The notes below the pieces were generated by a model. It did not search any database and was not told the DNA's origin. It worked only from the letters and a program-made list of their open reading frames with translations. Below, one piece after another: positions 1 through 64,000 of a stretch of 64,000 nt of DNA (positions within the stretch are counted from its first letter, which is position 1; every line of letters begins with the position of its first letter). The translations under genes were made by a program, and so were the position numbers. Source of the stretch: Allofranklinella schreckenbergeri (GTDB lineage: Bacteria; Pseudomonadota; Gammaproteobacteria; Burkholderiales; Burkholderiaceae_C); contig NZ_RDQM01000004.1 in the NCBI RefSeq assembly GCF_003703475.1, forward strand, positions 124,001 through 188,000. The letters are read 5' to 3'.

Positions 1-1040
1 CCATAGCGCTTTTTGTACTCCTGGCTGAAGCGCCCCATGTGGGCAAAGCCCCAGCGCAAAGCCACGCCGGCCACGCTGGCCGAATCGGCGCTGCCAAGCT
101 CATGGCGCGCACGCTCCATGCGCACATCACGCAGGTAACGCATGGGGCTGACGCCCAGAAACTCCTTGAATCCCGCATAGAGGCTGCGCACGCTCACCCC
201 GGCTTCCTGCGCCAATTGCTCCGCGCTCAGAGGTTCGTGGGCATAGGCCTGCACAAAAGCCTGGGCGCGGCGGATATGGCGCGGCAGCACGGCGCTGCGG
301 CGCTGCGGCTGCGCCTGCCAGTGGTTGTGGGCGTGGGTGGAAAGCAGCACCGAGGCCGCCAATTGCTCGATCTGCGCCAGCACCAGCTTGTGCTGCGTCA
401 AATCCGGCGTCTGCTGCGCGCACTCGGTCAGGTACGACAACAGGCTGCACCACGGCGCGCATTCGCGCCAGCGAAACCCCAGCTCGAAATGCAAAGGCCG
501 ATGCAGCTTGTGGCCCAAATGGCCCACCAGCGTGCGCTCCACCAGCGAGCGCGACAGCCGCAGCATGAGCTGGTCGTTGCCGCTATGCCAGCGCATATGG
601 CTGGCCTCTTGCGGGCTGAGCACGCTGGCCAGCTCGGGACCGGAATCGATGCTTTGCCTGCCAATGGCGATATGGGCATGGCCTGCCAGCGGCATTTGCA
701 CCAGAAAAAAATCCTCCAGCTCGCCAGGCTGAATCTGCACGGTGGCGCCATAGCGCAAGCGGCTGAGCGACAGCTCGCCCAGAGCGACGTGGTGCATGCG
801 CGCATCCAGGCGCTCGCCCAGCGTGGTTTGCGTCAGCGCATGCGGGCGCATGACGCGCCCGACCGCAGCGCGCGTCTCCTCCAAATCGGCGGAGGCAAAC
901 AAAAGATGCTCTGGCGCGTTGAAAAAGCGTTCAATGGTGGCGATGGGAGCGCTAACCCCTCGGGCATGGGCCGTGGGGCATGGCGGCTGTGCTGGGGTCA
1001 CGGGAGCTGCCTCCTCTTGTGGCTGTCGGGTAGCGGCCAT
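1..1040 (-). CDS. AraC-family transcriptional regulator (3' end off window)
   Basis: Transcriptional activator or repressor of the AraC/XylS family. The frame reads on the minus strand from an ATG at 1040 and leaves the window at base 1, so the last few residues are missing. About 346 residues are visible. The first 230 or so form an effector/dimerisation domain of the AraC-binding-like type, with stretches such as LEDFFLVQMPLAGHA. The last 95 are the double helix-turn-helix DNA-binding domain, recognisable from LSAEQLAQEAGVSVRSLY, GVSPMRYLRDVRMERAR and the closing WGFAHMGRFSQEYKKRYG. The effector cannot be told from sequence. It is divergent from the gene at 1223, with about 180 bases between them. 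Upstream ATG/GTG choices would change only the first few residues. Confidence 0.9.
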   Translation of the reverse strand, partial: MAATRQPQEEAAPVTPAQPPCPTAHARGVSAPIATIERFFNAPEHLLFASADLEETRAAVGRVMRPHALTQTTLGERLDARMHHVALGELSLSRLRYGATVQIQPGELEDFFLVQMPLAGHAHIAIGRQSIDSGPELASVLSPQEASHMRWHSGNDQLMLRLSRSLVERTLVGHLGHKLHRPLHFELGFRWRECAPWCSLLSYLTECAQQTPDLTQHKLVLAQIEQLAASVLLSTHAHNHWQAQPQRRSAVLPRHIRRAQAFVQAYAHEPLSAEQLAQEAGVSVRSLYAGFKEFLGVSPMRYLRDVRMERARHELGSADSASVAGVALRWGFAHMGRFSQEYKKRY

Positions 1041-1134
1041 CCTAGCGTTGGCACTGGCCTTTGGCGTTAGAGGGAAACCCGCGTTTTGGCCTGCAAATCA
1101 TCCACTTTTGGCATGCGCTATCCGTTTTTGGCAG

Positions 1135-1157
1135 CTAGAGCGTTTCATGAACTTTGC
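1135..1157 (+). repeat. Diverged solo copy of the CTAGAGCG terminal repeat
   Basis: The 23 bases beginning CTAGAGCGTTTCATGAAC match the inverted end of the MITE-like element at 27605-27879 at 20 of 23 positions. A weak partner, TACGCTCTATG, lies about 50 bases downstream, so this may be an 80-bp decayed element in the region between the AraC-type gene and the gene at 1223. Confidence 0.45.
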
Positions 1158-1222
1158 ATCCTTGAAGCCGCCCCAAATCCCGCCCGGCAAAGGCCGTAGG
1201 CGATACGCTCTATGATCCCCCC

Positions 1223-1741
1223 ATGCGACTGCCCACCCTCTCCCGCCCCCCTGCCCCGGACCGGCCCCGAAGCCCGCGCGAGCGTTCGGCCCGTCTGGCC
1301 GTGTTGGGCGTGTTGTGGGGACTGCTCTCCCTCCTGGCTGCAACGCAGTTTGAATTCGACTGGCTGGCGCGCGAGATGCAGGCATGGCGCTCGCCGCCAG
1401 CGCAGCAGCCTCCACCAGCACCGCAACAGGAGCCGTTAACTGCATCTTCCATCACTTGGGCAGGGAGCTCTCACACGTACGCCGTTCGTACGCCCAGCCC
1501 CAACACACCACCGCCAACACACCCTGCCTGGAACTGGGCCGCTAAAGCTTTGGGCACGTTGGCTGTCGCATTTGCGCTGGCGGGCTTGTGGCGGCAGGAA
1601 CACTGGCGCGCTGTCATGCTGGCACTCGCCTTGGGGGTGGGTGGCATCGCGTTTCACGGGGTGTACACGTTGGCCTCGGCGATCTTGCCGCTAATCGCCC
1701 TCCTGCTGCTCATCGGCGCCTTTTTGGGCATGCTGGGCTAG
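1223..1741 (+). CDS. Hypothetical inner-membrane protein
   Basis: A 172-residue protein of unknown function. The first 20 residues are rich in Arg and Pro, which fits a cytoplasmic N-terminus. A hydrophobic segment follows at about 25-42, then a Pro/Gln/Thr-rich stretch at about 55-100 that is probably a periplasmic linker. Two or three further membrane segments occur at about 107-122 and 130-170. The start ATG at 1223 is the only one giving the full first segment. It lies 30 bases before the TPR gene at 1772 in the same direction, so the two are probably cotranscribed. I recognise no family; the call rests on hydrophobicity and codon-position GC bias. Confidence 0.65.
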   Translation: MRLPTLSRPPAPDRPRSPRERSARLAVLGVLWGLLSLLAATQFEFDWLAREMQAWRSPPAQQPPPAPQQEPLTASSITWAGSSHTYAVRTPSPNTPPPTHPAWNWAAKALGTLAVAFALAGLWRQEHWRAVMLALALGVGGIAFHGVYTLASAILPLIALLLLIGAFLGMLG

Positions 1742-1771
1742 CACATCACGCAAAAGGAAAGGCAGGGCAGG

Positions 1772-3268
1772 ATGCGCTTGAGCAAGAAAGTGGTGAGCCG
1801 GACAGAGGAGCTGATCCACGATGGCGATTACGCAGGCGCGCTGGCGTTGGTGGATGGTTTGCTGGCTGGCAGCCCGCAAGTGCCTGCCCTGCACTGGTAC
1901 CGCAGCCGCTGCCTGATGGGCCTGCACCGCCATGATGAAGCGCGCCAATGCCTCGCCAAGGTGTTGGAGGAGCGCCCCAATTTCGTGCCTGCCTTGATGG
2001 TGCGCGTCAAGTTGGCGCGCGATACGCATGAGCGCTTTGATGTGGAGCCTTTGCTGCGGCGTGTGCTGGTGCTGGAGCCTGAGCGCGCCCGCGCGATGTA
2101 TTGGCTGGCCGATACTTTGCTGATGCGCGGCGATGGCCACGAGCGCGAGGCGTTGGCGTTGCTGGACAAAAGCATTGCTCTGGCGCCCGACTTGCTCAAG
2201 GCGCGCAACCGCCGCGCGGACTTTTTGCTGGCCACCGCGCGCGAAATCGATGCCTCCAGCGAAATCGTCACCGACGATAAAGGCCAGCGCAGCGACAAGC
2301 GCAAACTGGAAGCGGCCTTGGCCGATTTCCAGTTCATCCTCCAGCACAAGCGCACGGAGCGGGCCGTGATGCGGGCGGCCAATGCGCTGCTACGCCTGGG
2401 GCGCAAGCAAGAGGCCGCGCAATTGTTCGACCAAATGCTGGAGAAAATCGGTGGCAACGACCCCAAGCGCGATACGCTGGAGCGGCTGCACCCGCAAACG
2501 CCACCGGGCCACGATGCCCAGTCCACCGCCAGCGCCTGGGGCGGCAAATTGAAAAAAGCCCTGAAAGGCACATCACCCCAAGCCACCGCTTTGCGCTTTG
2601 CCATGCAGATTTATCAAGCGGCCTTCGAGCCTGCGCCTGGGCTGCGCAAAGTGGATGCCAAACATCTGCCACCCTATCAACGCAAGTTTGCCGACCAATG
2701 CACCAAGGCGTTGCAGCCGCTGGGCTTCAAATGTCTGGACGATGCCGAAGCGGTGCACCTGAGCGAGCGCGATGGCCAACCCGCGCTGATGCGCATCTTC
2801 ACCCACCCTACCCTGGGCGTTTTCATCACGCGCGCCTACCCACCCAGCCTGCGGCAGCGCCTCTGCGGCCAATTGGATACGTATGTGGAAGGCATGGCGA
2901 TGTTGAGCAACGATGTGTTCGTGGGCGTCTGCCGCAGCTCACGCGATGTGCTGGACTTCGGCGGCAAAGCCTATCGGCTGAACATCGTGCCGCCGCAAGC
3001 CCCTTTGCTGGAGATGGTCAAACGCCAGCGCAAGCACTTGGGCGCTGCGTGGAAGGAGTTTCCAGGCGTGCATCTGATTGTTCCGCAGGACTTGACCGAT
3101 CTGGAGGAGCAATGGGTGCGCCGCAACAGCGCCAAAAAGGCCCATCGCCAGGCTATCGACTACGTGACGGAGGAGGAGTTGCGCCGCCTGCTTGGGCCCC
3201 AGTTTGAACCGCTGCATGCGCAAGTCGATGCGCTGCTGGAGCAATTGGTGCAAGGGCGACTGCCATAA
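1772..3268 (+). CDS. Tetratricopeptide-repeat protein of unknown function
   Basis: A 498-residue protein without signal peptide or membrane segment, so probably cytoplasmic. Residues 10-215 hold several TPR-like helical pairs, for example [33 protein letters not shown] and [16 protein letters not shown], which suggest a protein-binding scaffold. Residues 255-498 are a second region without a recognisable domain; it starts near a basic linker and contains [17 protein letters not shown] and [13 protein letters not shown]. The start has AAAGGAAAGG a short way upstream. It follows the small membrane protein at 1223 by 30 bases. Presence of TPRs is clear; any specific role is unknown. Confidence 0.8.
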
Positions 3269-3360
3269 GAACTTGCTCCAAAGCCGCCAGAGGCGCTCCC
3301 GTTGGCACGCGGCAGACCTGCGACAATGCGCCCCCTTTGCAAAACACATGGAACACCCGC

Positions 3361-3897
3361 ATGGCCTCAATCAACAAAGTTATCCTCATTGGCAACCTTG
3401 GGCGCGACCCGGAATTGCGCACTTTCCCCAGTGGCGGCCAGATTGCCACTGTCGGCTTGGCCACCTCGGAACAATGGCGCGATAAGCAATCGGGCGAGCG
3501 ACGCGAACAAACCGAGTGGCACAACCTGGTCTTCAACGACCGACTGGCCGAAATCGCCTCGCAGTACCTGCGCAAAGGCTCTCAAATCTACGTAGAGGGG
3601 CGCTTGCGCACGCGCAAATGGCAAGACCAAAACGGCCAGGAGCGCTCCACCACGGAAATCCGCGTCGATGTCATGCAGATGCTGGGCGCGCGTGGCGGCA
3701 GTGGCGGCGATGGCTACGACAGCCAAGGCGGCCAAAGTGGCTATGGCGGCGGCTACAGCCGTGCGCCCGCGCAGCCATACAGCGCCCCAGCGCCTGCCCC
3801 CATGCAGCAGGCACCAGCCGCCCCGCCCGCTGCGTCCCACCAGCCCGCTCCCCAGCAAGGCTACAGCGACTTCGAAGACGACGATATCCCCTTCTGA
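3361..3897 (+). CDS. ssb: Single-stranded DNA-binding protein SSB
   Basis: Binds single-stranded DNA in replication, repair and recombination, and recruits partner proteins through its tail. The 178-residue product has the OB fold at about 1-110 ([20 protein letters not shown] at the start, then the [20 protein letters not shown] region and [13 protein letters not shown]). A Gly-rich then Pro/Ala/Gln-rich linker spans about 112-165, and the acidic tip DFEDDDIPF closes the protein. I chose the ATG at 3361 because the conserved N-terminus begins there. An in-frame ATG eight codons upstream would add an unconserved extension. It sits about 90 bases after the TPR gene and before fabA. Confidence 0.97.
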
Positions 3898-4070
3898 TGC
3901 CCGCCGCGCGCCAGTTCGCGCGCCGCAGTTTTTGCTGTTTTCTCCCTCTGGCGGGGCGCAATCCCCGTTCTATACTCGCGGCCTTTTGCGCAGTCGCGGT
4001 GCGGCTCTGGCTTGCCCGTGCGAGCCGCCTGCCGCAACGGCGCTTGCAGCCCTGCTTTGGAAGAATCGCT

Positions 4071-4574
4071 ATGGTGGAATCCTTTAACTACGAACAACTG
4101 ATTGCCTCCGGAGAGGGGCGGCTGTTTGGGCCCAACAGCGGCAAGCTCCCTCTGCCGCCGATGCTGATGTTCGACCGCATCACCCACATCGACGACGAAG
4201 GCGGCGCACACGGCTTGGGGCGCATCGTGGCCGAGTTGGATGTGAAACCCGATTTGTGGTTTTTCGCCTGCCACTTCAAGGACGACCCCGTCATGCCCGG
4301 CTGCCTGGGGCTGGATGCAATGTGGCAGCTCATCGGCTTTTACCTGACCTGGCTGCGCCTGCCCGGCAAAGGGCGCGCCTTGGGCGCGGGCGAGGTCAAG
4401 TTCACGGGCGAAGTCAAACCCGATGTGAAGCTGGTCACGTATGAAATCGACATCAAGCGCGTGATTCGCCGCAAGTTGAATATGGCCATTGGCGATGCCC
4501 GCCTGCTGGCCGATGGCCAGGAGATTTACACCGCGCAAGATTTGCGCGTAGGCTTATTCGAGGCGGGCAAATAA
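4071..4574 (+). CDS. fabA: 3-hydroxydecanoyl-ACP dehydratase/isomerase FabA
   Basis: Bifunctional enzyme of unsaturated fatty-acid synthesis. It dehydrates 3-hydroxydecanoyl-ACP and isomerises trans-2- to cis-3-decenoyl-ACP. The 167-residue hot-dog-fold protein carries the active-site His68 in [13 protein letters not shown] and Asp82 in LGLDAMWQ, matching FabA rather than FabZ. The ATG at 4071 gives the normal N-terminus. The usual partner fabB is not in the window: the next gene downstream, folB, is on the opposite strand. About 170 bases separate it from ssb, so it may have its own promoter. Confidence 0.95.
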
Positions 4575-4704
4575 GCCCCGGCCCTCACGGCGCTTCAACG
4601 CTTGGCAGCGGCCTATGCCCGGCACTGGGCATAGGCCGCTGTTGCGTTTATCGGCGACGCGGCTGCGTTTGCGGCTGCATTTGCGTCTGGCCTGGGGCAG
4701 CCAC

Positions 4705-5070
4705 CTACCACTGGCCTGTCTCCATATGAATGGCGACTTCGCAATCGTCAAAAATTTCCAGCTTGGCGATGCGCACGCGCACGCCGATCACGCCAGGTAG
4801 TTGCATCAGGCGGTGGGAGACTTTGCCGATCAGCGTTTCCAGCAAATTGACGTGCTCAGCCGTGCATTCATCGATGATGATCTGGCGCACTTTGCGGTAA
4901 TCCAACACGCTGTGGATATCGTCATCGGCGGGCAGCAGCGGCTGGGTGCCCTGGTGCAACTGCGCATCCACCTGGATGGGCTGCGGGCGGCTGCGCTCGT
5001 GCTCGAGGATGCCCAAGTTGGCGTGAAAACGCAGGCCGGTCAGCGAGAGGGTTTGCTTGCCTTTAAGCAT
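4705..5070 (-). CDS. folB: Dihydroneopterin aldolase FolB
   Basis: Converts 7,8-dihydroneopterin to 6-hydroxymethyl-dihydropterin in folate synthesis. The 121-residue length is normal. The family pattern is visible: a first strand LSLTGLRFHANLGILEHER with the conserved Glu, DYRKVRQIIIDEC in the middle, and NLLETLIGKVSHRL with the conserved Glu and Lys. It is convergent with fabA. Its upstream neighbour on the same strand is a pteridine-reductase-like SDR (5181-5993), with 110 bases between. This pairing supports a shared pterin/folate role. Confidence 0.93.
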   Translation of the reverse strand: MLKGKQTLSLTGLRFHANLGILEHERSRPQPIQVDAQLHQGTQPLLPADDDIHSVLDYRKVRQIIIDECTAEHVNLLETLIGKVSHRLMQLPGVIGVRVRIAKLEIFDDCEVAIHMETGQW

Positions 5071-5180
5071 AGATAGGGCGAAAGAAAAGAGAAACGGCGC
5101 GCAACCCAGCCACTATGCACGCGCAGGCGCATCAACACCTGCGCGCTACGGCCGGGGCGCAACAAGCGGGGAGCGCGTAC

Positions 5181-5993
5181 CTAGCCCCCGCCTGCCATCT
5201 TGGAAAAATCGCGTTCAAAACGCATCAGGTGCTGGCCGCCATCGACCAGCACGGTCGTGCCCGTCATGGAAGTATTGGAGAGCGCAAAGTGCACGGCGGC
5301 GGCCACATCGTCCACGGTGGAGGAGCGCCCCAGCGGGCTGAGGCGGTGCAGGCGGGCGAAGCTGGCCTCGTCGAGGAACTCGCTGGTCAGTGTCAAGCCC
5401 GGCGCCACGCCCACTACGCGCACCAGCGGCGCCAAAGCCAAGGCCAGCATGGTGCCCGCAGCCTCCAGCGCGGCTTTGGAGAGGGTGTAGCTGAGAAAGT
5501 CCGGGTTCTGGTTCCACAGCTTTTGATCCAGCAAATTCACCACCACGCCCAGCGGGCGCGCGGCATCGGCGGGTGCCTTCTCGCCCCCCGCATCGGCCCA
5601 GCGCTGTTGGCAATGTGCATGCAAGGCCTGGGCCAGCACGATGGGGGCTGCCACATTGCTGCACATATGCTGCTGCAACTGGGCGTAGGAGAAGCTGCCC
5701 GCATCGTCGAACGTAAAGCGTGAGGCGCTATTGATCACCGCATCCACCCGCCCGAAATGCGCCGCAACGGCAGGCAACAAGGCGGCTGTTTGGGCTTCAT
5801 CATCAAAATCGCAGGCAAACACCGCGCTGCGCGCGCCTGCGGCCTGGCATGCCTGGGCGCTCGTCTGTGCGGCGGCGGCAGAGTGGCGGTAGTGAATGGC
5901 CACATCCCAGCCCTGGCGGGCCAAGTGCAGCGCAATGGCCGCCCCCAGGCGCAGGCCTGCGCCCGTCACCAGCGCCACGGGGCGCTGCGCCAT
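5181..5993 (-). CDS. Short-chain dehydrogenase, pteridine reductase (FolM/PTR1)-like
   Basis: A Rossmann-fold SDR of 270 residues that probably reduces dihydropterins with NADPH. The cofactor loop reads TGAGLRLG at 10-17, which fits the TGxxxRxG form typical of pteridine reductases and FolM rather than the ordinary TGxxxGxG. NSAS lies at 88-91, and the catalytic Tyr169 and Lys173 in SYTLSK. Proximity to folB supports the pterin assignment, but substrate is inferred. The ATG at 5993 puts the first strand right at the N-terminus; an in-frame ATG at 6056 is an alternative, and neither has a clear ribosome-binding site. It is divergent from the methyltransferase at 6090. Confidence 0.8.
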   Translation of the reverse strand: MAQRPVALVTGAGLRLGAAIALHLARQGWDVAIHYRHSAAAAQTSAQACQAAGARSAVFACDFDDEAQTAALLPAVAAHFGRVDAVINSASRFTFDDAGSFSYAQLQQHMCSNVAAPIVLAQALHAHCQQRWADAGGEKAPADAARPLGVVVNLLDQKLWNQNPDFLSYTLSKAALEAAGTMLALALAPLVRVVGVAPGLTLTSEFLDEASFARLHRLSPLGRSSTVDDVAAAVHFALSNTSMTGTTVLVDGGQHLMRFERDFSKMAGGG

Positions 5994-6089
5994 CGGCGGG
6001 CCATCGGGCCGGCGCTCTGGCGGACACACAGACGAATGCGACAAGGGATCGGGCATAAGCAAATGGGGAGGGGCTGCGACAATCGCGGC

Positions 6090-7373
6090 ATGCAAAACCA
6101 CACCAACAGCGGCAGCGGCGCGCACCGCACGCCTTCTCACACCATCGGTCACGCCAGCGACGGCGCAAGTGTAGACCTGTCGCAGCAGCCCACAGCGCAC
6201 ACCCGGCCGCCCAACGCTTTGCTGGCGCGCATCCACCAGGCCATCGCCTCGGCAGGTGGCTGGCTGCCGTTTGATGCTTTCATGCAAATGGCCTTGTACG
6301 AGCCGGGCCTGGGGTATTACAGCCACAGCCGCCCGAAAATCGGCCGCATGCCTGCCGACGGCAGCGCGTCAGGCCGACAGCCGGGCAGCGATTTCGTCAC
6401 CGCGCCGGAGATCTCCCCCCTCTTTGGCCAATGCATTGCCGCGCAAATCGCCCAGGCGCTCACCTACACTGGCGTGGATACGGTGTACGAATTCGGCGCG
6501 GGCAATGGCACCTTGGCGCGCGACATCCTGCGCCAGATCGGCGGACAAGTGGCGCGCTATTGCATCGTCGATGTCTCCGGCGCGCTGCGCGCACGCCAGG
6601 CAGAGACGCTGGCGGAATTTGGCGATCAGGTGCAATGGTTGAGCGAGTTGCCACCCGCCATCCACGGCGTGCTGCTGGGCAACGAGGTGCTGGATGCCAT
6701 GCCCGTCAAACTGCTGGCGCGCCACGCCAATGGCTGCTGGAGCGAACGCGGCGTAAGCCTGGATGACAGCCAAACCCTGAGCTGGCAGGATCGCCCCACG
6801 GCGCTGCGCCCGCCGTGTGACCCCTGGCAGGACGATGAGGCCGACAGCGCCACCGCCCCCCCTCTTGATGCAGCAGGCGGCGATGCGGCCCAGGCTTTGA
6901 GCTACCTGACGGAAATCCACCCTTGGGCGGAAGCCTTCATCCGCACCACCTCCGAGCGCCTGCGCCAAGGCGCTGCGCTGTGGATCGATTACGGCTTTGG
7001 CGAAGCCGAGTACTACCACCCCCAGCGCCGCACGGGCACCTTGGTGTGCCACCATCAGCACCGCATGGACGACCAGCCCCTGCAACACGTAGGTGAAAAA
7101 GACATCACCAGCCACGTGGACTTCACCGCCGTGGCCGTGGCCGCCCAGCACGCTGGCCTGGAGGTGCTGGGTTACACCACGCAGGCGCACTTTCTCATCA
7201 ATTGCGGCATCCAGCGCCTGCTGGAGCAAGCGACGCTGCCCGAGCGCATCATGGCCGCCAAGCTGCTGCACGAGCACGAAATGGGGGAGCTGTTCAAAGT
7301 CATCATGCTTGGCCCCGGCCCGTTCTGGGAACCCCTGGGCTTTCAGAATGGCGACCGCACCCATACACTGTGA
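6090..7373 (+). CDS. SAM-dependent methyltransferase, MidA/NDUFAF7 family
   Basis: A 427-residue class I methyltransferase of the former DUF185 family. Its mitochondrial relative NDUFAF7 methylates an arginine in a complex I subunit; the bacterial substrate is less certain. The N-terminal signature WLPFDAFMQMALYEPGLGYY is clear. The SAM-binding loop is EFGAGNGTLARDIL at about 132-145, and the family motif LLGNEVLDAMPV is near 195. The start ATG at 6090 lies 96 bases from the divergent SDR start; the first 45 residues are polar and poorly conserved, so a later start is possible. Palindromic element A follows 81 bases after the stop. Confidence 0.88.
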   Translation: MQNHTNSGSGAHRTPSHTIGHASDGASVDLSQQPTAHTRPPNALLARIHQAIASAGGWLPFDAFMQMALYEPGLGYYSHSRPKIGRMPADGSASGRQPGSDFVTAPEISPLFGQCIAAQIAQALTYTGVDTVYEFGAGNGTLARDILRQIGGQVARYCIVDVSGALRARQAETLAEFGDQVQWLSELPPAIHGVLLGNEVLDAMPVKLLARHANGCWSERGVSLDDSQTLSWQDRPTALRPPCDPWQDDEADSATAPPLDAAGGDAAQALSYLTEIHPWAEAFIRTTSERLRQGAALWIDYGFGEAEYYHPQRRTGTLVCHHQHRMDDQPLQHVGEKDITSHVDFTAVAVAAQHAGLEVLGYTTQAHFLINCGIQRLLEQATLPERIMAAKLLHEHEMGELFKVIMLGPGPFWEPLGFQNGDRTHTL

Positions 7374-7454
7374 GCGCCTGCCCCCTCCCGCAAGCGGCAG
7401 CGGGCGTCAAACGACTGGCGTCGCTGCCCAGGGGCCGCAGATGCACAGATTTTT

Positions 7455-7524
7455 TACCAATCAATAAGAAAAAAATAAGCCTATTTCGGCATGATAGAAA
7501 TTAATCTTTATTTCCGTTGATTGA
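7455..7524 (+). repeat. Palindromic intergenic element, copy A
   Basis: AT-rich inverted repeat with left arm CCAATCAATAAG and right arm TTTCCGTTGATTG around the core TATTTCGGCATGAT. The core reads in the same direction as the methyltransferase gene that ends at 7373. The right arm reaches the possible TTG start at 7521 of the M48 protease gene. Confidence 0.85.
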
Positions 7525-7562
7525 CAATTCCAAGAACAGGCTTTGACGCCGCCCCTCCCGCC

Positions 7563-8444
7563 ATGCGTTACAGCAATCCCCCCCTCTCCAGCATCGACCA
7601 CGAAGCCGCCTTGCACGCCGAGCGCGGGGAATTTGCCCGCCTGCTGCTCATCGTCGCGGGCATTGTGCTGGCGCTGTTGCTGGCGCTGGACAGGCTGGCG
7701 GTCTGGGCCGCGCCACGGCTGCCCTTTGCCTGGGAAGTGGAAATCGCCCGCAGCACCGGGCTGGACACGCTCGCGCTGGGCATGAAAGACAGCCAGACCA
7801 GCATTGATGCGGCGCAGCAGCAAGCCCTCACGGCCGAGCTGCAACGCCGCCTCGACCGCATCGCCCAGGCCATCGAGCTGCCGCCCGACATCCGCCCCAC
7901 CGCCCACTTTGTGGACAGCCCCACCATCAACGCCGTGGCCACCCTGGGCGGCCATGTCGCCGTGTTCGCAGGCCTGCTGCGCCAGCTTGAATACGAGGAG
8001 GAGCTGGACGCCGTGCTGGCCCACGAGCTGGGCCACATCCAGCACCGCCACATGGTGCGCCAGCTCAGCCGCGGCCTGAGCGCGGCGGCCGCTTTGGGGC
8101 TGGTCGGCATCCGCTCGCCCACCCTCAACCGCTGGCTGATTGGCGATGTGCAGCGATTGAGTCAACTGGCCTATTCGCGCCAGGCCGAGCAGGAAGCCGA
8201 CGCCACCGCAGCACAGGCTTCGCTGCGGCTGTACGGCCACACCGGCGGGCTACAGCAACTGTTTCAACGCTTTCAGGCCCTGCACGCAAAGCACGGCGGC
8301 GATTACGGCGAATGGGCCAGCATGCTGCAAACCCACCCCCATCCGGCCGAGCGCCTGCGCGCCATCCCCAACTCCGGCGCGGCCCATGCGACCCTGACGC
8401 CACTGCGCGGCGCGGTCAAGCTCGGCCCCAACCCCAACAAATAA
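7563..8444 (+). CDS. M48-family membrane zinc metalloprotease
   Basis: A zinc endopeptidase of 293 residues resembling HtpX/Oma1-type proteases. One membrane segment lies at about 26-45. The zinc site HELGH is at 154-158 inside VLAHELGHIQHRH, and the third ligand is probably the Glu of RQAEQEADATAA. The closing THPHPAERLRAI is also typical of the family. The protease domain most likely faces the periplasm. I chose the ATG at 7563; a TTG at 7521 inside repeat element A would add 14 unconserved residues. It is followed after 86 bases by a YbjQ gene in the same direction. Confidence 0.88.
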   Translation: MRYSNPPLSSIDHEAALHAERGEFARLLLIVAGIVLALLLALDRLAVWAAPRLPFAWEVEIARSTGLDTLALGMKDSQTSIDAAQQQALTAELQRRLDRIAQAIELPPDIRPTAHFVDSPTINAVATLGGHVAVFAGLLRQLEYEEELDAVLAHELGHIQHRHMVRQLSRGLSAAAALGLVGIRSPTLNRWLIGDVQRLSQLAYSRQAEQEADATAAQASLRLYGHTGGLQQLFQRFQALHAKHGGDYGEWASMLQTHPHPAERLRAIPNSGAAHATLTPLRGAVKLGPNPNK

Positions 8445-8450
8445 AGACCA

Positions 8451-8475
8451 GGCAAGGCAAGGCAAGGCAAGGCAA
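8451..8475 (+). repeat. Five tandem GGCAA units
   Basis: Five perfect head-to-tail copies of GGCAA lie in the gap between the M48 protease gene and the YbjQ gene. This is a short simple repeat prone to copy-number slippage; no coding frame crosses it. Confidence 0.8.
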
Positions 8476-8530
8476 GCCACGCCTTGCCATGTACTCAACC
8501 CTTCATCTTCATCTGCAAGGAGCGCAAGCT

Positions 8531-8845
8531 ATGTTGATCAGCAATATGGAATTCGTGCCAGGGCGGCGCGTGGTGGAACACCTGGGCGTCGTGCAAGGCA
8601 GCACCGTGCGCGCCAAGCACGCGGGCAAAGACTTCATGGCCGGCCTGAAAAACATCACCGGCGGCGAGCTGAAAGCCTATACCGAGCTGCTGACCGAAGC
8701 ACGCCAGCAGGCCACCGACCGCATGGTGGCGCAGGCCAGCCAAGTCGGCGCCAACGCCGTGCTGAATGTGCGCTACGTCACCACGGCCGTTACCGCTGGC
8801 GCGGCGGAAATCCTCGCCTATGGCACGGCGGTCGTGCTGGAGTGA
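8531..8845 (+). CDS. YbjQ-family (heavy-metal-binding-like) protein
   Basis: A 104-residue single-domain protein of the YbjQ/UPF0145 family, which forms pentamers in solved members; function is not established. The family pattern runs the whole length: VVEHLGVVQGSTVRA, then a helix with LLTEARQQATDRM, GANAVLNVRY, and ILAYGTAVVL at the end. CAAGGAGCG precedes the ATG at 8531. It lies six bases before a second gene that carries the same domain fused to a membrane region, so the pair is probably an operon of paralogues. Confidence 0.9.
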   Translation: MLISNMEFVPGRRVVEHLGVVQGSTVRAKHAGKDFMAGLKNITGGELKAYTELLTEARQQATDRMVAQASQVGANAVLNVRYVTTAVTAGAAEILAYGTAVVLE

Positions 8846-8851
8846 TGCGCC

Positions 8852-9940
8852 GTGGAGCTGCTGCTCAAGCTGGGCCTGTTTCTGGTGCTGCTGGCGCTGG
8901 GCTATTGGCGCGGCCGCCGCAACGAGCGCCTGCACCTGCGCTGGCTGGCAGAAGAAGAAAAGCGCCTGGCCGATGTGCTGATCTTCGCCTCCCACTACCC
9001 GCCGCCGGGCGCGGCGGGCCTGCAACGCATGGATCCCGTGCTCGTCAGCGGTTCGGTGGTCGTGGCGGCGGATTTTTTCCGCATGCTGGTCGCCTCGCTG
9101 CGCAAGGTGATCGGGGGCAATTACGCAGCGCACGAGCGGCTGCTGGAGCGCGCCCGCCGCCACGCCACCGTCAAACTCAAGCAGCAGGCCCAGGCCCAGG
9201 GGCTGCGCATGGTCTTCAACGTGCGCTACACCACCGCACGCATCTCCGACCCGCGCGCGGGCGAGGCCATGCAGGTGGAAGTGCTGGCCTGGGGCACGGG
9301 CTTTGTGCCCGCCTGCGGCACAGTGGCGCAAAGCCGCGTACACCATCAGCCCGGCACGCACATCACCGCGCATGACGGCTTCGATCTGCTGAAAAACCCC
9401 GTCAGCCGCTGGTGGGTCATCGGCTGGTTTGCCGGTTTGGCCTATATTTTCGGCGAGCTGCTCACCGACTCGCTCTGGCTGCATTCCTGGCGCTATCTGC
9501 ACGGCGCGCCCTGGCAAGGGTTTGCCGTGGCAGCCGTGGTGCTGGCCGCGCTGCTGGCCCACAACGGGCGGCGCAACCAATTGCCCTGGTCCATTGGCAT
9601 CCCCTTGTCGGTACTGACAGTGCCTTTGCTGGTCTGCCTGTTTTACTTCGCGGGCCTGCGCGTCAATGGCAATTTCGCCCTGGCCTGGCAGCGCGACGCA
9701 GCGCCCACCTTGTACGAAGTGCGCGCCAACTTCGAAATGCACCCGCTGGAGCCTGGCATGCCGGTGTGGCAGCTTGACCCCGACTCCGCCTATTGGGAAA
9801 CCATTTTGCGCCCCAGCCAGCAACAGCGCATCCTCGTCGTGCGCGGCCCGCTGGGCTTTTACCAGTACGATGTGCAGCCGCTGCGCGAGCGCTATCAGCA
9901 ATGGCACGCCTCGCAGCAGAAAGAGAAAACAGACAAATAG
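8852..9940 (+). CDS. Membrane protein with YbjQ-like domain
   Basis: A 362-residue protein of unknown role. An N-terminal hydrophobic segment (about 2-18) is followed by a YbjQ-like domain at about 60-155. This aligns with the preceding gene through SGSVVVAADFF, LLERARRHATVKL, MVFNVRYTTARI and EVLAWGTGFV. Residues 185-280 contain two to four membrane segments (for example WWVIGWFAGLAYIFGELL and LSVLTVPLLVCLFYFAGL). The last 80 residues are polar and probably periplasmic. The start is GTG at 8852, six bases after the upstream stop. Domain fusion beside a stand-alone copy suggests the two products interact, which is inference. Confidence 0.82.
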   Translation: MELLLKLGLFLVLLALGYWRGRRNERLHLRWLAEEEKRLADVLIFASHYPPPGAAGLQRMDPVLVSGSVVVAADFFRMLVASLRKVIGGNYAAHERLLERARRHATVKLKQQAQAQGLRMVFNVRYTTARISDPRAGEAMQVEVLAWGTGFVPACGTVAQSRVHHQPGTHITAHDGFDLLKNPVSRWWVIGWFAGLAYIFGELLTDSLWLHSWRYLHGAPWQGFAVAAVVLAALLAHNGRRNQLPWSIGIPLSVLTVPLLVCLFYFAGLRVNGNFALAWQRDAAPTLYEVRANFEMHPLEPGMPVWQLDPDSAYWETILRPSQQQRILVVRGPLGFYQYDVQPLRERYQQWHASQQKEKTDK

Positions 9941-9984
9941 CCCCCGTGATCCCTTTTTGTTCATGCCACTTCAAAGGAGCGCTG

Positions 9985-10413
9985 ATGTCTTTCCCCAAAA
10001 ATCTCTGCATGCTGGCCCTGTGCCTGACCCCTGCCGTTGCGATTCATGCGGCCAACCCGCTACCAGTCGGTCAAGCGCACATTGCGTTTTCCATTGGTGC
10101 GGGCATTACGCACCAAGCCCGCGCTGCGGCAGCGCTGGACACCCCCGTGCACATGGCGTTTGAACAGGGCGGCGATCGCGCCAAGCTCGAATACACCGTT
10201 TCCAAAGCGCCTGATCGCCAGGATGTCTACAGCGCAAAAATCAGCCTCTGGAGCTGGCAGCAAGACACATGGCAGCCCGCTGGGGACTTTCTCCTTGGCA
10301 TCCGCCCTGGCGTGCCAGCCCAATTGACCTCCCGCTCAGCCACGGGAGAGCAAGTCAAGCTGAGCTTCCAATGGCAAGAAGGTGCAGAACGACGCATGGC
10401 GGTGCGTCCGTAA
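9985..10413 (+). CDS. Small exported protein of unknown function
   Basis: A 142-residue protein with a signal peptide of about 22 residues (MSFPKNLCMLALCLTPAVAI then HAANP), so it is probably periplasmic or secreted. The mature part has no cysteine and no family I recognise. It is rich in alternating polar and hydrophobic residues, as in VYSAKISLWSWQQDTWQ and EQVKLSFQWQEGAERR, which suggests beta structure. AAAGGAGC lies just upstream of the ATG. It follows the YbjQ-membrane gene by 44 bases and is convergent with rpmG. Confidence 0.7.
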   Translation: MSFPKNLCMLALCLTPAVAIHAANPLPVGQAHIAFSIGAGITHQARAAAALDTPVHMAFEQGGDRAKLEYTVSKAPDRQDVYSAKISLWSWQQDTWQPAGDFLLGIRPGVPAQLTSRSATGEQVKLSFQWQEGAERRMAVRP

Positions 10414-10440
10414 AAAAACCGCACTTTTCGCCCGCCCATG

Positions 10441-10465
10441 AAAAAAGCCCGCATGTGCGGGCTTT
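10441..10465 (-). terminator. Intrinsic terminator of rpmB-rpmG
   Basis: On the minus strand, a GCCCGC-acat-GCGGGC hairpin is followed by six T. It lies 35 bases after the rpmG stop. Confidence 0.85.
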
Positions 10466-10499
10466 GACTTTGGACTTAGGGCCTTTGAAGGGCCTCAAA

Positions 10500-10670
10500 T
10501 CACTTCAGCTTGACTTCCTTGTACTCGACGTGCTTGCGAGCCTTGGGGTCAAACTTCATGAAAGACAGCTTGTCGGGCGTTGTCTTCTTGTTTTTGGTTG
10601 TGGTGTAGAAATGACCGGTGCCGGCTGTGGATTCCAGCTTGATCTTGTCGCGACCGCCTTTGGATGCCAT
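10500..10670 (-). CDS. rpmG: 50S ribosomal protein L33
   Basis: A 56-residue large-subunit ribosomal protein. The whole chain matches bacterial L33: [20 protein letters not shown], then FYTTTKNKK, and [18 protein letters not shown] at the C-terminus. It lacks the CxxC pairs, so it is the zinc-free form. GGAGTAATCACC precedes the ATG. It forms the usual pair with rpmB 31 bases upstream, and a terminator follows. Confidence 0.97.
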
Positions 10671-10701
10671 GGTGATTACTCCTTACAGTCAAACATCGGT
10701 A

Positions 10702-10935
10702 TCAAGCCTGGCCGCGCGCGCGCAGGTCGGCCAGCACCGCATCGATGCCCTTCTTGTCAATCAGGCGCAAAGCCGCGCTGGAGACGCGCAGACGCACCCA
10801 GCGGTTTTCGCTTTCCACCCAGAAACGCTTGTACTGCAGGTTCGGCAGAAAGCGGCGCTTGGTTTTGTTGTTGGCGTGGGAGACGTTGTTCCCCACGGCT
10901 GGGCGCTTGCCCGTGACATCACATACGCGTGCCAT
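10702..10935 (-). CDS. rpmB: 50S ribosomal protein L28
   Basis: A 77-residue large-subunit ribosomal protein. [20 protein letters not shown] at the start, the basic [12 protein letters not shown] and [16 protein letters not shown] identify it. The ATG at 10935 is fixed by this N-terminus; AAGGGAAA lies upstream. It is first in the rpmB-rpmG operon. The 196 bases between it and asd presumably hold the ribosomal-protein promoter, though no strong -35/-10 pair stands out. Confidence 0.97.
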
Positions 10936-11131
10936 TTCGATTTCCCTTGTATGCAGCAGGCCAGTTGGCGTTTTTTCGCCTGGGCGGCCTGCCTCACCTC
11001 GCCAGACTCCAGGGTGGCGGTATCCCTTGCGGCGCCCTCTGGCTATCGCTAGAGAAAGACGCCGCAGATTGCGGAAAACCGGCGATTGTACTGCATTGAC
11101 TGCATGCGCCGGGCCGCTCGCCTGTGGAGGG

Positions 11132-12259
11132 TCAATCCACCAGGATGCGCAGCATGCGGCGCAGGGGCTCGGCCGCGCCCCAAAGCAGTTGGTCGCCAAT
11201 GGTGAAGGCGCCCAGGTACTCGGGGCCCATGGCCAGTTTGCGCAGGCGACCGACGGGGATGGTGAGGGTGCCGGTGACGGCCACGGGGGTGAGGTCGGCG
11301 ATGGTGGCCTCTTTGGTGTTGGGCACGACTTTGACCCAGGCGTTGTCGGCGGCGATCATGGCTTCGATGTCGGCCAGGGGCACGTCTTTCTTGAGCTTGA
11401 AGGTCAGCGCCTGGCTGTGGCAGCGCATGGCGCCGATGCGCACGCAGTAGCCGTCCACGGGGATGGCGGGGGTGCCGAAGGCTTCGCCCAGGCCGAGGAT
11501 TTTGTTGGTTTCGGCCATGCCTTTCCATTCTTCGCGGCTGACGCCGTTGCCCAGGTCGGAATCGATCCAGGGAATGAGCGAGCCGCCCAGCGGCACGAGG
11601 AAGTTGGCGGTTTCCTCGGGCGTGAGGCCGCGCTGCTTGGCGATGATGCGGCGGTCGATTTCCAAAATGGCGCTTTTCGGATCGGCCAGCAGGTCTTGGA
11701 CTTCGGCGTTGAGCGTGCCAAATTGCGTCAGCAGCTCGCGCATGTGCTGGGCGCCGCCGCCGGAGGCGGCCTGGTAGGTTTGCGTGCTCATCCACTCCAC
11801 CAAACCGGCTTTGTAGAGTGCGCCCACGCCCATCAGCATGCAACTGACAGTGCAGTTGCCGCCCACCCAGGTTTTGCCGCCAGCGCTCAGGGCCTGCTTG
11901 ATGACGGGCATGTTGACGGGGTCGAGCACGATGACGGCTTCGCCCTCCATGCGCAGGGTGGAGGCGGCGTCAATCCAGTGGCCATTCCAGCCCGCCTCGC
12001 GCAGCTTGGGGTACACGGCCTTGGTGTAGTCGCCGCCTTGGCAGGTGATGACGATCTCGCATTTTTTCAGCGCCTCGATGTCGTAGGCGTCTTGCAGACG
12101 GGTTTCGTTGCGCGCCTGGGCGGGGGCCTGACCGCCGGCGTTGGAGGTGGAGAAAAAGACGGGCTCGATGGCGTCAAAGTCGCCCTCGGCCTGCATGCGC
12201 TCGAGCAGCACGGAGCCGACCATGCCGCGCCAGCCTACGAGTCCAGTGAGTTTTGCCAT
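11132..12259 (-). CDS. asd: Aspartate-semialdehyde dehydrogenase
   Basis: Reduces aspartyl phosphate to aspartate semialdehyde, the branch point to lysine/diaminopimelate, methionine and threonine. The 375-residue protein begins with the NADP-binding [16 protein letters not shown]. The catalytic Cys136 is in [10 protein letters not shown], followed by [16 protein letters not shown] and the substrate-binding ALTFKL region; this is the gammaproteobacterial-type Asd. The ATG at 12259 has AAGGAAGG upstream. It is an isolated transcription unit here, with a 437-base gap before the next gene. Confidence 0.96.
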
Positions 12260-12603
12260 GATGAAAATCCTTCCTTGAGATGCGTACAGAAAAAAATCGG
12301 TTTTTCTGCCCCGGCTCGTCTGGCCGGTTGGAAGGACGGGCACGACGATCCGGGGCGAGTGTCAGCCCTTCGTTTTTGTCGTGATGATGGCGGCGGCAAT
12401 GGCCACGGCATCCGTCGTGGGGATGGGGGCAGGCATTGCGCGACCAGCGTACGCCGCCGCGCGCACGCGCGCAGCCCCGGCCGCAAGGGCGGCGTGGCGG
12501 GGGGCGGAGTGCAAGGGGGGTACAGGCATGATGGGCGCGCAGTATAGCGGGCTTTGCCGGGCTTCAAAGGCTGCGCCCGGGGGCGCTGGGCTTTCCCAAA
12601 AAA
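12260..12603. other. Intergenic region upstream of asd
   Basis: About 340 bases with no credible gene. Frames on both strands are open but consist of low-complexity Ala/Arg/Met strings with no start signal or conserved pattern. It probably contains the asd promoter, but no clear -35/-10 pair is visible. It ends at palindromic element B. Confidence 0.5.
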
Positions 12604-12681
12604 TACAATTCAACGTAAAAATGATTTGATTCAAATAATGCCAAAACAAGGGAATTTTATTTCTTTTTGATTTATAAAAAT
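12604..12681 (-). repeat. Palindromic intergenic element, copy B
   Basis: AT-rich element with right arm ATTTCTTTTTGATTT and a more decayed left arm. The core on the minus strand is CCTTGTTTTGGCAT. It lies 15 bases after the stop of the DUF3014 gene (12697) and in the same sense. Confidence 0.8.
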
Positions 12682-12696
12682 CCCAAATTCAGCCAC

Positions 12697-13797
12697 TTAC
12701 TGCACAGGCTGGGCGGTGATGGCGGCGCGAAAGGCGCGCAGTTGGGCTTTGATGGCGCGGGTGTTGTCCGCGCCCATGCGCAGCAGCATTTTTTGCCCGG
12801 CGGAGAGGGCTTCGAGCTGCGGATCGACAAACTGGTAGCGCACCCAGGGCTGTTGCGAGGCAACGGTGCTGCGCACGGGCATGAGCTGCACGCGCGGCGG
12901 CGTGGCGGGTTCGGGCGTTTGCAGCAGGTGGTCGATGACGGCGACGAGGCGGTCGTTGAAGTAGCGCCCGGGGTAGCCCAGCTCCTCATAGGCTTGCTGG
13001 AACAGCGCGTAGTGCTGGCGGTATTGCCGCGCGGCCTGGGGCACGTCCAACTGGCGCACGAATTGCATGGCGGCGGCGTAGCGGGCGTGGTTGGCGGGGG
13101 CGATGTGGGCATCGGCCTCGCCGCCATCGACGAGAAAGCGCGGCGGGGTGGGGTGCACGGGCCATTGGGCGGTGGGCGCGCGCTCGGCGGTGAGGTTGTC
13201 CACGGTGGCGACGAAGCGGCGCACGAGGCGCTCGGGCCGCACCCAGGCGGCGGCGGGGCCGGATACGGCCGGGGCCAGGGCGGCGAGGGTTTCGCGCAAA
13301 TGAGCGTCGGAAGCGTCCAGCGCGGGCAAGGCGGCAGCGGCGGGCTCCAGCGGTTCCAAGGCGTGCAAGGGGTGGCTTGGGCTGGCAGGCGATGCGGGGG
13401 CGGCTTCAGCGGTCGCGGCGGTTTCAGCAGCGGTTTCAGCCACTGGAACGGATGGGGGGGCGAGGGCTGCTGCATCTTCTGGCGGCGGCGGTGGCAGCGG
13501 GATGGGGTTGTCCAGCGCCGTCATCGCATCGGGTGTGGGGGCCGGTGAGGCGTCAGGGCGGACGGCGGCGGGCTGGTCTTTGGCGCCTGGCCGTTCCCCC
13601 GACAGGCCATCGAGCCAGCCGCTCCAGCGCGCGCTCAGGCTTTGCCCGGCGTGCAGCAGGCGTTGGCGCTCTTGCGGCGCTTGCCATAGCCAGACGGCGA
13701 CGGCGGCTGCCAGGGCCAGCGCGGTGAGAGTTTTCCAGGGCCGACGGCGCGGGCGAGGGGCCAGGCCGTGGGCATGGGCGCGGATGCGTTGCGTCAT
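12697..13797 (-). CDS. DUF3014-family membrane-anchored protein
   Basis: A 366-residue protein whose C-terminal half matches the DUF3014 family as I know it; function unknown. A basic N-terminus precedes one membrane segment at about 23-40. A long Pro/Ala/Glu-rich linker spans about 70-165, probably crossing the periplasm. The conserved domain lies at about 170-366, with LVRRFVATVDNLTAE, YFNDRLVAVIDHLLQTPEP and QKMLLRMGADNTRAIKAQL. The ATG at 13797 gives a compact N-terminus; another ATG ten codons upstream lies inside palindromic element C and is less likely. Palindromic elements sit on both sides. Confidence 0.8.
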   Translation of the reverse strand: MTQRIRAHAHGLAPRPRRRPWKTLTALALAAAVAVWLWQAPQERQRLLHAGQSLSARWSGWLDGLSGERPGAKDQPAAVRPDASPAPTPDAMTALDNPIPLPPPPPEDAAALAPPSVPVAETAAETAATAEAAPASPASPSHPLHALEPLEPAAAALPALDASDAHLRETLAALAPAVSGPAAAWVRPERLVRRFVATVDNLTAERAPTAQWPVHPTPPRFLVDGGEADAHIAPANHARYAAAMQFVRQLDVPQAARQYRQHYALFQQAYEELGYPGRYFNDRLVAVIDHLLQTPEPATPPRVQLMPVRSTVASQQPWVRYQFVDPQLEALSAGQKMLLRMGADNTRAIKAQLRAFRAAITAQPVQ

Positions 13798-13823
13798 GGC
13801 GCGATTCCTTTTTGCGATGCAAT

Positions 13824-13895
13824 CCAATCAAAAGAAATTAGACATCAATGAATTCATGCCAGAAAAAGGCAATTTCATTTCCTTTTGATTGATAA
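13824..13895 (-). repeat. Palindromic intergenic element, copy C
   Basis: Arms CCAATCAAAAGAAAT and ATTTCCTTTTGATTG are nearly perfect complements; the minus-strand core is TTTTTCTGGCATGAATTC. It lies 170 bases after the mltA stop and in its sense. Confidence 0.88.
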
Positions 13896-14065
13896 ATTTC
13901 TGCCAGGCCATGCCTTTGGCAGCGCGAAAGGGCTTTGAGATCACGCCAGCGCCTATCGGTTCCGCAGCCCTGCCCTGTTGCACGGCCACACCCAGGCGCT
14001 CGCAGGCGTTCTCGGGCGCGACCCGGGGCTTGGGTGTGCAGTTTGGTGGTTTGGCCGCCTGGCCT

Positions 14066-15268
14066 TTACTGCGCCCCGTAGGGCAAGGGCGCGCCTTTGG
14101 GCCAGAAGGCCCACATGTACAGGTCTTGCTTGACGCGCCCGGCAAGCTGGCCGGCCTCCTCGCCCCAGCCGGCGAAGTAGTCGGCGCGCACGGCGCCGGT
14201 GATGGCGCTGCCGGTGTCTTGCGCCAGCACCAGGCGTTTGGTGTTGAGGGTGGGGCCTGCGGTCATCAGCCACACGGGCGTGCCGTAGGGGATGCTGCGG
14301 CGGTCCACGGCGATGGAGCGCCCGGGCGTGAGGGGCACGCCTTGCGCACCGCGCGGGCCGACGTGCAAATCCTGCGCAGGCAGGGTTTCCTCGCGGAAGA
14401 AGACGTAGCGCGGGTTGCTCCAGAGCATTTCCTGCACGCGCTCGGGCGGGTTGGCATCCACCCAGGCTTTGATGCCGGGCCAACTGGCGTCTTTGATCAG
14501 GCGGCGCTCGAGCAGCCAGCGGCCGATGCTTTTGTAGGGGTGGTTGTTGGTGCCCGCAAAAGCGGCGCGCAGGTGGCGGATGTCGCCATTGGGCTCTTGC
14601 AGGATCAGCCGCCCCGAGCCTTGGATGTGCAGCACCATGGCATCCACCGGGTTTTCCAGCCAGGCGATTTCCTTGCCGCTCAAGGCGCTGGCCGCGCCGG
14701 GGTGGCCGGAGTCGATTTGGGCGCGGCTAAACCACACGCCCTGGCCGGAGTAGCCCGAGGGCAGGCGGTACAGCGGCACCTCGAAGCCGCCCCCGCGCAG
14801 GCGGCGCGCGCGCATCACCGGCTCGTAGTAGGCGGTCAGCAGGCCCAGGTCTTTGCCCTCCAGCGTGCGCACCAGATAGGGTTGCAGGCTGCGGCGCATC
14901 CAGTCGCGGCGCGTGGCGTCGTCGGCAGTTTGCAGGCCGGCGACTTCGCTGCACACCACACGCCAGGCGGGCGCCGGGCGGGCGCAACTGTGCATCCAGG
15001 CGGGCCAGGCAGCGCCGAGTTCATCTTGCTCAAAGCCGGGCACATCGGCCCAGGGCACGGGCGTCCACAGCGCCGTCGGGCCGGGCACGCTGGGGCCTAG
15101 CGGGTGGGGAGTGAGGACCGGCAGAGCGCGCGGACGCACCACAGGCTGCGCGGGCGCGGGTTGCGGCGGCTCTGGCGCGGTGGAGCAAGCCGACAGCAGC
15201 AAGGCGCTGAAAGCGACGGCAACGGCCGCCAACGGGGCCAGCACACGGCGATGCAAAGGGGTGGACAT
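14066..15268 (-). CDS. mltA: Membrane-bound lytic murein transglycosylase A
   Basis: Cleaves peptidoglycan glycan strands to leave 1,6-anhydromuramic ends, acting from the inner face of the outer membrane. The 400-residue product has a lipoprotein signal peptide with lipobox LLSAC and acylated Cys28. The MltA domain follows, with LLTAYYEPVMRARR, VPLYRLP and HIQGSGRL. The C-terminal 3D domain has the Asp-rich LVLAQDTGSAITGAVRADYF, which carries the catalytic Asp. I chose the ATG at 15268 because it places the signal peptide at the N-terminus; the frame stays open about 140 bases further. It is divergent from the OmpA-like lipoprotein at 15556. Confidence 0.94.
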   Translation of the reverse strand: MSTPLHRRVLAPLAAVAVAFSALLLSACSTAPEPPQPAPAQPVVRPRALPVLTPHPLGPSVPGPTALWTPVPWADVPGFEQDELGAAWPAWMHSCARPAPAWRVVCSEVAGLQTADDATRRDWMRRSLQPYLVRTLEGKDLGLLTAYYEPVMRARRLRGGGFEVPLYRLPSGYSGQGVWFSRAQIDSGHPGAASALSGKEIAWLENPVDAMVLHIQGSGRLILQEPNGDIRHLRAAFAGTNNHPYKSIGRWLLERRLIKDASWPGIKAWVDANPPERVQEMLWSNPRYVFFREETLPAQDLHVGPRGAQGVPLTPGRSIAVDRRSIPYGTPVWLMTAGPTLNTKRLVLAQDTGSAITGAVRADYFAGWGEEAGQLAGRVKQDLYMWAFWPKGAPLPYGAQ

Positions 15269-15555
15269 GGGGAAAAAGCAGCAGCGGGAAAAAGCGCGCC
15301 GGGCAAGCCTGCGCATACGGTTAAGGGGGCCATGGCGGACGGCGGCGGCATGGCAACGCCGCAGCGCGCCCGACCCCGGGCATGCGCGCGGCGCGTGGAT
15401 TTTGAGCAAAGGCTCTTGTGGCCCAGCATGACAACCGCCACGGGGGGCAGCGCGTTAGGGGCGTTTGTTCAACCACTTCGCCCTGCCCGCGCGGCGCGCA
15501 TTATCCCTACTTGCAGCGCTGCTCCAGGGCGATTTTCTGACCCAAGGAGCATGAC

Positions 15556-16245
15556 ATGAGCATCCATTCCCGCACCACAACTCGCACCACCGCCCGCACA
15601 ACAGCTCGCGCCATGTTGGCCCTCACGGGCGCGCTGGCGCTGGCGCTTTCCGGCTGCGTCAGCATGAGCGAGCAGCAGCGCTATACGGCCACCAGCGTCG
15701 GCGCAGGCACAGCGGCGGGCGCGGTGATCGGCGGCATTGCCAACGACGGGCGCGGCGCGGCCATTGGCGCGGCGCTGGGCGGGCTGGGCGGCTACGTGTG
15801 GTCGCAGCGCATGGAGCGCCAGCGCGCCGAGATGGATCGCGCCATGGCAAACACCGGCGTGGTGGTGACGCAAACGCAGGACAACCGCCTCAAGCTCGAC
15901 ATCCCCAGCGACATCTCGTTCGACACCAATCGCGCCGACATCAAGCCGCAATTTGCGCCGCTGCTCGACCAGTTCGCCTACAGCCTGCAACACAACCCCG
16001 GCACGGACATCGTGATCGTGGGCCACACGGACAGCACGGGCAACGACGCGATCAACAACCCGCTGTCGTTCAACCGCGCCGAGAGCACGCGCCAATACCT
16101 GGTAGCACGCGGTGTGGCGCCCCAGCGCATCCAGATCGATGGCCGCGGCTCGCACGAGCCTGTGGCCAGCAACGCCACCACAGATGGCCGCGCCCGCAAC
16201 CGCCGCGTGGAAATCTACGTGGGCGAGCCTGCACAGCAGCAGTGA
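15556..16245 (+). CDS. OmpA-family lipoprotein (YiaD-like)
   Basis: A 229-residue outer-membrane lipoprotein that probably binds peptidoglycan. The lipobox LSGC gives acylated Cys34. Residues 45-80 form a glycine-zipper stretch (GAGTAAGAVIGG, AAIGAALGGLGGY). The OmpA domain at about 110-226 shows ISFDTNRADIKP, VGHTDSTGND, NRAESTRQYLVARGV and the closing GRARNRRVEIYV, including the Asp and Arg that bind diaminopimelate in the family. AAGGAGCATGAC precedes the ATG. A strong terminator follows. Confidence 0.93.
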   Translation: MSIHSRTTTRTTARTTARAMLALTGALALALSGCVSMSEQQRYTATSVGAGTAAGAVIGGIANDGRGAAIGAALGGLGGYVWSQRMERQRAEMDRAMANTGVVVTQTQDNRLKLDIPSDISFDTNRADIKPQFAPLLDQFAYSLQHNPGTDIVIVGHTDSTGNDAINNPLSFNRAESTRQYLVARGVAPQRIQIDGRGSHEPVASNATTDGRARNRRVEIYVGEPAQQQ

Positions 16246-16283
16246 GAAAGACGGGGGCGCAGCGCATCAAGCGTTGATCGCTT

Positions 16284-16330
16284 CCCCAAAAAAACAAACC
16301 CTCGCATCAGGCGAGGGTTTGTTTTTGGGG
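16284..16330 (+). terminator. Intrinsic terminator of the OmpA-like lipoprotein gene
   Basis: Long hairpin with AAACAAACCCTCGC paired to GCGAGGGTTTGTTT around a five-base loop. The arms are A- and T-rich at the base, so it may act in both directions. Confidence 0.9.
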
Positions 16331-16361
16331 CGAGCGGGAGCATCGCACCCCACACCGAAAT

Positions 16362-16438
16362 CCAATCAAAAGAAAATAGAGCATTTACCCATCATGCCGA
16401 AACACGGTATTTTTATTTCCTTTTGATTGGTAAAAATC
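16362..16438 (-). repeat. Palindromic intergenic element, copy D
   Basis: The best-preserved copy. Arms CCAATCAAAAGAAAATA and TATTTCCTTTTGATTGG pair at 16 of 17 positions. The minus-strand core is GTGTTTCGGCATGATGGG. It ends two bases from the sco stop codon, in the sense of sco. Confidence 0.92.
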
Positions 16439-16440
16439 CA

Positions 16441-17076
16441 TTACTTAGGCGCACTTTTCAGCAACTGGCGCACGTCGGCGACGACTTGCTCCACCGGCGT
16501 GCCATAGCGCACGTACAGGCGCAAGCGGCCCTGGGTGTCGTACACATAGCCTGCGGCCGTATGGTTGATGGTGTAGGAGTTTTCATCCGCGCCGGGCACC
16601 TTTTGGTAGGTCACTTTGAAATCCTTGGCCATCGCGGCCACCTGCTCGGGGGTGCCGATCAGGGGCACGGCATCGGGGTCGAAGTTGCCCAGGTACTCGC
16701 GCATGATCTCCGGCGTATCGCGCTCGGGGTCCACGGTGACGAAGACGATTTGCAGCCGCTTGGCGTCTTGGCCCAACTGCTCTTTGACCTGCGCCATTTC
16801 CACCATCGTCACGGGGCACACATCGGGGCACTGCGCATAGCCGAAAAAGATGAACACCACCTTGCCCGCAAAATCGGCCAGCGTGCGCATCTGGCCGCTG
16901 GCATCGGGCATGGCCCAGCTTTGGGCGTAAGAGGCGCCCGTCAAATCCAGGCTGTTGAAACGCAGCTTTTCCTCTTTCGCGCCACAAGCGGCCAACCCCA
17001 GCGCCACGCAAGCGGCCAGCGCCGCCATGCCCAGGCGGGACGCCCGCGCCGCAGCGCGCCATGAAACAGCCTTCAC
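16441..17076 (-). CDS. SCO1/SenC-family copper chaperone lipoprotein
   Basis: Delivers copper to the CuA site of cytochrome c oxidase or keeps its cysteines reduced. The 211-residue protein has an N-terminal lipoprotein-type signal (LGLAAC, Cys31) and a thioredoxin fold. The copper ligands are Cys83 and Cys87 in CPDVC and His172 in TINHTAAG. The start is GTG at 17076, with GGAGG eight bases upstream. It overlaps the ctaB stop in GTGA, so the two are translationally coupled. It is last in the ctaA-ctaB-sco operon, and element D follows directly. Confidence 0.93.
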
Positions 17077-17984
17077 AAAATACCTCCAATTCTCAGGAAA
17101 TGGTCCAGCAGCAAAGCCGCGAACACGCCGCTCAAGTGCCACAAAGACCAACGAAATGTGCGACGCGCCAGCGCGTCGGAATAGTCGCGCATCAAATGCC
17201 AGCCATACAGGCAGAACACGCCGCTGAACGCCGTGGCCAGCACCGCATACAGCCAGCCGCTCATGCCGATGGCCACGGGCAGCAGGCACGCCATCAGCAG
17301 CACCACGGTGTAGATGAAGATTTGCCGGCACGTGGCCTCGCGCCCGCGCACCACGGGCATCATGGGCAGGCCCGACTGGCGGTAATCCTCCATGCGGTAC
17401 AGCGCCAGCGCCCAGAAGTGCGGCGGCGTCCACAAAAAGATGATGAGGAACATCAGCCACGCCTCGGGCGCCAGATCGCCGCGCATGGCCGCCCAGCCCA
17501 GCACCGGCGGCATCGCGCCCGAGGCGCCGCCGATGACGATGTTTTGCGGCGTCAGCGGCTTGAGCACGACGGTGTAAATGACGGCATAGCCCACAAACGT
17601 CGCCAGCGTCAGCCACACCGTCAACGGATTGATGTACGTCCACAGCAGCCAGCAGCCCAGGCCGCAGAGCACGGATAAAAAGACCAGCGCCTGCCAATCG
17701 GGCAGCTCGCCGCGCGCCGTGGGCCGCCAGGCGGTGCGTTTCATGCGCGCATCGATGGCCTTTTCCACCAGGCAATTGAAAGCCGCCGCAGCCGAGGCCA
17801 CCAGCCAAATGCCGGTGCAAGCCAGCGCCATGCGCCACAGTTGCGCCCCGGTGGGCAGGCCGGGGAGCGCCATCACCATGCCGATGAAGGCACAGAACAC
17901 GATCAACTGCACCACGCGCGGCTTGGTGAGTACCCAAAACTGGCTCCAGCGCGAGCGTTGCACCGGCGAGGCCAAACTCATCAT
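17073..17984 (-). CDS. ctaB: Protoheme IX farnesyltransferase (haem O synthase)
   Basis: Attaches a farnesyl group to haem b to make haem O for terminal oxidases. This 303-residue UbiA-family polytopic membrane protein has the prenyl-diphosphate motif in [16 protein letters not shown] and a second acidic region in [17 protein letters not shown], with about eight to nine membrane segments. Its ATG (17984, with a second at 17981) overlaps the ctaA stop, and its own stop overlaps the sco GTG, so all three genes are coupled. Confidence 0.95.
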
Positions 17985-19210
17985 GCGGCCCTCCCACGCT
18001 CTGTCGATGCCCCATGCACCTGGTGCACCACATTCGATTGGGTCACCAGCGCACTGGCGGCGCTGGCGGGCAAGCGCCGCGTCATCGCCAGCGCCAGAGT
18101 CACCACCACCGCCAGCGCCGCTGCGCCGCCGGTGTGCAACACCGCTGCCACGATGGGCCAATCAAACACCACGTTCGACAAGCCTGTGAGCAATTGCAGC
18201 AGCAGCAGCCCGGCCAGCCAGCGCGCCAACTGGCGCAACGGCTCGCCCGCGCGCCACAGCCGCACCACGGCCCAGCCCGCTACCGCCAACACCACCAGCG
18301 CAAACAGGCGATGCACGTAATGGATCGCCACCAGCGCAGGCAAGGTCAACAATTGCCCATCGGCCTGGTGGCCCAGCTCGCGCCAGACGGTAAATGCCTG
18401 GTCAAACTGCATCTGTGGCCACCACTGGCCATTGCAATCGGGGAAGGTGGTGCAAGCCAGCACGGCGTAATTCGTGCTGACCCAGCCGCCCAGCGCAATT
18501 TGCACCATGACCACCGCCAGGCTCAGCCACAGCGCGGCGCGCAGCAGGCCGTCCACGCGCACTGCGCTCACGCCCTGCGTGGCGCGCCGCCACCAAACAG
18601 CTTGCACCGCCAGCAGCATCAACAACACCACGCCGCCGAGCAAATGCAAGGTGACGATGGCGGGCATGAGCTTCATGGTCACCGTCCAAGCGCCAAACGC
18701 GCCTTGCAGCAGCACCCACAGCAGCGTCAGCGTCGGCCAGACGGGATGCGGCGGGGGCTGTTGTGCGCTTTGTTCGGGCGGGCGACGACGCCAGCGCCGC
18801 CACAGCCACCAGCCCATGCCGGTCATCACCACGATCAGCGCCCCGATGGCTTTGGCGAAATAGCGGTGGATGATCTCGATCCAGGCTTTTTTCTGCGTCA
18901 CCGGCCCATCGGGCATGGCCTGCTCGGCGGCGCTGATTTGGGCGTGCGCGCCAATGGGGCTGGCGCTGCCATAGCAGCCGGGCCAATCGGGGCAGCCCAG
19001 GCCGGAGTCGGTCAGCCGCGTAAAGGCGCCGAACATCACCAAATCGAAGGTCAAAATCAAGGTCGTGACCGTCAAAGCATGCATCAGCCCCCAAGGGCCG
19101 CGCTTGCGGTTGCGATGCCACACCCACGCCAGCGGCACGCTTGCAATCAGCGCGCCCACCAGCAGTAGCTGAAGCAGCGGACTCCAATCGTACAGAGCGA
19201 CTTCATTCAC
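17981..19210 (-). CDS. ctaA: Haem A synthase, COX15/CtaA family
   Basis: Oxidises the C8 methyl of haem O to the formyl group of haem A. The 409-residue integral membrane protein has about eight segments. The family motifs are [21 protein letters not shown] near the N-terminus (with two Cys) and haem-ligand histidines in [16 protein letters not shown] and IHYVHRLFA. The likely start is GTG at 19210 ([11 protein letters not shown]); another GTG lies two codons upstream. The cytochrome oxidase structural genes and a SURF1 gene are not in the window. Its upstream neighbour qor runs in the same direction about 160 bases away. Confidence 0.93.
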
Positions 19211-19373
19211 GCGCACATACCTCTGACACCTCTGCCCGGCAGCCGCCAACAGCCCATCCAAGCAGCGAAGTCGAAAAAAACCCCGGAAAAATCCGAGGCC
19301 GGTCAAAAAAGCCCGCCATTTTGCCGCAATTGCGCGGGCGTTGAAACCCGCGCGGGCAAGGCCGCCGAGGCCG

Positions 19374-20354
19374 TCAGGGCAGCAAGATGGTGGAGCCGGT
19401 CGTTTGGCGCGCTTCGAGGCGACGGTGCGCTTCTTGCACATCGGCCAGCGGCAAGCGCTGGTCGATGTGGATCTGGACCTGGCCGGACTGGACGACGGCA
19501 AACAAATCGTCGGCCATGGCCTGCGTGGCCTCGCGCGAGGACAAATGGGTGAACAGCGTCTGGCGCGTCAGGTACAGCGATTGCGGCGCCAGCGCCGCCG
19601 GGGCAAAGGGCGGCACGGGGCCGGAGGCGTTGCCGAAGCTGACCATCAGCCCAAAGGTTCGCAGGCAGGCCAGCGAACCTTCCCAGGTGTCTTTGCCGAT
19701 GGAGTCGTACACCACCTTCACGCCCTGGCCACCGGTGATCTCGCGCACGCGCTGGGTGAAATCTTCGCGGCGGTAGTTGATGGCGTGGGCGGCGCCGTTG
19801 GCCAGGGCCAGGGCGCATTTCTCGTCGCTGCCTGCGGTGCCAATGAGTTGCAGACCCAGGGCTTTGGCCCATTGGCAGGCGATCAGGCCCACGCCGCCTG
19901 CGGCGGCGTGCCACAGCACGAAGTCGCCCGCTTGCAGCCCTTCGACGGGGCGGCATTTTTTCAGCAGGTATTGCACAGTCAGGCCCTTGAGCATCATGGC
20001 GGCGGCTTGCTCGAAGCCGATGCCATCGGGCAGGCGGCAGACGTTTTGCGCGGGCATGACGCGCTGATCGGCATAGCTGCCGATGGGGCCGCTGGCGTAG
20101 GCCACGCGGTCGCCCACCTGCAAATGCTGCACGCCGGGGCCGACGGCTTGCACCACACCGGCGGCCTCCATGCCCAGGCCCAGCGGCAAGTCGTTGGGGT
20201 ACAGGCCGGTGCGGTGGTACACGTCGATGAAGTTCACGCCAATGGCGTGGTGGGCGATCAACACCTGGCCCTGGCCCGGCTCGGGCACGGGGGCGTCGAT
20301 CAGTTGCATTTCTTCGGGGCCGCCGAAGCGGCGGATCTGGACGATGCGGTTCAT
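19374..20354 (-). CDS. qor: NADPH:quinone oxidoreductase (zinc-free MDR family)
   Basis: A medium-chain reductase of 326 residues that probably reduces quinones with NADPH in the cytosol. The N-terminal catalytic fold contains GVNFIDVYHRTGLYP and GMEAAGVVQAVGPGV. The NADPH-binding HAAAGGVGLIACQWAKALG lies near 150, followed by AINYRREDF. It lacks the zinc-ligand cysteines of alcohol dehydrogenases. Its ATG overlaps the stop of the AhpD-like gene upstream (ATGA), so the two are coupled, which suggests a redox-stress role. Confidence 0.92.
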   Translation of the reverse strand: MNRIVQIRRFGGPEEMQLIDAPVPEPGQGQVLIAHHAIGVNFIDVYHRTGLYPNDLPLGLGMEAAGVVQAVGPGVQHLQVGDRVAYASGPIGSYADQRVMPAQNVCRLPDGIGFEQAAAMMLKGLTVQYLLKKCRPVEGLQAGDFVLWHAAAGGVGLIACQWAKALGLQLIGTAGSDEKCALALANGAAHAINYRREDFTQRVREITGGQGVKVVYDSIGKDTWEGSLACLRTFGLMVSFGNASGPVPPFAPAALAPQSLYLTRQTLFTHLSSREATQAMADDLFAVVQSGQVQIHIDQRLPLADVQEAHRRLEARQTTGSTILLP

Positions 20355-20809
20355 GGCGTTGGGGTGTTGGATGGGAGTTGCTGGCCCTGGCCCTGGCGCT
20401 CGGCGTCGAAAGCGGCATCAAAAGCGGCATCGACGGGCACTTGCAAGGCGGTGGCGAGGTGGTTGGTTTTGGCGGCCAGGCCGACGATGCGCAGCAAGTC
20501 CGCGTACTGGGCGCTGCTCATGCCCTTGGCGCGCGCGGCGGCGGCGTGCGAGTGGGCGCAGTAGTTGCAGCTATTGCTGATGGAGACGGCGATGTAGATC
20601 AGCTCCTTGGTCAGCGGATCGAGCGCCGAGGGGCTGGCCATGACGGCTTTGACTTCGGCCCAGGTTTGTTCGAGCAAATCGGCGTCGAAGGCCAGGTATT
20701 GCCACATGTTGTTGATGAAATCCGTCTGGCGCGTGGCGCGGATGTCGTCAAAGACGGCTTTGACGCGCGGATCGGCCTCGGGGTTGGCGGCTTTGGCTAC
20801 GGTGGACAT
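20351..20809 (-). CDS. Carboxymuconolactone decarboxylase/AhpD-like protein
   Basis: A 152-residue all-helical protein of the carboxymuconolactone decarboxylase family. The redox motif CNYCAHSH gives Cys81, Cys84 and His88, as in AhpD-type peroxidases, so a peroxide- or thiol-related activity is more likely than a decarboxylase. The ATG at 20809 has GGAGCC nearby; the frame extends further upstream but without conserved residues. Its stop overlaps the qor start. Confidence 0.85.
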   Translation of the reverse strand: MSTVAKAANPEADPRVKAVFDDIRATRQTDFINNMWQYLAFDADLLEQTWAEVKAVMASPSALDPLTKELIYIAVSISNSCNYCAHSHAAAARAKGMSSAQYADLLRIVGLAAKTNHLATALQVPVDAAFDAAFDAERQGQGQQLPSNTPTP

Positions 20810-20831
20810 GGGCTGGCTCCCGGGTTTATTC

Positions 20832-20916
20832 CATATCTTCAAGCAAAAAATATCCCTTTTTCGGCAATGCTGTATTGAATCCATTTGACCGCATGATCTG
20901 GAAATATGAAGATCAC
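20832..20916 (+). repeat. Truncated inverted copy of the palindromic element (E1)
   Basis: Contains TTTCGGCAATGCTGTATTGA at 20859-20878, which is the reverse complement of the core of element E2 at 19 of 21 positions over 20859-20879. Short flanking arms ATATCTTC and GAAGAT mark its edges. It is in the opposite direction to E2, making a head-to-head pair upstream of the AhpD-like gene. Confidence 0.65.
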
Positions 20917-20924
20917 CCATCATG

Positions 20925-21000
20925 CCAATCAAACGAAAAACCACTTCAATACAGTCTTGCCGAAACAGGAAGATTTATTTTCTTTTTGATTGATAAAAAA
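20925..21000 (-). repeat. Palindromic intergenic element, copy E2
   Basis: Arms CCAATCAAACGAAAA and TTTTCTTTTTGATTG. The minus-strand core is CTGTTTCGGCAAGACTG. It ends four bases from the stop of the aldehyde dehydrogenase gene at 21005, in its sense. Confidence 0.88.
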
Positions 21001-21004
21001 CAGC

Positions 21005-22447
21005 TCAAACGCCTGTCACCACCACCGCTTTGCTGATCAGGTGCTCCTCCAGCGCCTCGTAGCCGCCCTCGGTGCCCAGGCCCGAATCCTTGATGCCGCC
21101 AAAAGGCACTTCGGCCGTAGGAGTGGCGGGCTGGTTGACCCACAACATGCCCGCCTGCACCTGATCGCCCAGCGTTTGCACGTTCTTGAACGAGCGCGTG
21201 AAGGCATAGGCGGCCAGGCCGTAGGGCAGGCGGTTGGCTTCGGCAATGGCATCCTCCAGCCGCTCGAAGGTGCGCAGGCCGGCGATGGGGCCAAAAGGTT
21301 CTTCGTTGAACAGCAGCGCATCGGGCGCAGGGTTGCGCACCAGCGTGGGCGCGAAGAAGTTACCCGCCTGCCCCAGGCGCTGGCCGCCGGTGACGATCTC
21401 GCCGCCCTTGGCCTGCACATCGGCCACGATGCGCTGCATGGCCTGCACGCGCCGCTCGTTGGCCAGCGGCCCCATTTTGCTGCCCGCCTCCAGCCCGTTG
21501 CCGACCTGGATGCCTTCGGAAAACGCCACGTAGGCGCGCTCGAATTCCTGCGCCAGCGCGCTGTGCACCAGAAAGCGCGTGGGCGCGATGCAGACCTGCC
21601 CGGCGTTGCGGTATTTGGCTGCAGCCACGGCTTTGACGGCCAGGGCCACGTCGGCATCCTCGGCGACGATGACCGGCGCATGGCCGCCCAGCTCCATCAC
21701 CACTTTTTTCATGTGCGCCCCGGCCTTGGCCGCCAGTTGCTTGCCCACGGCGGTGGAGCCGGTGAAGGTGACCAGCCGCACGATGGGGCTGGCGATGAGG
21801 TGATCGGAAATTTGCGCCGGATCGCCATACACCAGCCCGACCACGCCCGGCGGCACGCCCGCATCGACAAAGCATTGCAAAAAGGCGGCGGGTGAGGCGG
21901 GCGTTTCCTCCGGCGCTTTGCACAGGAAGGCGCAGCCGGTGGCCAGCGCCGGGCCGATCTTGCGGCTGATCTGGTTGAGCGGGAAGTTCCACGGCGTGAA
22001 GGCCGCCACCACGCCCACGGGATGCTTGAGCACCATTTGCGTGCTGGCCAGGTTGGCGCCGGGCACGATGCGGCCATAGACGCGGCGGCCCTCGTCGGCA
22101 AACCACTCGATCATGTTGGCGCAGCCCAGCGCCTCGGCGCGCGCTTCGGCCAGGGGCTTGCCCTGCTCCATCGTCATCAGCGTGGCGATGGCGTCGGCAC
22201 GCTCGCGCAACAGCGCCGCCGCCTGGCGCATGACGCGCTGGCGCTCCACGCTGGAGGTGGCGCGCCAAACTTCGAAACCGCGCTGCGCGGCGGCCAGCGC
22301 CCGCTCCAGATCGGCCACGCTGGCATGGGCGACCTGGCCTATGGCCTGCCCCGTGGCGGGGTTGAGCACGGGCAAAGTACGGCCATCGGCGGCGTCTTGC
22401 CATTGGTTGTCGATGAGCAGGCGGGTGTCGGGGTAGGTCAAAGGCAT
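21005..22447 (-). CDS. NAD(P)-dependent succinate-semialdehyde-type aldehyde dehydrogenase
   Basis: An aldehyde dehydrogenase of 480 residues, probably GabD-like and oxidising a short semialdehyde to the acid. It shows [19 protein letters not shown] for cofactor binding, the general base Glu in [10 protein letters not shown], and the catalytic Cys286 in [11 protein letters not shown]. The closing [19 protein letters not shown] is typical of the succinate-semialdehyde branch. The neighbours give no pathway, so the substrate is inferred from family resemblance. Palindromic element E2 follows the stop after four bases. Confidence 0.88.
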
Positions 22448-22487
22448 GTCGGCTCCTGATTAATGGGACTGGGGATTTTTCAGCTCA

Positions 22488-22532
22488 AAAATTGAGGAAG
22501 AAAATTTGATTGGCAGCTTTTATTTTCAATTC
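22488..22532 (-). repeat. Degenerate palindromic element, copy F
   Basis: Short AT-rich inverted repeat with AATTGAGGAAGAAAAT paired imperfectly to ATTTTCAATT around TGGCAG. It overlaps the stop codon of the gene at 22526. The GGCATGAT core is missing, so membership in the family is tentative. Confidence 0.4.
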
Positions 22533-23092
22533 ACAACCTGTTTTCCATAAAGGGTGACGGTGCTATTAGCTTCCTGTAACTGGATGGCATTCATGTCCAA
22601 TTTCAGGTTTTGCAAAATTCCAATGATTCTTTCGTGATTTACCAGCGGGGCGCCCACAAGCACCTTGTTGATACGAGGCTCGATTTGCACATAGTAAATC
22701 ACGAGACGCAGGCCATTTTCCTCCCGGAACCGCTCTATTTCGCTATACACCGCGTTGAGCTGTTCAATATTTCTTTCCGCCTCTACAAACTCCAGCCTGT
22801 AATCGACATGCACCCGATTTTTGGCGGCTAAATCAGTGACGGCAATCACTTGATAGGCGCGATCTTCCTCATCGTAATCCACCCAACTGCCCGCATAACT
22901 GGCCCCCAAGGATTTTCGGATGGATTCACCATTTTCCCGCATTAGATCCAAAACCTCTTTATTACCAGGCACATTCATGCGAATCTGTATTTTCTCAATC
23001 ACCTCGGCGCGTTTTTCGAAATAATCATCATCTCCGCTTGCAGCCAAAGCGCAATTCGCAGCCAAAAATAAGATGCCGATGATGTATTTCAT
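22526..23092 (-). CDS. Exported protein resembling a serine-protease prodomain
   Basis: A 188-residue protein with a signal peptide of about 17 residues (MKYIIGILFLAANCALA). No catalytic triad is present. The pattern SWVDYDEEDRAYQVIAVTD, VDYRLEFVEAERNIEQLNAVY and YVQIEPRINKVLVG resembles the pro-region of alpha-lytic protease/streptogrisin-type S1 peptidases: a strand pair, a helix and a YxxxxxNxVxV ending. I infer it is an orphan prodomain, perhaps a protease inhibitor or chaperone; similarity is by eye only. Codon use is noticeably more AT-rich than its neighbours, hinting at transfer. It stands 15 bases from ppk2 in the same direction. Confidence 0.7.
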   Translation of the reverse strand: MKYIIGILFLAANCALAASGDDDYFEKRAEVIEKIQIRMNVPGNKEVLDLMRENGESIRKSLGASYAGSWVDYDEEDRAYQVIAVTDLAAKNRVHVDYRLEFVEAERNIEQLNAVYSEIERFREENGLRLVIYYVQIEPRINKVLVGAPLVNHERIIGILQNLKLDMNAIQLQEANSTVTLYGKQVVN

Positions 23093-23107
23093 ATTCCCCT
23101 CCTGATT

Positions 23108-23929
23108 TCACTCCACCACCAACCCCGCCAGCGCTGCATTGGCGGGCGGCAGGCGCAGGCGCATTTCGCGCAAGGTGGTGTTGAGCAGTTGGGCGATGAG
23201 CAGGTTGCGCTGGTGTTTGTGGTCGGCGGGGATGACCCACCAGGGCGCGTGGGCGGTGGAGGTCGCTTGCAGCATGGTGGCGTAGGCGCGCTGGTAGGCG
23301 TCCCACTGGGCGCGCACGGTGAGGTCTTCGGGGGCGAATTTCCAGTTTTTGGCCGGGTCGTCCAGGCGTTTTTGCAGGCGGCGGCGTTGCTCGTCCTTGC
23401 TGATGTGCAGCATGCATTTGACGAGGGTGGTGCCGGTTTCGGCCAGCAGTTGCTCGAAGTGGTTGATGTGGGCGAAGCGGCGGCGCTGCTCGGCCGCGTC
23501 GATCTGGCCTTGCACGACGGGCACGAGCACGTCTTCATAGTGGCTGCGGTTCCACACGGCCAGCTCGCCTGCGGCGGGGACGACGGCGTGGCAGCGCCAG
23601 AGGAAGTCGTGCGCCTGCTCGCGCGCGCTGGGGGCTTTGAAGGCATGCACGCGCACGCCCAGCGGCGAGGTGCGCGAGAAGACCCAGCGGATGGCGCCGT
23701 CTTTGCCGCTGGTGTCCATGCCCTGGAGGATAAGCAGCACTTTGCGCCGCCCTTCGGCGTAGAGCATGTTTTGCAGCTCATCGAGCTCGAGCGCGAGCAA
23801 ATCGAGCTGGGCGCGCTCGGCTTGTTTGCCGCCCACGTCGCAGGGGCGTTGGTCGGCAGCGATGTCGGCCAGCCCTTGCCTGGCGTGGATGCGGTAGGGC
23901 TTGAAGGGGGCAAAGGCGCGGCTGGGCAT
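23108..23929 (-). CDS. Polyphosphate kinase 2 family protein
   Basis: Transfers phosphate between polyphosphate and nucleotides. The 273-residue single-domain protein has the Walker A-like LQGMDTSGKDG at about 68-78, the Walker B/lid region VWNRSHYEDVLVP at 125-137, and SPLGVRVHAFKAPS. The one-domain length and motifs fit the PPK2 class that phosphorylates nucleoside mono- or diphosphates from polyphosphate; which nucleotide is not decidable here. GGAGACTGCC precedes the ATG. Element G lies upstream, between this gene and rng. Confidence 0.92.
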   Translation of the reverse strand: MPSRAFAPFKPYRIHARQGLADIAADQRPCDVGGKQAERAQLDLLALELDELQNMLYAEGRRKVLLILQGMDTSGKDGAIRWVFSRTSPLGVRVHAFKAPSAREQAHDFLWRCHAVVPAAGELAVWNRSHYEDVLVPVVQGQIDAAEQRRRFAHINHFEQLLAETGTTLVKCMLHISKDEQRRRLQKRLDDPAKNWKFAPEDLTVRAQWDAYQRAYATMLQATSTAHAPWWVIPADHKHQRNLLIAQLLNTTLREMRLRLPPANAALAGLVVE

Positions 23930-23951
23930 GGCAGTCTCCTTTTCTTTTATT

Positions 23952-24026
23952 GCAAATCAATGTGAATCGAAAACAAATACCATCATGCCAAAACAAGGTG
24001 ATTTATTTTCTTTTTGATTTGAAAAA
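23952..24026 (-). repeat. Palindromic intergenic element, copy G
   Basis: Left arm AAATCAATGTGAATC is decayed; the right arm is TTTATTTTCTTTTTGATTT. The minus-strand core is CTTGTTTTGGCATGATGG. It lies 19 bases after the rng stop, in its sense. Confidence 0.88.
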
Positions 24027-24045
24027 TAATGGCATTGAAGCAATG

Positions 24046-25617
24046 CTAAACCAGTACAACGTCGTAGCGGTCGGGCGCCAGAGCGGTTTCGGCCACCAGG
24101 GCAATGGGCTTGGCGATGAAGTCCGAGAGGCTGGCCAGGTATTGGCTTTCTTCGTCCAGAAACAGCTCGATGACTTCGGGCGCGGCCAGCACCTTGATTT
24201 CGCGCGGGTTGAACTGGCGCGCTTCGCGCAGGATTTCGCGCAGGATGTCGTAGCAAACGCTGCGCGCGGTTTTCACTTCGCCGGTGCCCGCGCAGGCTTC
24301 GCAGGGGCGGGTGAGGGTTTGCGCCAGCGATTCGCGCGTGCGTTTGCGCGTCATCTCCACCAGGCCCAGGGCGGAGAAATCGCACACGGTGGTGCGCACG
24401 CGGTCGCGCGCGAGCTGGCGGCGAAATTCCTGCAACACGGCGCTTTGGTGCTTTTCCTGCACCATGTCGATGAAGTCCACCACGATGATGCCGCCCAGGT
24501 TGCGCAGGCGCAGTTGGCGGGCGATGGTTTGGGCCGCTTCGAGGTTGGTTTTGAAGATGGTGTCGTCAAAGTTGCGCGCGCCGACGAAGCCGCCGGTGTT
24601 GACGTCGATGGTGGTCAGCGCCTCGGTCTGGTCGATGATGAGGTAGCCGCCCGATTTGAGCTCGACGCGCCGCCCCAGCGCGCGGGTGATTTCTTCGTCC
24701 ACGGCGTAGAGGTCGAAGATGGGGCGCTCGCCCTGGTACAGCTCCAGCCGCGGCAAGGCGGCGGGCGTGAATTCGCGCGCAAAGTCTTGCAGGTGGCCAA
24801 ATTGCTCGCGCGAGTCGATGGCCACGCTTTTGGTGGCCTCGCCCACCAAGTCGCGCAGCACGCGGCGCAGCAAGTCCAGATCCTGGTGCAGCAAGCTGGT
24901 GGCGGGCTGGGTGAGCGCGCCCTGGCGGATTTTTTGCCAGGTGGTGCGCAGGTAGCGGATGTCTTCGATCAGCTCGGCGTCGCTGGCGTCCTCGCCATTG
25001 GTGCGCAGGATGAAGCCGCCCCTGTTGTGCTGCGCCGGGGTGTGGGCCTGCACCAGCGCTTGCAGGCGCTGGCGCAGCGCGTCGCGCTCGGGGGCGGGGA
25101 TTTTTTGCGAGACGCCGATGTGCTCATCCTGCGGCAAAAACACCAGCGAGCGCCCAGCGATGCTGATTTGCGTGGACAGGCGCGCGCCCTTGCGGCCGAT
25201 GGGGTCTTTGATGACCTGCACGACGATGGATTGGCCCTGAAAAACCTGCTTTTCAATCGGCTGCACCGGCTCGATGCGGCGCACGGCGGCGGGGGCTTCG
25301 CCGTTGCCCTGGCGCTGCCAGACGTCGGCCACGTGCAAAAACGCCGCGCGCTCCAGCCCGATATCGACAAAGGCCGATTGCATGCCCGGCAGCACGCGCG
25401 TGACTTTGCCCAGGTAGACGTTGCCTACCAGGCCGCGCTCGAGCGTGCGCTCCAGGTGCAGCTCCTGCACCGCGCCGTTTTCGATCACGGCCACGCGCGT
25501 TTCCTGCGGCGCCCAGTTGATGAGGATTTCCTGCGCCGTGGGCGGGGCGTGGTGGAGCGCGGGGTGTGCAGCGGGCGGCGCTGGCGGCAGTTGGGGTTGG
25601 GGGGGGCTTTCGATCAT
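24046..25617 (-). CDS. rng: Ribonuclease G
   Basis: Endoribonuclease of the RNase E/G family that matures the 5' end of 16S rRNA and degrades mRNA. The 523-residue protein starts with a 27-residue Pro/Ala/His-rich extension. The S1 domain follows at about 55-125 (GNVYLGKVTRVLPGMQSAFV). The catalytic core has DVNTGGFVGARN and IIVVDFIDM with the metal-binding aspartates, and the zinc-link motif is CEACAGTGE. No long C-terminal scaffold is present, so it is RNase G rather than E. Its ATG overlaps the maf stop (ATGA). Confidence 0.94.
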   Translation of the reverse strand: MIESPPQPQLPPAPPAAHPALHHAPPTAQEILINWAPQETRVAVIENGAVQELHLERTLERGLVGNVYLGKVTRVLPGMQSAFVDIGLERAAFLHVADVWQRQGNGEAPAAVRRIEPVQPIEKQVFQGQSIVVQVIKDPIGRKGARLSTQISIAGRSLVFLPQDEHIGVSQKIPAPERDALRQRLQALVQAHTPAQHNRGGFILRTNGEDASDAELIEDIRYLRTTWQKIRQGALTQPATSLLHQDLDLLRRVLRDLVGEATKSVAIDSREQFGHLQDFAREFTPAALPRLELYQGERPIFDLYAVDEEITRALGRRVELKSGGYLIIDQTEALTTIDVNTGGFVGARNFDDTIFKTNLEAAQTIARQLRLRNLGGIIVVDFIDMVQEKHQSAVLQEFRRQLARDRVRTTVCDFSALGLVEMTRKRTRESLAQTLTRPCEACAGTGEVKTARSVCYDILREILREARQFNPREIKVLAAPEVIELFLDEESQYLASLSDFIAKPIALVAETALAPDRYDVVLV

Positions 25618-26306
25618 GGTGATCTCTCCAGATTCTGGCGCTCCAGCCAAGGCCGCAGCAGTTGATGGGTTTCGTACAGCGGCAAGCCCATGATGCCCGA
25701 ATAACTGCCCTCGATATGCGCCACCATGACGGCGGCCAGCCCTTGAATGCCATAGCCGCCGGCCTTGCCTTGCCATTCGCCCGAGGCGATGTAGCGCTCC
25801 AGCGTGGGCGCATCCAGCGCGGCGAACTGCACGCGCGAGACGGAGAGGGCCTGCACCACCGCCCCGCCCTGCCCCGGCCTGCCCTGTCCTGTGTGCCACG
25901 CTGGCGGCCAGGCCACGGCCACGGCGGTCAGCACCTCGTGGCTACACCCGCTCAGGGCGCTGAGCATCTGGCGCGCATCCTGCGCATCGGCAGGTTTGCC
26001 CAGAATCTGCGTGCCCAGCGCCACGGTGGTGTCGGCGCAGAGGATGGGCGCTGGCGGCAGCCCGCGCCGCTGCGCCCGCGCTTGCGCCGCTTGCAGCTTG
26101 AGCCGTGTCACGCGCTGCACATACTCGCGCGGCGCTTCGCCGGGCAGTACGGCTTCCAGCGCTTCCAATGCCTCGGGCTGGTCGTCGGGGTGGGGATCGG
26201 CGGCGTCGGGCAACAGCAGCGCGTGGGGCAGGCCGATTTGCGTCAGCAACTGGCTGCGGCGCGGGCTTTGGGAGGCGAGGTAAATCTTCCGGTCGTCGTC
26301 ACGCAT
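25614..26306 (-). CDS. maf: Maf-like nucleoside triphosphate pyrophosphatase
   Basis: Hydrolyses non-canonical or modified nucleoside triphosphates. The 230-residue protein starts with IYLASQSPRRSQLLTQIGL, the Maf signature. It has the catalytic Asp in ILCADTTVALG, then GKPADAQDARQML and WQGKAGGYGIQGLA. A longer than usual loop at about 135-150 is rich in Gly/Gln/Pro. It is coupled to rng through a four-base overlap, the common beta-proteobacterial order. Confidence 0.92.
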   Translation of the reverse strand: MRDDDRKIYLASQSPRRSQLLTQIGLPHALLLPDAADPHPDDQPEALEALEAVLPGEAPREYVQRVTRLKLQAAQARAQRRGLPPAPILCADTTVALGTQILGKPADAQDARQMLSALSGCSHEVLTAVAVAWPPAWHTGQGRPGQGGAVVQALSVSRVQFAALDAPTLERYIASGEWQGKAGGYGIQGLAAVMVAHIEGSYSGIMGLPLYETHQLLRPWLERQNLERSP

Positions 26307-26435
26307 GGCAGTGCTTTGCTGTCGCGGTCACAAAAAATCAGCTTCACCCAATAGGGCGGCTGGTGGGGCGGCTGGCGTCGAGCCTGGGGACGGGTGGCAT
26401 GGCTGGAGCGGCCGTGACGCGGCTATCACGGGCCA

Positions 26436-27395
26436 TCACGCCGCTTTCTTGTCAGCGGCCTTCTCTGCCGCTTTTTCCGCCGCCTTTTCGATTTGCGCCA
26501 CCCACTCGCGTGGGGCCATGGGGAAGCCCAGTCGCTCGCGGCTGTCGTAATAGCTGCGCGCCACGCTGCGCGCCAGGTTGCGGATGCGGCCGATGTAGGC
26601 GGCGCGCTCGGTCACGGAGATGGCGCCGCGTGCGTCCAGCAGGTTGAAGGTGTGGGCGGCCTTGAGCACTTGCTCGTAGGCGGGCAAGGCCAGTTGCTTT
26701 TCCATCAGCAGTTGCGCCTGGCGCTCGTGCGCGGCAAAGGCCTGGAACAGAAAATCCACATCGGAGTATTCGAAGTTGTAGGTCGATTGCTCCACCTCGT
26801 TTTGGTGGAACACGTCGCCATAGCTCACGCGCCCGCCGGGGCCGTCGGAATAGACCAGGTCATAGACGTTTTCCACGCCCTGCAAATACATGGCCAGGCG
26901 CTCCAGCCCGTAGGTGATTTCGCCGGTGATGGGGCGGCAGTCGATGCCGCCCACTTGCTGGAAGTAGGTGAATTGGGTGACTTCCATGCCGTTGAGCCAC
27001 ACCTCCCAGCCCAGGCCCCAGGCGCCCAGGGTGGGGTTTTCCCAATCGTCTTCGACGAAGCGGATGTCGTTTTTCTTCAAATCAAAGCCCAGCGCCTGCA
27101 AGCTGCCCAGGTACAAGTCGAGGATGTTGGCCGGCGCGGGCTTGAGCACGACCTGGTACTGGTAATAGTGCTGCAAGCGGTTGGGGTTGTCGCCATAGCG
27201 GCCATCCTTGGGGCGGCGGCTGGGCTGGACGTAAGCGGCGCGCCACGGCTCCGGCCCGATGGCGCGCAGGAACGTGGCGGTGTGGCTGGTGCCAGCGCCC
27301 ACCTCCATGTCGTAGGGTTGCAGCAGCGTGCAGCCTTGTTGATCCCAATAGTTTTGCAGGGTGAGGATGATTTGCTGGAAGGTGAGCATGGGCAA
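26436..27395 (-). CDS. glyQ: Glycyl-tRNA synthetase alpha subunit
   Basis: Catalytic alpha subunit of the heterotetrameric glycyl-tRNA synthetase. The 319-residue chain opens with [19 protein letters not shown] and contains [32 protein letters not shown] and [20 protein letters not shown]. The final 20 residues are a low-complexity Ala/Lys/Glu tail. The beta-subunit gene glyS normally follows directly, but here the downstream gene is maf, so glyS must lie elsewhere. A 667-base gap with a MITE-like insertion lies upstream. Confidence 0.96.
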
Positions 27396-27579
27396 AAAAA
27401 CGCGGCGCCAGGGCCGCTGAGGCGATGTTCAAAAAGACTGGCGCACGGGCACAGACAAAGCGGGGGATTTTAGGGCGTGTCATCCAATCACCGCGCTAGA
27501 GCGCGCCCCAGGTCGGGATGGGCGGCAAGGCGCAAAGCCACGCCTTTCAAGGTTTTGCCCCCAAGCGTCAGATGGCCCG

Positions 27580-27604
27580 CCCCTCTCCCGCTTGCGGGAG
27601 AGGG
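27580..27604 (+). repeat. Perfect hairpin interrupted by the MITE-like insertion
   Basis: CCCTCTCCCGCTTGCGGGAG continues to a perfect stem with a short loop. Its 3' arm ends in GGAGAGGG, the same eight bases that recur directly after the neighbouring insertion, so it is probably the original target. Confidence 0.75.
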
Positions 27605-27879
27605 CTAGAGCGTGTTATGCACTTTTCGCCCCCCGCGAGAGCGTCCCGGCGTGTGCAGTGCAAGGCGCCGTCCCCGCCGCAGCCTGGCGGGCTGCAAGGG
27701 GGCGGCAACGCCGCAATGCGCATGCCGGGGCGCTTCTCCCTTCGGGCTGGCCCCAAAACCATGCACTCGCCGCGTTGGCCCGCTTGCCAAGGCAGCCAGC
27801 CTTGGCGGCGCGCGCCTCCTTGCGATTACACGGTTTTGGGGCCAGCGCGGGGGTGCGCAAAGTGCATAACACGCTCTAG
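27605..27879. mobile_element. MITE-like element, 275 bp, with inverted ends
   Basis: Both ends begin CTAGAGCGTGTTATGCACTT reading inwards, and the match continues to about 32 bases with two or three differences. Flanking copies of GGAGAGGG at 27597-27604 and 27880-27887 look like an 8-bp target duplication. Inside is a second stem made by GCTGGCCCCAAAACC and its complement GGTTTTGGGGCCAGC. There is no transposase frame, so movement would need an enzyme supplied elsewhere. The CTAG at each edge could instead be read as a 4-bp target repeat of an IS5-type element. Short frames inside are artefacts. Confidence 0.75.
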
Positions 27880-27979
27880 GGAGAGGGTGTGCGCCCGGCA
27901 GGGCGCTTGGCTTCAAAACCTGCGCATGGCACAAGCTGGCGAAGCGCGGCCAGCAGGCTTGCCCAAATCACCAAAAACC

Positions 27980-28052
27980 CAAATCAAAGGAAAATCAACT
28001 TCAACACCAAATTGCCAAAACAAGCAATTTTTATTTACCATTGATTTCTAAA
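27980..28052 (-). repeat. Palindromic intergenic element, copy H
   Basis: Arms CCAAATCAAAGGAAAAT and ATTTACCATTGATTT; the minus-strand core is GCTTGTTTTGGCAATTTGG. It lies ten bases after the mutL stop, in its sense. Confidence 0.85.
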
Positions 28053-28062
28053 TTAGAAAGCC

Positions 28063-30105
28063 TCACTGCCCGCGCAAAAACAGCTTGTCCAGCTCGCCCA
28101 TGCTCACTTGCCGCCAGGTGGGGCGACCGTGGTTGCATTGATCGGCGCGGGGGGTGGCTTCCATCTGGCGCAAGAGCGCGTTCATTTCTTCCACGGTGAG
28201 TTGGCGGTTGGCCCGCACCGAGCCGTGGCAGGCCATGGTCGCCAGCACTTCGTCGCGCGCGCGTTGCAGCACGGTGCTGTGCTCGTGCTGGGCCAGCTCG
28301 GCCAGCACGGCGCGCGCCAGCTCGGCCGGGTCGGCCTGGCGCAGCTCGCTGGGCACGCTGCGCACGGCCAGCTTGAGCGCGGCCAGCGGCGTGACTTCCA
28401 GCCCCAGGCGCAACAGCGTTTCGGCGTGGCGCTCGGCGGTGGCGACTTCCAGCGCCGTGGCGGCAAAGGCGGCGGGGATGAGCAGCGGCTGGCTGGGCAG
28501 GCTGGCGTGGTGCATGAGGTTTTTCAGCCGTTCATAGACGATGCGCTCATGCGCCGCGTGCATGTCCACCACCACCAGGCCGTGGCGGTTTTGCGCCAGG
28601 ATGTACACGCCGTGCAATTGCGCCAGGGCGCGGCCCAGCGGCCAGTCGTCAGCGGTGGCAGGGGACTCGGCAGGCGCGGCAGCCGATGCGGGCGCAAAAG
28701 CAGGCGCAAAGGCAGCCACGTTCTCGCACGCCTGCGGCCACTCGGGCGGCTCCAGCGGCGGATAGGGCTTCTTACTGCTGGCCGCGCCGCCCTCGGGGGC
28801 GTTGGCGGCCGGGCCATCTGCGGGGGCCGCCTCCAGCGGATGGCCCCAAAGGGCTTCGAGCGTGCGGCGGGTGCGCTCCACGTCAGCGGCGAAGTGCAGG
28901 CGCTGCTGGGCGGCGCGGTTGTGCCAGTTCCCCAGCACCGCGCCGGGCGCGGGCGCGGCGCTGCCGCCGGGTGCCATAGCAGCCACCTCCCCAGCGCCTG
29001 CCTCGCCAATCGCCCCCCCTTCGCCCTGCTCCGCGCGCGAAGGGGCCAGGGCGCGCTCCAGCGCGTGGCGCACGGCGGCATGCACCAGGCGGCTGTCGCG
29101 AAAGCGCACTTCGATCTTGGTGGGGTGCACGTTCACATCCACCTGGTACGGGTCGATCTCGATGTAGAGCACATACACGGGCTGGCGCTGGCCGTGCAGC
29201 ACATCCTCATAGGCCGAGCGCGCGGCGTGGGCGATGGTTTTCTCGCGCACGTAGCGGCCGTTGACAAAGCTGTACTGCGCATCGGCGCGCGTGCGCGACC
29301 AAGTGGGCATGCCCGCGCGCCCGTACACGCGCACGCCCAATTCCTCGTGCCGCACGGGCACGGAATGGGCGATGAACTCGGCCCCCATCACATCGGCAAT
29401 GCGGCGCTGCCATTGCGCATCGTCCACTTCGCGAAAGCCTGCGGCGGCATCGGTTGCAGCCGCTTCGGCGACTTCGGCCGCCGCCGCGGCACTGCGCCAT
29501 TGGTGGTGCAGCTTGCCGCCGTGCCAGATGGCAAAGCCCACATCGGGCCGCGCCAGCGCGTGGCGACGCACGGCCTCCACGCAGTGGGCCAGCTCGGTGG
29601 CTTCGGATTTCAAAAACTTGCGCCGCGCGGGGGTGGCGAAAAACAGCTCTTGCACGTCCACCGTCGTGCCCACGGCGCGCGCAGCCGGGCCGATTTCGCC
29701 GCTGCCCGCATCGAGCAGCAAGGCCGCTGGCGCATCGGCCGTGCGCGTGGTCAGGCGCAGCTCGGCCACCGAGGCAATAGCCGCCAGCGCCTCGCCGCGA
29801 AAGCCCATGGTGGTGACCGACTCCAGATCGTCCAGCGAGCGGATTTTGCTGGTCGCATGGCGGCGCACGGCCAGCGGCAAATCGGCCTGGGCGATGCCGC
29901 GGCCGTTGTCCTCCACCACGATTTGGCGGATGCCGCCGGCCAGCAGCCGCAACTGGATTTCGCCCGCGCCCGCGTCCAGCGCGTTATCGAGCAACTCGCG
30001 CACCACGGAGGCCGGCCGCTCCACCACCTCGCCAGCGGCAATTTGGCTGATGAGGGTGTCGGGCAGGGCCTGGATGGGCTGGGAAAAAGTCAAAGGGATT
30101 CGCAC
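28063..30105 (-). CDS. mutL: DNA mismatch repair protein MutL
   Basis: Couples MutS mismatch recognition to strand incision. The 680-residue protein has the GHKL ATPase domain at about 1-330 with IAAGEVVERPASVVRELLDN, DNGRGI, TSKI and MGFRGEALAAI. A Pro/Ala/Glu-rich linker follows, then the C-terminal domain. There, VVDMHAAHERIVYERL keeps the endonuclease pattern DxHAxxExxxxE with Met in place of Gln, and CNHGRPTW matches the second metal site, so it probably nicks DNA itself. I chose GTG at 30105 (VRIPLTFSQPIQALP), which begins just before the conserved domain. No MutH gene is in the window. Confidence 0.93.
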   Translation of the reverse strand: MRIPLTFSQPIQALPDTLISQIAAGEVVERPASVVRELLDNALDAGAGEIQLRLLAGGIRQIVVEDNGRGIAQADLPLAVRRHATSKIRSLDDLESVTTMGFRGEALAAIASVAELRLTTRTADAPAALLLDAGSGEIGPAARAVGTTVDVQELFFATPARRKFLKSEATELAHCVEAVRRHALARPDVGFAIWHGGKLHHQWRSAAAAAEVAEAAATDAAAGFREVDDAQWQRRIADVMGAEFIAHSVPVRHEELGVRVYGRAGMPTWSRTRADAQYSFVNGRYVREKTIAHAARSAYEDVLHGQRQPVYVLYIEIDPYQVDVNVHPTKIEVRFRDSRLVHAAVRHALERALAPSRAEQGEGGAIGEAGAGEVAAMAPGGSAAPAPGAVLGNWHNRAAQQRLHFAADVERTRRTLEALWGHPLEAAPADGPAANAPEGGAASSKKPYPPLEPPEWPQACENVAAFAPAFAPASAAAPAESPATADDWPLGRALAQLHGVYILAQNRHGLVVVDMHAAHERIVYERLKNLMHHASLPSQPLLIPAAFAATALEVATAERHAETLLRLGLEVTPLAALKLAVRSVPSELRQADPAELARAVLAELAQHEHSTVLQRARDEVLATMACHGSVRANRQLTVEEMNALLRQMEATPRADQCNHGRPTWRQVSMGELDKLFLRGQ

Positions 30106-30209
30106 GGCCGAAATTGTAGGGCGGCCCCATCCGCCGCCCCGCCGCGCCAGCCGCGCCCTCCACGCAAGCCAGTACAATCGCGCGCTTGCCTTTCAGAAAC
30201 AGGCTTGGG

Positions 30210-30286
30210 GGGGCGTTAGCTCAGTTGGTCAGAGCAGAGGACTCATAATCCTTTGGTCGTTGGTTCAAGTCCAACACGCCCTACCA
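30210..30286 (+). tRNA. tRNA-Met (CAT anticodon)
   Basis: A complete 77-base cloverleaf: acceptor GGGGCGT with ACGCCCT, D arm GCTC/GAGC, anticodon stem GAGGA/TCCTT with loop CTCATAA, T arm GTTGG/CCAAC around TTCAAGT, and encoded CCA. CAT could also belong to the lysidine-modified Ile tRNA; elongator Met is more likely from the stem sequence. A terminator follows 26 bases later. Confidence 0.93.
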
Positions 30287-30311
30287 GAAACTCCCGCGAT
30301 CACAAAACACC

Positions 30312-30348
30312 AAGCACTTGCACCCACGGCGGGCGCAAGTGCTTTTTT
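30312..30348 (+). terminator. Intrinsic terminator after tRNA-Met
   Basis: AAGCACTTGC pairs with GCAAGTGCTT across a 13-base loop and runs into six T. Confidence 0.88.
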
Positions 30349-30378
30349 ACTGGGCGACACCCCCGCCCATCAAGTATT

Positions 30379-30456
30379 ATTTCAAAACAAAGGAAAACAA
30401 ATCACGCCATTTCGGCATGATGGATATGAATTTGATTTTCCCAATGATTGAAAAAC
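30379..30456 (+). repeat. Palindromic intergenic element, copy I
   Basis: Arms TTTCAAAACAAAGGAAAAC and TTTTCCCAATGATTGAAAA are imperfect complements. The plus-strand core is CATTTCGGCATGATGG. It follows the tRNA-Met terminator in the tRNA's sense and is convergent with the aldehyde dehydrogenase at 30524. Confidence 0.83.
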
Positions 30457-30473
30457 CCGCCGAAAGGCGGGTT
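30454..30473 (-). terminator. Intrinsic terminator of the aldehyde dehydrogenase gene
   Basis: On the minus strand, AACCCGCC-tttc-GGCGGGTT is followed by TTTTT; it lies 50 bases after the stop at 30524. Confidence 0.88.
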
Positions 30474-30523
30474 GGATTGCTTTCAGCAGACAGCTTGCGC
30501 GGCTGCGTCAAACGGTCAAAAGG

Positions 30524-32053
30524 TCAGAAAAAGCCCAGCTTGTTGGGGTCGTAGCTCACCAGCAGGCATTTGGTTTGCTGGTAGTTGGCCAGCGCTTTTT
30601 TGTGGGTTTCGCGGCCGATGCCCGATTGTTTGTAGCCACCAAAGGCGGCGTGGGCTGGGTAGATGTGGTAGCAGTTGGTCCACACCCGGCCGGCTTTGAT
30701 GGCGCGGCCCATTTTGTAGGCGGTGGTGCCGCTGCGGCTCCATACGCCTGCGCCCAGGCCATAGACGGTGTCGTTGGCGATGGCAATGGCTTCGTCCATG
30801 TCCTTGAAGGTGGTCAGCGCGGCCACGGGGCCGAAGATTTCCTCCTGGAAGATGCGCATTTCGTTCTTGCCCTGCATGATGGTGGGCTGAATGTAAAAGC
30901 CCTGGTCCAGCTCATGGCCCAAGGCGTTGCGCTCGCCGCCGATGAGGGCGGTGGCGCCTTCTTGCTTGCCCAGCTCGATGTATTTGAGGATTTTGTCCAT
31001 TTGCACCTGGGAGACTTGCGCGCCGACCATGGTGCTGACATCCAACGGGTGGCCGGTTTTGATTTTCTCCACGCGGGCGCGGGCTTTTTCGATGAAGCGC
31101 TCGGCGATCGATTCCTGCACCAGGATGCGCGAGGGGCAGGTGCAAATCTCGCCTTGATTGAGGGCGAACATGCTCAAGCCTTCCAGCGCCTTGTCGAGGA
31201 AGGCGTCGTCATGGTCCATCACATCGGCGAAGAAGATGTTGGGGCTTTTGCCGCCCAGCTCCACGGTGGAGGGGATGAGGCTGTCGGCAGCGGCGTGCAA
31301 GATGCGCTGGCCCACGGGGGTGGAGCCGGTGAAGGCGATTTTGGCGATGCGGCGGTTGGTAGCCAGCGCTTCGCCGGCCTCTTTGCCAAAGCCGTTGACG
31401 ATGTTGACCACGCCCGGCGGGATCAAGTCGCCAATGGTTTCCATCAGCACCATGATGGAGGCAGGCGTTTGCTCGGCGGGCTTCATCACCACCGAGCAGC
31501 CCGCTGCCAGCGCGGGGGCGAGCTTCCAGGCGGCCATCAGCAGCGGGAAGTTCCAGGGGATGATTTGCCCGACGACGCCAATAGGCTCCTGGAAGTGATA
31601 CGCGACAGTGGTTTCGTCGATTTCGGAGATGGCGCCCTCCTCGGCGCGGATGCAGCCGGCGAAGTAGCGGAAGTGGTCCACGGCCAGCGGCAAGTCGGCG
31701 GCCATGGTTTCGCGCAGGGGCTTGCCGTTGTCGATGGTTTCGGCCACGGCGAGTTTGAGCAGGTTTTGCTCAATGCGGTCGGCGATTTTGAGCAGCAGGT
31801 TGGAGCGCTCGGTGGGCGAGGTTTTGCCCCATTTTTCCTGCGCGGCGTGGGCGGCGTCCAGGGCGCGCTCGACGTCTTCGGCGTCCGATTGCGCCACTTT
31901 GGTGAACACCTGACCGGTGATGGGCGAGAGGTTTTCAAAATACCGCCCGGCCGAGGGCGCGACCCATTTGCCGCCGATGTAGTTCTCGTACTGCGGCTTG
32001 AAGGGGAAGGCCAGGTCGAGGTTGAAACGCTTGAGGTCAAAAGGCTCTGCCAT
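30524..32053 (-). CDS. NAD-dependent acetaldehyde-type aldehyde dehydrogenase
   Basis: A 509-residue aldehyde dehydrogenase of the AldB/ExaC/AcoD branch, which oxidises acetaldehyde and related short aldehydes. Seen are [20 protein letters not shown], the catalytic base in [14 protein letters not shown], the catalytic Cys in [11 protein letters not shown], and the branch-typical C-terminal [19 protein letters not shown] and [21 protein letters not shown] precedes the ATG at 32053. It has a good terminator and is divergent from the riboswitch-ahcY unit, sharing a 420-base regulatory gap. Confidence 0.92.
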
Positions 32054-32222
32054 GGTGTGTCTCCTTGAAATTTCCTTGAAAGAAAGGGCCTGCAAGCGCG
32101 CCCGAGCGCGCCCGTTTGCACCTGTTTGCGCCGGCTTGCAGGCCGCGCCATTGAACTGCACTTGCCTGCCAGCCACAAGCAGGGGAAACACGCACGGCGC
32201 TGCGGCACACGCACGGCGTCCC

Positions 32223-32228
32223 TATAAT
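32223..32228 (+). promoter_or_regulatory. Putative -10 box of the ahcY promoter
   Basis: A perfect TATAAT lies about 13 bases upstream of the riboswitch. No convincing -35 is visible at the right distance. Confidence 0.6.
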
Positions 32229-32238
32229 CGCCGCGCTT

Positions 32239-32345
32239 TTCCGAGGAGCGTTGCAGCAGGGCCTATGCCAGCACCTGCCAGGCTCGGATCTCCACTTCAG
32301 CGCCTTGTGTTTTTTGCAGGCGCGCCACTCGCAACGACGCTCATC
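32239..32345 (+). promoter_or_regulatory. S-adenosylhomocysteine riboswitch
   Basis: Binds S-adenosylhomocysteine and turns on ahcY. The conserved 5' block CCGAGGAGCGTTGCAGC, the middle GCCAGGCTCGGA and the 3' block GCAACGACGCTCATC match the class consensus. P1 pairs GAGCGTTGC (32246-32254) with GCAACGACGCTC (32331-32342), and the pseudoknot pairs CCGAG (32241-32245) with CTCGG (32283-32287). It starts just after a TATAAT box and lies 130 bases before the ahcY start, the usual place for this riboswitch in Burkholderiales. Confidence 0.93.
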
Positions 32346-32476
32346 CGCCTGCTGGTGTTCTGGGTGGGTGGGCCTGGGCCTGATGGAACTGCCCTGCCCC
32401 GTCGTTGGCTCATGCCTTGGGCCTCCCCGGCCATGCAGGCGGCTTTTGTCCAACTGCCATGAACTGGAGCTTTTTC

Positions 32477-33928
<1,452 letters not shown>

Positions 33929-33963
33929 CGACCGTGGCGGCCTCAGCCGGGGTTGCCCAAAAC

Positions 33964-34037
33964 CACAAACCAAAGGAAAATTAAAATTCCAAAAAACATG
34001 CCAAAACAGGAATATTTTATTTCCTTTGATTTGTAAA
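33964..34037 (-). repeat. Palindromic intergenic element, copy J
   Basis: Nearly perfect 26-base arms: ACAAACCAAAGGAAAA on the left and TTCCTTTGATTTGT on the right. The minus-strand core is CCTGTTTTGGCATG. Unlike most copies it reads against both neighbouring genes, and it ends two bases before the start codon at 34040. Confidence 0.9.
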
Positions 34038-34039
34038 AT

Positions 34040-34669
34040 ATGGAGCAAACCAGCATGCGACGCCCGCCCTCGCGCCTTATGCCGCCCCGCGACAGCAGAC
34101 CCAGCCCAACAGCAGGCGAGCAACTGCGCTTCGCCTTGTCCATCGCCCTGCTGGCAGGCGCGGCACTTGCCCTGCTGTGGATCTGGCTGCAAGCGGCATG
34201 GAAGTCGCCTGTGTCCACCCTGCTCGCCACCGCCTTGCTCGCCGCCGCGTTCGCCTGGTTGTATCGCCGCGTCAATCAGGAAACCCAACAGCAGCGGCAA
34301 CGCCTGCAAGCCCTGGCGCAGCGCCGCTGCGGCCAAAGCATTTGCCAATTCGCCCGCCAGGCCAACTGCCGCCAGCACGATCCGTGGGTCGTGCGCGCGG
34401 TGTACGAAGAACTGGCCCACGCCGCAGGGGCATTGAGCGGCAGCGCCCAGCCCCTGCCCCTGCCCCTGCCCGTGCATTGGGACGACAACCTGACAAAGAC
34501 GCTGTACCTCGATGGCGACGCCCTGGATATGGACATCGCCCCCGAAATCGCCCGCCGCGCGGGCCGTTGCATCAAAAACACCCGGCACAACCCCTGGTAC
34601 GGCAAAGTCCGCACCGCAGGCGATTTGGTGCAATTTTTCAATGCCCAGCCGCGCGTAACACGCGCCTGA
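34040..34669 (+). CDS. Hypothetical membrane protein
   Basis: A 209-residue protein of unknown function. A basic, Pro-rich N-terminus is followed by two adjacent membrane segments at about 30-50 and 56-75. The rest is a soluble C-terminal region with four cysteines near CGQSICQFARQANC and an acidic YLDGDALDMDIAPE. No family is recognised. The start ATG at 34040 directly abuts palindromic element J, with no clear ribosome-binding site; ATGs at 34055 or 34079 are possible. It is 33 bases upstream of arsC. Confidence 0.65.
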   Translation: MEQTSMRRPPSRLMPPRDSRPSPTAGEQLRFALSIALLAGAALALLWIWLQAAWKSPVSTLLATALLAAAFAWLYRRVNQETQQQRQRLQALAQRRCGQSICQFARQANCRQHDPWVVRAVYEELAHAAGALSGSAQPLPLPLPVHWDDNLTKTLYLDGDALDMDIAPEIARRAGRCIKNTRHNPWYGKVRTAGDLVQFFNAQPRVTRA

Positions 34670-34702
34670 AAGCGGCCTGTCCCCCACCACCTCAACACCT
34701 GT

Positions 34703-35044
34703 ATGCAAGCCACCCTCTACCACAACCCCCGTTGCAGCACCTCGCGCAACACCCTGGCGCTGCTGCGCGAGCGCGGCATTGAGCCGCGCATCGTCCACTA
34801 CCTGGAAGAGCCCCTGACGCGCGAAGCCATCGCCCAGCTCATCGCCGCCAGCGGCCTGAGCGCGCGCCAGGCCATCCGCGAAAAAGAAGAGCTGTTCCAA
34901 ACCCTGGGCCTGGCCCAGGCCAGCGACGAAGCCCTGCTCGACGCCATGGCCGCACACCCACGCCTGCTCAATCGCCCCTTCGTCGTCACCGAACGCGGCG
35001 CCCGCCTGGCCAGGCCGGTGGAAAAGGTGCTGGAGATTCTCTGA
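34703..35044 (+). CDS. arsC: Arsenate reductase, glutaredoxin-type ArsC family
   Basis: Reduces arsenate to arsenite using glutathione and glutaredoxin. The 113-residue protein has the active-site loop HNPRCSTSRNTL with Cys11, and conserved arginines in SARQAIREKE, LNRPFVVTERGARLARP. It closely follows a hypothetical membrane gene, and no arsR, arsB or acr3 gene is nearby, so a resistance role is not certain; some homologues are stress proteins. Confidence 0.88.
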   Translation: MQATLYHNPRCSTSRNTLALLRERGIEPRIVHYLEEPLTREAIAQLIAASGLSARQAIREKEELFQTLGLAQASDEALLDAMAAHPRLLNRPFVVTERGARLARPVEKVLEIL

Positions 35045-35140
35045 CTCGCCCATCCGCCGCATGCGCCGCCCCGGCAAAAGCGCCTCGCATAAGGTGAACA
35101 GGCCCTACAATCGCGCGCTTTGACGCTCGCGTCCCCCCAA

Positions 35141-35215
35141 GTCCCGATAGTTCAATGGATAGAACACAGACCTCCTAAGTCTGGGATACAGGTTCGATTC
35201 CTGTTCGGGGCACCA
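35141..35215 (+). tRNA. tRNA-Arg (CCT anticodon)
   Basis: Complete 75-base cloverleaf: acceptor GTCCCGA with TCGGGGC, D arm GTTC/GAAC, anticodon stem CAGAC/GTCTG with CCT in the loop, T arm ACAGG/CCTGT around TTCGATT, and encoded CCA. It lies about 100 bases after arsC. Confidence 0.95.
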
Positions 35216-35224
35216 AGCGCTTTC

Positions 35225-35263
35225 AAAAGCCGCCAGAGGAAAACATGCCTGGCGGCTTTTTTC
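35225..35263 (+). terminator. Intrinsic terminator after tRNA-Arg
   Basis: AAAAGCCGCCAG pairs with CTGGCGGCTTTT across a 12-base loop and is followed by further T. Confidence 0.9.
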
Positions 35264-35409
35264 ATGCAAATCAATAAGTGGCAAACCAAATAAGTAAAAG
35301 CCCTGTTGATGGCCCAAGCCGTGATCAGCGAGCATGTCAAAACACGCTGCCTGCGCTTTGATGCACAGGGCATCAGCGCCGAGTCAAACGATCTACAAGG
35401 AGGCTATCC

Positions 35410-36165
35410 ATGCCACTGTCCCCCCCCTTGCCGTGGGCTGAAATGGTGGCGGTTTTTTCCGCCGTCGCGGTTGCTTACGTGATTTTTGGCATTGCAGGAT
35501 TTGGCACGGCGCTGATAGCCAGTCCGATATTGGCCAATTTCATGCCTGTCTCACATATCGTGCCGCTGCTGGCTTTGCTGGATATGTTTGCGGCATTAAG
35601 CCATATTGCCAAAGATGGACGCCACGCTGATACTTCCGAATTAAAACGGCTGGTGCCCTTCATGGTGATCGGGAGTGTGATTGGCGTGGCCATTTTGCTG
35701 AAAACACGGCCGGACTTTCTTTTGTTGGCTTTAGCCGTGTTTGTGATCGGTTATGCGCTGTATGCACTCAGCGGATTTCGCGCCCGGCAGTCCTTCGCAG
35801 CTTCTGCGGCAAAACCTTTTGGCTTGATTGGAGGGGTATTCAGCGCTTTATTCGGCAGCGGTGGCTTTATTTATGCGCTTTATTTATCCGGCCGCATAGA
35901 ACAGAAAGAGAAGTTTCGCGTTACCCAGTCCACCTTGATTGGCTTGAGCACCTTAACGCGGGTGGTGTTTTTCACTATTTCCGGGGTTTATATGAATACC
36001 GCGATTTGGACGATGGCCTTGATATTGGCCCCGGCCATGATTTTCGGTGTTTTTCTGGGGCGGCATATTACCTTGCGCCTCACGCGCGAGCAGTTCATGC
36101 GGGTGATTCATATGGTGGTTTTGTGCTCCGGCGTTTTCTTGCTGATTCGGTATTTCAATCTTTGA
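35410..36165 (+). CDS. TauE/SafE-family membrane permease
   Basis: A 251-residue integral membrane protein of the TauE/SafE family, thought to export sulfite, sulfoacetate or other organosulfur anions. About seven to eight membrane segments are visible. The family features are FGIAGFGTALIASPIL near the N-terminus and FGLIGGVFSALFGSGGFIY in the middle. AAGGAGG lies before the ATG. Wobble positions are clearly more AT-rich than in neighbouring genes and it sits directly behind a tRNA gene, both consistent with acquisition by transfer, though that is inference. Element K follows 72 bases later. Confidence 0.88.
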   Translation: MPLSPPLPWAEMVAVFSAVAVAYVIFGIAGFGTALIASPILANFMPVSHIVPLLALLDMFAALSHIAKDGRHADTSELKRLVPFMVIGSVIGVAILLKTRPDFLLLALAVFVIGYALYALSGFRARQSFAASAAKPFGLIGGVFSALFGSGGFIYALYLSGRIEQKEKFRVTQSTLIGLSTLTRVVFFTISGVYMNTAIWTMALILAPAMIFGVFLGRHITLRLTREQFMRVIHMVVLCSGVFLLIRYFNL

Positions 36166-36237
36166 TGGCACCGAGGGATGCCAGGCGCGGCCTGCGCTGC
36201 TTCGCTTCCCGCAAAGGCTCTGCCAAAAGCCATTTAT

Positions 36238-36313
36238 TTCAATTCAATAGGAAAATAAATTGACTTGTTTCGGCATGATGGTCAATACATCAATTTTCCC
36301 CCATGATTGAAAA
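36238..36313 (+). repeat. Palindromic intergenic element, copy K
   Basis: Arms TTTCAATTCAATAGGAAAAT and ATTTTCCCCCATGATTGAAA; the plus-strand core is CTTGTTTCGGCATGATGG. It reads in the sense of the permease gene and is convergent with the GNAT gene at 36327. Confidence 0.88.
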
Positions 36314-36326
36314 ATAAGCCAAACCC

Positions 36327-36830
36327 TCAAAAATCCGCCTTCAGGAAGAAGGCCTTGGGGTAAGGGTTGTAGTAATAGGGATCGATTTCTTCAAAGCCCA
36401 AGCCTTCGTAAAGGGCGCGGGCGGCGTCCATTTCGTCGAGGGTGTCGAGCAGGATGCAGGAGTAGCCCGCCAGCTCGGCCGCTTCCATCGTGGCTTCGGC
36501 CAGCATGCGCCCCAGGCCGAAGCCGCGAAAGGGTTTGCGCACGTACAGGCGCTTCATCTCGCTGGCGTTGGGGTAGTCGCAGGCTGCCAGGGGGCGCATG
36601 GCGCAGCAGCCTGCGAGCAGGTTGTCCACAAAGGCCAGCATGACGCAGCCTGTGGGCGCGGCGTAGTCGCCAGGCAGTGCGGCCAGTTCTTGCTCAAAGT
36701 CTTGAAAGTCCAGCGAGATGGGCAGGCTTTGGGCGTATTCCGCAAACAGCTCACGCACTTGCGCGAAGTCTTGTGCGCTGTGCGCGGGGCGGATGAGGAT
36801 TTCGGGGGTTGGCTCCATGGTGGGTGGCAA
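36327..36830 (-). CDS. GNAT-family N-acetyltransferase
   Basis: An acyl-CoA-dependent acetyltransferase of 167 residues. The GNAT core is visible: a first strand EILIRPAHSAQDFAQVRELF, then the acetyl-CoA loop EMKRLYVRKPFRGFGLGRML (R/Q-x-x-G-x-G form), and ILLDTLDEMDAARALYEGLGF. The substrate is unknown. Its start lies 17 bases from the stop of the thioredoxin-like gene upstream, so the two are probably cotranscribed. Confidence 0.88.
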   Translation of the reverse strand: MPPTMEPTPEILIRPAHSAQDFAQVRELFAEYAQSLPISLDFQDFEQELAALPGDYAAPTGCVMLAFVDNLLAGCCAMRPLAACDYPNASEMKRLYVRKPFRGFGLGRMLAEATMEAAELAGYSCILLDTLDEMDAARALYEGLGFEEIDPYYYNPYPKAFFLKADF

Positions 36831-36847
36831 GAAGGGGGAAGGCGGGT

Positions 36848-37399
36848 TCAGGCGGGTTGCTCCAGCAGGCGCTCAATGGCGCGCTGCAACTGGGCCATAT
36901 CGGGCGGGCCGATATAGCGCTGGGCAATGTGCCCTTGGCGGTTGAGCAGATAGCTGGTGGGGGTGACGTGCACCGGCCCCCAGGCGCGAGCGGCCTCGCC
37001 CGTGGCATCCAGGGCGACGGCAAAGGGCAGTTGGCGGCTGCGGGCGAAGTTGAGCACGTATTCGGGCCGGTCGTAAGGCATGGCGACGGCCAGGACGCCA
37101 AAGCCGCGCGCCTGGTAGCGGGCGTGGATTTGCGCCAGGGCAGGCATTTCGGCTACGCAGGCGGCGCAACTGGTGGCCCAGAAGTTGACGAGCAGCACTT
37201 GGCCGCGCCATTGGGCGGTGTTTTTTTGCGTGCCGTCGAGCAACAAGAATGCGGTGTTGGGCGCTGGCTCGAGCTTGCGGCCCCACCACCACAGGGCCGC
37301 GCCGCAGGCCAGCGCCACCACCAGCGCAGCCAGCAGCGCCTGGGTCGCGGCGGGCCTGCGCGGGGCGCGCGGCGATGAGGCCGGATGGGAAGAAGGCAT
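36848..37399 (-). CDS. TlpA/ResA-like thioredoxin-fold protein
   Basis: A membrane-anchored periplasmic thiol-disulfide oxidoreductase of 183 residues. A signal anchor spans about 20-38. The thioredoxin fold contains NFWATSCAACVAEMPAL, with Cys78 and Cys81 in CAAC, and the cis-Pro loop VTPTSYLLNRQGHI near 143. Such proteins reduce apocytochrome c or copper-site cysteines, but no partner is nearby. It lies 16 bases after the alpha-2-macroglobulin gene and before a GNAT gene in the same direction. Confidence 0.88.
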   Translation of the reverse strand: MPSSHPASSPRAPRRPAATQALLAALVVALACGAALWWWGRKLEPAPNTAFLLLDGTQKNTAQWRGQVLLVNFWATSCAACVAEMPALAQIHARYQARGFGVLAVAMPYDRPEYVLNFARSRQLPFAVALDATGEAARAWGPVHVTPTSYLLNRQGHIAQRYIGPPDMAQLQRAIERLLEQPA

Positions 37400-37415
37400 A
37401 ACGAGAAGGCTGTTG

Positions 37416-40400
37416 TTACGGCGTGGCGCGCGGCAAGTCCAGCACGGTCACATCCGCGTTGGGCGTTTCGCCAAAGACTTGGGGCATATACAGGGCTTCA
37501 GCGCGGGTGGGCGGCAGGCGGAACTGGCCGGGCTGGTTCAGGCGCACGGTGTAGGTGTAATGCGTCTGGCCGGGGTGCAACCCGTGGTAATAGACGCGCA
37601 TGGCGTCCATCTTGCGCTCCTCCCACGCCACGCTCCAGCGGTCTTGCCGGTCTTCGCCTTGTGTCGCCAAGGCCGAGTCGCGCCCCAGGCCGCTGCCCAG
37701 GATGGCGCTGCCCGCAGGGATGGGGTCGGTCAGGGCCGTCATGCCCGTTTGGGCGCTGGCATGCACCACGAGGTGGACGCGGTAGATATCGCCTTGGCTC
37801 CACTGGCCGGGCCGCGTTTGCACGACGGGGACGATGGTTTTTTCCACCCGCAAGCCGGAGTGCACGGGCTGGGTGCTGGGCACAGCGGCCAGGGCGGAGA
37901 GCGTGATCCAGGGCTGGCCGCTGCCGATGTGCTCGACCTGCAATTGAGAGGCGGCAGCATCGCCCAGGCGCGCGATGGCATCGGGCCAGTCAAACGCCAT
38001 ATGCAGCTTGGCCGTGCTGGTGTTCACGGGTTTGCTGGCGGTGGTGCCCAACGCGGCGGGCTGCGCGGGCCAGGTTTGCTCCTGCACATCGGCACCCATG
38101 CGGGCGCGCAAGACGCCTGCGACCTCGGTCGCTTCATGCCATTGCGCGAAACGGCGCAAGGCCAACTGCCCCCAGAGGTTGGCGGTGGTGGTGCCCCAAT
38201 GGCCGTTTTTCTGGCGCGCCATCAGGCCGCTGACCAGGCCGCCCGCATCCTGCTTCCACTCGGGCATGTCGGCGGTGATGAGCAGCAGACGGGCGGCATT
38301 GGTGTTGCCGTTTTGCATGACCCACCACCAGTCGTCGCTGCGCTCGGTGGTAAAGCCGATGTGCGTGCCCGTGTGCACGATGCGGCTGCGCAGCTCCTGC
38401 TGCACAGTACGCAGTTGCTGTGCCTGGCCGGGCAAGCCCTGGGTGTTCTTCAGAATGAGCAGCCAATCCAGCAGCGCATGGGTGGGCAGGCGCTGCGGCG
38501 CCAGTTTCAGGCTCTCCAGCATGCTGGGCGTGGCCTGGCCGTGCTGGGCCAGGGCGGCGATCACGCTCAGGCGCTCGACCGTGCGATCGTGGCGGCCAAA
38601 GGTGTTTTGACGCCCCAAGCGCCCTTCAGCAACATTCGCCAGGGCTTTGAGCAGCGCATCGCGTGCGGCAGCGTCGATGCGCAAATCGGCTTCGCCCAAT
38701 TGGCCCAAGGTGGCATCGACGCTGAGCAAATGGGCGCTGAGCGCGATGTTGCCCTGCTCGCCATGCCCCCGGATGGGGAAGTACGCCGCCAGGCCGTCTG
38801 AGTCCAGGTAGCTGGGCAAATCGGCCAGCACGGCCTGGAGCATGTGCGGCTCCATCAGGCCCAGGGCTTTGCTGTGGCGTTGCTCCAAACAGGCATAGGG
38901 GTAGTTTTGCCACCAGCGGCGCAGGCCGGGCAGCGCATCGCCCGCCAGCGAGGCTTGTGCATCAAGGTGGATGCCGCCCAGGCCTTCCAGCGCGCCATCG
39001 GGCCAGGCGGTTGGCAATGTCAATGGCTCGCTGAGCTGGCGCAACGTGGCTTGCCGCACCGTCACCGGCACGGCGGCCAGCAGCTTTTGCGAAATGCGCA
39101 TGGCATCGCGCTGGGCGGGGTCCTCGGCGCTTGCCTGCACTTCCCAAAGGGTTTGGGCCTCGGCTTGTGCGGCGGGCGGTTGCGGGGCCGTCACACGCCA
39201 TTGCACGGTTTGCGAGGCGCCTGCGGGGATCTGCACCTGGCGCGGCTCCAGAGTCTGCGCGCCGTGGCGCGCTTGCACTTGCACGTTCATGGCCTTGGCA
39301 GTGGTGTTGCGCACGGTGATGCGGGCATCGTAGGCATCGCCCGCGCGCACCACCGGCGGCAGGCCGCTAATGAGCTGCACGTCTTGCGCCACGACGATTG
39401 AGCCGCTGCCCGAGCCGAAAAATTGCAGGCCGGCATCCGCAATGGCTTCAGCATGGAAGGTGGTGATGCTGTCGTTCAGGGGCACTTGCACCCGCGCCTT
39501 GCCTTGGGCATCGAGCTGCACTGCGGGCTGCCACAGCAGCAAGGTATCGAACAGCTCGCGCGTGGCGCCCTCCCCTTCCGAGCTGCCACCGCCGCCGCCT
39601 GCGGCGCGGGCCTTGAGGCCGTAATGGCGCCGCCCCACCACCTCCATTTGCGCGGTGGCGGTGCGCACGCCCCAGGGGCGGGTGCGCATCATGGCGCGCA
39701 GCACATCCCAACTGGGGTTGGGCGCCAACTCCAGCAGGGCCTGATCCACCACTGCCAGGGCCACCTCGGCGCCTGCAGCAGGCTGGCCGTTGGGCAGGCG
39801 CGCGGCAATCTCCAGCGTGGCTTGCTCGCCGGTGGCGTAGCGCGCTTTCTCCGGTTTGACGCTGACCTGGATGCGGTGGCCTTCGTCGCCCACGCGCACC
39901 AGCGCTACGCCCAAGCGGTAACTGGGCTTGCTCAAGTCCACCAGCGCCGTGGGCGGCACGGCTTCGCCCGTGTCGCTACGCCAGGCGTTCCACCACACGA
40001 TGGGCGAGCGCCAGCCCCAGGTGAAGAAGCTGTACCACGGCACATCGCGCAGCCGCCCGCGCACGGCCAGCACGCTGACATAAACGTTTGGCCCCCAGGC
40101 TTCATCGATCTTGAGGGTAAAACTGGGGTCGGAACCTGCCAGCTCGATGACGCGCGTTTCGATGATGCCTTCGCGCTCCACCGTCACCAGCGCCTGGGCC
40201 TGGCGGTAGGGCATGCGCACCTGAAAGCGCGCGGTCTCGCTGGGCTGATAGCTGGGCTTTTCGGGCAGCACGTCCATGCGGTCGGAGGATTCGCCCGCAA
40301 ACCACAGCTCACCTTCGCGCGTGACCCACACGCTGGTCGCAGAAGCAAAGCTGCGCCCGGCCGCGTCGCGGATTTCAGCCACCAGCTCGACTTCGCCACT

Positions 40401-43400
40401 TTCCGTCAGCTCCTTGACGCAATCAAAGCGGCCCGTTGGCCCGCTTTGGCCCTGGCACAGCACGCCCAGATCGCGCACTTCGTGATGGTGCTCGTATTTG
40501 TAAAAACCGCCCACCATGCGCTTGCGCGTGCTCAAGGTGGTGTGCTGGCGCCCGCGCACCTGCACGGCCGCGCCCGCCAAGGGCTGGCCTTGCGGCGTGA
40601 GGGCGATGGTGCGCACGCTCAGGGGTTTTTTCACCGACACCCAGTGGTCGGTGTGGATGCCCACCAGCGCTGCGGTGGGCCATAGCGCCTGCTTGTGGGT
40701 GAGGGTTTGCATTTCGCCATTGGGGTCTTCGAACGTGGCTTCGATGCGGATGTCTTTGGGGCGCTCGCCCAGCGCCTGATCCAGCCCCGGGATGGTGAAG
40801 CGGCCCTGGCCTTGCGCATCGAGTTGCAGCGGGGCTTTGTCCAGCAGCAAGCTGGCGCTGGCCGGCATCTCCGGCTGCGCTTGGCCTTCACCTGGGCTGC
40901 GGTTGACAGCTTGCGGCGCGTGGAAGGTATAGCGCTCGTATTCAGCGAAATGCAGGGGCTTGTCTTCCAGCATGGCCGAGATCTGCACCGGCCAATGGGA
41001 AGCTGCACCGCCGCTGACATAGCCCAGGTGCATGTTCATCTCCATCGCACGAGGCGCGCCGCCTTCGGCCGTGGGTTGCGCGGGGCTGGGCTGCACAGGG
41101 GTGATCGTGCCCGTCAACACGGGCAGGCGAAACTCCTCCACCCGAAATTGCGCGGTTTGCATGCCGCCATGCCGCTCGGCGCTGAAAGCCTGCATGTGCA
41201 CGGCGTATTCGCCCAAAGGGGCCAGTGGCGGCAGTTCGAGCGCGGATGTAGCCGCAGCGCCCCCGCTGGCATTGCGCCGCCACGTCAAGGGCAAGCGGAA
41301 CTCGCGCCCGCTGCCCAGGTGCTGCACCACCGCCGTTTGCGGCAAGTCCGCCTCCCCGGGCGCTGCGAAGCCGCCCAGCACGGGCAGGCGCGCGTAGTGC
41401 TTCATGGAGAGGGTTTCGCCCGCGCGCAGCAGGCTGCGATCCAGCACAGTGTGCAGCAGCGGGCCTTCGCCATCCAGGCCGTAGTCGTAATGCACATCAA
41501 AGCGCCAAGGTTCGATGCCCCGATTCCACTGCGTGGAGACCAAGCCCAAATCGCCGTCGTCCGTGCGGGCGCTGATGAAATAGCCACTGCCCTGCAAGCT
41601 TTCATCGGCGGAGCAGGTGGTTGGGGCGGGCAGTGCTTCAAAGCGCGCCACGCCTTGCCCATCCGTCACGCCCTGGGCCGCCACCTGCCCATCGCAACGG
41701 TTGACTTGCACGCGCGCGCCAGCCACCGGCTTGCCCGAATCCAGCGCCGTCACCCACGCCATGGCGTTTTCCGCCCCCAGCTTGAAATGCACCATCAAGT
41801 TGGTAACCAACACTGCCGTGCGCGCATGCAGCACGCGCGGCTCGCCATAAGCCTGGTCCAGCAAGGCCTTGCCCAAGGTGGGCGAGGCGATCTCCACCAC
41901 CTGGAAGCCCGGCTGCAAGGCGATGCCCACCACCTCTGTTTCGCGGCGCTGGGCGTTGTCGCGGCGGGCGGGCAGGGTTTGCTCTATTACCCTGGGCGCT
42001 TGGTTGAGCAAGGACAGCCCGCGCGTCTCGATGGCGTCCTCATCGTCTGCATCGCCTTGCGATGCGGTGGCGCTGGCAGCGCGCGCAGGCACGACCACGC
42101 CCAGCTTTTGCGCGCGCGTGCGCTGGATATAGCCCCCCGGGCTGAACAACTGCACGCGCGCCAGCCACTGCATGATGTCGCGATCGTGGTCGAGCTTGAG
42201 GATCTTCACGGGCAGGGGCGCTTCCACCGCGCGCAGCGTGACCGGCAACAGCGCAGGCTCGTGGTAGCCCTCGGCAAAGCGCTCCATCACGGCGAAATCG
42301 CCCGTGGCGAATTTGGCCAGCGCGGGCAGGCCGCCTGTGGCCACTTTGAGCGGAAAGGACGCGGCATTGCGCAAGGCGCGGCCCGCTTCGTCCTGCACGT
42401 CTGCGGGCAGCACCAGCTCAAAAGCCGTGTTGGGCGGCAGCGGCGCGGCAAACCGCACCGTGTCGAAATAGCGCCCCGGCAAGGGCTTGTCCCGCCACTG
42501 CTGCACGCTCGTGCCGGCCTCGCTATCGCTGGCGTCGCCCTCCAGGGCCACTCCCTGCCAGACGCGCTCGCCCGCACGCAGTTGGATGTGCTCCAGCCAG
42601 CGCATATCCAGGGGCGCAGAAAAACGCAACTGCATGGGGCGCAGGGGCGAGCAAGGGTTGCTGGCCTTTTCGCGCTCACACTGGAACACCGCTTCAAACG
42701 GCTCGCGCACCCGGTAATAAAAGGTTTGGGCGCTTTCGCTGCTCAGCCCGCTGAGCGCGCGCACGCCTTTGCCCAACACCAGCTTCATCGCCACCCCGGC
42801 GCTCAGGCGGCGCTGGCACGCCAGGCCCACGATGGCCTGGGCAGGCCCCTGCTCGCCTCCCTCCCATTGCAGCGCCAGCAGTTGTTGGCGCTCTTGCGCA
42901 TCCAGCACCCGCACGGGGATGCGCTCGCCCACATCCTCGGCCTCGCAATGCACGTGTCGGGGCAGGCTGGCGGCATCAACAGGGGCAGAGAACTGCACCA
43001 GAAAGCGCTGCTCCTCGTCCACGCCCTGCATCCAGGGGTCTTTCTCCAGTTGGTTCCAGGGCAGGTTGCTGCTGAGTTCTTCGCCCCACGGCTCAATGCG
43101 CTGCACCTGGGGGCCGCCGGTGTTGAAATGCTGCGGTGCGGCCAAGGCGATGGGGTGGCCTTGCAAATCGCGGAATGCGGCATCGGCCGTCACCGTGCAT
43201 GCCACACCGGCGGGCAATGGCTGCTTGAACGCCCAGGCCCATTGGCGCGGGCTGAGCCAGCGGCCCTCGCCAGCGGCCTCGCCGCCCACGCACTGCACCT
43301 GCACGGGCGCGGCAACCTGGGGGCGGCCGAATGCCACGGCATCTTGCGCAAAAGTCACCACTACTTGCGCAGGCTCGGAGACGGAGCCGCTGGGCGTGAT

Positions 43401-43547
43401 GCTGACAGGCTGCGCGGCATAGGCGCTGCCTCCCCAAAAACCTGCCGCCAACATGCTGAACGCAGCCGCACATGCTCCAAGGGCCGCCCGTGCGGCGGGG
43501 AGACGCCCAAAACTCCCAAAACGAAGCCAAGAACTGTCTGCAACCAT
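37416..43547 (-). CDS. Bacterial alpha-2-macroglobulin (YfhM-like)
   Basis: A very large periplasmic protease trap of about 2,043 residues. A signal-like N-terminus ends near SAYAAQP. The MG domains follow over the first 1,100 residues. The A2M core contains the ATRELFDTLLLWQPAV region, and the thioester site YACLEQ has Cys1553. Ordered helical repeats of the thioester domain follow, then a C-terminal receptor-like domain with YYHGLHPGQTHYTYTVR. The CLEQ motif means the covalent trap should be functional. The ATG at 43547 gives a signal sequence but has a weak ribosome-binding site; the frame is open further upstream. The usual partner pbpC is absent: a TlpA-like gene follows instead. Confidence 0.92.
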   Translation of the reverse strand: MVADSSWLRFGSFGRLPAARAALGACAAAFSMLAAGFWGGSAYAAQPVSITPSGSVSEPAQVVVTFAQDAVAFGRPQVAAPVQVQCVGGEAAGEGRWLSPRQWAWAFKQPLPAGVACTVTADAAFRDLQGHPIALAAPQHFNTGGPQVQRIEPWGEELSSNLPWNQLEKDPWMQGVDEEQRFLVQFSAPVDAASLPRHVHCEAEDVGERIPVRVLDAQERQQLLALQWEGGEQGPAQAIVGLACQRRLSAGVAMKLVLGKGVRALSGLSSESAQTFYYRVREPFEAVFQCEREKASNPCSPLRPMQLRFSAPLDMRWLEHIQLRAGERVWQGVALEGDASDSEAGTSVQQWRDKPLPGRYFDTVRFAAPLPPNTAFELVLPADVQDEAGRALRNAASFPLKVATGGLPALAKFATGDFAVMERFAEGYHEPALLPVTLRAVEAPLPVKILKLDHDRDIMQWLARVQLFSPGGYIQRTRAQKLGVVVPARAASATASQGDADDEDAIETRGLSLLNQAPRVIEQTLPARRDNAQRRETEVVGIALQPGFQVVEIASPTLGKALLDQAYGEPRVLHARTAVLVTNLMVHFKLGAENAMAWVTALDSGKPVAGARVQVNRCDGQVAAQGVTDGQGVARFEALPAPTTCSADESLQGSGYFISARTDDGDLGLVSTQWNRGIEPWRFDVHYDYGLDGEGPLLHTVLDRSLLRAGETLSMKHYARLPVLGGFAAPGEADLPQTAVVQHLGSGREFRLPLTWRRNASGGAAATSALELPPLAPLGEYAVHMQAFSAERHGGMQTAQFRVEEFRLPVLTGTITPVQPSPAQPTAEGGAPRAMEMNMHLGYVSGGAASHWPVQISAMLEDKPLHFAEYERYTFHAPQAVNRSPGEGQAQPEMPASASLLLDKAPLQLDAQGQGRFTIPGLDQALGERPKDIRIEATFEDPNGEMQTLTHKQALWPTAALVGIHTDHWVSVKKPLSVRTIALTPQGQPLAGAAVQVRGRQHTTLSTRKRMVGGFYKYEHHHEVRDLGVLCQGQSGPTGRFDCVKELTESGEVELVAEIRDAAGRSFASATSVWVTREGELWFAGESSDRMDVLPEKPSYQPSETARFQVRMPYRQAQALVTVEREGIIETRVIELAGSDPSFTLKIDEAWGPNVYVSVLAVRGRLRDVPWYSFFTWGWRSPIVWWNAWRSDTGEAVPPTALVDLSKPSYRLGVALVRVGDEGHRIQVSVKPEKARYATGEQATLEIAARLPNGQPAAGAEVALAVVDQALLELAPNPSWDVLRAMMRTRPWGVRTATAQMEVVGRRHYGLKARAAGGGGGSSEGEGATRELFDTLLLWQPAVQLDAQGKARVQVPLNDSITTFHAEAIADAGLQFFGSGSGSIVVAQDVQLISGLPPVVRAGDAYDARITVRNTTAKAMNVQVQARHGAQTLEPRQVQIPAGASQTVQWRVTAPQPPAAQAEAQTLWEVQASAEDPAQRDAMRISQKLLAAVPVTVRQATLRQLSEPLTLPTAWPDGALEGLGGIHLDAQASLAGDALPGLRRWWQNYPYACLEQRHSKALGLMEPHMLQAVLADLPSYLDSDGLAAYFPIRGHGEQGNIALSAHLLSVDATLGQLGEADLRIDAAARDALLKALANVAEGRLGRQNTFGRHDRTVERLSVIAALAQHGQATPSMLESLKLAPQRLPTHALLDWLLILKNTQGLPGQAQQLRTVQQELRSRIVHTGTHIGFTTERSDDWWWVMQNGNTNAARLLLITADMPEWKQDAGGLVSGLMARQKNGHWGTTTANLWGQLALRRFAQWHEATEVAGVLRARMGADVQEQTWPAQPAALGTTASKPVNTSTAKLHMAFDWPDAIARLGDAAASQLQVEHIGSGQPWITLSALAAVPSTQPVHSGLRVEKTIVPVVQTRPGQWSQGDIYRVHLVVHASAQTGMTALTDPIPAGSAILGSGLGRDSALATQGEDRQDRWSVAWEERKMDAMRVYYHGLHPGQTHYTYTVRLNQPGQFRLPPTRAEALYMPQVFGETPNADVTVLDLPRATP

Positions 43548-43815
43548 TTTTTTCTGCTTCAAGAAAGTGACCGAACAGGGCCAGGATGGGCACAGCCTGC
43601 CTCGCCCCAAAGCCTGCTCAAAGTCCCGACGCAAGCGGGCGAAGTGGTGTGGGATGGGCTCTGCGTGCGCCGCAGACCGCCCCAATCCGCCTCATGGCCA
43701 GCCGCGCAGAGACTTTGCATAGGCTCTGGCAGATCATTATGGGACAAGCCCTCTGCGCACAAAGCCTTGCCAGCCCCGGCAGTGGCCACGGCCCACGCCT
43801 TTTCAAAAACCATAA
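43548..43815. other. Intergenic region upstream of the alpha-2-macroglobulin gene
   Basis: About 270 bases without a credible gene; open frames exist on both strands but show no start signal or family pattern. It presumably contains the alpha-2-macroglobulin promoter and ends at element L. Confidence 0.5.
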
Positions 43816-43892
43816 TTACAATTCAAAAAGAAAATTAATCACCTTGTTATGGCGTGATAGATATAAATTTTCATTTATATTGAATTGTAAAA
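43816..43892 (+). repeat. Palindromic intergenic element, copy L
   Basis: Arms TTACAATTCAAAAAGAAAAT and TGAATTGTAA are complementary. The usual CAATCAA/TTGATTG ends are replaced by the equally paired CAATTCAA/TTGAATTG. The plus-strand core is CTTGTTATGGCGTGATAG. No plus-strand gene ends upstream, so this copy breaks the usual orientation rule. Confidence 0.85.
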
Positions 43893-43924
43893 AATCTTGA
43901 TGCGGGATACCCCATCAAGGGCCG

Positions 43925-44105
43925 CAAGCAAAAAAGAAGGCACCTGCAAGGGTGCCTTTATAGGGTGGAAGTCTCCGGCTGTTATACGGTTATCTCGACT
44001 GCCTTGGTGAAATAGGAAGAATGGTGGCAGTGCGTTGTTTTGTCTCCTCGGCCTCTCGGCGACTGCAATGCCTGGAAGGCATCCGTCGCGAGTGGTGCGG
44101 ACTAT
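43925..44105 (-). ncRNA. Candidate structured small RNA with terminator
   Basis: On the minus strand, a TATAGT box near 44101-44106 is followed by hairpin-rich sequence (GATGCCTTCCAGGCAT; GTCGCCGAGAGGCCGAGGAGA). The stretch ends in AAGGCACC-cttgca-GGTGCCTT with a TCTTTTTT tail (about 43935-43962), a good intrinsic terminator with no gene in front of it. No named RNA family is recognised. It could instead be the leftover leader of a lost gene. The short reading frame that crosses it has no conserved features. Confidence 0.45.
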
Positions 44106-44145
44106 AGCGCTCTGGCCCGATTCATCCATAGGGGCTTACCCCGAC

Positions 44146-44544
44146 TCACATCCACCAAGACAGCCAGCCCCAAGGCGTTTTCAGCCGCGCCATGCTGAAC
44201 ATGGTCAAAAAACACAGCAGGGCAGCCATATATGCGCCCCATTGGTGCAGCCGCCGCCTCGCGCGCAAAGCCACAAAGCCCAGCACGATATAGGCCACAA
44301 GCAGTAGCAGCTTGACCTGCAACCAGCGGGCGTGAAGCATGCCAAAGTCGTAAGCCGCCAGCAGCACAAGGGCGGAAGCCAGCAGACAAATATCGATGCC
44401 CATGCTGAGCCGGCGCATGGGCTTGGTCAGCGGCTTGCGCGAACCCAGCAGCACCGCCAGAGCGCGAGCGGCAAACAAACTGCCGCTGAGCACGACCAGG
44501 CTCATGTGCAGATGCTTCAGCCAGGGGTAGGAATCGATCAGCAT
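44146..44544 (-). CDS. SirB2-family membrane protein
   Basis: A 132-residue inner-membrane protein of the SirB family. The pattern is a short N-terminus YPWLKHLHMSLVVLSGSLF with the conserved histidines, then four hydrophobic segments, with the basic loop SRKPLTKPMRRLSMGID between the first two. Family function is unclear; the name derives from an invasion-gene regulator. The ATG at 44544 gives the conserved start; the frame extends 20 codons upstream to within a few bases of ybeY. It lies 34 bases after the ybeY stop in the same direction. Confidence 0.85.
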   Translation of the reverse strand: MLIDSYPWLKHLHMSLVVLSGSLFAARALAVLLGSRKPLTKPMRRLSMGIDICLLASALVLLAAYDFGMLHARWLQVKLLLLVAYIVLGFVALRARRRLHQWGAYMAALLCFLTMFSMARLKTPWGWLSWWM

Positions 44545-44578
44545 GTGCGCACCCCAATACCCATCATGAATTAGCCCA

Positions 44579-45040
44579 TCAACTTGGCAAATAGGGGTTG
44601 GCAAAACCCAGGCCGTGCAAGATGCGCACTTCTTGCGCCTCCATCGCCTGTGCGTCCTCCTCGCTGGTCTCGTGATCCCAGCCCTGGGCGTGCAAAGCGC
44701 CGTGCACCAGCAAATGCGCGTAATGGGCCTGCAAACTCTTGCCTTGCTCGGCGGCCTCGCGCGCCACCACGGGTGCGCACAGCACCAAGTCGGCCATAAC
44801 CACAGGCTCCTGGGCGTAATCGAACGTCAGCACATTGGTCGCGTAATCCTTGTGGCGATAAGTGTGGTTGAGCTGGCGGCCCTCCTCCTCGCCCACGATG
44901 CGCACGCTCATTTCCGCCGGGCCAGCCAGTGCATGGCGCAGCCAGCGCACCACACGATGGCGCGGCAGCGCCGCACGGTGCAACGCGGCATCGTCCAGAC
45001 GGGCAAATTGCAAAGACAAAGTGAGTTCGGGTAAGGCCAT
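44579..45040 (-). CDS. ybeY: Endoribonuclease YbeY
   Basis: Single-strand endoribonuclease for 16S rRNA 3'-end maturation and ribosome quality control. The 153-residue enzyme has the zinc site H3xH5xH in [15 protein letters not shown], with His113, His117 and His123. [19 protein letters not shown] is the other signature. It lies 43 bases after the MliC-like gene within the phoH-mliC-ybeY run, a conserved association. Confidence 0.95.
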
Positions 45041-45083
45041 GGTGTGCTCTTGGGGTGTTGATCCGCGCGCGCCGCAGCGGCGT

Positions 45084-45581
45084 TCAGCTTTGCGGGGCGC
45101 TGGGGGCGTGTGCGGCGTGCCCAGGCTGAGCCGCCACCTCGCGGCACTGAGTCAGCACATCCACTTCTTGCGCCGAAACGCCAGCGGCTTTGAAGCGCAG
45201 CGCGCCCAGGCGCTCGCTCCAGCGGTAGCTGTTTTCGGCATCCACCGCCACGTATTGCCCCGGTGCATGCGGCAGCGGCTGCATGGCAATGCGCTGGCCT
45301 GCATAGGCGAGGATGGCGCGCTCGCCGAGCTGGCCCGCCTGGCCGATGTAGCTCAAGCCGATGCGCTCTCCCGTCGCGCACTGGTATTGCTTGTGCATTG
45401 CACTGGCTGCGGCCGCGCGCAGCGCTTTGCCCGCCACAGTTGCCTGCTGGGCACTTTGCACATTGGGCTCGGGGGCTGTTGCGGCCGATGGGCTGGCGCA
45501 GCCTTGCACCACCAGCGTCGCCGCAAGCGCCGCAGCAACCACCGAGCCAGCCCGCCCCCACATCCGCTGATTACTGCGCAT
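45084..45581 (-). CDS. MliC-like lysozyme-inhibitor lipoprotein
   Basis: A 165-residue lipoprotein that probably protects peptidoglycan from C-type lysozyme. The lipobox ends in Cys28 (VVQGCAS). The C-terminal domain has the MliC pattern: [15 protein letters not shown], then [30 protein letters not shown] and the second Cys in LTQCRE. AGGAGGGTGGCG precedes the ATG at 45581, and the start overlaps the phoH stop by 11 bases. Inserted between phoH and ybeY, it is a variation on the usual pair. Confidence 0.8.
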
Positions 45582-46596
45582 CGCCACCCTCCTGCACTGG
45601 CGCGGGCTGCGTGCGGCCGCTCTCGCCACGGGGTTTGGAGGCCGCTTTGCCGCTCTGGGCCGCATCGTAGGCATCCACAATCCGCGCCACCAAGGGGTGA
45701 CGCACCACATCGCCGCTGTCAAACTCGGTAAATGCAATGCCTTTGACGCGCTTGAGAATGCGCCGGGCATCCAGCAAGCCGCTGGTGGCCCCCTTGGGCA
45801 AATCGATCTGGCTGGCATCGCCCGTAATCACGGCTTTAGCGCCAAAGCCGATGCGGGTGAGAAACATCTTCATCTGCTCGGGCGTGGTGTTTTGCGCTTC
45901 ATCCAGAATCACGAAAGCGTTGTTGAGCGTGCGCCCGCGCATGAAGGCCAGCGGGGCGATTTCCAGCGCATTGCGCTCGAACGCTTTTTGCACGCGGTCA
46001 AATCCCATGAGTTCATACAACGCGTCGTACAACGGGCGCAGGTAAGGATCGACCTTTTGCGTCAAATCGCCAGGCAAAAAGCCCAGCCGCTCGCCCGCCT
46101 CCACCGCCGGGCGCGTCAGCACAATGCGCTGCACCGCGTTGCGCTCCAGGGCATCGACCGCACAAGCCACGGCCAGATAGGTTTTACCCGTGCCCGCCGG
46201 GCCAATGCCGAAGGTGATGTCGTGCTCGGCAATGTGGCTCAGGTACACGCTTTGGTTGGGCGTGCGGGCGCGCAAATCGCTGCGGCGCGTGGACAGGCGC
46301 ACCGCGCCGTGCGCATCCTCGGCCATGGGGCTGTCGCCCACCAGCATCAACTGCACGTATTCGGGGGAAATATCCCGCTGCGCCATTTCATAAAGCGCCT
46401 GCAACACCTCCAGCGCCTTTTGCGCATTGCGTTTGCTGCCTTCGATGCGGAAGGACTCCTCCCGCCGCACGATGGTGGTCTGCGTCGCCGCTTCGATGGT
46501 GCGCAAATGCGCATCCATGGGGCCAGCCAGCCGGGCCAGGCGTTGATTGTTGACGGGGATAAAAGAGTGGCGCAGCGTGTGAGACAAGGCGATCAA
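45571..46596 (-). CDS. phoH: PhoH-family ATPase
   Basis: A 341-residue P-loop ATPase, PhoH-like/YbeZ type, which works with YbeY in RNA metabolism. A KH-like N-terminal region (about 20-75) precedes the ATPase core with GPAGTGKT at 132-139, RPAVEAGERLGFLPGDL, the Walker B FVILDEAQNTTPEQMKMFL and ITGDASQIDLP. The last 25 residues are a low-complexity tail. The start is divergent from ruvA, with 88 bases between. Confidence 0.95.
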   Translation of the reverse strand: MIALSHTLRHSFIPVNNQRLARLAGPMDAHLRTIEAATQTTIVRREESFRIEGSKRNAQKALEVLQALYEMAQRDISPEYVQLMLVGDSPMAEDAHGAVRLSTRRSDLRARTPNQSVYLSHIAEHDITFGIGPAGTGKTYLAVACAVDALERNAVQRIVLTRPAVEAGERLGFLPGDLTQKVDPYLRPLYDALYELMGFDRVQKAFERNALEIAPLAFMRGRTLNNAFVILDEAQNTTPEQMKMFLTRIGFGAKAVITGDASQIDLPKGATSGLLDARRILKRVKGIAFTEFDSGDVVRHPLVARIVDAYDAAQSGKAASKPRGESGRTQPAPVQEGGDAQ

Positions 46597-46684
46597 TCCA
46601 AAATAGCCGCAGAGGAATCGGCAACAATCGGCAGGCGGCGCCCCTCAGCACAACGCCGCACAGCCACTGAAACAGAGAAAAGCC

Positions 46685-47263
46685 ATGATAGGACAACTGC
46701 GCGGAACCCTGGCGGAAAAAAGCCCGCCGCTGATCGTCATCGATTGCCACGGCGTGGGCTACGAGGTGCAGGTCTCCATGAACACCTTTTACCACCTGCC
46801 CGCCGTGGGCGAGAGCGCCCTTTTGCTCACCCACCTGGTGGTGCGCGAGGACGCCCACATCCTCTTTGGTTTTGGCAGCGCGCGCGAACGCGCCTGCTTT
46901 CGCGAGCTGATCAAAATCTCCGGCCTGGGGCCCAAGACCGCCCTGGCCATCCTCAGCGGACTGACGGTGGACGACCTGGCCAGCGCCATCGCCCAGCAAG
47001 AGCTGGCTTTGCTCACGCGCATCCCTGGCATCGGCAAGAAAACCGCTGAGCGACTACTGCTGGAACTCAAAGGCAAACTGGGCGATGCAGGCGGCCTGTC
47101 GCCCTTGGCCAACGCACCTTCGCAACAGCGCCAGGACATCCTTCAGGCCTTGCTGGCGTTGGGCTATTCCGACAAAGAGGCACAACAATCGTTAAAAAAC
47201 CTGCCTAGCGATATAAGTGTAAGTGAAGGTATCAAGTCCGCCCTAAAATCGTTGGCAAAGTGA
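46685..47263 (+). CDS. ruvA: Holliday junction DNA helicase subunit RuvA
   Basis: Binds four-way junctions and loads RuvB for branch migration. The 192-residue protein shows the N-terminal OB fold [20 protein letters not shown]. Helix-hairpin-helix motifs follow ([38 protein letters not shown]). The C-terminal RuvB-binding domain is [19 protein letters not shown]. ruvB and ruvC are not in the window. It is followed by the secreted protease gene 55 bases on. Confidence 0.96.
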
Positions 47264-47318
47264 TGCGAGAAGAGTCCATCGCTTTGCGTGCATGATGGCT
47301 TTTACTAGAGAGGTACAT

Positions 47319-49289
47319 ATGAAGAAGCTGAACATCGCCATGGCAGTCATGGCCACTATGGGGCTGAGCGCTGCGCAGGCCCAGCAAGCGCAAGAATTTT
47401 TTGCTCCCTCCTACCACGCCAGCGAAGTGGCGGGTGAAGCCACGCCGCTGGCCTTTTCATCCCAATTCAGCGCCAAACTGGCCAAGAGCGCACGCGTAGC
47501 CGTCACGCCCACCGTCGTCGATCTGGGTGCGATGGATGACTACTCCCTGATCGCCAAGCGCGCCGTGGCCGAGCAGCCCAACGTGCGCATGATCGGCACG
47601 GCTCGCGCCAGCGATGCCACCAGTGCCGTCGAATCCACCCAATCCCTGCTGAAGTGGCAAAAGCTGCCCGGCGGGCGCCAGGTGGCCGCGCTGCAATACC
47701 AGTCGGGCAATGCCCACGGCATGCGCTTGGGCCTGCTCGTGCATGCTTTGCCGGATGCTGCCGTCGTGCGCGTTTATGCCCCCGGCCAAGCCGACAGCGC
47801 GCAAGAGATGACCGGCGTGCTGATCCGCGAAACGCTGGAGCGCAACGCCAGCGCCAAAGAAGCCACCTTCGAGCAAATCAACACCTTCTGGCTGCCCACC
47901 GTTGAAGGCGATGCAGCGGTGGTGGAAATCGAACTGCCCGCCTCCGCCTCGGCCAGCGACGTGCAGGTAGCCATCCCGACCGTTTCGCACATTTTTGAGT
48001 CGCTGCAAGATCTGGCTTATCAGGACATCCAGAAAAGCATCGGCGAATCCGGCGCCTGCAATTACGACGCCTCGTGTGAGCCGGCCATTGAACAGGTGCG
48101 CAAATCCGTCGCCCGCATGACCTTTGTGCGCGATGGCATCACAGGCACTTGCACCGGCACACTCATCGCCGACCAAAACCGCACCGGCACGCCCTATTTC
48201 CTGACGGCAGCACACTGTATCGACAACCAGCCCACCGCTTCCACGCTGGAAACCGACTGGCGCTTCCACACCCAGTCCTGCATGGATCCAGCGCTGTCGG
48301 CCTCCCACTTCAGGCTGACGGGGTCGGCTTCCGGTGCGCGTCTGGTCTATTCGGAAAACAAGTACGACACCACGCTGCTGGTGCTCAACAGCAAGCCTTA
48401 TGGCGACGTGGTGTACGCCGGTTGGTGGACCACTCAGGAACTGCACCAAGCCGTCTATGGCATCAGCCACCCCAGCGGCGATCTGCAAAAAGTCAGCTTT
48501 GGCCGCATCTCCAACTACCACGTTTGCTCCGATTTCGATGAGGACGGCAGGACCGAATGCCGCGAGGGCCTGCGCGGCGATGACAGCGATTTCTTCAATG
48601 TGAAGTACAGCTACGGCACCACCGAAGGCGGCAGCAGCGGCTCGGGCCTGTTTGCCTGGCACCAAAACGGCGCCTACTACCTCACCGGCGTACTTAGCGC
48701 GGGCAGCGCCTCTTGCTCATGGCGCGAGGGGAGCAACGTCTATGGCCGTTTTGACCGCGCCTACCACGATGGCCTCAAATACTTCCTGGGCGAAAAAGCC
48801 ACCAATTACATGAGCTTGCGCCCTGTATACCGCTTCTTCAACACGGCTTCCGGCTCGCACTTCTACACCCAAAGCGTCCAGGAGCGCGACATCGTCATCA
48901 AAAACATGCCTGCCCTTCATTACGAAGGCGAAGCCTTCTGGGCGTATGTGAATGCACATGTGCAAAACTCAGCGCATGCTCACCTCAGCCCCGTGTACCG
49001 CTTCTTCAACCAGGCCACCGGCGCACACTTCTACACCACCAGCCCCCTTGAACGCGACATTTTGAGATCTGCCGACAATGCCAACACCTTCAAGTACGAA
49101 GGCGAGGTCTGGTATGCCCGCACCATGCCTGGCGACGGCACCGATCCGGTCTATCGCTTCTACAACACCAGCAATGGCTCGCACTTCTACACCATCAGCC
49201 ATCAGGAAAAACTGCTGATTGACGCCATCTTCCCCAGCCTCAAACCCGAAGGCGTGGCCTACTACGCTTGGCCCAAGACCAGCCAGTAA
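47319..49289 (+). CDS. Secreted trypsin-like serine protease with DUF5648 repeats
   Basis: An exported endopeptidase of 656 residues. A signal peptide (about 1-22, ending SAAQAQQ) leads to a pro-region of about 200 residues. The S1-fold protease has the triad His299 in FLTAAHC, Asp350 in NKYDTTLLVL and Ser440 in GGSSGSGL, with paired cysteines resembling lysyl endopeptidases. The C-terminus from about 502 holds three tandem copies of a 45-residue module (PVYRFFN, GSHFYT, YEGEAF), the DUF5648 pattern thought to aid surface or sugar binding. The ATG at 47319 has AGAGAGG upstream. A strong terminator follows. Confidence 0.92.
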   Translation: MKKLNIAMAVMATMGLSAAQAQQAQEFFAPSYHASEVAGEATPLAFSSQFSAKLAKSARVAVTPTVVDLGAMDDYSLIAKRAVAEQPNVRMIGTARASDATSAVESTQSLLKWQKLPGGRQVAALQYQSGNAHGMRLGLLVHALPDAAVVRVYAPGQADSAQEMTGVLIRETLERNASAKEATFEQINTFWLPTVEGDAAVVEIELPASASASDVQVAIPTVSHIFESLQDLAYQDIQKSIGESGACNYDASCEPAIEQVRKSVARMTFVRDGITGTCTGTLIADQNRTGTPYFLTAAHCIDNQPTASTLETDWRFHTQSCMDPALSASHFRLTGSASGARLVYSENKYDTTLLVLNSKPYGDVVYAGWWTTQELHQAVYGISHPSGDLQKVSFGRISNYHVCSDFDEDGRTECREGLRGDDSDFFNVKYSYGTTEGGSSGSGLFAWHQNGAYYLTGVLSAGSASCSWREGSNVYGRFDRAYHDGLKYFLGEKATNYMSLRPVYRFFNTASGSHFYTQSVQERDIVIKNMPALHYEGEAFWAYVNAHVQNSAHAHLSPVYRFFNQATGAHFYTTSPLERDILRSADNANTFKYEGEVWYARTMPGDGTDPVYRFYNTSNGSHFYTISHQEKLLIDAIFPSLKPEGVAYYAWPKTSQ

Positions 49290-49347
49290 GCACCGGGGCA
49301 ACAAAGCCGCTGTGCTCCAGCACGGCTGGCTTTGGCGCTGACACACC

Positions 49348-49375
49348 AAAAGGCGGGCCGCATGGCCCGCCTTTT
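49348..49375 (+). terminator. Intrinsic terminator of the serine protease gene
   Basis: AAAAGGCGGGCC-gcat-GGCCCGCCTTTT, 59 bases after the stop; the symmetrical A/T base allows action in both directions. Confidence 0.9.
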
Positions 49376-49448
49376 GCTTGGCCCGTATCATCCCCGGCCC
49401 AACCCATTCCATCGCCCAATCCCTGCTTTTTGCGCTCCTTATTTCCTC

Positions 49449-50393
49449 ATGCCCACCACCATGCACCATTTGCCCAATCCCCTGATCATCGCCACCCGCG
49501 AAAGCCGCCTGGCCCTCTGGCAAGCCACACACATCCAGGCCGAGCTGAAGCGGCTCGGGCATACCGCGCGATTGCTGGGCATGACGACGCAGGGCGATCA
49601 AATCCTCGACCGCAGCCTCAGCAAAATCGGCGGCAAAGGCCTGTTCGTCAAGGAGCTGGAAACCGCCCTGGCCGATGGGCGCGCGCACCTGGCCGTACAT
49701 TCGCTCAAAGACGTGCCCATGGCCTTGCCCGAAGGCTTTGTGCTGGCCTGCGTACCGCCGCGCGGCAATCCGCACGATGCCTTCGTCTCCAACACCTATG
49801 CGCGCCTGGAAGATTTGCCTCAGGGCGCCATCGTGGGCACCTCCAGCCTGCGGCGGCAGGTGCTGCTGCACCACCTGCGGCCCGATCTGCGTATCCAGCC
49901 CCTGCGCGGCAACCTCGACACCCGCTTGCGCAAACTCGACGAAGGCCAGTTTGACGCCATCGTCCTCGCCGCCGCCGGGCTGGAGCGCCTGGGCCTGGCC
50001 GAGCGCATCCGCATGCAATTTCCCCCCGAGCAAATGCTGCCCGCTGCGGGCCAAGGCGCGCTGGGTATTGAGGTACCCGCCCGCCACGGCGCGCTGATCG
50101 CGGCGCTGCAACCGCTCTCGCACCCGCCCACCTGGCTGGCCACCGTGGCCGAGCGCACCATCAGCCTGGCCCTGGGCGGCAGTTGCTCCATGCCGCTGGC
50201 CGCGCACGCCGTGTGGGAAGGCACCGGCCAGCTATGGCTGCGCGCAGCTTGGGGCGACCCAGAAGGCCAGCGCCCGCTCACCCAAGTGCAGGCGCGCGCC
50301 CAGGTCGAAAACGCCGACCAGGCCCAAGCCCTGGGGCAGCAACTGGCCGATGCCCTGCGCAGCGCCGCCGGATTGGGTGATGCGCTGCCCTAA
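49449..50393 (+). CDS. hemC: Porphobilinogen deaminase (hydroxymethylbilane synthase)
   Basis: Polymerises four porphobilinogens into hydroxymethylbilane in haem synthesis. The 314-residue enzyme has [47 protein letters not shown] and the dipyrromethane-binding Cys246 in LGGSCSMPL. ATGs at 49449 and 49461 are both possible; the first is used. hemD often follows but here a palindromic element and an esterase gene do. Confidence 0.95.
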
Positions 50394-50406
50394 TGCATCA
50401 TTTTTT

Positions 50407-50474
50407 GCAAATCAAAGGAAATGAAATTGCCCTTTTTAGGCAATTCATGCAATAAATCACTTTTCCATTTGTAA
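50407..50474 (+). repeat. Palindromic intergenic element, copy M
   Basis: Arms GCAAATCAAAGGAAATGA and ACTTTTCCATTTGTAA; the plus-strand core GCCCTTTTTAGGCAATTCAT is diverged. It lies 13 bases after the hemC stop in the sense of hemC, and 15 bases before the esterase start. Confidence 0.78.
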
Positions 50475-50489
50475 ACTCAACCAACGGCC

Positions 50490-51230
50490 ATGCACCACCC
50501 CAAGCCACGCCACACCCGACGCCACTTCAGCGCGCAACTGCTGGGCCTATTGAGCCTCTGCACGCTGGGCCTGCCCCATCTTGCGCAAGCGCAAGAACAA
50601 CCGGCCGCGCTCGCCCCTGCACCCACCGCTGCACCCGCGCGCCTGCTGATCGTGGGCGACTCCATCAGCGCCGAATACGGCCTCGCCCGCGGCCAAGGCT
50701 GGGTGGCCTTGCTGGAGCAACGCCTGCAAACCCAGGGCCTGCCCGTAACCCTCGTCAACGCCAGCATCAGCGGCGAAACCACTTCCGGCGCACGTGCGCG
50801 CCTGCCCGCCCTGCTCAAAGCCCACCAGCCGCGTTACGTCGTGATCGAACTGGGCGGCAACGACGCCCTGCGCGGCCTGCCCCTGCCCCACACGCGTGAC
50901 AACCTGCGCGCCATGATCGACGCCGCCCACGCCGCCAGCGCCCGCACCCTGCTGCTGGGCATCCAGGTGCCGCCCAACTACGGCGCGCAATACAGCCGCG
51001 ACTTCGCCGCCGTCTTCACCCAGGCGGCCGAGCAAAGCGGCGCCGCCCTGGTGCCGTTCATGCTCGAAGCCATCTCCGCCCCTGATGACGTGCAAACCTA
51101 TTTCCAGCCCGACCGCATTCACCCCAACGCCGCCGCCCAGCCGCTGATCCTCGACACCGTCTGGCCCGCCGTGCTTGCATTGCTGACCGCGCCCCAATCC
51201 CAGCCTGCCCAAAATCACCAATCAAAATAA
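50490..51230 (+). CDS. GDSL/SGNH-family esterase, TesA-like
   Basis: A periplasmic lysophospholipase/thioesterase-type hydrolase of 246 residues. The signal peptide ends near LAQAQEQ (about 35), followed by an Ala/Pro linker. SGNH blocks: LLIVGDSISAEYGL with the nucleophile Ser58, the Gly of ASISGETTSG, the Asn of ELGGNDALRG, and Asp/His in PDRIHPNA. This arrangement matches TesA/arylesterase. The last codons (NHQSK and stop) lie inside palindromic element N, so the element supplies the end of the gene. Often paired with an ABC transporter elsewhere, but not here. Confidence 0.92.
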   Translation: MHHPKPRHTRRHFSAQLLGLLSLCTLGLPHLAQAQEQPAALAPAPTAAPARLLIVGDSISAEYGLARGQGWVALLEQRLQTQGLPVTLVNASISGETTSGARARLPALLKAHQPRYVVIELGGNDALRGLPLPHTRDNLRAMIDAAHAASARTLLLGIQVPPNYGAQYSRDFAAVFTQAAEQSGAALVPFMLEAISAPDDVQTYFQPDRIHPNAAAQPLILDTVWPAVLALLTAPQSQPAQNHQSK

Positions 51231-51293
51231 AATCAACTTTATACCCATCATGCCAAAACAAGGCAATTTTATTTCCTTTTGATTAATAAAAAT
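51218..51293 (-). repeat. Palindromic intergenic element, copy N
   Basis: Arms CCAATCAAAATAAAAT and ATTTCCTTTTGATTA; the minus-strand core is CTTGTTTTGGCATGATGGG. It ends immediately before the stop codon of the nitroreductase-like gene at 51294, in its sense, and overlaps the last five codons of the esterase gene on the other strand. Confidence 0.9.
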
Positions 51294-52280
51294 TCACCCA
51301 CCAGAGTCAACCTCCAGCATCACCGCCTGCACTGGCCGACGCAAAGCATGCGGCAGCGGCTTGCCATAACCGATGCGCAGCAGGATTTGCGCAAACGATG
51401 CGTTATTGAGCCATTGCGCGCGCAATACACTTTGCAATGCAGGCACCTCGCAGGGCTGATTCAAATATGCATGCGCAATCCCCGCTTGTGTCAATTGCAA
51501 TAAAAACCGCTGCAAAACACGCCCTGTTTCAATCCAGGAAACCAGGTGATTGCCCACGCTGGAAATCAATACCAAATGCGATGAGGAATCGATTTTTCGC
51601 CGGTCTGTGGCATTTTGCTTTTTCTCATTGAGCATCCCTTTCACAATAGGCCGCACCAGCCACGCAGGCAAACTGGGCGCGCCCAAAGCCGCATAACTCA
51701 AACCATCGCGCGTGCGCTGGGCATGCGCGCGGTTGAAACGAATCCATGCCAGCAACTCCGCTTTGAATGCCGGATCATTCATTTGCGCAGCATTGCCCTG
51801 CATTACGCATTGGGCCAGGGCCTCGAACTCCCGGCTTGCCCGTGGCCAGAGGTGAATGCGATGGGCATGGTCGTTTTCGAAATCGCGCAAAATATGCGCC
51901 AGCACATTTTCGGCAATGCTTTTTCCAGAATAAATACCGCGATTGGTTTGGCGACGGGCAATACCCTCAAAAAGGGGATGGGCTTTTATATTCGCATCCT
52001 GAATCAATTCGATGGCAATTTGACCAGATGCAGAAACCCTGACGTTGGTGCGATATTTCCGCTCCGATGCGGCCAAACACAGATTTTCTACAGCGCACCC
52101 CAAGCTGATAAACAATTCACGGTTATCGCCATCCACTACAGGCAAACGCCTTGAAAAATCGGGGCAAATTGTGATTTCGCCCTTTTTCACCATAAAAATC
52201 CACGGCTGCGTATTGTGGCCAGAGGGCGCCAACGTGGCATTTTCAATCATGAAAAAACTGTCGGCATGCCAGTTTTGCAT
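51294..52280 (-). CDS. Nitroreductase-fold protein (Acg-like)
   Basis: A 328-residue protein with the doubled nitroreductase fold seen in Acg/Tp53-associated proteins, which bind flavin but often do not turn over nitro compounds. MIENATLAPSGHNTQPWIF is the N-terminal flavin-binding signature. Others are FISLGCAVENLCLAA, RQTNRGIY and the C-terminal QLTQAGIAHAYLNQPCEVP with IGYGKPLPHALRRP. The ATG at 52280 (MQNWHADSF) has GGAGA eight bases upstream; a longer frame begins inside the CTAGAGCG repeat end and is not credible. Codon use is more AT-rich than in lpxC. Confidence 0.82.
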   Translation of the reverse strand: MQNWHADSFFMIENATLAPSGHNTQPWIFMVKKGEITICPDFSRRLPVVDGDNRELFISLGCAVENLCLAASERKYRTNVRVSASGQIAIELIQDANIKAHPLFEGIARRQTNRGIYSGKSIAENVLAHILRDFENDHAHRIHLWPRASREFEALAQCVMQGNAAQMNDPAFKAELLAWIRFNRAHAQRTRDGLSYAALGAPSLPAWLVRPIVKGMLNEKKQNATDRRKIDSSSHLVLISSVGNHLVSWIETGRVLQRFLLQLTQAGIAHAYLNQPCEVPALQSVLRAQWLNNASFAQILLRIGYGKPLPHALRRPVQAVMLEVDSGG

Positions 52281-52346
52281 ATACACAATCTCCGTTTTGA
52301 TGGCATTCATGCAGTTGCAGGGCCACAAGCCTGTTTGCATGGGCAA

Positions 52347-52371
52347 GCGCAAAGTGCATAACACGCTCTAG
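52347..52371 (-). repeat. Solo end of the MITE-like repeat, upstream of lpxC
   Basis: Twenty-five bases ending GTGCATAACACGCTCTAG are identical to the right end of the element at 27605-27879. No partner end lies nearby. It stops 11 bases before the lpxC start codon, so it forms most of the leader. Confidence 0.8.
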
Positions 52372-52382
52372 AATGCACGCCC

Positions 52383-53306
52383 ATGCTAGCCCAGAGAACC
52401 ATTCGCACTCTCAATCAAGCCACCGGTGTTGGCTTGCACAGCGGCCGCCGCGTTGATTTGACCTTGCGGCCAGCGCCTGTCAATACAGGCATTGTTTTCA
52501 CCCGCGTCGATTTGCCCCAGCCGCAGCCTGTGCGCGTCAGCGCCGATGCGGTGTTTGATACGCGCATGGCCTCCACGATTGGCAGCGAGCTGGCGCGCAT
52601 CAGCACGATTGAACACATCATGTCCGCCTGCGCGGGGCTGGGCATCGATAACCTGTACATCGATTTGACGGCAGAGGAAGTGCCCATTTTCGATGGCTCG
52701 TCAGCGCCTTTTGTCTATCTGCTCCAGCAAGCGGGCATTGAGGTGCAAAGCGCGGCGCGGCGCTTTGTGCGCGTGACCAAGCCGGTGCAGGTGCGCGTGG
52801 ATGGCATGGGGCAGTCCAAATGGGCGAGGCTGGAGCCTTACAACGGGTTCAAGCTGGATTTTGAAATCGACTTCAGCCACCCGGCGGTGGATTTGACGGG
52901 GCAAAGTGTGTGCTTCGACATGGGCCGGGGGCACTACGTCAAGGAAATCGCGCGCGCGCGCACTTTCGGTTTTACGCGCGATGTGGAGGCGCTGCGCGCC
53001 AATGGGCTGGCTTTGGGCGGCGGTTTGGATAACGCCATCGTGATGGACGATTACAAAATCCTCAACGAAGGCGGGCTGCGCTACGACGATGAGTTTGCGC
53101 GGCACAAGATTCTGGATGCCATTGGCGATTTGTATATCCTGGGCAGCCCGCTGCTGGCCGCCTATAGCGCGTACCGCTCGGGCCACGCGATGAACAATGA
53201 GCTGCTGCGCGCGCTGCTGGCGCAGCCCGACGCCTGGGAGGTGGCGACGTTTGATGACGAGCAACAAGCGCCCGAGGGTTTCAGGGCTGGCGCGCTGGCG
53301 TATTGA
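52383..53306 (+). CDS. lpxC: UDP-3-O-acyl-N-acetylglucosamine deacetylase
   Basis: Zinc enzyme for the first committed step of lipid A synthesis. The 307-residue protein shows [20 protein letters not shown], zinc ligand His78 in [31 protein letters not shown], and the second zinc site with His and Asp in [15 protein letters not shown]. It usually follows ftsZ in the same direction; here it is convergent with ftsZ. The leader contains a solo repeat end. A strong terminator follows. Confidence 0.97.
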
Positions 53307-53355
53307 GAACGGCGAGAACGGGCGGGGGCAGGCTTTTCAAACCAGCTTTCCAATC

Positions 53356-53391
53356 AAAAAGCGCATCGGCTTAGCCGATGCGCTTTTTTTT
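53356..53391 (+). terminator. Intrinsic terminator of lpxC
   Basis: AAAAAGCGCATCGGC-tta-GCCGATGCGCTTTTTTTT, 50 bases after the lpxC stop. Confidence 0.93.
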
Positions 53392-53400
53392 ACACCACTC

Positions 53401-53467
53401 AAATCATAAGAAAAGCCAACGCATAGCTGGCTTGCCATGGCAGGGGGACTTTGTTTCCTGATGATCT
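53401..53467. repeat. Degenerate palindromic element, copy O
   Basis: AAATCATAAGAAAAG on the left and TTTCCTGATGATCT on the right resemble decayed arms, with GGCTTGCCATGGCA between. It lies next to copy P in the gap between lpxC and ftsZ. Family membership is tentative. Confidence 0.4.
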
Positions 53468-53489
53468 ACACTCCAAAGAAAATAGAAGT

Positions 53490-53560
53490 GCAGATCAAGA
53501 GAAAACCAAAAATCCGCCCATCAAGCCTAAAACACTTTGTTTTATTTCTTATTGATTTGC
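53490..53560 (-). repeat. Palindromic intergenic element, copy P
   Basis: Arms GCAGATCAAGAGAAAA and TTTATTTCTTATTGATTTGC; the minus-strand core is GTGTTTTAGGCTTGATGGG. It lies 52 bases after the ftsZ stop, in its sense, and touches the perfect hairpin at 53559. Confidence 0.82.
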
Positions 53561-53595
53561 ACATCAGCCCTAACCCCCCATCAGGGCTGATGTGC
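53559..53595 (-). terminator. Perfect 13-bp hairpin downstream of ftsZ
   Basis: GCACATCAGCCCT and AGGGCTGATGTGC pair perfectly over an 11-base loop, 17 bases after the ftsZ stop. There is no T-run after it on the minus strand, so termination is uncertain; it may act as a 3' stabiliser together with element P. Confidence 0.6.
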
Positions 53596-53612
53596 TGCAC
53601 GTTGGCCGATGC

Positions 53613-54827
53613 TCAATCGGCTTGTTTGCGCAGGAAGGCGGGGATTTCCACTTCTTCCATGCCGCCGGAGGACATGGCATCCACGCGCGCCGAAGCGCCA
53701 TCGCTGCGGGGGCTGCGCCAGGTCGTGGGCACGGCCAGGTTTTCATAGCGCGGATTGCTGCGGCCAGCGGGCGCTGTGCCGCCGCGACCACCGCCGTGCA
53801 AGGGCAGGTTGTCGGTGCCGGTGCGGGGGCTGACCATCGTGATGTTGGAGCGGCGAGCGTTGGGGTCGGACAGGCCGGTGGCCACCACCGTCACGCGCAA
53901 TTCGTCGCCCAGGCTGTCGTCGTAAGCTGCGCCGAAGATGACGTTGACATCGCCGCTGGCGTAAGCATTGACGGTGCTGACGGCCTGCTTGGATTCGGAG
54001 AGCTTGAGGCTGCCGCGCGCGGCGGTGACGAGCACCAGCATGCCTTTGGCGCCCGAGAGATCCACGCCTTCGAGCAGCGGGCAGGCGATGGCCTGCTCGG
54101 CGGCGATGCGGGCGCGATCCGGGCCGGAGGCGCTGGCCGTGCCCATCATGGCCTTGCCTGGCTCGCCCATGATGGTCTTCACGTCGGCGAAGTCCACGTT
54201 GATGAGGCCATACTCATTGATGATTTCGGCAATGCCACCCACTGCATTGCGCAGCACGTCGTTGATTTTGGCGAAGGCCTCTTCCTGGGTGATGTCGTCG
54301 CCATAGACGGTGAGGAGCTTTTCGTTGAGCACAACGATGAGCGAATCGACATTGCTCTCCAGCTCATCCAGACCCGCTTCGGCATTTTTCATGCGGCGCG
54401 CCTGCTCCCACTCGAAAGGCTTGGTCACCACACCCACAGTCAGCACACCCATGCTTTTGGCAATGCGCGCAATCACGGGGGCCGCGCCAGTGCCAGTGCC
54501 ACCGCCCATGCCGGCGGTGATGAACAACATGTGCGCGCCTTCAATGGCCTTGCGGATTTCGTGCTCAGCCATCTCGGCCGCTTCACGGCCATGCTCGGGT
54601 TTGCCGCCCGCGCCCAGGCCATTGGCGCCCAGTTGGATGATGCGATCGGCCGGGATGCGCGCCAGCGCTTGCGCATCGGTGTTGGCGCAGATGTACTCCA
54701 CGCCCTCCACGCGCTGCTCAATCATGTGATTGACGGCGTTGCCGCCGCCGCCGCCAACGCCGAACACCTTGATGCAAGTGCCTTGGCCGAAAGTGTCGTT
54801 ATCCAACATATCGATGTTGATGCTCAT
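53613..54827 (-). CDS. ftsZ: Cell division protein FtsZ
   Basis: Tubulin-like GTPase that forms the division ring. The 404-residue protein has the GTP-binding VFGVGGGGGNAVNHM, the tubulin signature GGGTGTG at 108-114, the T7-loop NVDFADVKTIM, and the C-terminal peptide EIPAFLRKQ that binds FtsA and other anchors. A variable Gly/Arg/Pro linker lies at about 320-385. GGAGCACTAAC precedes the ATG. It is last in the dcw cluster; a 233-base gap before it may hold a dedicated promoter. Confidence 0.98.
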   Translation of the reverse strand: MSINIDMLDNDTFGQGTCIKVFGVGGGGGNAVNHMIEQRVEGVEYICANTDAQALARIPADRIIQLGANGLGAGGKPEHGREAAEMAEHEIRKAIEGAHMLFITAGMGGGTGTGAAPVIARIAKSMGVLTVGVVTKPFEWEQARRMKNAEAGLDELESNVDSLIVVLNEKLLTVYGDDITQEEAFAKINDVLRNAVGGIAEIINEYGLINVDFADVKTIMGEPGKAMMGTASASGPDRARIAAEQAIACPLLEGVDLSGAKGMLVLVTAARGSLKLSESKQAVSTVNAYASGDVNVIFGAAYDDSLGDELRVTVVATGLSDPNARRSNITMVSPRTGTDNLPLHGGGRGGTAPAGRSNPRYENLAVPTTWRSPRSDGASARVDAMSSGGMEEVEIPAFLRKQAD

Positions 54828-55060
54828 GTTAGTGCTCCTTATGAACAGAGGGGTGGTGGGTATTAGTGAAACTGAAAGTTGCGGCCAAGCCCAAGGGCGA
54901 GACTGAAAAAGCCAGCATGCGCCCTGCCGCTCGATAGCGGCCCGGGCGCGAGCGGCATTCGCCAGCGCACGAGGTTTTGGGCGAGCCAGCGAAACGATGG
55001 ACTGGAGCGGCTATGACCACGCTCGCAGTGGGCGGGGAACAGGCGGCTGCGCGACATGGC
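54828..55060 (-). promoter_or_regulatory. ftsA-ftsZ intergenic region, likely ftsZ promoter region
   Basis: This 233-base gap is the only long one inside the division cluster. It contains a GCCGCTATCGAGCGGC hairpin near 54926-54941 but no clear gene. A separate ftsZ promoter here would fit other proteobacteria; no convincing -35/-10 pair can be named. Confidence 0.4.
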
Positions 55061-56290
55061 TTAGAAGTTCCCTACGATGAAGTCGCGGATGCGCGCAAAG
55101 ACGTTTTTCACTGGGCTGCTTTTGCTGGTCACGCGGTAACCGCGCGAGCGCTCCAGGCGGGCTTCTTCCAGCAATCCCATGACGGTGGCGGCATGCGGCT
55201 GATCCACCATTTCCGCCAGCGGCCCTTGGTAATGCGGCGCGCCCCGGCGCACGGGTTTGAGGAAGATGTCCTCGCCCAGCTCGACCATGCCAGGCATGAG
55301 CGAAGAACCGCCTGTCAGCACCACGCCCGAGGAGAGGATTTCCTCATAGCCCGACTCGCTGATGACTTGCTGCACCAGCGAGAAGATTTCCTCCACGCGC
55401 GGCTCAATCACTCCTGCCAGGGCTTGCTTGTTGATCAGGCGCGGGCCGCGGTCGCCCAGCCCGGGGACTTCAACCTGCGCATCAGGATCGGCCAGCATGG
55501 CTTTGGCGCAACCGTTTTCGATCTTGATGTCCTCCGCATCCTTGGTCGGGGTGCGCAGCGCCATGGCGATGTCGCTGGTGATGAGATCGCCTGCAATGGG
55601 GATGACCGCGGTATGGCGAATCGCCCCGCCGGAGAAGATGGCCACATCCGTCGTGCCCGCGCCGATATCGACCAGCACCACGCCCAGCTCACGCTCGTCA
55701 TCGGTGAGCACGGAGAGGCTGGAGGCCAGCGGGTTGAGCGCCAGTTGCTCCACCTCCAGGCCGCAGCGGCGCACGCATTTGATGATGTTCTCGGCCGCGC
55801 TCTGCGCGCCCGTGACGATGTGCACGTGCGCCTCCAGCCGGATGCCGCTCATGCCGATAGGCTCTTTGACTTCCTGGTTATCGATCTCGAACTCTTGCGA
55901 AGCCACCAGCAGCAGGCGCTGATCGGAGGGGATGTTGATGGTCTTGGCGGTATCCAGCACGTTGTTGATGTCCGCCTGCGAGACTTCCTTGCTCTTGATC
56001 GCCACCATGCCCCTGGAATTGAAGCTGCGGATATGGCTGCCCGTAATGCCGGTGTAAACGCTTTGGATCTTGCAATCGGCCATCAGCTCGGCCTCGCGCA
56101 GGGCCTGCTCGATGCTTTGCACCGTCGCCTCGATATTGACGACCACGCCGCGCTTCAGCCCATTGCTGGGGGAGGCGCCCAAGCCGGCGATGCGCAGCTG
56201 GCCATCCTCCTGCACTTCGGCCACGACGGCCATGACTTTGGCCGTGCCGATGTCCAGACCGACGATGACGTCCTTGTATTCCTTAGCCAT
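55061..56290 (-). CDS. ftsA: Cell division protein FtsA
   Basis: Actin-like ATPase that tethers FtsZ to the membrane. The 409-residue protein shows VGLDIGTAKVMAVVAE, GMVAIKSKEVSQADI (1C domain), LVDIGAGTTDVAIF and VVLTGGSSLMPGM for nucleotide binding. The C-terminal amphipathic helix is NVFARIRDFIVGNF, the membrane-targeting sequence. The ATG at 56290 has GAAGGA ten bases upstream; a TTG six codons earlier is less likely. It starts 14 bases after the ftsQ stop. Confidence 0.97.
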   Translation of the reverse strand: MAKEYKDVIVGLDIGTAKVMAVVAEVQEDGQLRIAGLGASPSNGLKRGVVVNIEATVQSIEQALREAELMADCKIQSVYTGITGSHIRSFNSRGMVAIKSKEVSQADINNVLDTAKTINIPSDQRLLLVASQEFEIDNQEVKEPIGMSGIRLEAHVHIVTGAQSAAENIIKCVRRCGLEVEQLALNPLASSLSVLTDDERELGVVLVDIGAGTTDVAIFSGGAIRHTAVIPIAGDLITSDIAMALRTPTKDAEDIKIENGCAKAMLADPDAQVEVPGLGDRGPRLINKQALAGVIEPRVEEIFSLVQQVISESGYEEILSSGVVLTGGSSLMPGMVELGEDIFLKPVRRGAPHYQGPLAEMVDQPHAATVMGLLEEARLERSRGYRVTSKSSPVKNVFARIRDFIVGNF

Positions 56291-56304
56291 TGCCTTGTTG
56301 TCCT

Positions 56305-57303
56305 TCAAGGCCGGGCTGCCGCCCGGCCATCTGCTTTCTGATCTTTGACGTTGCCAGCCCGCACCGCACGCACGGGCTGACCAGCGGGTTGTTGCTTGGC
56401 GTTTGCAGGCGTTGCAGCTCTTGCCGCCGGCTTGGCCGTAGCCGGTTTAGCGGCAGTCGGCTTAGCTGCAACGGCCTTGACTGGCGCACGCACCGCGCCG
56501 CCTGGCGCCAGAGCCGCCTCATCGCCCACACGAGTCGCCACGCCACGCAAGCGAATGGCATAGCCATTGCGATGGCGCAAATCGGCATATTCCAGCGCCT
56601 GCTCTTTCAGCCCCAACGGGGCCAGCACCTGTGGCAGCGTCGCCCAGAAATCCTCCAACCGCGCGCCCACTTGCAACTGCTGGCCTGTGCCCAACTCGAT
56701 ATGAGCGCCATTGGCCAAAAACATCTGCCAACTGCCCCGTGGCGTGAGGTACAAGGCCACGGGTTGCATGTTCTGCTGAAGAGCAGCATGCTGCTGCATC
56801 TGCCCCAACAGGTAGTGGTACATCTCCAAAACGTGGCCCGATTGCTCACGCGGGCCAGCCAGGTTCGGCAAATTCAAGTGCTCGACCTCTCCCCGGTTGG
56901 CCTCGAAAACCTCGCCATAGCGGTTCAGCATGGAGGATTCTTCCGGCCCATCCCAAAGCGCCACAGGCTCATGCTCTTGCAGGAAAACTTCCAGTGTGTT
57001 GGGAAAGCCCCTGCGTAACTCCGCCTCGCGCACCCAAGGCATTTGCTCAAAGGCCTTGCGCGCCTGCGCCAGCTCCAAAGTAAACAGATTGCCGCGCAAT
57101 TGGGACAACACATTGGCTTGCAGGCTTGCAGCACTGCTGTGCTGCGGGTTGCCATGGACCGTGACTTGTGTAATGGCAAACGCAGGGTTGCGCAGCAGCC
57201 AAAACACCAGCGCCACGCAAACGAGCGTGAACACGCCGAAAAACGCCAGCGAAGCGGTGGCGTTCATCAGACGGACGTCAACGGGTGGCATGGGGCGACT
57301 CAT
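56305..57303 (-). CDS. ftsQ: Cell division protein FtsQ
   Basis: Bitopic membrane protein that recruits FtsB and FtsL in the divisome. The 332-residue chain has a short cytoplasmic N-terminus, a membrane segment at about 17-38, the POTRA domain from ITQVTVHGN, and the beta domain with EVFLQEHEPVALWDG and IELGTGQQLQVGARLEDF. The last 65 residues form an Ala/Lys/Pro-rich tail that is not part of the fold and looks disordered. It lies 18 bases after ddl. Confidence 0.95.
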   Translation of the reverse strand: MSRPMPPVDVRLMNATASLAFFGVFTLVCVALVFWLLRNPAFAITQVTVHGNPQHSSAASLQANVLSQLRGNLFTLELAQARKAFEQMPWVREAELRRGFPNTLEVFLQEHEPVALWDGPEESSMLNRYGEVFEANRGEVEHLNLPNLAGPREQSGHVLEMYHYLLGQMQQHAALQQNMQPVALYLTPRGSWQMFLANGAHIELGTGQQLQVGARLEDFWATLPQVLAPLGLKEQALEYADLRHRNGYAIRLRGVATRVGDEAALAPGGAVRAPVKAVAAKPTAAKPATAKPAARAATPANAKQQPAGQPVRAVRAGNVKDQKADGRAAARP

Positions 57304-57321
57304 GGCTGATGCGAAAAAGAG

Positions 57322-58353
57322 TTACAGCGCCTGAGCAGAGTGATCCCGCCCAGGCTGGGCATCACAGCGTGCCGCTGCCAGGATTTGCACACACAGCTCT
57401 TCATAGGACAGGCCCGCTGCACGCGCGGCCAATGGCACGAGCGAGTGGCTTGTCATACCTGGCGAGGTGTTGATTTCCAGCAGGAAGGGTTCGCCATCGC
57501 TGCGGCGCACCATGACATCTGCACGCGCCCAGCCTCGGCACCCCAGTGAGCGAAAGGCTTGCTCGCTCAAATGCCGGATGCGCTGCTCCAATTCAGCGGG
57601 CAAACCGCTAGGGCAGTGGTATTGGGTGGCCTCGCCAAAGTATTTGTTCTGGTAATCGTAGTTGCCGCCAGGCGCAACGATGCGCACCACGGGCAACGCT
57701 TGCACGGCAGCCAAAGCCTCGCCTGAATCAGAACGGCGAACTTGCAGCAATGCACAAGTGGTTTCCTCACCGTCAATGAATTGCTCGCACAGCACTTCGT
57801 CGTCGTAGCGCGCAGCCAGCGCATAGGCTTGCGCGCACTGGGTCGCATCCATGACCTTGGTCAGGCCAATGGTTGACCCCTCACGCGCGGGCTTGACAAT
57901 CATGGGCGCGCCCAAGTCTTGCAGGGCCTGGGCTACGCCCTGGGACGAATCCACCAATCGCCACGCAGGCGTGGGCAAGCCGTCGGCTTGCCACAAACGT
58001 TTAGTCAGCACTTTATCCATGGCCATTGCAGAGGCCATCACGCCTGGGCCGGTGTAAGGGATGTGCAGCAGCTCCAACATGCCTTGCAGCGTGCCATCTT
58101 CGCCGCCACGACCATGCAGGGCGATAAAGCATCGATCAAAGCCTTGCGTTTTCAAATCCCACAGCGGCTGTTCGGCGGTATCAAAGGCGTGGGCGTCAAC
58201 GCCTCGCGAACGCAAAGCGGCCAGCACGCCTTGACCAGACATGAGCGAAACCTCACGCTCGGCAGACGTCCCGCCCATGAGAACGGCAACTTTACCCAGC
58301 GCCTTCCCGTCCACGGGGGCTGTTTGCAGGGGGGAGTGACTGTAGTGGCTCAT
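57322..58353 (-). CDS. ddl: D-alanine--D-alanine ligase
   Basis: ATP-grasp enzyme that makes the D-Ala-D-Ala dipeptide for peptidoglycan. The 343-residue cytosolic enzyme shows [59 protein letters not shown] and [17 protein letters not shown]. Its ATG overlaps the murC stop (ATGA). ftsQ follows after 18 bases. Confidence 0.97.
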
Positions 58354-59786
58354 ACGTCGATCTCTTCCAAATGGTTTTGCGCAGGCTTTAAGTGCTGTGC
58401 CCAGTCGTCGGCGGCAGCTCCGATATTGCCAGCCCCCATGTAGATAACGACGTCGCCATCCTCCAAAATGGCTTGGATGGCTGCGCCAAGCGCTTGCGCG
58501 TCTTCCACAAAAACAGGCTCTACCTGGCCAGCGACGCGCACAGCACGCGTAAGCGAACGGCCATCGGCAGCCACAATGGGGGCCTCTCCAGCGGCGTACA
58601 CCTCGGTGAGGAACACGCGATCGGCGCGGCCGAGCACCCGCACGAAGTCTTCAAAACAATCGCGAGTGCGCGAATAACGGTGCGGCTGGAAAGCCACGAT
58701 CAGACGCCGACCGGGGAAGGCGCCACGCGCCGCCGCCAAGGTGGCAGCCACCTCCGCTGGGTGGTGGCCATAGTCTTGAATCAGGCGAAAGCTCCCTGCC
58801 TTTGCAGGGCCTACAGCAAAATCGCCATATTGCTGGAAACGCCGCCCCACTCCCTGGAAGCTGGCCAGCCCTCGCTGAATGGCCGCATCATCGACATTCA
58901 ACTCTGTCGCCACCGCAATCGCAGCCAGCGCATTGAGCACGTTGTGCGTCCCGGGCAAATTCAACTCAACGGGCAAATCCGGCAGGCTTACGCCATTACG
59001 GCGCTGAACGGTAAAGCACATACGCTCCCCCACCGCACGTACATCCACCGCGCGCACCTGCGCATCCTCTTGAAAGCCGTAGGTGGTCACAGCGTAGTTG
59101 ATGCGCGGCACGATGGCGCGCGCGCCTGCATCCTCCGTGCAAAGCACCGCTGTGCCGTAAAAAGGCATGCGATGGAGAAAGTCGATAAATGCTTGGCGCA
59201 AGCGATCTTCATCGTGCCCATAGGTCTCCATGTGATCCGGCTCAATATTGGTCACAACAGCCATGACGGGAGAGAGGTTGAGAAAGGATGCATCGGATTC
59301 ATCCGCCTCGACCACGATGTAATCCCCTTTACCCAGGCGCGCATTCGCACCAGCGCTTTTCAGTCGCCCGCCAATGACGAAAGTGGGATCCAACCCTGCC
59401 GCTTCCAGCACGGTGGTAATGAGACTGGTGGTGGTGGTTTTGCCGTGGGTGCCAGCTACAGCGATCCCTTGGCGGGAGCGCATCAACTCCGCCAGCATCA
59501 TGGCGCGCGGCACAACGGGGATGCCACGCGCACGCGCAGCCGTGACCTCCGGGTTATCAGCCTTCACGGCCGTCGAAGTCACCACCGCATCGGCTTGCTG
59601 CACATGGCCAGCATCGTGGCCGATAGAAATATGCATGCCCAACGAGGCCAGGCGCTGCACCACAGCGCCATCCTGCAAATCAGAGCCAGAGATGGTGTAG
59701 CCCTGGCCATGCAATACCTCGGCAATCGGACTCATGCCCGCGCCGCCAATGCCGACGAAGTGGATGTGGTGTATGGCGTGTTTCAT
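58350..59786 (-). CDS. murC: UDP-N-acetylmuramate--L-alanine ligase MurC
   Basis: Adds L-alanine to UDP-MurNAc using ATP. The 478-residue Mur ligase opens with [18 protein letters not shown], has the P-loop [11 protein letters not shown] near 115, [25 protein letters not shown], and the C-terminal [12 protein letters not shown] and FQPHRYSRT. Coupled to ddl by a four-base overlap; 31 bases separate it from murG. Confidence 0.97.
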
Positions 59787-59817
59787 ACGATCAAGCCTCT
59801 GTCTCGGTCTCTCAGCC

Positions 59818-60888
59818 TCACTCGACCAGCTCTTCGCAGGCCCGCACGATCAGCGGCACCGCCTCGGTCTTGGCGAGCTTGCGCGCTCGACGAGCGCGTT
59901 CAAGCAGCTCATGACGCGTGAGCGCACGCATAAAGTCCGCCAATCCTTCAGGTGTCATCAGGCTTTGCTCCATCAACCAGGCTGCGTCTTCATCAACCAA
60001 ATAGCGCGCGTTCACGCTCTGATGGTCGTCCACGGCATGGGGATAAGGGACAAAGCACGCCGCCGCGCCTACGGCGGCGATTTCGGTCACGGTGCTGGCA
60101 CCCGCGCGGCAAATCACCAAATCGGCATCGGCATAAGCTTTCGCTGTGTCCTTGATGAAAGGGATCAGGTCGGCACTCACTCCCGCTTGCTGGTAGTTGG
60201 CCTGCAAAGATTCAATCTGCTTTAAACCACTTTGATGCAGCACGTGGGGACGCTGTGCCTCGGGAAGCAACGCCAAGGCTTTGGGCACTATCTCATTGAG
60301 CGCCTGCGCTCCCAAGCTCCCGCCAACCACTAGCAGCTGCAATGGCCCCTCACGATCAGCGAAACGTCGGCTTGGCGCGTTTTGGCGCAGAAACTCACCT
60401 CGCAAAGGGTTGCCCACCCATTCCGCACCTTTCAACACCTTGGGGAAAGCCGTAAAAACGCGACGCGCCAAATGCGACAGCCACTGGTTGGCCATGCCCG
60501 CAACGGCATTTTGCTCATGGATGAACAGGGGGATACGCTTGCTGGCCGCAGCAAGTGCGCCCGGCACAGAAACGTAACCGCCAAAGCCCAAAACCACATC
60601 AGGTTTGATATGGGCCAAGAGCTTGCGCGCTTCCAAGACGGCATCCGGCAAAGCCAGCATGGGCCGCCATCCTTTACCGCGCACGCCGGAAAAGTTCAGG
60701 CAATGCAATTCCAAGCCATAGCCCGACACAATCTTGCCCTCCATCCCCGCATTACCGCCTATCCAGACGACATGCCAACCAGCATCCTGCAAGCCTTGCG
60801 CCACGGCAACACCAGGAAAAATATGCCCACCGGTGCCACCTGCCATGACAACAGCCGTCTTCTGCGCGCCTTTACGCTCCCTCTTCAT
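59818..60888 (-). CDS. murG: MurG glycosyltransferase (lipid II synthesis)
   Basis: Transfers GlcNAc from UDP-GlcNAc to lipid I on the inner face of the membrane. The 356-residue GT-B enzyme has [10 protein letters not shown] at 17-26, [42 protein letters not shown] and [17 protein letters not shown] for the donor site. Its ATG overlaps the ftsW stop (ATGA). Confidence 0.97.
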
Positions 60889-62156
60889 ATGCGCTCCCCC
60901 CGCATCAAACTTCTGTTTTCATAATCCACTCTCAACACAATCGCGATGGCCATCAAGCTCAGGAGCATCGCTGAGCCGCCAAAGCTCATTAAAGGCAGCG
61001 TCAAACCCTTGGTCGGCAGCGCCCCAAGAGTGACCCCAATATTGATCATGGATTGGATGCCAATCCACAAGCCAATGCCTTGGGCAACCAAGCCGGCAAA
61101 AATGCGATCCAGGGCCACGGCACGGCGACCAATCACCATGATGCGCCGCACCAGCCAGAAATACACGGCAATCAGCAACAGCACCCCGACCAAGCCCAGC
61201 TCCTCGCCAATGACCGCAAGAATGAAATCGGTATGCGGTTCAGGCAACCAGTGCAGCTTCTCCACACTGCCCCCCAGCCCTACACCAAAGATCTCGCCCC
61301 GTCCAAAAGAAATCAGTGAATGGGTGAGTTGATAGCCTTCCTTGAGGCGATAGGACTCGTGCCAAGGGTTCAAATAGGCAAAAAAGCGAGCACGCCGATA
61401 AGGCTCCAGCCAAATCATCAGCACGAAGGCGCTTAGCAGCACCAGCAGCATCAATGCAAACCCTCGGATATTGACTCCGCCCAAAAACAAAATCCCCACT
61501 GCCGTGGATGCAACCACCACAAAAGCGCCCAAATCAGGCTCCGCCAGCAGCAGCAACCCGATGAACCCAACGGCTGCGCCAATAGGGGTCACTGCACGCA
61601 TGAACTTCTCACGCACGTCCATGCGACGCACCATGTAATCGGCCGCGTAAATCACCACTGCCAGCTTGGCCAATTCCGAAGGCTGAAATCGCATCACGCC
61701 CAAAGGCAACCAACGCCTGGAGCCATTCACAGAAATCCCCAGACCCGGAATGAGCACAGCCACCAACAACACCAATGTGCCCAGCAGCACCCATATGGCA
61801 TTTTTGCGCCAGACTTCCATTGGCACCTGGAACACCGCCACTGCCGCTACGAAGGCCACCGCGATAGACACTACATGGCGAATCAAGAAAAACTCATTGT
61901 GCACGCCTGTCATGCGCGGGCTATCACCCATAGCAATGGAGGCCGAGTACACCATCACCACACTCCAGGCCAAAATGCCCACAAGCACGCCAAGCAGGGT
62001 TTGATCCACCCCTTCCACGACGGAAGGCTGAGCTGTAGTGCGAAGCCCCGAAGTCATACCCATGGTATGCACAGGCACATCTGGCATTTTCAGCCGCTCA
62101 TCGCGACTTGTGATGCGCTGCCACCAACCGAAACGTTTATCGGCCTGCGTGCTCAT
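60885..62156 (-). CDS. ftsW: Septal peptidoglycan glycosyltransferase FtsW
   Basis: SEDS-family polymerase that works with PBP3 (FtsI) at the septum. The 423-residue membrane protein has about ten segments, [34 protein letters not shown] with the catalytic-site Asp, [29 protein letters not shown], and [18 protein letters not shown]. The ATG at 62156 overlaps the murD stop in ATGA, so this start is chosen over an upstream in-frame ATG. Confidence 0.96.
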
Positions 62157-63907
62157 GTCCAATCCCCCAATTCCTGACCGGCATCCAGAGCCAGAGCACG
62201 CACGCACGAGGTAAAAACTTCCGCGCGATGGGCATAGTCTCTAAACATATCCAGGCTCGCACACGCAGGTGAAAGCAGCACAGCATCCCCGGGCTGGGCC
62301 AAGGAAGCTGCGTGCTGCACGGCATGCTCCAGCGTAGCTGCGTGGTACAGCGGAATGCCCGTGCCTTGCAAAGCAGCTTCGATCACAGAAGCATCACGCC
62401 CAATCAGCAAAACAGCGCGCGCTGCCTGCCTCACAGGCCCGGCCAGAGGCGCAAAATCCTGCCCCTTGCCATCCCCACCAAGAATCACTACCAGCCGACG
62501 CGCGCCCCCTTCCATAATCAGGCCGTCCAACGCAGCCACGGTGGCCCCCACATTGGTGCCTTTGCTGTCATCAATGTATTCAACCTCTTGTACAAAACCC
62601 AGTGATTGCACACGATGCGGCTCGCCACGGTATTCACGCAAGCCATGCAACATATGGGCCAAACTGGCTCCCGTGGTCGAGGCTAAAGCCAGCGCTGCCA
62701 AAGCATTGCTGATGTTGTGGCGGCCACGAATGCGCAGCGCTGCGCAAGGCATGAGGCGCTGGCAAAAAGCTTCCGACATCCGCACCATCGGCTTGGCAGC
62801 ACCAGCCCCACTCTGTACTCCCGGGACATCGCTGTAAACACGCGCCAGCCAAGGCATGCCCGCCTGGACTTCGACGCCCCAATCACCCGCCTGCTCAGGC
62901 ACACCTAAGCCAAAACGCAAAATGGCACGACCGGTTACTACAGCGCGATGACGCCCTTTAGCGGGCTTTTCGTTAGCCTCCGCCAACTTGGGCATCAGGG
63001 CCATTGTTGTTGGATCGTCTCGATTGAGTATTGCCGTAGCTCGCTGACCATAAATACGCGCCTTTGCATGCACATAGGCCTGCATGCTGCCGTGCCAATC
63101 CAAATGGTCTTCGCTGACATTCAGAATAGTCGCTGCTGTAGGCTCAAAATGGCTGGAGTATTCAAGCTGGAAACTGGAAAGCTCTAGCACCCAAGCTTGT
63201 GGCAAAGCCAGTGCGTAAGCATCAGGCTGCACCTGTTTCGCCACTGCAGCCGCATTGCTGCAATTCGCATGCAGCCCCTCATCCTCTTCTTGCGCGACGC
63301 TAACCTCCCCAGCACTCGCAGCAGACTTTTCCTGCTCTGCGCTTTCCGCGTGCGCGCTGGCGCCCTCGCAAGCACACTGCGCCGCTTGCATGCGCGATGC
63401 CAGGGTATCCAGCAGCGAAGGGCCAATATTCCCCGCCACAGCGACGCTTAAACCCGCTCTTTCAAGTAGCTGGCCCGTTAACGACGTCACAGTGGTTTTA
63501 CCGTTGGTCCCAGTAATGGCCAATACATACGGCCGGTAGCCATGTTCCTGGCGCAGCTTTGTCAGCATCTGGCTGAACAAATCCAGCTCACCACCGAAAA
63601 AGACGCCACTGTGTGCAGCCGCTGTGCGTACAGGCTCCACTTCAGCCAACGCCAATCCGGGTGAGCAATACACCGCCGAAATTTCTACATGCCCCACACG
63701 GCTGCGCAGCAGCGCAGCATCCAACGGCTGTCCCAGTACGCACTCTGCATCCGGCACTTCTTCGCGCAGATTAGCCCAATGCGGCGGTTGCGCACGCGTG
63801 TCTGCCACACGCACACGCATTCCTTGCGCGGCACACCAACGGGCCATCGCCAAGCCTGAAATGCCTAGGCCCAGAATCAGCACAAGAGGAGCAGTACTCT
63901 GTTTCAT
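62153..63907 (-). CDS. murD: UDP-N-acetylmuramoylalanine--D-glutamate ligase MurD, with internal insertion
   Basis: Adds D-glutamate to UDP-MurNAc-L-Ala. At 584 residues it is much longer than the usual 440-500. Recognisable parts: [15 protein letters not shown] at the N-terminus, GTNGKTT at 133-139, [11 protein letters not shown], then an extra Ala/Glu/Ser/Cys-rich stretch at about 172-232 of low complexity, then [13 protein letters not shown] at 239-251, [26 protein letters not shown] and [17 protein letters not shown]. The insertion lies between the P-loop helix and the central strand, at a surface position in known structures. The frame is intact throughout. It starts three bases after the mraY stop. 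Confidence 0.94.
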
Positions 63908-63910
63908 ACC

Positions 63911-64000
63911 CTACCTCAGCTTCAAACTGGCCAGCCCCACCATGCACAGGAAAATGGTGATGATCCAAAAGCGCACAACCACCTGTGTCTCTTTCCACCC
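63911..64000 (-). CDS. mraY: Phospho-N-acetylmuramoyl-pentapeptide transferase MraY (C-terminal fragment)
   Basis: Only the last 30 codons are inside the window: GWKETQVVVRFWIITIFLC and the ending GLASLKLR, which match the MraY C-terminus and its last membrane segment. The enzyme makes lipid I. It heads the visible part of the dcw run, directly before murD. Confidence 0.88.
   Translation of the reverse strand, partial: GWKETQVVVRFWIITIFLCMVGLASLKLR

Follow-up and report, generated by a model that had tools for sequence, protein, structure and literature searches.

What is the short AT-rich palindrome that recurs between the genes of a 64,000-nt stretch of the Allofranklinella schreckenbergeri genome (hereafter the window), and what keeps it there? 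The original prediction had counted 17 such sites, of which a covariance model retrieves 14 as sound copies (61–88 bits, E 1e-11 to 5e-18, scores that are high by construction since the model was built from these same 14 copies), the remainder amounting to two marginal matches (26 and 24 bits; Table 1). The anatomy described at the outset, AT-rich inverted arms around an asymmetric TTGTTTYGGCATGATGG loop, is recovered in the model copies. The element proper covers about 80 bp, the model carrying information between columns ~5 and ~86, and its length is near-constant, most model matches spanning 90–91 nt. The left arm carries a half-site close to TTTAYMAATCAAWARGAAAWAAAAT, the right arm its approximate reverse complement, and the core between them reads as the asymmetric TTTYGGCAT. 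The arms are inverted, as claimed, but not strictly complementary, about 12 of 17 positions pairing within a copy. The G+C content per copy is 16–42% in the source genome, against 63% for the window, with one marginal window spot at 45%. Below, G000 denotes the source genome, G005 a near relative at 94% identity, and G006, G008 and G009 sister species.

Table 1. Copies and marginal matches of the element in the window, with the strand of the core and the neighbouring genes.
Feature	Position	Core strand	Score	Surroundings
Copy	7446..7535	+	78.3 bits	arms CCAATCAATAAG / CGTTGATTG; between + genes 6090-7373 and 7563-8444
Copy	12595..12685	-	78.6 bits	behind stop of gene 12697-13797(-), 12 nt away
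Copy	13813..13903	-	79.5 bits	between 12697-13797(-) and 14066-15244(-)
Copy	16351..16441	-	86.8 bits	convergent spacer, 15613-16245(+) / 16441-17028(-)
Marginal degenerate match	20821..20911	+	26 bits, E 0.0045	adjoins 20914-21004
Copy	20914..21004	-	82.2 bits	directly behind stop of gene 21005-22447(-)
Copy	23942..24032	-	83.9 bits	behind gene 24046-25617(-)
Copy	27969..28059	-	69.9 bits	behind gene 28063-30093(-)
Copy	30371..30461	+	66.9 bits	88 nt behind tRNA 30210-30283(+), 63 nt behind stop of gene 30524-32053(-)
Copy	33955..34045	-	75.6 bits	27 nt behind gene 32459-33928(+)
Copy	36229..36319	+	68.6 bits	just behind stop of 36327-36818(-), convergent with ORF 35410-36165(+)
Copy	43808..43898	+	68.4 bits	between 37416-43454(-) and 44146-44544(-); no stop close by
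Copy	50396..50486	+	61.5 bits	directly behind stop of gene 49449-50393(+); common to G005
Copy	51207..51297	-	88 bits	convergent 50490-51230(+) / ORF 51294-52364(-), gene ends reach inside; common to G005
Marginal match	53389..53479	-	24.4 bits, E 0.011	adjoins next copy
Copy	53480..53570	-	64.3 bits	convergent 52530-53306(+) / 53613-54827(-); common to G005

Run on stretches of the genome outside the window, the model finds far more than the window copies. Twenty stretches of 20 kb each, chosen in advance (400 kb), yield 82 distinct copies (83 rows, one locus being matched on both strands), and another 13 stretches add 58 (60 rows, with both strands matched at two loci). The preset sample extrapolates to about 580 copies genome-wide and the full set of 154 copies in 717 kb to about 600, which bears out the expectation of many hundreds; a whole-genome search with scoring returned at least 150. 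The pattern TTGTTTYGGCATGATGG with up to two mismatches occurs 166 times in the genome, against 0 for the reversed pattern. Copies mostly stand alone in their spacer (one in 87 of 89 intergenic regions) and are well diverged: among the 102 ungapped copies of the 154, mean pairwise identity is 60%, the best pair reaches 84% and none are near-identical.

These copies lie mostly at gene 3′ ends, whatever the strand of their core. Among intergenic regions of at least 60 bp, the element occupies 40 of 63 convergent, 93 of 285 tandem and only 9 of 62 divergent ones (p = 3e-8). Between tandem genes (n = 96), copies lie a median of 14 nt from the stop upstream and 95 nt from the start downstream; 62 are within 25 nt of the stop codon and 74 are closer to the stop than to the start (p = 1e-8). 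The core is on the gene strand in 46 tandem copies and on the opposite strand in 50; in convergent spacers the split is 22/22, and in those tandem copies that lie no more than 25 nt from the stop it is 34/28. The original prediction had mentioned neither this tie to gene 3′ ends nor the selection on the motif that is described below.

The strands of the best 150 copies suggested replication polarity, as would be expected of a polar chromosome signal (FtsK/Chi-like), a DNA-uptake signal being the related option. Outside the window, copies of at least 62 bits do follow the GC-skew sign by 31 to 12, but those below 62 bits are even (46/47) and the whole set gives 41 plus and 31 minus at positive skew, 36 plus and 46 minus at negative skew (Fisher p = 0.15). 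Since the agreement is confined to high scorers, it fits a strand mutation bias acting on spacers. Polarity is tied to score and not borne out in all copies, and we consider a polarity or uptake signal, which would leave the tie to gene ends unexplained, scarcely credible.

At face value, copies just behind stop codons could be REP-type RNA elements, transcribed from the upstream gene and folding into a hairpin by which transcription is terminated or the 3′ end of the mRNA protected; a similar placement (<20 bp from the upstream ORF) is published for REPs (PMC3733652). The arms do pair in excess of shuffled partners, in fixed register both in G000 (11.99 vs. 11.68 of 17 pairs, p = 0.004) and in G005 (12.12 vs. 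11.66, p = 0.001, with copies partly orthologous to those of G000), in a looser arm test (9.74 vs. 9.23 pairs, sd 0.15, p = 0.0002) and in the inner hairpin (3.58 vs. 3.42, p = 0.011), while covariation in a structure-fitted alignment (A3) lies above all 500 shuffles. Yet about 5 of 17 arm positions are left unpaired per copy, fixed-register pairing over 28 pairs is 17.28 vs. 17.08 expected (102 copies), and of seven window copies tested by folding, two are better than all 200 shuffles but five stay inside their range. Moreover, the best-conserved part includes the asymmetric core, yet this core points along the gene about as often as against it. Nor does the element displace canonical terminators, which occur in 18 of 93 tandem spacers with it vs. 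32 of 192 without, and in 13 of 40 vs. 5 of 23 convergent ones; as terminator rates are alike with or without it, the element does not qualify as an intrinsic terminator (G+C-rich hairpin followed by a T tract), and the same counts give no support to terminator replacement. In our own scan of element-bearing spacers, 10 of 34 T-tract starts fall at element columns 0–91. Because arm pairing is only slightly above that of shuffled partners, the arms are better explained as inverted DNA half-sites than as a hairpin, and an RNA hairpin was rejected as the main constraint. Altogether, we regard the RNA reading as doubtful, although some hairpin or cruciform role may exist, given the small pairing excess.

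The comparison of G000 with G005 bears on how long the copies have been in place and on whether their sequence matters. Aligned blocks contain 48 copies in full, every one of which occurs in both genomes, 45 with a model match (orientation being kept in all 45) and the other three aligned without large gaps; among these 48 copies and nine collinear gaps, no element-only presence/absence polymorphism was seen. Judging from these alignments, almost every copy compared predates the split of the species from its near relative. In 45 aligned pairs outside the window, the conserved columns (chosen from the 14 window copies) changed at 71 of 1289 positions (5.5%), flanking intergenic DNA at 440 of 3228 (13.6%) and the variable spacer columns of the element at 284 of 1198 (23.7%), i.e., change is 2.5 times lower in conserved columns than in flanks and four times lower than in spacers (conserved columns below flank, paired Wilcoxon p = 6e-8, 42 pairs with enough flank). 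At columns 22 (11/11), 71 (11/11) and 80 (9/9), all changes are purine-only or pyrimidine-only. As half-sites and core, taken across loci, changed less than the flanks and spacers more, the substitution pattern indicates purifying selection on the motif.

Gene conversion among copies might mimic such a pattern, making the conserved columns look conserved between orthologs with no selection at all, as conversion changes only columns where paralogs differ. However, columns 8, 20, 70 and 79 combine a paralog identity of 0.47–0.60 with an ortholog identity of 0.87–0.95, whereas columns 22 and 43, with paralog identities of 0.54 and 0.41, change fast (ortholog identities 0.73 and 0.53). Tract-wise conversion would move neighbouring columns together, contrary to this column pattern, and conversion therefore strikes us as highly improbable.

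The same rates weigh against a relic MITE, on which view a non-autonomous transposon bounded by terminal inverted repeats has died and now decays neutrally wherever it does no harm. Such a relic would be dispersed, palindromic, lineage-specific and rare in divergent spacers, as the element is. Of three conserved gene pairs that hold an element, two exceed their sister counterparts by 89 and 124 bp and one falls short by 8 bp; the 10 pairs that hold none differ by a median of −2.5 bp. The rims of the G000 copies show a weak direct repeat some 7 nt long (identity 32.5% vs. 24.6%; z = 4.9, top-ranked among 1560 registers), but a register without meaning, which ends at column −25, does just as well (z up to 5.2), and G005 lacks the repeat (z = 1.3, ranked 353 among 1560); in a target-duplication scan, the longest shared word gives p = 0.04 near the rims and p = 0.02 in a far control. 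The sites that are empty in sisters lack clean insertion borders: in 12 cases (11 elements), genes 92–98% identical to those of sisters stop aligning 8–55 nt before the element, and the sister spacers beyond look unrelated by eye, so that no clean empty site can be recognised. Conserved columns that change 2.5 and four times more slowly than flanks and spacers cannot be explained by neutral decay, and neither the divergence of the copies nor the lack of presence/absence differences between the two genomes speaks for a transposon. The transposase search, which covered PF01797 (Y1_Tnp/RAYT), found no match in G000 or in the 80% complete G005; this domain is matched in five of 10 genomes of the genus, all five being without large numbers of the element, and in five of 14 control genomes. 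As a present-day account, the relic MITE is disfavoured, and we rate it as quite unlikely.

The original prediction had proposed a search of other Comamonadaceae, and a spread through that family was not found: among other genus members, only G005 carries the family in number (two of the relatives' searches used stricter filters, with few candidates scored per genome). There were 0 model matches at E ≤ 10 in 510.6 kb of DNA from G006, G008 and G009, a total that leaves out two G006 stretches fetched for holding two known copies, in which the model gives those two copies. At the 82–83% identical genes of these three species, the copy at 20914..21004 has no counterpart, and one G006 spacer of like length faintly resembles the element but has no model match at E ≤ 10. 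A pattern scan of genome contigs returned, among the matches listed, at least 65 stretches, of which 59 belong to one MAG (JAUMYU01) and the other six are single matches in unrelated taxa. The pattern is absent from the viral contigs searched and the phages searched gave no match, while 10 plasmid records have short matches (E 0.02–0.9). On these searches, the family looks lineage-specific, confined to one small branch.

As far as tested, the repeat matches no known family among those compared, and the suggestion that it is possibly undescribed stands, with no Rfam match, no REP tag, no Y1 transposase match and clear differences from BRE. At the gathering threshold, Rfam recognises only two tRNAs and a SAH riboswitch in the whole window, and one copy searched singly (51180–51320) has no match at E ≤ 1; among the papers listed in literature searches, no described family matching the element was seen. 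Like REP/BIME sequences (GTAG- and CGTC-tagged superfamilies), it has hundreds of intergenic copies next to gene 3′ ends, and it is commoner in convergent and tandem spacers than in divergent ones, just as REPs are rich in convergent and unidirectional spacers and rare in divergent ones (PMC3733652). Unlike REPs, it is about 80 bp long (REP: 20–40 bp), AT-rich and mostly a singleton, its arms covary little (more in the structure-fitted alignment), the column profile of 153 ungapped copies has no GTAG or CGTC tag at either end (tags as given in PMC3733652), and, unlike RAYT-associated REPs, it has no Y1_Tnp match in G000 or G005. The betaproteobacterial repeat element (BRE) is similarly intergenic and about 90 bp long, but has a mean of 69% G+C, at most 29 copies per genome and often a tandem arrangement (PMC3110155), whereas our element is AT-rich, has about 580 copies and is usually single. 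MITEs are likewise small dispersed inverted-repeat sequences; the element differs in having no near-identical copies, no transposase partner in the PF01797 search and no convincing target duplication, and in being common to two species and under selection. Finally, ERIC, BOX, RUP and NEMIS/Correia are intergenic interspersed repeats whose length and consensus differ from those of the element.

We tentatively favour, at a little under even chances, a family of DNA sites at gene ends, with putative protein-binding half-sites, dispersed earlier and now under selection. Each copy would be the binding site of a sequence-specific DNA-binding protein of nucleoid-associated type, acting where transcription units end and most likely limiting read-through or absorbing transcription-driven torsion, in the way proposed for REP/BIME sites. 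The family would thus be REP-like and extragenic, spread once in the past by a copying process earlier in the lineage (the Y1/RAYT search did not find the enzyme), and now held as putative protein-binding sites. GapR offers a partial parallel, being associated with AT-rich DNA and convergent gene ends, places of topological stress, but it recognises overtwisted DNA and correlates only modestly with AT content (PMC8360656), whereas the element is a fixed, conserved 80-bp motif.

The search for a binding protein yielded none, which weighs against this reading. HU/IHF genes are not expanded (three in G000 and in G005, as in six of eight other congeners), H-NS is single-copy in both genomes, with no extra paralogs, and intrinsic A-tract bending, calculated from wedge values, is not above that expected from composition. 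The IHF consensus is WATCAANNNNTTR; both arms contain AATCAA, but where the consensus has TTR the left arm reads AAA and the right one is AA-rich, and an IHF site was rejected.

More specifically, the roughly 600 bipartite sites might form a dedicated genome-wide gene-end system, a roadblock terminator or torsion insulator that would be served by a putative lineage-specific protein, would have arisen in a single small clade and would be kept by selection; we think this unlikely as a whole. Such a protein, if found, would represent a novel type of global gene-end factor. Whether bacterial extragenic repeats are parasites or parts of their host is an old question, of which two species at 94% identity, with sisters devoid of the family, allow a direct test. 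Copies shared within aligned blocks, with a motif that changes more slowly than its flanks and a spacer that changes faster, amount to evidence of function for a repeat family.

A covariance model of the element (R1; 91 positions), built from the alignment of the 14 copies of the window, finds these same copies there at 61–88 bits, plus two marginal spots. In a preset sample of the genome of the window (G000; 2,822,117 bp), i.e., 20 stretches of 20 kb, it recovers 82 distinct copies (83 rows), or one per 4.9 kb, hence about 580 genome-wide. With 13 further stretches picked for synteny, the count reaches 154 distinct copies in 717 kb, which would give about 600; the original prediction of many hundreds of copies in the genome is thus borne out by extrapolation (580–600), and a whole-genome search with R1 returns at least 150 copies. 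Another 14 distinct copies (E ≤ 1e-3), found in another 70 kb of contig C3, are left out of the placement, strand and selection counts. The family is diverse, with a mean pairwise identity of 60% and a most alike pair (among 102 ungapped copies) at 84%. Most copies are 90–91 nt long, and a column profile of 153 ungapped copies from two species carries information from about column 5 to about column 86 (strong parts in the table), the right arm being approximately the reverse complement of the left with a one-base shift.

Coordinates of element parts (columns of the 153-copy profile) and of other features
Feature	Position	Detail
Strong part of element	columns 9–10	TT
Strong part of element	columns 14–26	AATCAAWARGAAA
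Strong part of element	columns 28–31	AAAA
Strong part of element (core)	columns 40–42 and 44–47	TTT.GGCA
Strong part of element	columns 66–69 and 73–80	TTTT...TTGATTTG
CTAGAGCGTGTTATGCACTT repeat in window	27605–27634 and 27850–27879	inverted pair
CTAGAGCGTGTTATGCACTT repeat in window	52347–52371	
High-identity tract	G006:C18:120500–121400 and G000:C3:51706–52604	G000/G006 comparison; many more blocks seen
H-NS-type protein	L264 (G000:C1:77383–77469)	
H-NS-type protein	L265 (G005:C33:80028–80093)	
IS-like insertion site	L126 1925–2833 (G000:C30) vs L101 15066–15221 (G005:C62)	

Genes were called with our own codon-bias script (start positions not curated), and intergenic regions were counted only if ≥60 bp. 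In G000, the element occupies 40 of 63 convergent regions, 93 of 285 tandem ones and 9 of 62 divergent ones (p = 3e-8). Tandem copies (n = 96) lie at a median of 14 nt from the upstream stop and 95 nt from the downstream start (the stop is no more than 25 nt away in 62 of them, the start in 21), and 36 of 44 convergent copies have a stop within 25 nt. The strand of the core is split evenly relative to the genes: 46 same and 50 opposite in tandem regions, 22/22 in convergent and 5/4 in divergent ones (5 of 154 copies, with no called gene on one side, omitted).

Are the arms a hairpin? Fixed-register pairing, summed over 28 arm pairs, amounts to 17.28 vs. 17.08 expected for independent arms (102 copies). 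For the 17 central pairs, the mean is 11.99 paired vs. 11.68 with shuffled partners in G000 (p = 0.004; 0.009 when stratified by arm quality) and 12.12 vs. 11.66 in the near relative G005 (p = 0.001), while a looser test yields 9.74 vs. 9.23 (p = 0.0002). In the structure-fitted alignment A3, itself biased towards the structure, pairing is 76.4% vs. 73.5% after shuffling, and covariation exceeds all 500 shuffles. Of the seven copies (out of 14) whose RNA folding was tested, two fold better than every one of 200 shuffles. Arm pairing therefore exists but is minor, and the element is probably not mainly a hairpin. Two inverted half-sites, recognised in the DNA duplex, are a better fit, all the more as the core is asymmetric and yet indifferent to the strand of the gene.

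Between G000 and G005, 210 kb align in 43 blocks, with identities of 0.955 in coding regions, 0.898 in other intergenic DNA and 0.847 in elements. All 48 G000 elements wholly inside these blocks are present in G005, 45 with an R1 match (orientation kept in 45/45) and three below it. Collinear gaps, where an absent element could hide, were also checked: nine contain an element, which both genomes carry in five; in one, the G000 copy is below threshold but recognisable by eye; in three, one genome has no intact copy, owing to a >1-kb stretch missing from G005 (two gaps, one keeping half an element) or to an IS-like insertion in G000. The latter, with ends GAGAACCTGTTCAAAATCTTTTG / CAAAAAGATTTTGAACAGGTTCT, lies where G005 carries an element. 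No element-only polymorphism was seen among these 48 copies and nine gaps.

Conserved columns were chosen on the 14 window copies alone, and changes were then counted in the 45 aligned pairs from outside the window. Conserved columns had changed at 71 of 1289 positions (5.5%), vs. 440 of 3228 (13.6%) in flanking intergenic DNA within 60 nt, a difference with p = 6e-8 over the 42 pairs whose flanks were long enough. In variable columns, 284 of 1198 had changed (23.7%; p = 3e-5 against the flank). These rates indicate that the motif is under purifying selection. Gene conversion among copies is argued against since columns of similar variety among copies differ in their rate between species, 8, 20, 70 and 79 being steady and 22 and 43 fast. 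Changes at columns 22, 43, 52 and 59 are largely transitions, with variable columns outpacing the flanking intergenic DNA.

As to mobility, Y1_Tnp, the transposase family searched for, has zero matches in G000 and G005. A scan for target duplications picks up, at the rims of the G000 elements, a faint direct repeat of 7 nt (0.325 vs. 0.246; z = 4.9). An unrelated register scores even higher, however (z = 5.2), and G005 gives no such signal. No clean empty site was found in the sister spacers examined. In three conserved gene pairs that carry an element, the spacer measures 113/121, 127/38 and 146/22 bp (G000/sister); as the median difference over ten element-free pairs is −2.5 bp, the two longer G000 spacers hint at gain by insertion. 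A second inverted repeat, CTAGAGCGTGTTATGCACTT, serves as a contrast: often paired about 255 or 40 bp apart, it has 99 matches (≤3 mismatches) in G000, 55 in G005, 53 in G008, 26 in G006 and 68 in G009 (the last three being sister species), and has, as expected for a live MITE/IS family, paired copies that are nearly identical. With several copies about 108 bp from contig ends, it looks like a MITE whose full IS may break the assembly.

The core motif matches 166 times in G000, 154 in G005, twice in G006 and 0–3 times in the remaining congeners, so that G005 alone among the nine other genomes of the genus has it in numbers (90 distinct copies in 384.7 kb by R1). Under stricter filters (28 and 10 candidates scored per genome, respectively), R1 is positive in 2 of 150 family genomes (G000 and G006) and 1 of 399 order genomes, G005 being absent from the genomes listed. 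R1 has no match at E ≤ 10 across 510.6 kb from G006, G008 and G009, and none at E ≤ 1 across another 175 kb from G006 and G008 (L249–L257). Both G006 copies sit in stretches L119 and L120; one, flanked by citrate-synthase-type and aconitase-type genes (identified by eye), travelled with its neighbouring DNA, since the surrounding tract is 96% identical to G000 C3. G000 shares patchy tracts of 90–98% identity with G006 and G008 (about 71–84% elsewhere), which points to gene flow between lineages, bringing at least one element into G006.

These elements form an extragenic repeat family specific to this lineage and placed as REPs are (PMC3733652). By the features tested, the family does not belong to REP, differing in tag, RAYT gene and size; its stem covariation is weak. 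It is also unlike BRE, which is G+C-rich, often tandem and scarce (PMC3110155). No Rfam family matches, and no description appears among the papers listed in literature searches. The most likely of its proposed roles is as DNA-binding sites at gene ends. GapR (PMC8360656) offers a precedent for an AT-correlated association with convergent genes through supercoiling, but none there for the element's own motif. An H-NS-type protein, single in G000 and G005, has common changes around its DNA-binding motif (KKVPPRF and QDKD/RDKD, where 7 of the 8 other congeners compared have KKVA.KY and QG.D), and this candidate binding partner is a lead.

Finally, the window carries a SAH riboswitch (RF01057, 50 bits; 32237–32349) ahead of gene 32459–33928(+), and gene 47319–49289 contains three 73-nt direct repeats (48820–49216; spacing 156–168 nt) that, read by eye, encode a repeated YRFFN...HFYT-type motif.
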